From the IMG/VR virus record IMGVR_UViG_3300010412_000075, positions 1-24,946 of that record: a DNA stretch of 24,946 nucleotides, one strand, 5' to 3'. The DNA comes from a virus. Every line of letters starts with the position of its first letter. The first letter of the stretch is position 1. The notes under the pieces were generated by a model, which saw only the letters and a list, made by a program, of their open reading frames with translations, searched no databases and was not told where the DNA came from. Position numbers and translations under genes: made by a program. Shown piece after piece: positions 1 through 24,946 of this stretch.

Positions 1-33
1 CGTCGCCCCTCGTGGGGTGGAGGAGGGAAATGC

Positions 34-61
34 CCTCCTATTAGACTGTCCAGGGTGTCAA
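34..61 (-). promoter_or_regulatory. Reverse-strand copy of TTGACA-N16-AGGAGG module
   Basis: On the minus strand TTGACA (61 to 56) is followed after exactly 16 bases by AGGAGG (39 to 34), the same spacing as the six + strand copies. Unlike those, no ATG, GTG or TTG follows before the window edge, and its AGGAGG is one arm of the 21-39 hairpin. It may be a divergent start signal for a gene off the left edge, a DNA-level binding site, or a coincidence. Confidence 0.35.
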
Positions 62-74
62 CTACAGTGTAAGG

Positions 75-102
75 TTGACGCTTTGGCCCATCTAGTAGGA
101 GG
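75..102 (+). promoter_or_regulatory. Start module TTGACG-N16-AGGAGG before gene 109
   Basis: TTGACG (75-80), 16 bases, then AGGAGG (97-102), which serves as ribosome binding site 6 bases before the GTG at 109. This copy has one mismatch in TTGACA and reads CTAGT before AGGAGG instead of TATAGAT. It is the most diverged + strand member of the family. Confidence 0.55.
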
Positions 103-108
103 TTCGTT

Positions 109-417
109 GTGAACGTTCGTGAGCAGTCGATTGCCGAGTGTCCTACGTGTTCGTCGCTGATTACGACGGCGCATCTGACGGGCCGTGTGAAGTCGATGGC
201 GGGTGCCGTGATGGTGCCCGTCGAATGCCGCACGTGCGGGTTGGCATTGTCGCTGCGTTACACGCCGCATCAGTGGGGTGTGATTACGGATCATGTGAGG
301 CGTCAGGCGACGGAGGAGCGTGAGAGGATTGGTCGTACTGTGGCGGAGTTTCGCCGTGTGGATCTTGCGGTTGTGGATTCGGTGGAGGATATCCTTCCGT
401 TTTGGGGGTTGGCGTGA
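109..417 (+). CDS. Small zinc-ribbon-like protein (hypothetical)
   Basis: A 102-residue protein of unknown function. Two CxxC pairs, C11-PT-C14 and C40-RT-C43, about 25 residues apart, have the spacing of a zinc ribbon that would bind one zinc ion. The C-terminal half is charged and probably helical. The GTG start at 109 is chosen because a full AGGAGG lies 6 bases upstream. The gene directly precedes the small terminase and overlaps its GTG start by four bases, so it is likely co-translated with the packaging genes. A packaging accessory or DNA-binding role is possible from context only. I do not recognise a named family. Confidence 0.7.
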   Translation: MNVREQSIAECPTCSSLITTAHLTGRVKSMAGAVMVPVECRTCGLALSLRYTPHQWGVITDHVRRQATEERERIGRTVAEFRRVDLAVVDSVEDILPFWGLA

Positions 418-845
418 GTAGTTGGCCTCCCGTGTTGCCGTCGCCGTCTGACAGGTCGACTTCGGCTCGCCGTCAGCGGATGCAGGTGTTTGCGGAGTGG
501 GTGGTGACTCCTGATGAGATGAAGGTGATGGTGGGGATGCCCCGCTATCAGACTGAGTTGGCGGAGATGCTGGGGATGCATCCTGTGACGTTGACGCAGT
601 GGCGGAAGCACCCCGAGTTTCAGGACATGGTGGCTGCGCAGGTGCGTGCGAATGTGGCTGCGACGGATCTGTCGGAGATCATCGGGAATCTGGTGTCGAT
701 CGCGAAGGGCGAGTCGGCGCAGGCTGTGCCTGCTGCCCGTGAGGTGTTGCGCTGGTTCCGCGAGTCGCGTCCTACTGGCAAGTCTGATGCTGGTTTGGAC
801 AGCTTGTCGGATGAAGAGTTGGAGCGGATGCTCCATGACGGGTAA
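414..845 (+). CDS. terS: Small terminase subunit (putative)
   Basis: A 143-residue protein starting at GTG 414, which overlaps the previous TGA stop (GTGA). A TTG at 402 would add four residues but gives a worse junction. Residues about 45-65 form a clear helix-turn-helix (YQTELAEMLGMHPVTLTQW), followed by a helical segment through about residue 115 and an acidic tail. Small terminases recognise the phage packaging site through an N-terminal DNA-binding helix-turn-helix, oligomerise through central helices and recruit the large subunit. Length, fold and position immediately before a recognisable large terminase support the call. The family assignment rests on this architecture and context, not on a catalytic motif. 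The end overlaps the next gene by 11 bases. Confidence 0.75.
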   Translation: MSSWPPVLPSPSDRSTSARRQRMQVFAEWVVTPDEMKVMVGMPRYQTELAEMLGMHPVTLTQWRKHPEFQDMVAAQVRANVAATDLSEIIGNLVSIAKGESAQAVPAAREVLRWFRESRPTGKSDAGLDSLSDEELERMLHDG

Positions 846-2532
846 GGTTCTGGATGTCAGGGAGGTCGACTGGTACTCTCTTGACAACAAGGTCGCCCAA
901 GAGTTGGCGTGGAGGTACGCTGAGAAGGACATCGAGCTGTTCTTGTCGAAAGCGTGGAAGATCACTCTTCCTGGCGCCCCGCCCGCACCACTGGTGCCGA
1001 TGGCAGCACAGTCGGCGGTTCTGAAGGAGTACCAGGGGGAGGATCGTGTCCTGTCGTTGAAGGCCCGTCAGATCGGGTGGACGACGATCACGACGGCGTT
1101 CGTGGGGCATGACATCTTGTTCAACGACTATCATCCTTGGTTGTTCGTGTCGCGTACTGGTGGTGCTGCGATCAAGAACCTGCTGATGGTGTCGAATGGT
1201 TTGAGGAGGTTGCCGAGATGGATTCAGGAGAGGGTGAAGTTGGACGAGTGGAAGTTCACTCAGGATTTCATCGAGACTCCCCGTGGGTCGTGGGTGGAGT
1301 CCATTGCTGCCACTGGTGGCACTGGTCGAGGCGAAGCCGTGTACGGTGTGATGTGGGACGAGGCCGCGTTTGCGGAGGCTGCCGAAGGTATGTACGCCGC
1401 GTTGGAGCCGTTGACGTACGGGAAGTTTTTCGTCCTGTCGACGGCGAACGGGATGGGTAACTGGTTTCATGCGAAGTGGGTGGATTCGAATCTGCCTGGC
1501 AGCACGTGGCGTCCAGTGTTCTACCCGTGGTCGGCTCGGGTGTCGAGAGATGAGGTGTGGTATGAGAAGAAGAAGCGTGACTACCGCGGTCAGCCGTGGC
1601 TGTTCTACCAGGAGTATCCGTCGAATCCTGAGGAGGCTTTCGCGAAGTCGGGTCGTACGGCGATTGATGCGGATCTTCTCGCCGAGTACGATTGGGCGGA
1701 GTCGTGGGAGCGACTGGGATGGGATGGTACCGCTTTCTCCCAGCCCCTCGACCAGTACGACGAGGAACATTACCTTGTTGTCGACGTTTATGAGCGACCA
1801 ACGGTTGAGAGGCACCCTGTCCATGGATACGCGCTCAGGGCTCCCAACTACGTCATCTTCTGTGACGTCGCCCAGGGACTCGAACATGGGGACTACACGG
1901 CCATCGCCGTGTACAATGCGAACACTGGGGCGTGTGTCGCCCGAGTCAGAACCCACTTCCAGTTGGAGGGAATCCCCGAAGTTCTTGAGTGGCTCGGCTA
2001 CTGGTATCACACGGCTCTGGTCGCCGTGGAACGCGAGTATCAGGGCTTCTTCGTCAATCACACGCTTGCGAAGGTACTCGGCTACCCGCGTGTTTACCGC
2101 ATGGCGCAGTTGAACAAGCGGCAGACGCAGGAACGCACCGACGTGTATGGCTGGTCGACGAACATGAGTACGAAGCCGAAGATGGTGAACGACGCACTGA
2201 GGTTCCTCAGGGACCACGAGGTTGACCCACGTGACCCGTGGTTCAAGTCGGAGTGTTCTACCTTCGTGGTGGACGACAAGGGCAAGTATGGGGCATCGTC
2301 GGGGAACCATGACGACGTGGTGATGGCCCACCTGGGGGCCATGCAGTTGTTGACGGAGATCGAACGGTTCCCGACGGTGTGGCGCGACGAGCAGTCGACG
2401 GTGATTACGATGGCCGAGTTCGACGATCTGGCGTTCGGGGTGCCAACGTCGAAGGGGATGCCCCGTGTGGGTGCACACAATTCGGCTGGCGGTGAGCGCC
2501 GCAAGTCGTTCTATGTGCATCGGCTTGGTTGA
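835..2532 (+). CDS. terL: Large terminase subunit, ATPase and nuclease
   Basis: A 565-residue packaging motor that pumps DNA into the prohead through the portal and cuts the concatemer. ATPase part: a Walker A-like KARQIGWTT at residues 76-84 that lacks the usual GKT/GKS, Walker B GVMWDE with D175 and E176, and the coupling motif STANG at 202-206. Nuclease part (RNase H-like): D344 in IFCDVAQG, D353, E399 in AVER, and D493/D494 in the GNHDDVV motif. The ATG at 835 is chosen because it overlaps the small terminase by 11 bases; the open frame extends upstream to 646, but only through the small terminase gene in another frame. The length is normal for the family. The stop at 2530-2532 lies inside the TTGACA of the next start module. 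Confidence 0.95.
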   Translation: MTGKVLDVREVDWYSLDNKVAQELAWRYAEKDIELFLSKAWKITLPGAPPAPLVPMAAQSAVLKEYQGEDRVLSLKARQIGWTTITTAFVGHDILFNDYHPWLFVSRTGGAAIKNLLMVSNGLRRLPRWIQERVKLDEWKFTQDFIETPRGSWVESIAATGGTGRGEAVYGVMWDEAAFAEAAEGMYAALEPLTYGKFFVLSTANGMGNWFHAKWVDSNLPGSTWRPVFYPWSARVSRDEVWYEKKKRDYRGQPWLFYQEYPSNPEEAFAKSGRTAIDADLLAEYDWAESWERLGWDGTAFSQPLDQYDEEHYLVVDVYERPTVERHPVHGYALRAPNYVIFCDVAQGLEHGDYTAIAVYNANTGACVARVRTHFQLEGIPEVLEWLGYWYHTALVAVEREYQGFFVNHTLAKVLGYPRVYRMAQLNKRQTQERTDVYGWSTNMSTKPKMVNDALRFLRDHEVDPRDPWFKSECSTFVVDDKGKYGASSGNHDDVVMAHLGAMQLLTEIERFPTVWRDEQSTVITMAEFDDLAFGVPTSKGMPRVGAHNSAGGERRKSFYVHRLG

Positions 2533-2556
2533 CAGTGCACACAGTTCTATAGGAGG
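2529..2556 (+). promoter_or_regulatory. Start module TTGACA-N16-AGGAGG before gene 2565
   Basis: TTGACA (2529-2534) overlaps the terminase TGA stop; 16 bases later AGGAGG (2551-2556) lies 8 bases before the ATG at 2565. The bases before AGGAGG read CTAT, giving TATAGGAGG. Confidence 0.65.
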
Positions 2557-2564
2557 ATCTTTTC

Positions 2565-2891
2565 ATGGCTGTTGCCACCTGGCTTCAACGGGCCAACAAT
2601 CAGTCTGCGAGTCAGGAGACTGACCGCATTCTGGTTGCGGTCTCGTCGGCGAACCATTTCATTCGGGTCCATTGGATCTTTTTCTCGACGACGACGGCGA
2701 TGACTGTCATGTTGGAGTCGGGGGCTACCCGACTGTGGGAGATGTACGGTGACGTGAATGGTGGTGCCGCCCTGATTGGGGATCCCGACATGGTGCTGGC
2801 GGAGACTGCGGTCGGGGCGAACCTGACTTACACGACTTCGGCGGCGGGCAACCATTTCATTGCTGTCGGCTACACGGAGATAAACGCATGA
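2565..2891 (+). CDS. Small beta-rich protein, possible virion decoration
   Basis: A 108-residue protein that I do not recognise. It is rich in Thr, Ala, Gly and Val with alternating hydrophobic residues, as in an all-beta fold. There is no Cys and no membrane segment. The C-terminal stretch resembles small head-fibre or decoration-type proteins seen between packaging and head genes in other phages, but that is a weak resemblance by eye. The start is well supported by the module-borne AGGAGG 8 bases upstream. The stop overlaps the next ATG by four bases (ATGA). Confidence 0.65.
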   Translation: MAVATWLQRANNQSASQETDRILVAVSSANHFIRVHWIFFSTTTAMTVMLESGATRLWEMYGDVNGGAALIGDPDMVLAETAVGANLTYTTSAAGNHFIAVGYTEINA

Positions 2892-3082
2892 CGATCCTGG
2901 CTTTCATCGGCATTGCTGTCGCAGTGTTCGTTCTTCTTCAGGTCGTGTCGACGTGGCGGCGCCCTCGGGTGCGGGCCATCGAGTGGCACGACCGTGAGAA
3001 GTGGATTCGCTTCTACCCCAATCCAGGCTGGCACATTCGGGGCCACGCCCGTCCTTGGAGTCGGAAGTGGGGAAGGAGGTAA
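2888..3082 (+). CDS. Small single-span membrane protein
   Basis: A 64-residue protein. Residues about 3-21 (ILAFIGIAVAVFVLLQVV) form one strong transmembrane helix. The rest is basic and rich in Trp, Arg and His, which by the positive-inside rule should lie in the cytoplasm. The ATG at 2888 overlaps the previous stop by four bases. Holins and other small phage membrane proteins share this layout, but position inside a structural block and the absence of an endolysin nearby make a lysis role only a guess. Its TAA stop is embedded in the AAGGAGGT ribosome binding site of the following gene. Confidence 0.65.
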   Translation: MTILAFIGIAVAVFVLLQVVSTWRRPRVRAIEWHDREKWIRFYPNPGWHIRGHARPWSRKWGRR

Positions 3083-3085
3083 CCT

Positions 3086-3532
3086 ATGGCTCAGTTCGGA
3101 AGGCCAAGTGCAGACACGAACAACCCAGGCGCGTGGGTCGACCAGGCTGACGGTTCGACGAACATCTACACGACGATCGACGAATCGGTAGCTTCGAACA
3201 CCGACTACATCAAGACGCCTGTCGCTCCTTCGGCTGACATCTACGTGACCAAGCTGACGACCCTGGAAGACCCCGTGTCTTCGGCGGGGCACACGGTGCG
3301 TTGGCGTCAGGGGAAGGATGCGGCTGGTGGTGCGACTGTCCAGTTGACTGTCGAGCTCCGCCAGGGCTACGTGTCGGAAGGCACGCCTGGTACGCTGATC
3401 GCCACCTGCCAGTCGGCGGGTACGGTCGAGGACTCGTTCACTGACAAGTCGTACGCCCTGTCGGGCGCCGAGGCGGATGCGATCACTGACTACACGAACC
3501 TGTATTTGCGGTTCTCAGCGACGCAGGTCTGA
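3086..3532 (+). CDS. Hypothetical beta-rich virion protein
   Basis: A 148-residue protein, unrecognised. The first 40 residues are polar and low in hydrophobics; the remainder alternates hydrophobic and polar residues (VTKLTTLEDP, VQLTVELRQG, LYLRFSA), as in a beta sandwich. Such folds are usual in fibre and decoration subunits. The start is supported by AAGGAGGT 7 bases upstream. It lies in a run of fibre-like genes before the repeat protein, so a surface structural role is a reasonable inference without homology evidence. Confidence 0.65.
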   Translation: MAQFGRPSADTNNPGAWVDQADGSTNIYTTIDESVASNTDYIKTPVAPSADIYVTKLTTLEDPVSSAGHTVRWRQGKDAAGGATVQLTVELRQGYVSEGTPGTLIATCQSAGTVEDSFTDKSYALSGAEADAITDYTNLYLRFSATQV

Positions 3533-3547
3533 GCCGTAGGCCAGCCT

Positions 3548-3859
3548 ATGGCCGAGTTCACCTACGGGCGAGTCCAACTGAACGGTGGCGAGGATGCTTT
3601 CTTCGTCATCGACTATGAGGTGGGCACGCTCCGCATCAACGATCTGGTCGTGCGCAACGGGTCTGTCCATCCGCTTATCCTGACGGTGGCTGTCGTCGCT
3701 GGCGGCGTCGACGTGATTCGTGAGGTGGTGCTCACCCCTGGCGAGACTCGCTATCCGATCCCTGGCAACCGCAGGTTGACCGAGGCCGTGGACTCTGACA
3801 CGGGTGAGCCTACGTTCAGGCTGCCCGTAGATTTCTCGTGGAGCGCGACTGATGGCTGA
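3548..3859 (+). CDS. Hypothetical small beta-rich protein
   Basis: A 103-residue protein with regularly spaced hydrophobic strands (GTLRINDLVVRNG, LILTVAVVAGGV, REVVLTPGETRY), probably a small beta sandwich. I do not recognise a family. The ribosome binding site is weak: only scattered purines precede the ATG at 3548, 15 bases after the previous stop. The end overlaps the start of the long repeat protein by 8 bases, so the two are probably translated together and may act together, for example as adaptor and fibre. Confidence 0.6.
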   Translation: MAEFTYGRVQLNGGEDAFFVIDYEVGTLRINDLVVRNGSVHPLILTVAVVAGGVDVIREVVLTPGETRYPIPGNRRLTEAVDSDTGEPTFRLPVDFSWSATDG

Positions 3860-5828
3860 AACCCTCTACGCGTCTGGCTCGTCATCTGGTGGGTGCCTCA
3901 CCCCAACCAACGCCGTCGGTACCACGTCGGGGACGTGGACGACGAACATCGACAACTCGTCGTGGACCCACATCTGGGATCTCGACAATCCTGTTGGTAC
4001 CCTGGAGGGCACTGACGTTGTCGAGGTGCTCATCCGTGCCCGCCATCAGGACGGCACGGGTAACCCGACGATCAACAGTGTCCGAATCCTAGAGTCGGGC
4101 ACTGAGCGGGGCGCCAACTCGACGGGTTGGACGATCACCTCCGCCTCAGGCGAGGACGTCACCCTGACCGTGTCGGTGTCGGGGATGACGAACTGGGATA
4201 ACGCCCAGATTGAGATTGCTACGACGGCTGCGGGGGGTAGCCCCTCTGTCAGGTCTGCCGTCCAGGTCGACTACATGCACGCCACCGTGCAGAACGCTTC
4301 GACCGACCGCAAGGCCCAGGTCGCCTGGGCTGAGCTTGAGGTGCCTAACGCCCCGTCGGATGCGCCGACGATCATCGGTTCGGTGGCGTCGGGTGCTTCG
4401 GGTGCCGACGTTTCCTCCTACAGTGGCGTGTCGCATACGCTGGTGGCTGGCCTGAACCGCAAGGTGTTGGTGTGGGTCACCTACGACGACACGGGTGAGA
4501 CTGGCGCTCAGGTGTCGGGGGTCACCTACGGTGGCGTTTCGATGACCAAGGTCACTGACGGCACGACCACTGGCGATGCTGTCATGCTGTCGACCAACAC
4601 GACAGCATCCGAACTGTTCCAGCTTGACGAGTCGTCCCTGCCTGCGAACGGGGCGAACACGATTGCCGTGACGATGGCGTCCGTTGTGGACGGCATCCAG
4701 GTGGGTGCCATCTGCCTGGAGAACGCCACCCAGGGCAACGCCCACAAGGTGGCGGTTCAGGAGGCCGATGGCGGCACGACGCTGTCGATCACGATTGTGC
4801 CCACGTCGAACAACACGTTCATCTTGGACGCTTGGGGTCTTTCGACTGGTGTGGGTGGTGGTACCCCCGACGCCCCACAAACGGAGTTGACTGACTTCGA
4901 TGGGGCTGGTTCGGGGATGGGGCAGGTCTCTTCGTGGAAGACGCAGACTACTGCTGCCTCGACTACGATGGGTTGGACGGTCGGCACTTCTCAGGGTAGA
5001 GCGGCTGCTGTCGCCGCAGCCTTCACGAAGACGGCGGGCACGACCGACCGTCAGGCTCGGGTGTCTTTCGCGGAACTGGAAGTTCCGTCTGCGCCCCGCC
5101 GCGCCGAAGTCTCATGGGCGGAACTGGAGGTTCCAACGGCGCCCCGCCGCGCCGAAGTCTCGTGGGCTGAGATGGAGATCCCCACGGCTCCCAGGCGGGT
5201 TCAGGTTTCGTGGGCGGAGTTGGAGCTCCCCGATGCGCCACGTGAAGCCCAGGTCTCTTGGGCTGAACTGGAAGTCCCCGACGCACCCCGTAGGGCTCAG
5301 GTCTCTTGGGCCGAACTGGAGATTCCGAATCCCGATAGGCGGGTCGAGGTCTCTTGGGCCGAGTTCGAAGTACCGAACGCTCCCACGACCGACAGGGAGG
5401 CGCAGGTCTCTTGGGCTGAGTTTGAGGTGCCTGATGGGGCACGTCGAGTGCAGGTGTCCTTCGCCGAACTGGAAGTCCCGCTGGCCCCGAGACGCGGGCA
5501 GGTCTCCTTCGCCGAGTTCGAAGTTCCACTTGGGGTGCGTCGAGCCCAGGTTTCCTGGGCCGAGTTTGAGGTGCCGACGGCACCGCGGCGCAGCCAGGTT
5601 TCGTTCGCCGAACTTGAAGTGCCTGACGCCCCGAGGCGCGCCCAGGTGTCGTTTGCTGAGGTCGAGGTGCCTACCGCACCGCGCCGTGCGCAAGTGTCGT
5701 GGGCTGAGATCGAGATGCCGAACTTCGCCCGTAGTGCTATCGTCACGTGGGCGGAGATGGAAGTGCCGTCGCCTGTCGGACTGTACACGAGGACTCGCGG
5801 TCTGATGAAGTACATCTGGAAGGGTTGA
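3852..5828 (+). CDS. Fibre-like protein with 15 tandem 16-residue repeats
   Basis: A 658-residue protein, probably a virion surface fibre or adhesin. Three parts are visible. Residues 1 to about 148 form a beta-rich domain with many Thr, Ser, Asn and Gly. At about 149-167 stands a single repeat-like unit (AQVAWAELEVPNAP), followed by a second beta-rich domain up to about 395. Residues 401-643 are 15 tandem repeats with the consensus RAQVSWAELEVPxAPR; unit 7 has a 3-residue insertion. A short basic tail (residues 644-658) ends the protein. Each unit looks like one beta strand plus a Pro/Arg turn, as would suit a solenoid or stacked trimeric shaft. The ATG overlaps the previous gene by 8 bases. 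Nothing identifies the receptor. The name rests on composition and context. Confidence 0.75.
   Translation: MAETLYASGSSSGGCLTPTNAVGTTSGTWTTNIDNSSWTHIWDLDNPVGTLEGTDVVEVLIRARHQDGTGNPTINSVRILESGTERGANSTGWTITSASGEDVTLTVSVSGMTNWDNAQIEIATTAAGGSPSVRSAVQVDYMHATVQNASTDRKAQVAWAELEVPNAPSDAPTIIGSVASGASGADVSSYSGVSHTLVAGLNRKVLVWVTYDDTGETGAQVSGVTYGGVSMTKVTDGTTTGDAVMLSTNTTASELFQLDESSLPANGANTIAVTMASVVDGIQVGAICLENATQGNAHKVAVQEADGGTTLSITIVPTSNNTFILDAWGLSTGVGGGTPDAPQTELTDFDGAGSGMGQVSSWKTQTTAASTTMGWTVGTSQGRAAAVAAAFTKTAGTTDRQARVSFAELEVPSAPRRAEVSWAELEVPTAPRRAEVSWAEMEIPTAPRRVQVSWAELELPDAPREAQVSWAELEVPDAPRRAQVSWAELEIPNPDRRVEVSWAEFEVPNAPTTDREAQVSWAEFEVPDGARRVQVSFAELEVPLAPRRGQVSFAEFEVPLGVRRAQVSWAEFEVPTAPRRSQVSFAELEVPDAPRRAQVSFAEVEVPTAPRRAQVSWAEIEMPNFARSAIVTWAEMEVPSPVGLYTRTRGLMKYIWKG
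5052..5780 (+). repeat. 15 x 48-bp coding tandem repeat
   Basis: Fifteen in-frame units of 48 bases (unit 7 has 57) encode the 16-residue repeat. Strongly fixed residues are the V-S-(W/F)-A-E core, the following E, then (V/I/L/M)-P. The unit edges vary (AP, NPD, DGA, LGV, NFA). Most units have diverged at synonymous sites, but a 23-base block at 5091-5113 recurs exactly at 5139-5161, one unit later, as expected of a recent local duplication. A lone related unit sits at about 4300-4350. Confidence 0.93.
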
Positions 5829-5852
5829 CACTTTCAGCAGTTGTATAGGAGG
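5825..5852 (+). promoter_or_regulatory. Start module TTGACA-N16-AGGAGG before gene 5861
   Basis: TTGACA (5825-5830) contains the TGA stop of the repeat protein; after 16 bases, AGGAGG (5847-5852) lies 8 bases before the ATG at 5861. The bases before AGGAGG read GTAT, as in the copy at 2529. Confidence 0.65.
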
Positions 5853-5860
5853 ACATTTCC

Positions 5861-6199
5861 ATGACAGACAAACTCACTGGTGGCCCGAAGCCAGATCCGA
5901 ACTTCGTTCGGCGCGGCCCGAGTGGAGACCACCTGACCCCCGAGGGGGCGAAGGCGAACTTCACTGGTGGCTCTCGCGGTCAGTACCCGAAGGGGTCTGA
6001 GCCGAAGCCTGGTCAGAGCGTGACGCCTGGCCCGTCAGGGTCTTCGCAGGACGGCTCTTTCGGGAAGGGCTCCCCTGCTGCTCCGATCGCCACCCGCAAT
6101 GGTGGAGAGCGGAAGAACACTGGGTCTCGGTCGAACCCGTTCCCCACCCGTAGCGGTGGCGGGCTGGGCAAGTCGGGTTCCAGCAAACAACCACTGTAG
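5861..6199 (+). CDS. Disordered Gly/Ser/Pro-rich protein
   Basis: A 112-residue protein that should be intrinsically unstructured: mostly Gly, Ser, Pro, Lys, Arg, Asn and Thr, almost no aliphatic or aromatic residues, and net basic. It has no domain or membrane segment that I recognise. The start module with AGGAGG 8 bases upstream makes expression likely despite the low-complexity product. Possible roles are a flexible linker, a minor head protein or a nucleic-acid-contacting tail, none of which can be shown. The stop is followed closely by the AGAAGGAGG of the next gene. Confidence 0.65.
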   Translation: MTDKLTGGPKPDPNFVRRGPSGDHLTPEGAKANFTGGSRGQYPKGSEPKPGQSVTPGPSGSSQDGSFGKGSPAAPIATRNGGERKNTGSRSNPFPTRSGGGLGKSGSSKQPL

Positions 6200-6213
6200 A
6201 AGGAGGAAACTGA

Positions 6214-6474
6214 ATGGCGCTGTATAGCTACGTTGTGACCACGCCTGGTGTGGACATCGACGCGAAGGCGACCGCTTTCGAGGGCGAACTGAACATCACG
6301 AAGGCAGAGGTCATCGGCCATGTGGCCGAGTCGGCACTCACCAACAAGCCTGCGGCTGCGACTGGCTCGGACAACACCGTGCTGATCGAAGTCACTGGGA
6401 CGACTGGTGCTGCCATCACCACTGCCGCCGCGGCTGTCGGTGGCGTGACGCTGCGTGAGATCATCACGGCCTGA
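6214..6474 (+). CDS. Hypothetical small Ala/Thr-rich protein
   Basis: An 86-residue, Ala- and Thr-rich protein with alternating short strands and small-residue turns (TVLIEVTG, AITTAAAAVGG). It has no Cys and no clear membrane helix. The start is well supported by AGAAGGAGG at 6198-6206, 7 bases before the ATG. I do not recognise it. Size, composition and place before the portal would suit a small decoration or head-stabilising protein, which is inference from context. Confidence 0.6.
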   Translation: MALYSYVVTTPGVDIDAKATAFEGELNITKAEVIGHVAESALTNKPAAATGSDNTVLIEVTGTTGAAITTAAAAVGGVTLREIITA

Positions 6475-6483
6475 GGGGTCGTC

Positions 6484-6693
6484 ATGAAGCACGCACAGAC
6501 TCACCCTGCCCTGAATGTCGATGGCTGCTACGGCTGCAAGATCGCTGGCGTCAAGTTCGGCGGTCTAGCTCGCCTTGCCATTGACAGGGCAGATGGGGTC
6601 ACCCAGAAGGATCGGGGCAGAGAGATCGTCGAGGCTGCGAAGCGTGACGGTCGGGAGATCGAACGGGTGGGGAAAGGGAGCAGATGGATCTGA
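6484..6693 (+). CDS. Small CxxC protein (hypothetical)
   Basis: A 69-residue protein with an N-terminal H-P-x5-GCYGCK segment (C15 and C18, with H3 and H7 nearby) that could bind one zinc ion, followed by a charged, probably helical C-terminal half. Small phage proteins opening with a GCxxCK motif are, from memory, common in phages of Actinobacteria, with no known function. The ATG follows the previous stop by 9 bases, with GAGGGG as a fair ribosome binding site. The end overlaps the next gene by 10 bases. Confidence 0.65.
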   Translation: MKHAQTHPALNVDGCYGCKIAGVKFGGLARLAIDRADGVTQKDRGREIVEAAKRDGREIERVGKGSRWI

Positions 6694-6884
6694 ACACCAT
6701 GCTCGTACAACTGAAGGAACAACTCGAAACCCAGTTGGCTGAGAAGCGGAAGGCGCTCTCAACCTACGACCGTGAGACGGGCCGCATCAACAGCGAGGTG
6801 GCCCGTATTACTGCTGAAGTGGCACGCCTCCAGTCCTACATTGCCCAGGAGAATCGTCCTGGTGGGGGCAACCCGAATGCCTAG
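6684..6884 (+). CDS. Small coiled-coil protein
   Basis: A 66-residue protein, nearly all one amphipathic helix: residues about 3-55 show heptad-like Leu/Val/Ile spacing with many Glu, Lys, Gln and Arg, then a Gly/Asn/Pro-rich tail. It should form a dimeric or trimeric coiled coil. It overlaps the previous gene by 10 bases and the portal by 8, so it is firmly tied to portal translation and may be an assembly partner of the portal or prohead. That role is inferred from position. Confidence 0.65.
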   Translation: MDLNTMLVQLKEQLETQLAEKRKALSTYDRETGRINSEVARITAEVARLQSYIAQENRPGGGNPNA

Positions 6885-8712
6885 TAGGATCGCTGGCTAC
6901 GAGAAGCAGTTCGGACGTTCCGCCAAGCTGCACCAGAAGACTGGGTTCGTGCAGGAGATGATCGCCTGGTCGAAGTCGTACCGCGAGCAGGCCCGCGAGC
7001 ACATGTGGCGGAAGTCTGAGAAGGCGTACAACGGGAAGCAGTGGGCTGCCACCGAAGGCGACATCGACATCGTGACCGTCAACATGCTGTTCTCGACGAT
7101 CAACACGATCGTCCCCTACGTGACGGGATCCACCCCGTTCTTCCGTGTCACCCCCTACTCTGGCGCTGCCAATGGGCGTGACGCTGCGGCGTGGACCGCA
7201 TGGATGAACCTCCTCTGGAACTCGTACGAAGTGCAGGGTGACATTGCCGCCGAAGCCTCAGTGTTCGACGCATTGCTGTATGGCGACGGCTACCTCCAGG
7301 TTTCTTGGGACTTCTTTGATGAGATGGTTGAGTCGGACGACGTGTTCGCCGCGGAGGAGGTCGCTCAAATGGCAAAGCTGTTTGTCGACCGCGTGGACCC
7401 ATGGGACGTGTGGCTCGACCCAGCTTCCGACGGGATGCACAATGCCCGTTGGGTGGTGGTTCGGCGCACGCTTCCCGTGAAGTCAGTGAAGGACAATCCA
7501 AAGTACCGCTACACGAGCGAGCTCCGCCCGCGGTCAACGTGGGATGAGCGGCGCGACTTCGTCGATTCCGACGGCCAGGCAGAAACGGAGGGGGGCTCCC
7601 ACGGCCTAATCGATCTGTACGAGTTCTATGATATGGTCGAGGGCACCTTGTATGTGGTCTCCGAGGATTCGGATGTGCCCCATCGTGTGGTCGAGGGAGC
7701 CCGCCCACCTATCGCCCAACTGTCCAACTACAAGATTCCCAACTCGCCCTATCACATGGGGGAGATGGAACAGCTCTTCGACCTTCAGGACGAGCTCAAC
7801 AAGACCCGCACCCAGATGATCAACCACCGTCGGCGGAACGTGCCGAAGTACCTGGCTGCCGAGGACAAGCTGGGGTCGGGTGCTATCGCCGCTCTCAAGT
7901 CGGAGGAGCCCGCCGAAGTGGTGCTCGTCAAGGGCGACATCGACCCGCGCACAGTGGTCACGCCCCTCGACTTGGCCCAGTTGACTGCCGACTCCTACCA
8001 GGTGTCGGACCTGATCGTTCGTGACCTGTACGAGATCAGTGGCGTCAACGAGTACCTGCGTGGCGGCACACCACAGATTTCCCGTACGGCGACGGAGGCG
8101 ACGATCATCGAGTCGGCGTCGAACATCAAGTCGTCGTACAAGCTGAAGCTGGTCGAACGGTTCCTCCGCCAGGTGGGCCAGATGATTCTGGACGTGGCGT
8201 TCGACGTGTTCCCTGGCACCGACTTCTCCGAGCAGCAGTTCGTCCTGTCGGGTGGTGCCGCCCAACAGTTGGCGAACCACGAGAAGGGCCTCCAGGGCCA
8301 GCAGGTTCAGGAGGTCGAGATGAACCTCGACGGGGAGATGTTCAACGGCACCTATCAGGTGGAAGTGGATCCCCGTTCGACCGAGCTTCGTTCCCCCGTC
8401 GTGAAGGCGCAGCGGTATCAGGAGATGTTCCAGACGTTCTTGCAGGCGGCTCCCGCCATGCAGCAGTTGGGGATGCCGATCCCGAACCTGCGCAAGATCG
8501 CCGAGTTGTGGCTTGAAGCGTTCGGTGTCACCGACCCCAGTCTGATTCTGGACGGCGACCAGCAAGCCGCCCTTCAGCAGCAAATGATGGCTGCTGCGGG
8601 TGGAGGAATGCCTGGGGCCGAACCCCAGACTGGCGTGCCCTTCGGGCCTGCTACTCAGCCTCCTTTGGACGCACCAACACCTGACAACAGTGGGATGTTC
8701 GGTCCCGCATAG
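6877..8712 (+). CDS. Portal protein
   Basis: A 611-residue portal, the ring at the unique capsid vertex through which DNA enters and leaves. Recognisable features are an early helix-rich region, LLYGDGYLQVSWD at residues 133-145, and VDPWDVWLDP at 173-182, typical of portal wing and clip regions. A long helical segment follows that includes a region rich in Gln and Asn. The C-terminal 50 residues are Gln-, Gly- and Pro-rich and probably flexible. The ATG at 6877 is preferred because it overlaps the coiled-coil gene by 8 bases; the open frame reaches back to 6772, but the extra residues are a shadow of that gene. The size fits podovirus-type portals of about 600 residues. The stop is followed directly by the scaffold start module. 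Confidence 0.9.
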   Translation: MPSRIAGYEKQFGRSAKLHQKTGFVQEMIAWSKSYREQAREHMWRKSEKAYNGKQWAATEGDIDIVTVNMLFSTINTIVPYVTGSTPFFRVTPYSGAANGRDAAAWTAWMNLLWNSYEVQGDIAAEASVFDALLYGDGYLQVSWDFFDEMVESDDVFAAEEVAQMAKLFVDRVDPWDVWLDPASDGMHNARWVVVRRTLPVKSVKDNPKYRYTSELRPRSTWDERRDFVDSDGQAETEGGSHGLIDLYEFYDMVEGTLYVVSEDSDVPHRVVEGARPPIAQLSNYKIPNSPYHMGEMEQLFDLQDELNKTRTQMINHRRRNVPKYLAAEDKLGSGAIAALKSEEPAEVVLVKGDIDPRTVVTPLDLAQLTADSYQVSDLIVRDLYEISGVNEYLRGGTPQISRTATEATIIESASNIKSSYKLKLVERFLRQVGQMILDVAFDVFPGTDFSEQQFVLSGGAAQQLANHEKGLQGQQVQEVEMNLDGEMFNGTYQVEVDPRSTELRSPVVKAQRYQEMFQTFLQAAPAMQQLGMPIPNLRKIAELWLEAFGVTDPSLILDGDQQAALQQQMMAAAGGGMPGAEPQTGVPFGPATQPPLDAPTPDNSGMFGPA

Positions 8713-8740
8713 TTGACAGATTGGCCGTATAGATAGGAGG
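8713..8740 (+). promoter_or_regulatory. Start module TTGACA-N16-AGGAGG before scaffold
   Basis: The portal stop TAG (8710-8712) is followed at once by TTGACA (8713-8718), 16 bases, and AGGAGG (8735-8740), 4 bases before the ATG at 8745. This copy carries the full 13-base core TATAGATAGGAGG, shared exactly with the copies at 13382 and 16542. Confidence 0.7.
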
Positions 8741-8744
8741 ACTT

Positions 8745-9686
8745 ATGTCTGACAACACATCATCGGAAGGACTCGCACCTGTCGCCAGCTTCGACGAAGC
8801 AGTCCAACGAGCCATGGGGGAGATCGACGCGGCAACGTCGGTCGAAGCAGAGCCTGCCTTGCCAGCAGGTTCGAACGATCCCGAGGCTCCGACGGATGAC
8901 GCTGAAGTCGATGTCGATGTTCAGGCCAGCGAACAACCCGAAGACGAGACCTTCGATTTCGACGATGCCCCCGAGGCGTCCGAGGAGTCGAATACGTTCG
9001 ACCCGAGTCGTGAGCTTTTCACGATCGATGGGTTCGACGAGCCAGTTTCCCTAGAGGAGCTGGCGAAGGGCTACCTGCGGCAGTCCGATTACACTCGGAA
9101 AACGCAGGAACTTGCCGCGCTGCGGAAGCAGGCGGAGGAGTCAGTGCGGAACGTTGGGGAGGGGGCAGCCACCTTGTGGGAATCCTTGAAGGATGATCCC
9201 GTCGGAACTGCCGCCTATCTGGCCGTACGTGCAGGCCTGATTGACGAGAAAGCCGTGTCGGCGCGCCTGAAGGAAGTTCAGGGCATCCGTCTCGTTGACG
9301 AAGCGACATTGCAGTCTCTCGTTCAGGAGCGCCTGGACAGTGCCGTTCAGAGTGACCCGCGAGTGCAGCAGGCACAGGCGAACCGAGTTCAGGCTCAGAT
9401 CGAAGGGCAGTTTGCCGCGATCGAGTCGGATATCGGTAGGCCGCTGTCTGAGCGCGCCCGCATCAGGACTCTTCAGTTTGCCACGGAGCATGGCATTGCC
9501 GACCTCAGGGTTGCGTTTGCGGCCCTTCGGGGTCAGTCGCAGCCGAAGCGGGAAGTGAAGGCGAGTTCATCGCCTGAGCGTCCGCAGCCGAAGCCGCGGG
9601 ATGACGCCGCATTCACCGAGGGAGAAGTGGTTTCCTTTGAGGAGGCTGCTCGTCGCGCCCTCGTGAGTCTTGGGGTCGAGACTTGA
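8745..9686 (+). CDS. Capsid scaffold protein
   Basis: A 313-residue scaffold that guides capsid protein assembly into a prohead and is then lost. The N-terminal third is strongly acidic and disordered (residues about 35-90). It is followed by EEPVSLEEL-like and GYLRQSDYTRKTQEL sequence at about 98-123, a motif often seen in phage scaffold proteins. A long helical segment with coiled-coil character covers about 115-245, and the C-terminal tail is mixed, charged and partly basic, where scaffolds usually contact the capsid protein. It stands between portal and major capsid protein, as expected. No protease active site is seen. The module-borne AGGAGG fixes the start. Confidence 0.88.
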   Translation: MSDNTSSEGLAPVASFDEAVQRAMGEIDAATSVEAEPALPAGSNDPEAPTDDAEVDVDVQASEQPEDETFDFDDAPEASEESNTFDPSRELFTIDGFDEPVSLEELAKGYLRQSDYTRKTQELAALRKQAEESVRNVGEGAATLWESLKDDPVGTAAYLAVRAGLIDEKAVSARLKEVQGIRLVDEATLQSLVQERLDSAVQSDPRVQQAQANRVQAQIEGQFAAIESDIGRPLSERARIRTLQFATEHGIADLRVAFAALRGQSQPKREVKASSSPERPQPKPRDDAAFTEGEVVSFEEAARRALVSLGVET

Positions 9687-9709
9687 GAAAGGAACACACA
9701 CAGTAACCC

Positions 9710-10651
9710 ATGAGTGCAAATCTGACCGATCAGGTCATTTCAACCACCATGCTGCATTACGTGCCCAAGCTGGAAGACAACGTGTTTTCTTCGAAGCCCC
9801 TCCTGTGGGCGTTGAAGAACGCGGGTCGTATTCAGAACTTCACTGGTCCGTCCATCGAAGTCCCTCTGCTCTACGCCGAGTCGGCCAACAAGGGTTCGTA
9901 CTCTGGTACTGATGTCTTCTCGACTGCTGCCGAGACTGGAATCGGTAACGCTTCCTTCAGTTGGAAGCAGTACTACGCCCTTGTCTCGTTCAACGGATTG
10001 GAGCTGGCGAAGAACAGTGGCCGCGAGGCCGTCCTGTCGCTTCTCCGCGCCCGTCTGGAGCAGGCTGAGATGACGATTTCCGAGAACCTCGATGAGATGC
10101 TTCTCGGAGATGGTACTGGCAACAGCAGCAAGGACTGGGATGGTCTGCTCAAGATCATCGGGACCATCGACAACACTGTCGGTGGGATCGACAGCACCAC
10201 GCAGACTTGGTGGGAAGCCTATGTGAACAGCGCCGCGGTTGCGGATGCTGCGCTCATCGGCGCCATGCGTACCGCCTACAACACGGCGAGTGAAGGTAAC
10301 GATCATCCGACCAACATCTTCACCACGCAGGCTGCGTTTGAGATCTATGAGGCTCAGCTTCAGGATCAACAGCGCTTCACCGACACCAAGATGCTGGATG
10401 CTGGTTTCCAGAACCTCATGTTCAAGGCAGCGCCGATCGCTTTCGATCAGTACGTTGCGGCTGGCGACATGTACTTCGCCAACTTCAAGTACCTGACGCT
10501 CGCCAAGTTGAACGATGTCTGGTTCAAGGTCTCCGACTTCTTGCAGCCGACCAACCAGGATGTTGTGTACAAGCACATCAAGTGCTACGGGAACCTCGTT
10601 GTGAGCAACCGCTCGCGGCATGGCGCCCTGACCAGCATCACGAACGGCTGA
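9710..10651 (+). CDS. Major capsid protein (HK97-type, inferred)
   Basis: A 313-residue shell protein. It has the usual features of an HK97-fold capsid protein without a long cleaved N-terminal domain: a short N-arm with PKLEDNVFSSKPLLW, the strand-rich E-loop-like GSYSGTDVFSTAAETG region, a spine helix (LLRARLEQAEMTISENLDEMLLGDG) at about residues 114-140, and a C-terminal domain ending in a beta strand. Position after the scaffold and length both fit. The fold assignment is by pattern, not search. The only ribosome-binding-like sequence, AAAGGA at 9688-9693, is 16 bases from the ATG, which is unusually far for the most abundant virion protein. Confidence 0.88.
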   Translation: MSANLTDQVISTTMLHYVPKLEDNVFSSKPLLWALKNAGRIQNFTGPSIEVPLLYAESANKGSYSGTDVFSTAAETGIGNASFSWKQYYALVSFNGLELAKNSGREAVLSLLRARLEQAEMTISENLDEMLLGDGTGNSSKDWDGLLKIIGTIDNTVGGIDSTTQTWWEAYVNSAAVADAALIGAMRTAYNTASEGNDHPTNIFTTQAAFEIYEAQLQDQQRFTDTKMLDAGFQNLMFKAAPIAFDQYVAAGDMYFANFKYLTLAKLNDVWFKVSDFLQPTNQDVVYKHIKCYGNLVVSNRSRHGALTSITNG

Positions 10652-10683
10652 GCCTGATCGCTAACTGACTGAGTCTCCGAGTC

Positions 10684-10710
10684 TGACCCACTTGTGAACA
10701 GAACGGGTCA
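10684..10710. repeat. Inverted repeat upstream of tRNA
   Basis: TGACCC (10684-10689) pairs with GGGTCA (10705-10710) around 15 bases, in the 63-base gap between the capsid gene and the tRNA. There is no T-run, so a terminator is not shown. It could be an RNA processing or attenuation structure. The same gap holds a short direct repeat, GAGTCT, twice 8 bases apart (about 10670-10683). Confidence 0.35.
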
Positions 10711-10714
10711 CCAT

Positions 10715-10785
10715 ATCCTCCACGCCATGGGGCGCAGCGGTCTCCAAAGCCGTGAGGCAGGGTTCGATTCCTTGGGAGGGTGCCA
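10715..10785 (+). tRNA. tRNA-Trp (CCA anticodon), short D region
   Basis: A cloverleaf can be drawn by hand. The acceptor ATCCTCC (10715-10721) pairs with GGAGGGT (10775-10781), with one G-T wobble. Discriminator G10782 is followed by an encoded CCA (10783-10785). The anticodon stem GCGGT/GCCGT (10737-10741, 10749-10753) carries the loop CTCCAAA, so position 33 is T and the anticodon CCA reads UGG. The T arm is CAGGG-TTCGATT-CCTTG (10758-10774). G at the discriminator position is a known bacterial tRNA-Trp identity element, and the anticodon arm closely resembles that of E. coli tRNA-Trp. The D region (10722-10735) has only 14 bases and folds best as CGCC-ATGG-GGCG, shorter than normal. A decayed or integration-site copy is possible but less likely. 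Confidence 0.78.
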
Positions 10786-10801
10786 CACCTAAGGAGGGTG
10801 T

Positions 10802-10969
10802 ATGTATACGACGTATCAGATCGCACAAGCAATGAACATCTGGGCCGACCCGAAGTCGACGGGTGTCGCTACCCGCTGGGCTGAGGATGTCGTGACCTGG
10901 GCGGAGAAGCATCTGACCGAGTGGGAGAAGCAGTCTCTGATTGGGGTGCACCGTGACCGTCGGCCATGA
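10802..10969 (+). CDS. Small Trp-rich hypothetical protein
   Basis: A 55-residue protein starting with MYTTYQIAQAMNIW. It holds four Trp residues (14, 26, 33, 41) and is otherwise polar and probably helical, with the look of a small helical DNA- or protein-binding module. AAGGAGG at 10791-10797 gives a very good ribosome binding site 4 bases upstream of the ATG. It begins 17 bases after the tRNA-Trp CCA end, so the two share a transcript. No family is recognised. Confidence 0.6.
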   Translation: MYTTYQIAQAMNIWADPKSTGVATRWAEDVVTWAEKHLTEWEKQSLIGVHRDRRP

Positions 10970-11177
10970 GTATGCGGGACGGCCAGGTGTCGCCCCTGCG
11001 GGCCGTCGCAGTGTCATGGATCGGGATGGCGTTGCGCGGGTGGTTGGGAATCCTGTCCCGACGGCCAAGCGCGAACACTGCGCTGCTGTCAAGACGGACG
11101 GCACTGCTTGTCATGCCCGACCCGCTCGGGAGACACCATATTGTGCTGGGCACCTCCGATCGAGGGGTGAGCTCTAG
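10953..11177 (+). CDS. Small zinc-finger-like protein
   Basis: About 74 residues from GTG 10953; TTG 10941 and ATG 11016 are other in-frame starts and the choice is uncertain. The C-terminal half has C43-x9-C53-x10-C64-x2-H67 with a Gly between the first two Cys, a spacing seen in small phage and bacterial zinc-binding modules of unknown role. The motif is the main reason to prefer this frame over another open frame at 10966-11184, which starts with an ATGA overlap. The stop TAG shares its last base with the GTG start of the connector gene, a tight junction that also supports this frame. A role near the head-tail connector is only positional. Confidence 0.55.
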   Translation: MTVGHEYAGRPGVAPAGRRSVMDRDGVARVVGNPVPTAKREHCAAVKTDGTACHARPARETPYCAGHLRSRGEL

Positions 11178-11854
11178 TGAGTGACCTGGCTGCCATCCGC
11201 GACTTCGTACGTGAGCAGACCCTCATCGAGATCGACGACTGGTCGAATGCGAAGGTTCTGAACGTCATCAACGAGGGGATCCGCGAGGTGGCGTCCCGTT
11301 TCCGCTGGCCGTTCCTGTCGGCCTCGGCGCAGATCAGCGTGACCGCTGGCACCCAGTCGTATGCCCTTTCGAGTATAGCGTCGAATGTGCAGCGGATCGC
11401 TGCGATCATCGACAATACTCGTCGGGTGAAGTTGCAGGAGGTGGAACCCCAGTACGCTTGGGAGCTCTACGGTGGTGACGCCCCCGATTCGGATGAGGCG
11501 CTCGCCTTCTACCTGTGGGGTGAGTCCCTGTACCTGTTGCCGACGCCGTCGGCGAACGAGTCGAACGCCTACACGATGTTCTACTACAAGACTCCGACGG
11601 AGCTGTCGAACGACACTGACGTGCCCGAATGGTCGTCCCAGTTCCACATGCTCCTGGCCGACTATGCGATCGCCAGAGTGTGGGAACGTGAGGAGGATTT
11701 CCAGAAGGCACAGGCTGCCCAGCAGCGGTTCGATCTGCGGGTCGAGCAGATGGCCCGCCACTACCTGAACCGCGTTGAGGACGAACCACTCGTCTACGGG
11801 AAGGGCAAGTACAGTTACCGCCGTGGGGTGGATCTGAACTTGATTCTGGACTGA
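11177..11854 (+). CDS. Head-tail connector or head-completion protein (putative)
   Basis: A 225-residue protein. It starts with helices (AAIRDFVREQTLIEIDDWSN, VLNVINEGIREVASRFRWPFL), then short beta strands (TAGTQSYALS, SLYLLPTPSANES), and ends with helices. This helix-bundle-plus-strands layout, with a conserved-looking RFRWPFL after the second helix, is typical of connector or adaptor proteins that sit below the portal in podoviruses (P22 gp4 or T7 gp11-like roles). The place between capsid and nozzle-like genes agrees. The GTG start overlaps the previous stop by one base, with no strong ribosome binding site. The exact family is not established. Confidence 0.65.
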   Translation: MSDLAAIRDFVREQTLIEIDDWSNAKVLNVINEGIREVASRFRWPFLSASAQISVTAGTQSYALSSIASNVQRIAAIIDNTRRVKLQEVEPQYAWELYGGDAPDSDEALAFYLWGESLYLLPTPSANESNAYTMFYYKTPTELSNDTDVPEWSSQFHMLLADYAIARVWEREEDFQKAQAAQQRFDLRVEQMARHYLNRVEDEPLVYGKGKYSYRRGVDLNLILD

Positions 11855-13380
11855 TGGCTGGTACTTCTCCTGTCGAGACGATTCGTCTGCCAGGCTGGGA
11901 GGGTGGCCTGAATGCTGACGCCGACCCGTTCCAGTTGGAGCCGAACGAGGTGCCCGACTGCATCAACGTGGACTTCGGGTTGCGGGGTGCCGTGTCGAAG
12001 CGGATGGGCTATTCGGAGTACAGTGTTTCGTTGACTGACAAGATCCGCAGGTTGGAGACGTGGCGGGAGGATCCTTCGACGAAGTGGCTGATTGGGGTCA
12101 CTGCTGGTGCGACCACTTCTGACCTGCGTTACTCTACGTCGGGTACGTTTTCGTCGCAGGTGACGGGTTGGGCTCAGCCGTCGACCGACGAGGAGTACCA
12201 TGTCGGTTCGCAGTCGTACGAGTCGAAGGTGTACTTCACGTCGAAGTTGGGGAATCCGTGGTCGTTCGACGGGGCGACGTGGACTGAGATCACTGACACG
12301 ACCCTGTCGGGTGCGGCTTCGGAGTTCCCGAAGGCCGTCGACCTGGAGGCTGCGCACGAGCGCATGTTCGCTGTGAACGTGTCGACTGGTGGCACGAACT
12401 ACTCGTCGCGGGTCTGGTACTCTGCGGTGGGTGACGCCGAAATCTGGGATCCGCTGGACTGGATCGACGTGGACCCCGACGATGGTGACGCCCTGTGGGC
12501 GATCAAGGCGTTCGGCGAGTCGATCATCCTGTTCAAGTCGCGGTCCTGCTACATTCTGGCGGGTACCGACGACAACACGTTCAGCCTGTACCCGTTGGAC
12601 CGTGGCATCGGTACGAGCGCCCCACGTTCGGTGGTGGCCCGCGAGTCGAAGGTGATCTTCTTCGATCCCCGTACGGGTGTGTGGGAGTTCGACGGTGCGG
12701 GGTTCCGCCCACTGTCGGACAAGATCCTCAACTACCTGCTGGACGGAATCAACCCCGACGAGGCGCACAGGTCGGCTGCGTTCATCCATGATTCCAAGTA
12801 TTACCTGTCGGTCCCGTGGGGTGCAGACACGCACAACAGCCGCATGTTCGTGTTCGATCTGCGTACGGAGGCGTGGACCCAGTACGACTATGGTGTGGCG
12901 GATGCTGCCGAGCGGGAGCGGATCACGTACGGTGCGATGAACCGTAATGCTGCTGGCATCTACAAGCTGTTCGACACGTACGGGGATGACGGGTCTGCGT
13001 ACAGCGCCTACTTTGACACGTTGTGGATGCATCCCGAGAATGAGGCTGTTCGGCAGCGGCTGCGCCGCGCTGACTTCGCGTTCTCTGCGTTGCAGGATCT
13101 GAACATGACAGTGAAGATGTACCGTGATTTCGATGTGGATGCGGTGTTCACGAAGACGATCAACACGTCGCCTGGTGGCGGCTTGTGGGGGTCGATCGTG
13201 TGGGGTACTGACGCCTGGGGTTTGGGTGTGGATCAGGTGTACAAGCGGGAGACGGGCTGGCCGAAGCGGTGGAGGGTGATGAAGCTGCGGGTGGAGCAGA
13301 ACGATCTGAATGCCCGCTGGCAGGTGAACCGTATTCTGCTGCACGTGTCGAGCCTTGATAGGGTTCGGGGCGAAGCGTAG
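11854..13380 (+). CDS. Tail nozzle/hub-like protein, beta-propeller type
   Basis: A 508-residue structural protein. The N terminus (residues about 14-52: GWEGGLNADADPFQLEPNE, then CINVDFGLRG..SKRMGYS) closely follows the pattern of podovirus tail proteins that open with a GGxNxxxDPxxLxxxExxxxxNVxF stretch and fold as a beta-propeller hub (role of P22 gp10 or T7 gp12). The rest is a series of beta blades with WYSAVGDAEIWDP, SCYILAGTDDNTFSLYPLDRGIG and RTGVWEFDGAGFRPLSDKI-like segments. It should form the tail tube tip that attaches fibres and conducts DNA. Its ATG shares one base with the connector stop (TGATG), and no good ribosome binding site is seen. Exact homology was not tested. Confidence 0.7.
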   Translation: MAGTSPVETIRLPGWEGGLNADADPFQLEPNEVPDCINVDFGLRGAVSKRMGYSEYSVSLTDKIRRLETWREDPSTKWLIGVTAGATTSDLRYSTSGTFSSQVTGWAQPSTDEEYHVGSQSYESKVYFTSKLGNPWSFDGATWTEITDTTLSGAASEFPKAVDLEAAHERMFAVNVSTGGTNYSSRVWYSAVGDAEIWDPLDWIDVDPDDGDALWAIKAFGESIILFKSRSCYILAGTDDNTFSLYPLDRGIGTSAPRSVVARESKVIFFDPRTGVWEFDGAGFRPLSDKILNYLLDGINPDEAHRSAAFIHDSKYYLSVPWGADTHNSRMFVFDLRTEAWTQYDYGVADAAERERITYGAMNRNAAGIYKLFDTYGDDGSAYSAYFDTLWMHPENEAVRQRLRRADFAFSALQDLNMTVKMYRDFDVDAVFTKTINTSPGGGLWGSIVWGTDAWGLGVDQVYKRETGWPKRWRVMKLRVEQNDLNARWQVNRILLHVSSLDRVRGEA

Positions 13381-13381
13381 G

Positions 13382-13409
13382 TTGACAGTTCGCACCTATA
13401 GATAGGAGG
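13382..13409 (+). promoter_or_regulatory. Start module TTGACA-N16-AGGAGG before fibre gene 13414
   Basis: TTGACA (13382-13387) starts one base after the previous TAG stop; AGGAGG (13404-13409) lies 16 bases later and 4 bases before the ATG at 13414. It contains the 13-base core TATAGATAGGAGG. Confidence 0.7.
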
Positions 13410-13413
13410 ATTT

Positions 13414-13992
13414 ATGGCGACAGCCAGTGTGACAAACAGCTTCACGAACGGCACGACTGCCGACGCTACCGAGGTCAACACGAACTTCAGTGATCTGGTC
13501 ACGTTCCTGAACGGGTCGGTCGTGCATTTGGATGGTTCGAAGACGATGACGGGTGCCCTGCTGATGGGGTCGAACAAGATCACGGGCCTAACGAAGGGTG
13601 CCGCTTCGGGGGAGGCAGCCGACTTCATCCAGGCCGACACGTTTCTGATCCCCTTCCAGATCTCGGGGCCACAGGCGGTGGGCACCGACAAGATCGGGCG
13701 CTTCTACATGCCGTATGCGGGCACCTTCGTCGAAGTGTGGATGTGGATCGACGACGCCCCGACGGGCGCCGACCTCCAGTTCGACATCAACAAGAACGGC
13801 ACCACCCTGTGGGGCACAACCCCAGCGAACCGTCCGATCATCGCTGCGGCGGGAACCACCGAGTCGGTGACGACCTTCGACACGACCACATTCGCCGATG
13901 GCGACTACCTGACATTCGACGTGGATCAGATTGGGAGCACGAATGCTGGCGGCAAGGTGATCGGCTGGATTCGGGTTCGTAGGACCGCCTGA
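13414..13992 (+). CDS. Tail fibre-like protein
   Basis: A 192-residue protein. Residues about 40-75 (HLDGSKTMTGALLMGSNKI, TGLTKGAASGEAADF) match a motif very common in tail fibre proteins, where it forms part of a trimeric shaft or head-attachment region. The C-terminal half is beta-rich (VEVWMWIDDAPTGADLQFDI, YLTFDVDQIGST), like a small jelly-roll tip domain. It is short for a complete fibre and so may be a fibre base or adaptor carrying the next two proteins. The start is fixed by the module. The stop overlaps the next ATG by one base. Confidence 0.75.
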   Translation: MATASVTNSFTNGTTADATEVNTNFSDLVTFLNGSVVHLDGSKTMTGALLMGSNKITGLTKGAASGEAADFIQADTFLIPFQISGPQAVGTDKIGRFYMPYAGTFVEVWMWIDDAPTGADLQFDINKNGTTLWGTTPANRPIIAAAGTTESVTTFDTTTFADGDYLTFDVDQIGSTNAGGKVIGWIRVRRTA

Positions 13993-15914
13993 TGGCTGGG
14001 ACCAACTGGCTGGGGACACCCACGATCGAGGGTGCGACGACTATTCAGCAGGCTGCCAACGTAAGCAACGATCTCGTCGTCTCGGTGCCGTCTGGGGCGC
14101 AGGTTGGCGACCTGCTGGTTGCCCACATCCTGATGTCGGACTACCCATCGCTCGGCTCCACGATCACCGCTCCTTCTGGCTGGACCCAATGGCATTTTGG
14201 GTCCGTCTCCACCTCTTGGGTTTCGGGCTACCTGTACACCGCGAACGTATACTATCGGATCGTCGACGGGACTGAGACGTCGACGTACACGTGGTCGAAG
14301 ACGGGGTCGGGCTCGGCGGCCACTTACTGTACGGGGTCGATGGTCTTGTATCGGCCTGCCGCTGGTTCCTCGATTGAGGCGGGGAACCCCATCATTGGGG
14401 TCATCAACAACAACGGCCACAACACTGCCACTGGCGACGGGATTGGTAATAGCGCCGTTTACCGTTCGGGTGCTGGGCTGGCGGTCGCCGCACACCACGC
14501 TCGCATTACGGGCATCACCCACGGGCTGAGTTCGGGTGTCGACTGGACCGAACATACCGACGCGAACAGCATCGGGATCGCATACACGAGCCGCGGCTGG
14601 GACAGGTACGACACTCCTTCCGATACGATGACGTTCGGTAGCTGCGAGGGGTTCACGTTTGAGTACGACGTGAATGTCACGTCACCGAAGTTCGCCACGC
14701 AGGTTCGCTGCACCCACCAAGGTTACGGCAACCAGCAGCAGTACGGGCGTAACGGTGTCATGCTTGCTGATGGCACGATTGTCCTGGCGTACGTCGCCGA
14801 GGACTACAAAGTCCATTGCCATTACTCGACGGACGGTGGAGCGACGTGGGCGGAAACCACCACCCCCTTCGACACTGGCACTTCCACTGAGCACGCTACG
14901 AGAGTCGAACTATTGCAGTCGAGCCTTGGTGGCGGCTACATCTTGGTGTCGACGTACAACAATGGCACGGGGCTGCCCGTGGGGTCGATCTTGAAGAAGT
15001 GGTCGTTCAGCGGCGGCGACATCACCATCAACCATTCGGCCAGTTACCTTCCTGGCGGCGACTATACGGGCCACTCTCTTCTGGTGATGCAAGACCCCGA
15101 GGGAACCCCGACCTACGACGAACTGGTGGTTGGGTTCGGTAACAGCCAGTTCGGTGCCATCGGATACACAACGGCGAGCGGGTTCTCCTCCATCTTGCAG
15201 GCGTCGGTCTGCTCGTCGGGCACTGAGGGTTCCGCTGTGGTGGCGCGCACGTACCATTCGACTTTCCCCGATGTCGCCACAGATCCCGACGTGATGATGA
15301 TAGGCGGCAACGGCGGCAACATCACCCACAACAAGGCCACGTACACAGGTTCGTACACCTGGTCGATCTCAAACGGGAACCTCTCGGCCGACAACGGCTC
15401 GGGTGCGCCTGGCGGAGGCTACTTCGACTCAACTTCCGACAAGATGTGGGCGCTGACGATCGACGACGTCAACTCTCCCACCTTCGGTATTCGACCGTGG
15501 AGCGCTGACGACGACGCGTGGCCTGGGGGCGCTGCGGGGGCCAAGTCGAATCTGTCCGTCAATGCGGCCAGCCCGTTCAATAGGATGCCACACGGGTGGG
15601 CAGACGCCGCTGACCGTCGGATCACGATGGTCCACCACAACGCCACCTACATCTGGGGCAACACGTACCGTGTGGCAACCAACGACTACGACACAACGTC
15701 AAACCAGGGGTTTGTGGCTGGGACTGCGACCCTCATGGACAACTCCTATTTCGCTGGTGTGGTTCGCGCTCGCCACGGGACGAAGGATTTCAAGGGGATT
15801 CTCTGGCACGACAAGCTTTCGGGCAGCAGTTATGGGGCGATCACTGTCGTCGAGTCGACCGAGATGGCTGGTTCCGCTGCTGCTGTGCCTGGCTGGGGAA
15901 TCTGGGGCGCCTGA
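13992..15914 (+). CDS. Receptor-binding or fibre protein with Asp-box
   Basis: A 640-residue, beta-rich protein. The N-terminal ~230 residues resemble an adhesin-like beta sandwich also found in other phage fibres (VGDLLVAHIL, ITAPSGWTQW, YRIVDGTE). From about residue 230 there are repeated strand-turn units. S279-T-D281-G-G283-A-T285-W286 fits the Asp-box (BNR) pattern of sialidase-type beta-propellers. The Asp-box is structural and does not prove enzymatic activity; no complete sialidase active site could be picked out by eye. A role in host surface sugar binding or hydrolysis is likely. The ATG at 13992 shares one base with the previous TGA. Confidence 0.7.
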   Translation: MAGTNWLGTPTIEGATTIQQAANVSNDLVVSVPSGAQVGDLLVAHILMSDYPSLGSTITAPSGWTQWHFGSVSTSWVSGYLYTANVYYRIVDGTETSTYTWSKTGSGSAATYCTGSMVLYRPAAGSSIEAGNPIIGVINNNGHNTATGDGIGNSAVYRSGAGLAVAAHHARITGITHGLSSGVDWTEHTDANSIGIAYTSRGWDRYDTPSDTMTFGSCEGFTFEYDVNVTSPKFATQVRCTHQGYGNQQQYGRNGVMLADGTIVLAYVAEDYKVHCHYSTDGGATWAETTTPFDTGTSTEHATRVELLQSSLGGGYILVSTYNNGTGLPVGSILKKWSFSGGDITINHSASYLPGGDYTGHSLLVMQDPEGTPTYDELVVGFGNSQFGAIGYTTASGFSSILQASVCSSGTEGSAVVARTYHSTFPDVATDPDVMMIGGNGGNITHNKATYTGSYTWSISNGNLSADNGSGAPGGGYFDSTSDKMWALTIDDVNSPTFGIRPWSADDDAWPGGAAGAKSNLSVNAASPFNRMPHGWADAADRRITMVHHNATYIWGNTYRVATNDYDTTSNQGFVAGTATLMDNSYFAGVVRARHGTKDFKGILWHDKLSGSSYGAITVVESTEMAGSAAAVPGWGIWGA

Positions 15915-16540
15915 TGGGCCGCGGCATCTCCTACCCGAGGCAACTTGGCGAGATCTCCGACCTGGCCCGCATTGGGCGCACCGTGGTCGAGAACTTCCGT
16001 GTCACCGCCGACTTCATCAACGGCTACGTACCAACCTACGAGTCGGGTTCCACCGACCTGATTCTGCCTGGCAGCTTGCAGGTGACTGGTGATCTGGCTG
16101 TGGCTGGCGAGATCCGCAGGAGCGGCACGAAACGCCACATTTGGGCGTACGATGCTGCTGGTTCCCAGTCGATTGGGGCTACTGCGTGGACGCCTGTGAA
16201 TCTGGACTCTGAGCAGGGGACGTCGGATTCGACGACGTTCACGTTGGACGCAGTGAATGATGCTGTGGATATCAACGTTGGGGGGATCTACATTGCGACG
16301 GGTCGGGTCACGTTTCAGGCTGCCGAGTCTGGCTATCTTCGCCTTTTGGGGAACGGCACCGACGAGTATTGTCGCAACTCTTTCAACTCGCGTCTCGACC
16401 ATTCGATCACGTCGATCATCTATGTGGCGACTGCGTCCCAGTTGACGTTCGAAGTGTATTCGGATTCGGCTGCGAACACGTCTGCGTCGCCGACGGCGTA
16501 CACGATGTTCCTCCAGGTGGCGCAACTGTACGACATCTAG
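15914..16540 (+). CDS. Fibre protein with jelly-roll-like C terminus
   Basis: A 208-residue protein. The N terminus (YPRQLGEISDLARIGRTVVENFRVTADFI) is helical and may pack against the tail. A short fibre-type stretch follows (LILPGSLQVTGDLAVAGEI, residues about 50-70). The C-terminal ~135 residues are beta-rich with FTLDAVNDAVDINVGGIY, YIATGRVTFQA and a final hydrophobic strand (TMFLQVAQLYDI), a pattern like C1q/TNF-type jelly rolls in phage receptor-binding tips. The fold call is by pattern only. The ATG shares one base with the previous stop, and the TAG stop lies one base before the next start module. Confidence 0.68.
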   Translation: MGRGISYPRQLGEISDLARIGRTVVENFRVTADFINGYVPTYESGSTDLILPGSLQVTGDLAVAGEIRRSGTKRHIWAYDAAGSQSIGATAWTPVNLDSEQGTSDSTTFTLDAVNDAVDINVGGIYIATGRVTFQAAESGYLRLLGNGTDEYCRNSFNSRLDHSITSIIYVATASQLTFEVYSDSAANTSASPTAYTMFLQVAQLYDI

Positions 16541-16541
16541 G

Positions 16542-16569
16542 TTGACAGTTTCACCGTATAGATAGGAGG
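16542..16569 (+). promoter_or_regulatory. Start module TTGACA-N16-AGGAGG before gene 16580
   Basis: TTGACA (16542-16547), 16 bases, AGGAGG (16564-16569), then 10 bases to the ATG at 16580. It contains the 13-base core TATAGATAGGAGG and follows the fibre stop by one base. Confidence 0.7.
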
Positions 16570-16579
16570 TCTTTTCAAG

Positions 16580-17707
16580 ATGGCTACTCGTTCTCTCATA
16601 TCGCGGTTGGACCCGCAAGCGCAGATGAGCATCAACAAGGAGGCGACGGGTACCGCGACCTATGTGAAGCGGGCGGCGAGCGGCGCCACCACTACTGCCA
16701 CGCCTACGCGCGTGCAGGGAAGCTTGACTGAGGATCAGGCGGCGATCACCCAGGGGCAGGTTCTCACGCCCGACACCATTCGGGCTACTCAGGTGCTGTC
16801 GCAGCGCTCCCCGACTCCCGTGACAACTGGGGGCGGCGGTGGAGGCGCTACTGGCGGGGGCACCCCTAGCTTCGTCCCGCCGACAACGAACACGGGTGGC
16901 ACACCCCCGACTTCCACTACTCCTCAGACGCCTGCTGGCCCTGCTGCCGCTGGCGCTGGTTCTGCTGGTGCCGCTTCGGCGCTGGCGGGGTTCACTGAGG
17001 ACGAGATTTCCGCGGCGCTCGCAGGCTTGGAGGCGCAGTACGGAATGACCCGAGCACAGTTGCTCGCTGACCAGACTCAGGCGGGAGCTCAGTATCGTCT
17101 CCTGCTCGCACAGCTAGAGCGTGGACGGGTGCAGGGGATCGAGACTGCCACCAACGATGCGGTGCGCCGCGGGATTTACCGTTCGGGTATCCTGGGTGAG
17201 AACATTGCTGACGTGGAGGCTGCGACTCTGTCGGGCCGCTCTCAGGCTGAGGCCGAGTTGCAGGCCCGCGAGCAGGCCACCCAGGAGCAGTTGCGTGGGT
17301 TGGATGCCGCACAGCAGGCTCAGGCCGCTCAGATCGAGGCCCAGTTGCGGCGCCAGTACGCTGAGACTCTGTTGGCTGCGGGTGTGGCTCCTGGTGCTGG
17401 CATGGCGGCTCAGCCTGCGCAGGTTCAGAACGTTCCGATGGGCGTCCCGCAGGTGAACACGCAGGGGTTGCAGGGGCCAGCGAATCCGAACGTGTTGACG
17501 ACTCCTGTGGCCCAGGTTCAGAATCCTCAACTGTCGGCTGTGGCTCCGCCGCCGCCGCCTATCACAACGAATCCTTCGCCCGCCTACAAGGATCCCCGTG
17601 AGGCTGAGTGGGCGTATCAGCAGTACATGCAGATGTTGGCCCAGCAGGGTATCAACCGCGCCATGCAGCCAGTTCAGGGTCTTCCCGCAGGCGTAAGGGC
17701 GTACTAA
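16580..17707 (+). CDS. Internal virion protein-like, Ala/Gln-rich
   Basis: A 375-residue protein with three parts: a polar N terminus to about residue 75; a Gly/Thr/Pro-rich low-complexity linker at about 80-135, including a run of six Gly; and a long Ala/Gln/Glu-rich helical region at about 140-265 with coiled-coil character (AEAELQAREQATQEQLRG). The rest is Pro/Gln/Asn-rich and probably disordered. It heads a module-started block with the peptidase protein and the giant protein. By analogy with the three ejection proteins of T7 and P22, it may be the smallest internal virion protein. That is inferred from order and composition. The stop TAA shares its last base with the next ATG. Confidence 0.6.
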   Translation: MATRSLISRLDPQAQMSINKEATGTATYVKRAASGATTTATPTRVQGSLTEDQAAITQGQVLTPDTIRATQVLSQRSPTPVTTGGGGGGATGGGTPSFVPPTTNTGGTPPTSTTPQTPAGPAAAGAGSAGAASALAGFTEDEISAALAGLEAQYGMTRAQLLADQTQAGAQYRLLLAQLERGRVQGIETATNDAVRRGIYRSGILGENIADVEAATLSGRSQAEAELQAREQATQEQLRGLDAAQQAQAAQIEAQLRRQYAETLLAAGVAPGAGMAAQPAQVQNVPMGVPQVNTQGLQGPANPNVLTTPVAQVQNPQLSAVAPPPPPITTNPSPAYKDPREAEWAYQQYMQMLAQQGINRAMQPVQGLPAGVRAY

Positions 17708-19701
17708 TGTCCACGGGGTACCGTAGCGTCACAGACGCACGGGCGAGGCAGCGGGCTCGGGTTCGGGCTCGCGGTGAGACTGGTGCAGGCCAGGTTTCCC
17801 CCGACTATCTGGGTGGTAGTGGTAGTGGTAGCAGTTGGGGTAAGGCCCCCACTCCCCCTGTCGCTCCGACCTGGGAGTCTGCTCCGATTATGGGCGTCTC
17901 AACCGATTTCCGTGCCCGCCCCTTCGATTCCCGCCTGGGCTATTCGCTGATCGACGACACGAAGTACAACCCGCCGCTCAAGCCTGAGCTACCCCAGGGT
18001 AGTGGCGGTTCGTCGTGGCAGTTCACCGCCAGAGACTCGCTCGATCCTGTCGCAGTCCAGACGGACCCCGACCGCCAGAAGGCACTCGGCGAGTACTACG
18101 GGAAGGTCATGACCGACCGCCAGGAGCAGTTGGATTCGAAGTCGCAGGCTGCTGCGGGCATCACTGCCGCCCTCCAGCAGCAGGCGAACCTGTTGCGTCA
18201 GCAGCGGGACCAGGCGCTGGAGCGTGGCCTGTCGGCCACCGCCGCACAGTACGACGCCCAGCTCGCCGACATCGACCGCAAGATCGCCCAGTTGCAGTTC
18301 GACGCCCAGAACAACAACGACGTGTCAGCGTGGCTGCGTGACCAGATGGAACGCCCGTTTGAGTTGGCGAAGGCCGCAGCCCAGGCGATCGACACGGCTG
18401 GCGCCATGGCCGCTACTGAGGCGGCGATTGCGAACATGACGCAGGCGAAGTTGGAGTCCGACGAGCGGCTCCAGTCGATGCTGTCCGACATTGGTTTCGA
18501 GGGTCTGGTCGGTCAGATCGGCATCGAGGCGGCACAGCAGATGGTGGCCGAGGAGTCGTCGTTCAACGAGCAGCTCGGAGTGTTGGAGGCGCAGGGCGCC
18601 TACCAGCAGGAGATCGCCGACTTCCAGAAGGATCTGGCGATCGCTGGCGCCGACCAGATCGAAGCGACCTTCTTGCGTGAGGACGAGGCGCAGCGGTTCG
18701 TGACTGCGGCGAAGATCCGCGACGCCCTGGCCGACGCCGAGTACGACCGCAACAAGGTTGAGATGGCGAAGCAGCAGGCGCTGGCCGCTACCCGAGAGGA
18801 GATCGGACGCCAGTTCGGCGAGGGCGTGACGTTGCCGTCCGAGTCTGACTTCGTGATGATGGCGTTGCAGTCGCAGTGGGACATCATTGCTGCCGACTTG
18901 CCCGACGAGCAGATGGGCGCCTACTACGATCTGTGGCAGGGCTTGCAGTCTCTCGACCTGGATTACATGAACACGCAGGGCGTGTTGCAGGCGCTGGCGC
19001 TGATGACTGGCAGTGGCAGGGGCGACAACTTCGTGCCTGGTGAGCTGGGGGTCGACTTCGACTTTGAGGATGTGGCGATCCTGCGGCAGATGGATGCGAT
19101 CATCAAGGGCGCCTACGAGGAGTACCGTTCGGTGCAAGCCTACCAGGGGTCGTCGACTGACGCTGACAACCGTGACCCGCAGAACATTGCGGAGGCCGCC
19201 CACTACTTCAAGACGGGTGAGATCATCGGCCCGTACGGTGAGCGTGCGGCTATCGCCATGTCCACGTACCAGGACATCCTGGCCCGCTGGCCTGGAACGA
19301 AGATCGACCCGCCGTCATACCTGCGGCCCCTCGAAACGAAGGAGGCTGCGAAGGCGGCTGGCCGAGCGTTCAACAGTGACCATCATGCTGGTGGCGGCAT
19401 GGACATCTACTTCGAACCTGGCTCGCAGAACACCCAGAAGTACCGTGAGATGGAAGCCTACTTGCAGACGTTGAAGGCTGCGGGTGTCCTCACGTTCATT
19501 CCGTTGGGGGCGAACTCGTCCCACAACGATCACATCCACGTTTCGTTCCGCCTGCCCTACGGTGGGCAGGTTGACTTCGTCGACCAGACGGCAGGGTTCA
19601 ACGCCGCCTCGTACGGTAACGAGACGCTCGACCAGGCTGTCGACGCTTCGCCTGGGTCGTACACGAAGCCGACGACTACTACACGTGCGAGTGTGTCCTG
19701 A
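17707..19701 (+). CDS. Internal virion protein with M15-like peptidase domain
   Basis: A 664-residue protein. After a basic, Gly/Ser-rich start, residues about 130-400 are long Ala/Gln/Glu helices with coiled-coil character. Near the C terminus (about 530-620) the zinc-peptidase pattern SxHxxGxxxD appears as S557, H559, G562, D566, and a second cluster H606-N-D-H609-I-H611-V follows, as in M15-type D-Ala-D-Ala carboxypeptidases or murein endopeptidases. H559, D566 and H609 or H611 are the likely zinc ligands. It would cut peptidoglycan stem peptides to let the DNA-delivery channel cross the wall. ATG 17707 shares one base with the previous TAA; the open frame extends upstream to GTG 17608, but only inside the preceding gene. 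Confidence 0.75.
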   Translation: MSTGYRSVTDARARQRARVRARGETGAGQVSPDYLGGSGSGSSWGKAPTPPVAPTWESAPIMGVSTDFRARPFDSRLGYSLIDDTKYNPPLKPELPQGSGGSSWQFTARDSLDPVAVQTDPDRQKALGEYYGKVMTDRQEQLDSKSQAAAGITAALQQQANLLRQQRDQALERGLSATAAQYDAQLADIDRKIAQLQFDAQNNNDVSAWLRDQMERPFELAKAAAQAIDTAGAMAATEAAIANMTQAKLESDERLQSMLSDIGFEGLVGQIGIEAAQQMVAEESSFNEQLGVLEAQGAYQQEIADFQKDLAIAGADQIEATFLREDEAQRFVTAAKIRDALADAEYDRNKVEMAKQQALAATREEIGRQFGEGVTLPSESDFVMMALQSQWDIIAADLPDEQMGAYYDLWQGLQSLDLDYMNTQGVLQALALMTGSGRGDNFVPGELGVDFDFEDVAILRQMDAIIKGAYEEYRSVQAYQGSSTDADNRDPQNIAEAAHYFKTGEIIGPYGERAAIAMSTYQDILARWPGTKIDPPSYLRPLETKEAAKAAGRAFNSDHHAGGGMDIYFEPGSQNTQKYREMEAYLQTLKAAGVLTFIPLGANSSHNDHIHVSFRLPYGGQVDFVDQTAGFNAASYGNETLDQAVDASPGSYTKPTTTTRASVS

Positions 19702-22700
19702 TGGCTAAGTTGGGCTATGGGATCACGTCGAATCGGGCGCGGCAGACGCTCGGCTACAATCAGCCCGCCGAGGAGACCGACGCACTGGAGGTCGAGAAGA
19801 CGAACCGTCGGTTCTCCAACGTGGCGCCTGCCTCGACGATGCTGGCAGAGGACACGATCCAGAGTGCGAAGGACGCCGCCACTGAGCGGCTGTTCCTGTT
19901 GGAGCAGGCTGGCCTTACCGACACTGAGGCGTACCGTAACGCTTCCCAAATCGCGGAGCGTGGAGCTCTGGACCCGATGGGCAAGGTGGGTAAGGTGCTC
20001 GGGTTCTTGGACTACTTGGATCGTCCTGGGCATCTGATCCGCACGTTCATTGCTGACGTGACGAACGCCGACAAGGGTTCGGAGATTTCACTGTCCGACT
20101 ATGGCAAGGTGTTCACTGGCGACTATGAGGCGCTGGCCCAGAAGCATGGTGGCTTGTACGGTGAGGATGGGCGCCTGGTGGGCGGCGAGCTCCTCGACGC
20201 TTGGGGGTGGGAGACTGAGAAGGGTGACACGAACTGGTTCAACAATGCTGTGCACGGGGTGACGGGGTTCGCCCTGGACGTGGCTGCCGACCCGCTGACC
20301 TACATTACGGGTGGGGCGGGTGGCGCCCTCAAGAAGACGATCCTGACTGGTGCGAACCAGTCGGTCGAAGCGGGGTTGACTCGCGGCATGTACAAGGCGT
20401 TCGGTCTGGCCGACGAGGCTGCGAAGGGGTTCGCTATGGGTGGCGCCCGTGGCGGCACTGAGAGGGTAGCTGAGGAGGCTGCGACTCGACTGCGTACGAC
20501 CCTGGACAATCTGCTGGCTGAGGCTGGCGACGACGTGTCGGATGCCCTGCGGAATGACCTGATTGCTCAGGCGCGGGACAAGGTGCACAACGAGCTGCTG
20601 TCCGAGGTGATTGAGCCCCTGGCGAAGAAGCGGTTCGACCAGTTGCCCGCCTGGTTCAAGGATGACACTGACGTGGTGGGTGACTGGCTGAAGGGTGGCG
20701 TGCGGTTCGGGATGGGTTCCCGTAACGTGTACGGCAGGTCACATCAGGTGCTGGCAGGTAAGCCTGCTGCTGCCCGTGAGGCTGCGATTGGGATGCTCCG
20801 CAACCGTTCGGACACACTGTCGCGCGGGTTTGACCGTCTGGCGAAGGTGAAGGGCCGCACGCTGGCGGCGCTGAACACGTTGGATCCCGTGATTCAGGGT
20901 GCGAAGATGGGTTACGAGTTCGCTCCGCAGGCGGTGCGGCTCATGGCGATGTCGACGGGCGACGGGTTCACTGCTGAGACCCGCAACCTGACGCAGCGTG
21001 CTACTGCTTCGATGGCGAAGCTGGCGAACACGATGGGCAAGGAATCGTCGGACGACATGGCTGTCACGTTCCAGTCGATCTTCCGTTGGACGAACAGTGG
21101 TGACATGATCGAGATGTTGGACGACGTGCCCGAGAGGCTGCGTCCTGTCGCCACCGAGTTCGCTCAGGAGTGGCGGGACATCATGGGGCGCATGCGGGAG
21201 ATCGCAGCGTCACCCGAGGTGGGCCTGCTGGACCCGCAGCAGGCGATCGGCAACTACACTCCGACTGTCCTGTCGAGGGAGTTCATGCAGTTGGCTGAGC
21301 AGACCGTCCAGACGGGGCTGCAAACGTGGGACGACAATGCCCCCGAGAACATCAAGCAGGGTCTGGCGTTCCTGAATGAGATCATCCAGGGGTTGCACCG
21401 TCGGATGGGTTCGGATCGGACGGTGGCTGGCGCCACCGCCTACGCTAACGAACGCACGTTGGGGCGTGGCGTGGCAGTGCAGGAGATGAGCGGGTCGTTC
21501 CTGTTCCACTACAATCAGGTGGAGGACGGCGTGAACCGTGTCGCCACCCAGTACGCTTCGCACATGGAGATGAACGATGCGATGATGGACGCCTTGGAGT
21601 ATGTGCTGACGAAGCACAACGCCCAGTTCCATGGTGATCCGATCCGCAGGATCACTGTGCCGAAGTGGTTTCAGGAGGCGATGGAAGACAAGGCGAAGGC
21701 TCGCACTGGCGTGCTGGAGTTGGACCCTGCGAAGGTGTTGCAGGGCTACGTGAACTCGATGTCGCAGGCCGTGAACGAGCGGAGGATCGCTCACCTCGCA
21801 CAGCAGGTTGGTCTGCTGGCGAAGAACGAGGGGCGCCTGGACGCTTCCCGCATTGCGTACCGAATCCACGAGCAGTTCGGCGATCAGATGTCGAAGACTC
21901 AGCGGCAGGTGGCGAAGAAGCTGGAGAAGATGTACGCTGCCCGCGAGGAGATGTCTCGCCTGGCGGAACGCACTCAGGATCCGCGGGACGTGCGGCTGAC
22001 GAAGGTGGTCATTTCCAGTGACCTGTCGATCAACGTGCCACGTGAGGCGTTGGACGACCCGAAGATTGCGAAGGCGATCGAGAAGGCGAAGACTTCGGCG
22101 AAGGCTGCGGAGAAGGCGAACCGCTCGTGGCAGAACACGGTCGCTGCCCGCCGCCAGAAGCTGCGCAACCTGGGCGTGTCCGACGACCTGGCTGAGGCTG
22201 CCGCTACTGCGGTCGGTACTGACGTGCATGCCGTGTGGCGGGAGATCGAGCAGCACCAGATGCAGAGGGTGCAGGAGGAGTTCATGGAGCTCCACGCCCT
22301 GCTGGACGAGATCGACTCGGCGGCTGACGCTGGGCAGATCATCCATGGCCGTCAGGCGCTGATCGACGAGGCGAACGCACGGGTGTTGCAGTCGCAGCGT
22401 GAGCTGGCTGAGGCGCGTCTCTCGTTCGAACGGCAGTGGAAGCGGCGCCAGGACGGCCCGCTGCGGATCCGTTTCGATTCGATCCACGATCAGGCGTTCC
22501 TGGTGGAGACGTTCCGCAATTCGTTGGGTGACAAGCTGGCCGCTATCGCCGACCGCATGCCACAGAAGTACTCGGACGAGCTGCTTGGGATCGCCGAAGA
22601 CATCCGTCTCGGCAAGTGGCGGGAGGCCGATGGGATGCCTGGTGCCCGCGAACGGCTGAAGGCTTGGTGGGACGCCGAGCGTTCTGACACTTCGGCGTGG

Positions 22701-24946
22701 GCGAAGCAGCATGCGGCCACGATCAAGAAGCAGCATTACAATCGGCGGCGCACGATCTACTCCCGTTGGATTCGGACGATGCCAGAGGGCTCACCGCCGT
22801 TCACTCAGAAGCGGTATCAGGCGCTGTGGGATCGGCTGCATGAGGCGCATGGTGCGACTGGCGAGGTGCCCGAAGCGTACCGTGACCTGTGGGAACACAT
22901 GCAGGTGCAGGCGCTGCGTGAGGCGCAGGCGACTCGTGACGTCGAACGGTTGACGTTCGGGGTGGTCGATGACATTGGTGGCCTGGTGAATCAGTTCGAT
23001 CAGATCGTGGGGTTCTTCGGGAAGTTGGAGCGTGGTGAGACGATCGGTGCTGGCAACAGTGCTGAGCGCCGCATGTTCACGAAGTGGGCTCGCGAGTCGG
23101 GCCTGCTCCGCACTGGGCAGACGATCGAGTGGGGTCGTGCTGGTTCCCCCTATGGGATTGTGATTCGGGACATGAACGACTACGCCCTGCCGTCGCTGCG
23201 TACGGTGGAGCGCAAGCTGAAGGCTATGGGGTTCCGTAGCCTGGACAATGCGAGGCGGATTGCTTCGATCGCTGGCATGACTGAACGCCAGTGGTACGCT
23301 CTGAATGCGCTGATGGCGAAGGATTGGGGCGCCGACGACAATGCTGTCGAGGCGATCCTCCGTGGTACTGGTCTGACCCGTGAGGCCATCGAGCAGGCGA
23401 AGGATGACGGGTGGGTGGAGTTGCGCCGCACCTGGGGGTACGTGACTGATCCGCACATCATTCAGGAGTGGACTGTCGACGGGTCTGACAATCTGGTGGT
23501 GCGTTGGGAGCGGAACGCCAACGAGTGGCCTGCCGAGGAGGCGATCGCGCTCCGCGACAAGAACACGAACGAACTGTTCGGGTTCATCTCGTCGGACGTG
23601 CCCCGCGACCTGAAGGCCAACTACCTGGAGCCTGGCCCCCGCACGGTGGTGCCGACGACTGCTGGAGCCCCGACGGTCCTGAACGGTCAGATCATTCTGG
23701 CGATCGACCCCGCCATGCGGAACATGACGATCAACGGCAAGAAGGCCGTGGTGGCGTTGCGTCAGTACGCTGAGTTGGCTCAGATGCCGACGGTTGTCGG
23801 GTCGGGTGCCACCACGTATCATGTGGCGGGCATGCGGTCGGCGTACAAGAACGCCGTGAAGGAAGCCGAGAAGATGGGTGAGGACGTTCGGACTGCGCTG
23901 CTGCGTCTCACTGACGACGTGCATGCTGGCCGTGTCACTCAGGCTGAGGTCGCGTTGCGTGAGGCCCGCCGTGCGGCTTCGAAGGTGGTTGCCGATCAGA
24001 GTGAGGCGCTGAAGATCCAGGTGAAGTGGGACAAGTTCTCGTCGAAGATGTCGGACCTGGCTGACGAGATGGGCAAGAAGCATCCCGACATTGGGAAGGT
24101 ACGTCAGATGGCTGCCCAACTGCGGCGCCTGAAGATGGATTCGACTTCGGATCGTCTGCTGGATCTGGGGCCACGAGCCCAGTTTGAGATCACGAACTTC
24201 CTTGAGCACGTCGACCACTACCTTGGTGCCCAGGATCTTCGGACGGCCTGGCTGGAGTCCCGTGTGCAGGACTCGATGGCCCGCCGTTCCGCCTACTTCG
24301 ACCCCGACAAGGCGAAGCAGAACATCGAGGCGCTGCTGCGCACTCGGGAGAACAAGCAGCTTGACGGTTCGATCGACGCCTGGTATGAGGCGATGGAGGG
24401 CACCGAGAAGCTGGCCGAACGGATCGGTCAGATCCTGGGCTATTCGAACGCCCGTGACGGTTCGTTCGTCCTGTACCACACTGACGAGCAGGCCGAGGGT
24501 CTGCTCCGCATGATCGACGACGCCCGCAAACTGTGGAATGAGAACATGGGTGAGGAGGGCAATCCGTTCGAACACATCATCCAGCAGGCGTACACGCCTG
24601 TGGGTGCCCTGCCAGGCTGGGCCACTGCCGACGCTGTGAAGCTGGGCGGTGAGGGGATCACTGGTTGGGGTGGTGACGCTCAGGCCATGAAGTTCTTGGA
24701 GAACTTCATTGGGAAGCACGCTGCGTTGGGCACTCCCCGTGGGATGGCCGAGTTCACGAACGTGTTGCAGCGCACACTGAACGCCTGGAAGACTTACGCT
24801 ACTGTGATGCGTCTGCCGTTCCACACCCGCAACTTCATCTCCGCCATGTGGGCGAACCAGCTCGGCGACGTGCGCCCGCAGGAGTATGCGGGGGCGTTGA
24901 AGCTGTTCGCTGGTGGCCGCGACTCGTTCTTCTGGCGGCTCATGGT
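19701..24946 (+). CDS. Giant internal virion protein (partial, runs off the edge)
   Basis: An open frame from ATG 19701, which shares one base with the previous TGA, to the right edge: at least 1748 codons, with no stop seen where I checked. It is mostly helical and charged. Residues about 187-209 (VTGFALDVAADPLTYITGG) and the late segment LPFHTRNFISAMWANQL near 1705-1721 resemble conserved stretches in very large phage virion proteins. Residues about 730-920 are rich in Lys, Glu, Ala and Arg and probably form a long coiled coil. By size and gene order it suits the largest ejection protein of a podovirus, the part that could form a DNA channel through the host envelope. No enzyme motif was recognised in the visible part, and the C terminus is missing. 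Confidence 0.75.
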   Translation, partial: MAKLGYGITSNRARQTLGYNQPAEETDALEVEKTNRRFSNVAPASTMLAEDTIQSAKDAATERLFLLEQAGLTDTEAYRNASQIAERGALDPMGKVGKVLGFLDYLDRPGHLIRTFIADVTNADKGSEISLSDYGKVFTGDYEALAQKHGGLYGEDGRLVGGELLDAWGWETEKGDTNWFNNAVHGVTGFALDVAADPLTYITGGAGGALKKTILTGANQSVEAGLTRGMYKAFGLADEAAKGFAMGGARGGTERVAEEAATRLRTTLDNLLAEAGDDVSDALRNDLIAQARDKVHNELLSEVIEPLAKKRFDQLPAWFKDDTDVVGDWLKGGVRFGMGSRNVYGRSHQVLAGKPAAAREAAIGMLRNRSDTLSRGFDRLAKVKGRTLAALNTLDPVIQGAKMGYEFAPQAVRLMAMSTGDGFTAETRNLTQRATASMAKLANTMGKESSDDMAVTFQSIFRWTNSGDMIEMLDDVPERLRPVATEFAQEWRDIMGRMREIAASPEVGLLDPQQAIGNYTPTVLSREFMQLAEQTVQTGLQTWDDNAPENIKQGLAFLNEIIQGLHRRMGSDRTVAGATAYANERTLGRGVAVQEMSGSFLFHYNQVEDGVNRVATQYASHMEMNDAMMDALEYVLTKHNAQFHGDPIRRITVPKWFQEAMEDKAKARTGVLELDPAKVLQGYVNSMSQAVNERRIAHLAQQVGLLAKNEGRLDASRIAYRIHEQFGDQMSKTQRQVAKKLEKMYAAREEMSRLAERTQDPRDVRLTKVVISSDLSINVPREALDDPKIAKAIEKAKTSAKAAEKANRSWQNTVAARRQKLRNLGVSDDLAEAAATAVGTDVHAVWREIEQHQMQRVQEEFMELHALLDEIDSAADAGQIIHGRQALIDEANARVLQSQRELAEARLSFERQWKRRQDGPLRIRFDSIHDQAFLVETFRNSLGDKLAAIADRMPQKYSDELLGIAEDIRLGKWREADGMPGARERLKAWWDAERSDTSAWAKQHAATIKKQHYNRRRTIYSRWIRTMPEGSPPFTQKRYQALWDRLHEAHGATGEVPEAYRDLWEHMQVQALREAQATRDVERLTFGVVDDIGGLVNQFDQIVGFFGKLERGETIGAGNSAERRMFTKWARESGLLRTGQTIEWGRAGSPYGIVIRDMNDYALPSLRTVERKLKAMGFRSLDNARRIASIAGMTERQWYALNALMAKDWGADDNAVEAILRGTGLTREAIEQAKDDGWVELRRTWGYVTDPHIIQEWTVDGSDNLVVRWERNANEWPAEEAIALRDKNTNELFGFISSDVPRDLKANYLEPGPRTVVPTTAGAPTVLNGQIILAIDPAMRNMTINGKKAVVALRQYAELAQMPTVVGSGATTYHVAGMRSAYKNAVKEAEKMGEDVRTALLRLTDDVHAGRVTQAEVALREARRAASKVVADQSEALKIQVKWDKFSSKMSDLADEMGKKHPDIGKVRQMAAQLRRLKMDSTSDRLLDLGPRAQFEITNFLEHVDHYLGAQDLRTAWLESRVQDSMARRSAYFDPDKAKQNIEALLRTRENKQLDGSIDAWYEAMEGTEKLAERIGQILGYSNARDGSFVLYHTDEQAEGLLRMIDDARKLWNENMGEEGNPFEHIIQQAYTPVGALPGWATADAVKLGGEGITGWGGDAQAMKFLENFIGKHAALGTPRGMAEFTNVLQRTLNAWKTYATVMRLPFHTRNFISAMWANQLGDVRPQEYAGALKLFAGGRDSFFWRLM

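Follow-up and report, generated by a model that had tools for sequence, protein, structure and literature searches.

Bipartite late promoters have been described in phage 7-11, where the arrangement GTAAtg-(16)-aCTA is read by the sigma factor gp47, and within the 7-11 group the promoter sequence diverges along with the factor (PMC8948821). The middle and late promoters that depend on gp36 of phage phiEco32 carry a single element, tAATGTAtA, with no upstream box (PMC4281155, PMC8948821). In the middle promoters of T4, which work by sigma appropriation, a MotA box replaces the -35 element and lies nearer to the -10 region (12 bp ± 1) (PMC2988021). The staphylococcal RinA/Ltr proteins are small phage proteins that turn on a promoter of the sigma-A type by way of direct repeats (PMC13123087). 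Repeats associated with start codons are known from Cluster K mycobacteriophages, where the start-associated sequence (SAS) is GGGATAGGAGCCC, the ESAS is a 17-bp imperfect inverted repeat and the consensus varies between subclusters (PMC3203893). Here we analyse a repeated module of a left box and a right element in an IMG/VR virus record of 24,946 bases and 61% GC (the whole stretch analysed, referred to below as the window). We consider it probable that these modules are phage-specific promoters, likely late ones, in which a factor reads the left box and RNA starts on the right element.

Copies of the module in the window

What the window contains of this podovirus is its rightward structural genes, which code for terminase, portal, scaffold and capsid, for tail proteins of P22-like type and for a giant virion protein; the other genome arm, about half of the genome, lies outside it. 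The phage is a P22-like podovirus that seems to lack an RNA polymerase of its own. Direct DNA neighbours of the window were sought among phage records and none was found, so that it has no close relative there. The modules and the genes needed to place them are listed below, with related genomes and contigs given by their G and L numbers.

21 to 39, minus strand: predicted 5′ hairpin AGGAGGG-CATTT-CCCTCCT, a perfect 7-bp stem (-10.9 kcal/mol; p about 0.001 against shuffles)
34 to 61, minus strand: seventh module, TTGACACCCTGGACAGTCTAATAGGAGG, divergent from and back to back with the copy at 75
75 to 102, plus strand: module before the first rightward gene (GTG at 109)
844 to 2532, plus strand: large terminase gene (phrog_2, E 1e-16)
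2529 to 2556, plus strand: module after the large terminase gene, upstream of ATG 2565; post-TerL elements also in G002, G003, L010 and G009
5825 to 5852, plus strand: module upstream of ATG 5861
6880 to 8712, plus strand: portal gene (phrog_332 and phrog_156), the query by which relatives were found
8713 to 8740, plus strand: module between the portal and scaffold genes (ATG 8745)
8745 to 9686, plus strand: scaffold gene (phrog_3927, E 7e-19)
9710 to 10651, plus strand: major capsid protein gene
13382 to 13409, plus strand: module after a tail-hub-like gene, upstream of ATG 13414; same gap occupied in L008 (6498) and L012 (9082)
16542 to 16569, plus strand: module upstream of ATG 16580; in G009 an element at 10262 precedes the corresponding gene

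A sequence-only reading of this DNA had reported six copies on the plus strand, and each of these (at 75, 2529, 5825, 8713, 13382 and 16542) is an exact TTGACR-N16-AGGAGG; the seventh, at 61-34 on the minus strand, had been overlooked. It had also pointed out that three copies share TATAGATAGGAGG, that two share TATAGGAGG and that in five plus-strand copies TTGACA touches or overlaps the stop codon before it, all of which we could confirm. The scan of both strands against shuffled sequence that it proposed returned 7 exact copies (6 on the plus strand and 1 on the minus strand) against a mean of 0.003 in 1000 dinucleotide shuffles. On pooling all spacings from 0 to 40, the shuffles had a mean of 0.34 TTGACR/AGGAGG pairs versus the 7 in the window, where every pair at most 40 bases apart has a spacing of 16. 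A scan that allowed 2 mismatches found 7 matches against 4.5 expected, a result which is uninformative by itself because the tolerated mismatches dilute the signal. Outside the defining letters, all 7 copies have C at position 14 of the module and T at position 22. Also, the Shine-Dalgarno (SD) sites of genes that have no module (3074, 6201, 10792) read AAGGAGG and never TAGGAGG. In all six plus-strand copies the AGGAGG is a perfect SD site placed 4-10 bases ahead of the start codon, and a -10-like box occurs at two different distances among the modules of the window. After the minus-strand module (61-34), there is no ATG, GTG or TTG up to the end of the window.

Elements of the same layout in related phages

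Relatives were gathered by capsid, terminase and portal searches, which gave one capsid relative (L008, 75%) and some 30 contigs related by portal at 36-50% identity. The exact string TTGACA-N9-TATAGATAGGAGG was sought in viral contigs and was absent; therefore no very close relative is available. A tail-hub scan and the genome contigs also yielded no relatives, and hence no clue to the host. MW202803 was tried as a model relative and set aside, as it is too distant and carries other intergenic repeats.

The matching gaps of the relatives hold elements of the same layout with different letters. The left box is TTGAC in L091/L092, L093, L098 and G009, TCGAC in G001 and G005, GTGAC in L090, CTGAC in L099 and GAGAC in L008; the elements of G002 and G003 read TAATAC-N8/9-CTATATAN-TGAA. 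Such elements occupy the portal/scaffold gap in L008, L009, L091/L092, L093, L095, L098, L105, L107 and L112. A divergent pair like that of the window precedes the small terminase gene of G002 (at -214/+223) and that of G003 (at -36501/+36500). Inside each genome the left box is uniform, but it varies from genome to genome. When 6-mers in the gaps were counted automatically, with no sites chosen beforehand, TTGACA came out as enriched in the window (5 versus 0.11) and in G009 (5 versus 0.46), and TAATAC in G002 (6 versus 0.99) and G003 (6 versus 0.76); in other, mostly shorter contigs (e.g. L090, L099) 6-mers other than the left box rank higher. One and the same element thus stands ahead of several transcription units per genome and varies by lineage, which is a trait of phage-specific promoters in general; a phage-specific promoter had been among the alternatives named by the sequence-only reading. 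That the element is a promoter at all seems to us very probable.

The right element is TAGG, TGAA or TGAG across the window and the relatives. Over 53 elements, the first base of the left box lies 21-25 bases (27 in one parse) from the T of this element with an sd of about 1; it may be noted that this tight spacing is descriptive and partly built in, because the elements were picked by eye and only bases 20-27 were searched for the right element. The distance from the left box to the SD site in the same 53 elements is 22-65 bases with an sd of about 10, and the SD site may coincide with the right element or follow it by as many as 40 bases, depending on the copy. Since the SD site wanders in this way, it is not the anchor. 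The anchoring role given earlier to the ribosome site is thus confined to the window and fails across the relatives, where the SD site moves and the right element stays. Also, copies that have no nearby gene (G002 at -214 and 22759; G003 at 11960) retain TGAA or TGAG but not the SD site.

The hairpin predicted after the minus-strand copy has as its first base the A of the AGGAGG of the module. Considering the window and the relatives together, a hairpin (p ≤ 0.04) with its first pair at +1 to +8 of the right element accompanies 9 of the 11 copies with a long leader but 1 of the 17 with a short one (Mann-Whitney p = 0.0008 for long versus short); the long-leader copies G002 -214 and G003 -36501 have none. 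The sequences of these hairpins are not the same, a pattern suggesting that what is selected is RNA structure at a shared 5′ end. An ATG directly follows TGAG in G001 (27347, 31854) and G005 (13969), so that an RNA starting further downstream would lose it. Both the hairpin positions and these ATG codons point to an RNA start at the right element. We also considered that the right element might be a -10 box at a sigma-like spacing of 16, which would move the start 6-9 bases downstream. We disfavour this reading, since the 5′ arm of the hairpins would then be cut and the start would fall past the ATG in the three G001 and G005 copies.

Polymerase, specificity factor and rival readings

The non-structural proteins common to G001, G002 and G003 are only a DnaB-like helicase, an exonuclease, a small nuclease-like protein and a protein of ~100 aa. 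The gene for the last lies directly after the nuclease gene in these three genomes and in L187 and L188. Its profile matches region 4 of SigF among PDB profiles (E 7e-7), the G001 protein matches PF08281 (1e-11), and a model (pLDDT 74) resembles sigma region 4 with a Foldseek probability of 1.00 at E values of only 0.013 or more. Region 2 (PF04542) was sought in the relatives and not found. The gene was not found in the window, which comprises one genome arm only. A split sigma factor, with region 2 in the neighbouring protein of 160 aa, was rejected, as the conserved motifs of that protein read as a PD-(D/E)XK-like nuclease. The sigma-region-4-like protein is the best candidate for the specificity factor, a role that we would give it with about even confidence, and we infer that the host RNA polymerase is redirected by a phage factor.

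That the modules are instead promoters of a divergent single-subunit (T7-like) RNA polymerase is unlikely, even if the layout invites the comparison. The distance of about 23 bp from box to start, CTATA beside the start, a GG start and the 5′ hairpins all resemble T7 late promoters, and the TAATAC...CTATATAGTGAAGG elements of G002 and G003 can be read as TAATAC-N8/9-CTATA. Yet a search of 24 related records, the near-complete G001-G003 among them, gave no PF00940 gene, a result to be read with the fact that the control genomes were likewise without a match and that half of the genome of this phage lies outside the window. G002 and G003, near-complete by gene content, contain no unassigned large non-structural ORF of polymerase size besides the giant virion protein, in which the scanned polymerase motifs are absent. 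The 23-bp T7 consensus (-17 to +6) also has no match in the window, and promoters of a T7-type polymerase, as had been suggested from the letters, found no support.

A second possibility, to which we give only a slight chance, is that the modules are operators, i.e. sites for a phage repressor or activator at the translation start of each unit, stoperator-like and not promoters. Repeated sequence-specific sites of fixed orientation would suit such a role, as would the perfect inverted TAATAC pair at G002 7524-7545. Against this, the sites are asymmetric and point without exception in the direction of the downstream gene, the right element occupies a start-like position and hairpins come after it.

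It is very improbable that the modules act at the level of translation as an SAS-like start unit, with the ribosome site as anchor and the upstream box acting in the RNA. The perfect SD sites of the six plus-strand copies would be explained, but the seventh copy has no start codon and its AGGAGG is hidden in a hairpin, the SD site shifts in relatives when the right element is fixed, and a search of Rfam gave no match to the modules. Kinship to the Cluster K sequences, another suggestion of the sequence-only reading, was not borne out either: the window has no site within 2 mismatches of the SAS, its three 3-mismatch sites lie away from the modules, and no 17-bp inverted repeat of the ESAS type was seen on direct reading of the modules and the 40 bases upstream. 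Ordinary host sigma-70 promoters combined with good ribosome sites are hardly credible, for although TTGACA is the -35 consensus, the spacing contradicts this reading (no -10 hexamer at 16-18 bases), a sigma-70 scan finds 0 modules in agreement with the earlier judgement that such a promoter does not fit, and TTGAC is replaced by TAATAC, TCGAC or GAGAC in relatives.

Proposed promoter architecture and known systems

Returning to phage-specific promoters, the module would work as follows. A specificity factor that varies by lineage would read the left box (TTGACA here), and RNA would begin at the right element (TAGG here, roughly bases 22-24 of the module). The message would accordingly start with, or just before, (A)GGAGG. 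The initial bases of the promoter would then double as the SD site of the next gene, and where no gene lies immediately downstream the RNA would open with a short stem-loop instead. The divergent copies at 34 (minus strand) and 75 (plus strand) may drive both genome arms, and the timing is presumably late. A difficulty is that a start at base 22-24 puts the left box at about -23 to -17, too near the start for sigma region 4, which usually makes its contact at -35. We therefore advance only tentatively, as a possibility somewhat against the balance of probability, that this is a new architecture for promoters of bacterial RNA polymerase, in which a stand-alone sigma-region-4-like protein would recognise a box near -22 instead of -35, the ribosome-binding site would itself be the place of RNA start, the same first bases would act either as SD site or as the 5′ arm of a protecting hairpin, and box and factor would co-evolve across the clade. 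The papers found do not describe this spacing for phage sigma-type factors. If the reading is right, sequence alone would suffice to recognise the promoters throughout a clade of uncultured podoviruses, promoter and ribosome site would be packed in one 28-bp unit, and the clade would form a natural series of lineage-specific promoter boxes that can be matched to a small candidate factor.

Among the known systems, phiEco32, the T4 middle promoters, T7 and SAS each share one trait with these elements and fail another. T7 promoters have their start beside CTATA and give leaders with a 5′ hairpin. The AT-richer relatives likewise have TAATAC...CTATA, a proposed start beside CTATA and predicted 5′ hairpin leaders, but TAATAC and CTATA are 2-3 bp further apart in G002 and G003 than in T7. 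The MotA box of T4 middle promoters resembles the left box in being a phage box that replaces the -35 element nearer to the -10 region, but it lies at -30 and is combined with an excellent TATAAT, whereas the -10 match here is poor in the GC-rich members. The likeness to SAS and ESAS is that of repeats just ahead of start codons, and RinA/Ltr are similar in being small phage proteins that turn on packaging and structural genes. In phiEco32 the promoters are also phage-specific with the start 6-8 bases after the element, and G002 and G003 carry phiEco32-like COOH-NH2 ligase and amidotransferase genes; however, gp36 has no region 4, whereas the candidate protein here shows region 4 only.

The closest precedent is that of the phage 7-11 late promoters. 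The 7-11 consensus has no exact match in the window, and its 10 two-mismatch matches against 5.4 expected are near chance. The CTA-like bases here come about 7-12 after the left box, and base 16 after the box is already in the start region; the candidate factor has only ~100 aa, with no region 2 found. What the two systems have in common is bipartite phage promoters before late genes, a CTA-type element followed after 6-9 bases by the start (a proposed one here), a sequence that varies between related phages as the factor diverges, and host RNA polymerase working with a phage factor that carries sigma region 4, a partnership which in the present phages we infer.

Portal, scaffold and repeat-protein genes

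Positions 3852-5828 of the window encode a 658-aa protein, the second half of which is composed of near-identical tandem units of the RRAQVSWAELEVPxAP type. In the related contig L012/G009 the portal ORF (L012:1510-4389) is 959 aa long and carries an intein-like insertion that begins at CVDEQTEALTQRGWL. An ORF resembling a secreted zinc protease, with the motif HELGHVLAQTH, is located in another related contig at L008:1180-1851, where it is flanked by the portal on one side and the scaffold on the other.

Intergenic repeats in relatives

Upstream of the scaffold gene in the near-complete relative G002 (L162), the TAATAC box occurs as a perfect inverted pair, TAATACAGTTTGAACTGTATTA, at 7524-7545. 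The distant relative MW202803 (L089) has a different repeated intergenic palindrome, CGTTTCTGACGGAAACG and its variants, present 5′ of several genes (22787-23425, 29602-30027, 38887-39204 and 40916-41422).

Accessory genes

Both G002 (at 36801-42371) and G003, also near-complete (at 24079-30295; L163, L164, L166), carry an operon of phiEco32-like genes for a COOH-NH2 ligase, an ATP-grasp protein and a glutamine amidotransferase. SPFH and Stealth-like genes are additionally present in G002, and an AAA protein similar to FtsH-type peptidase is found in both.
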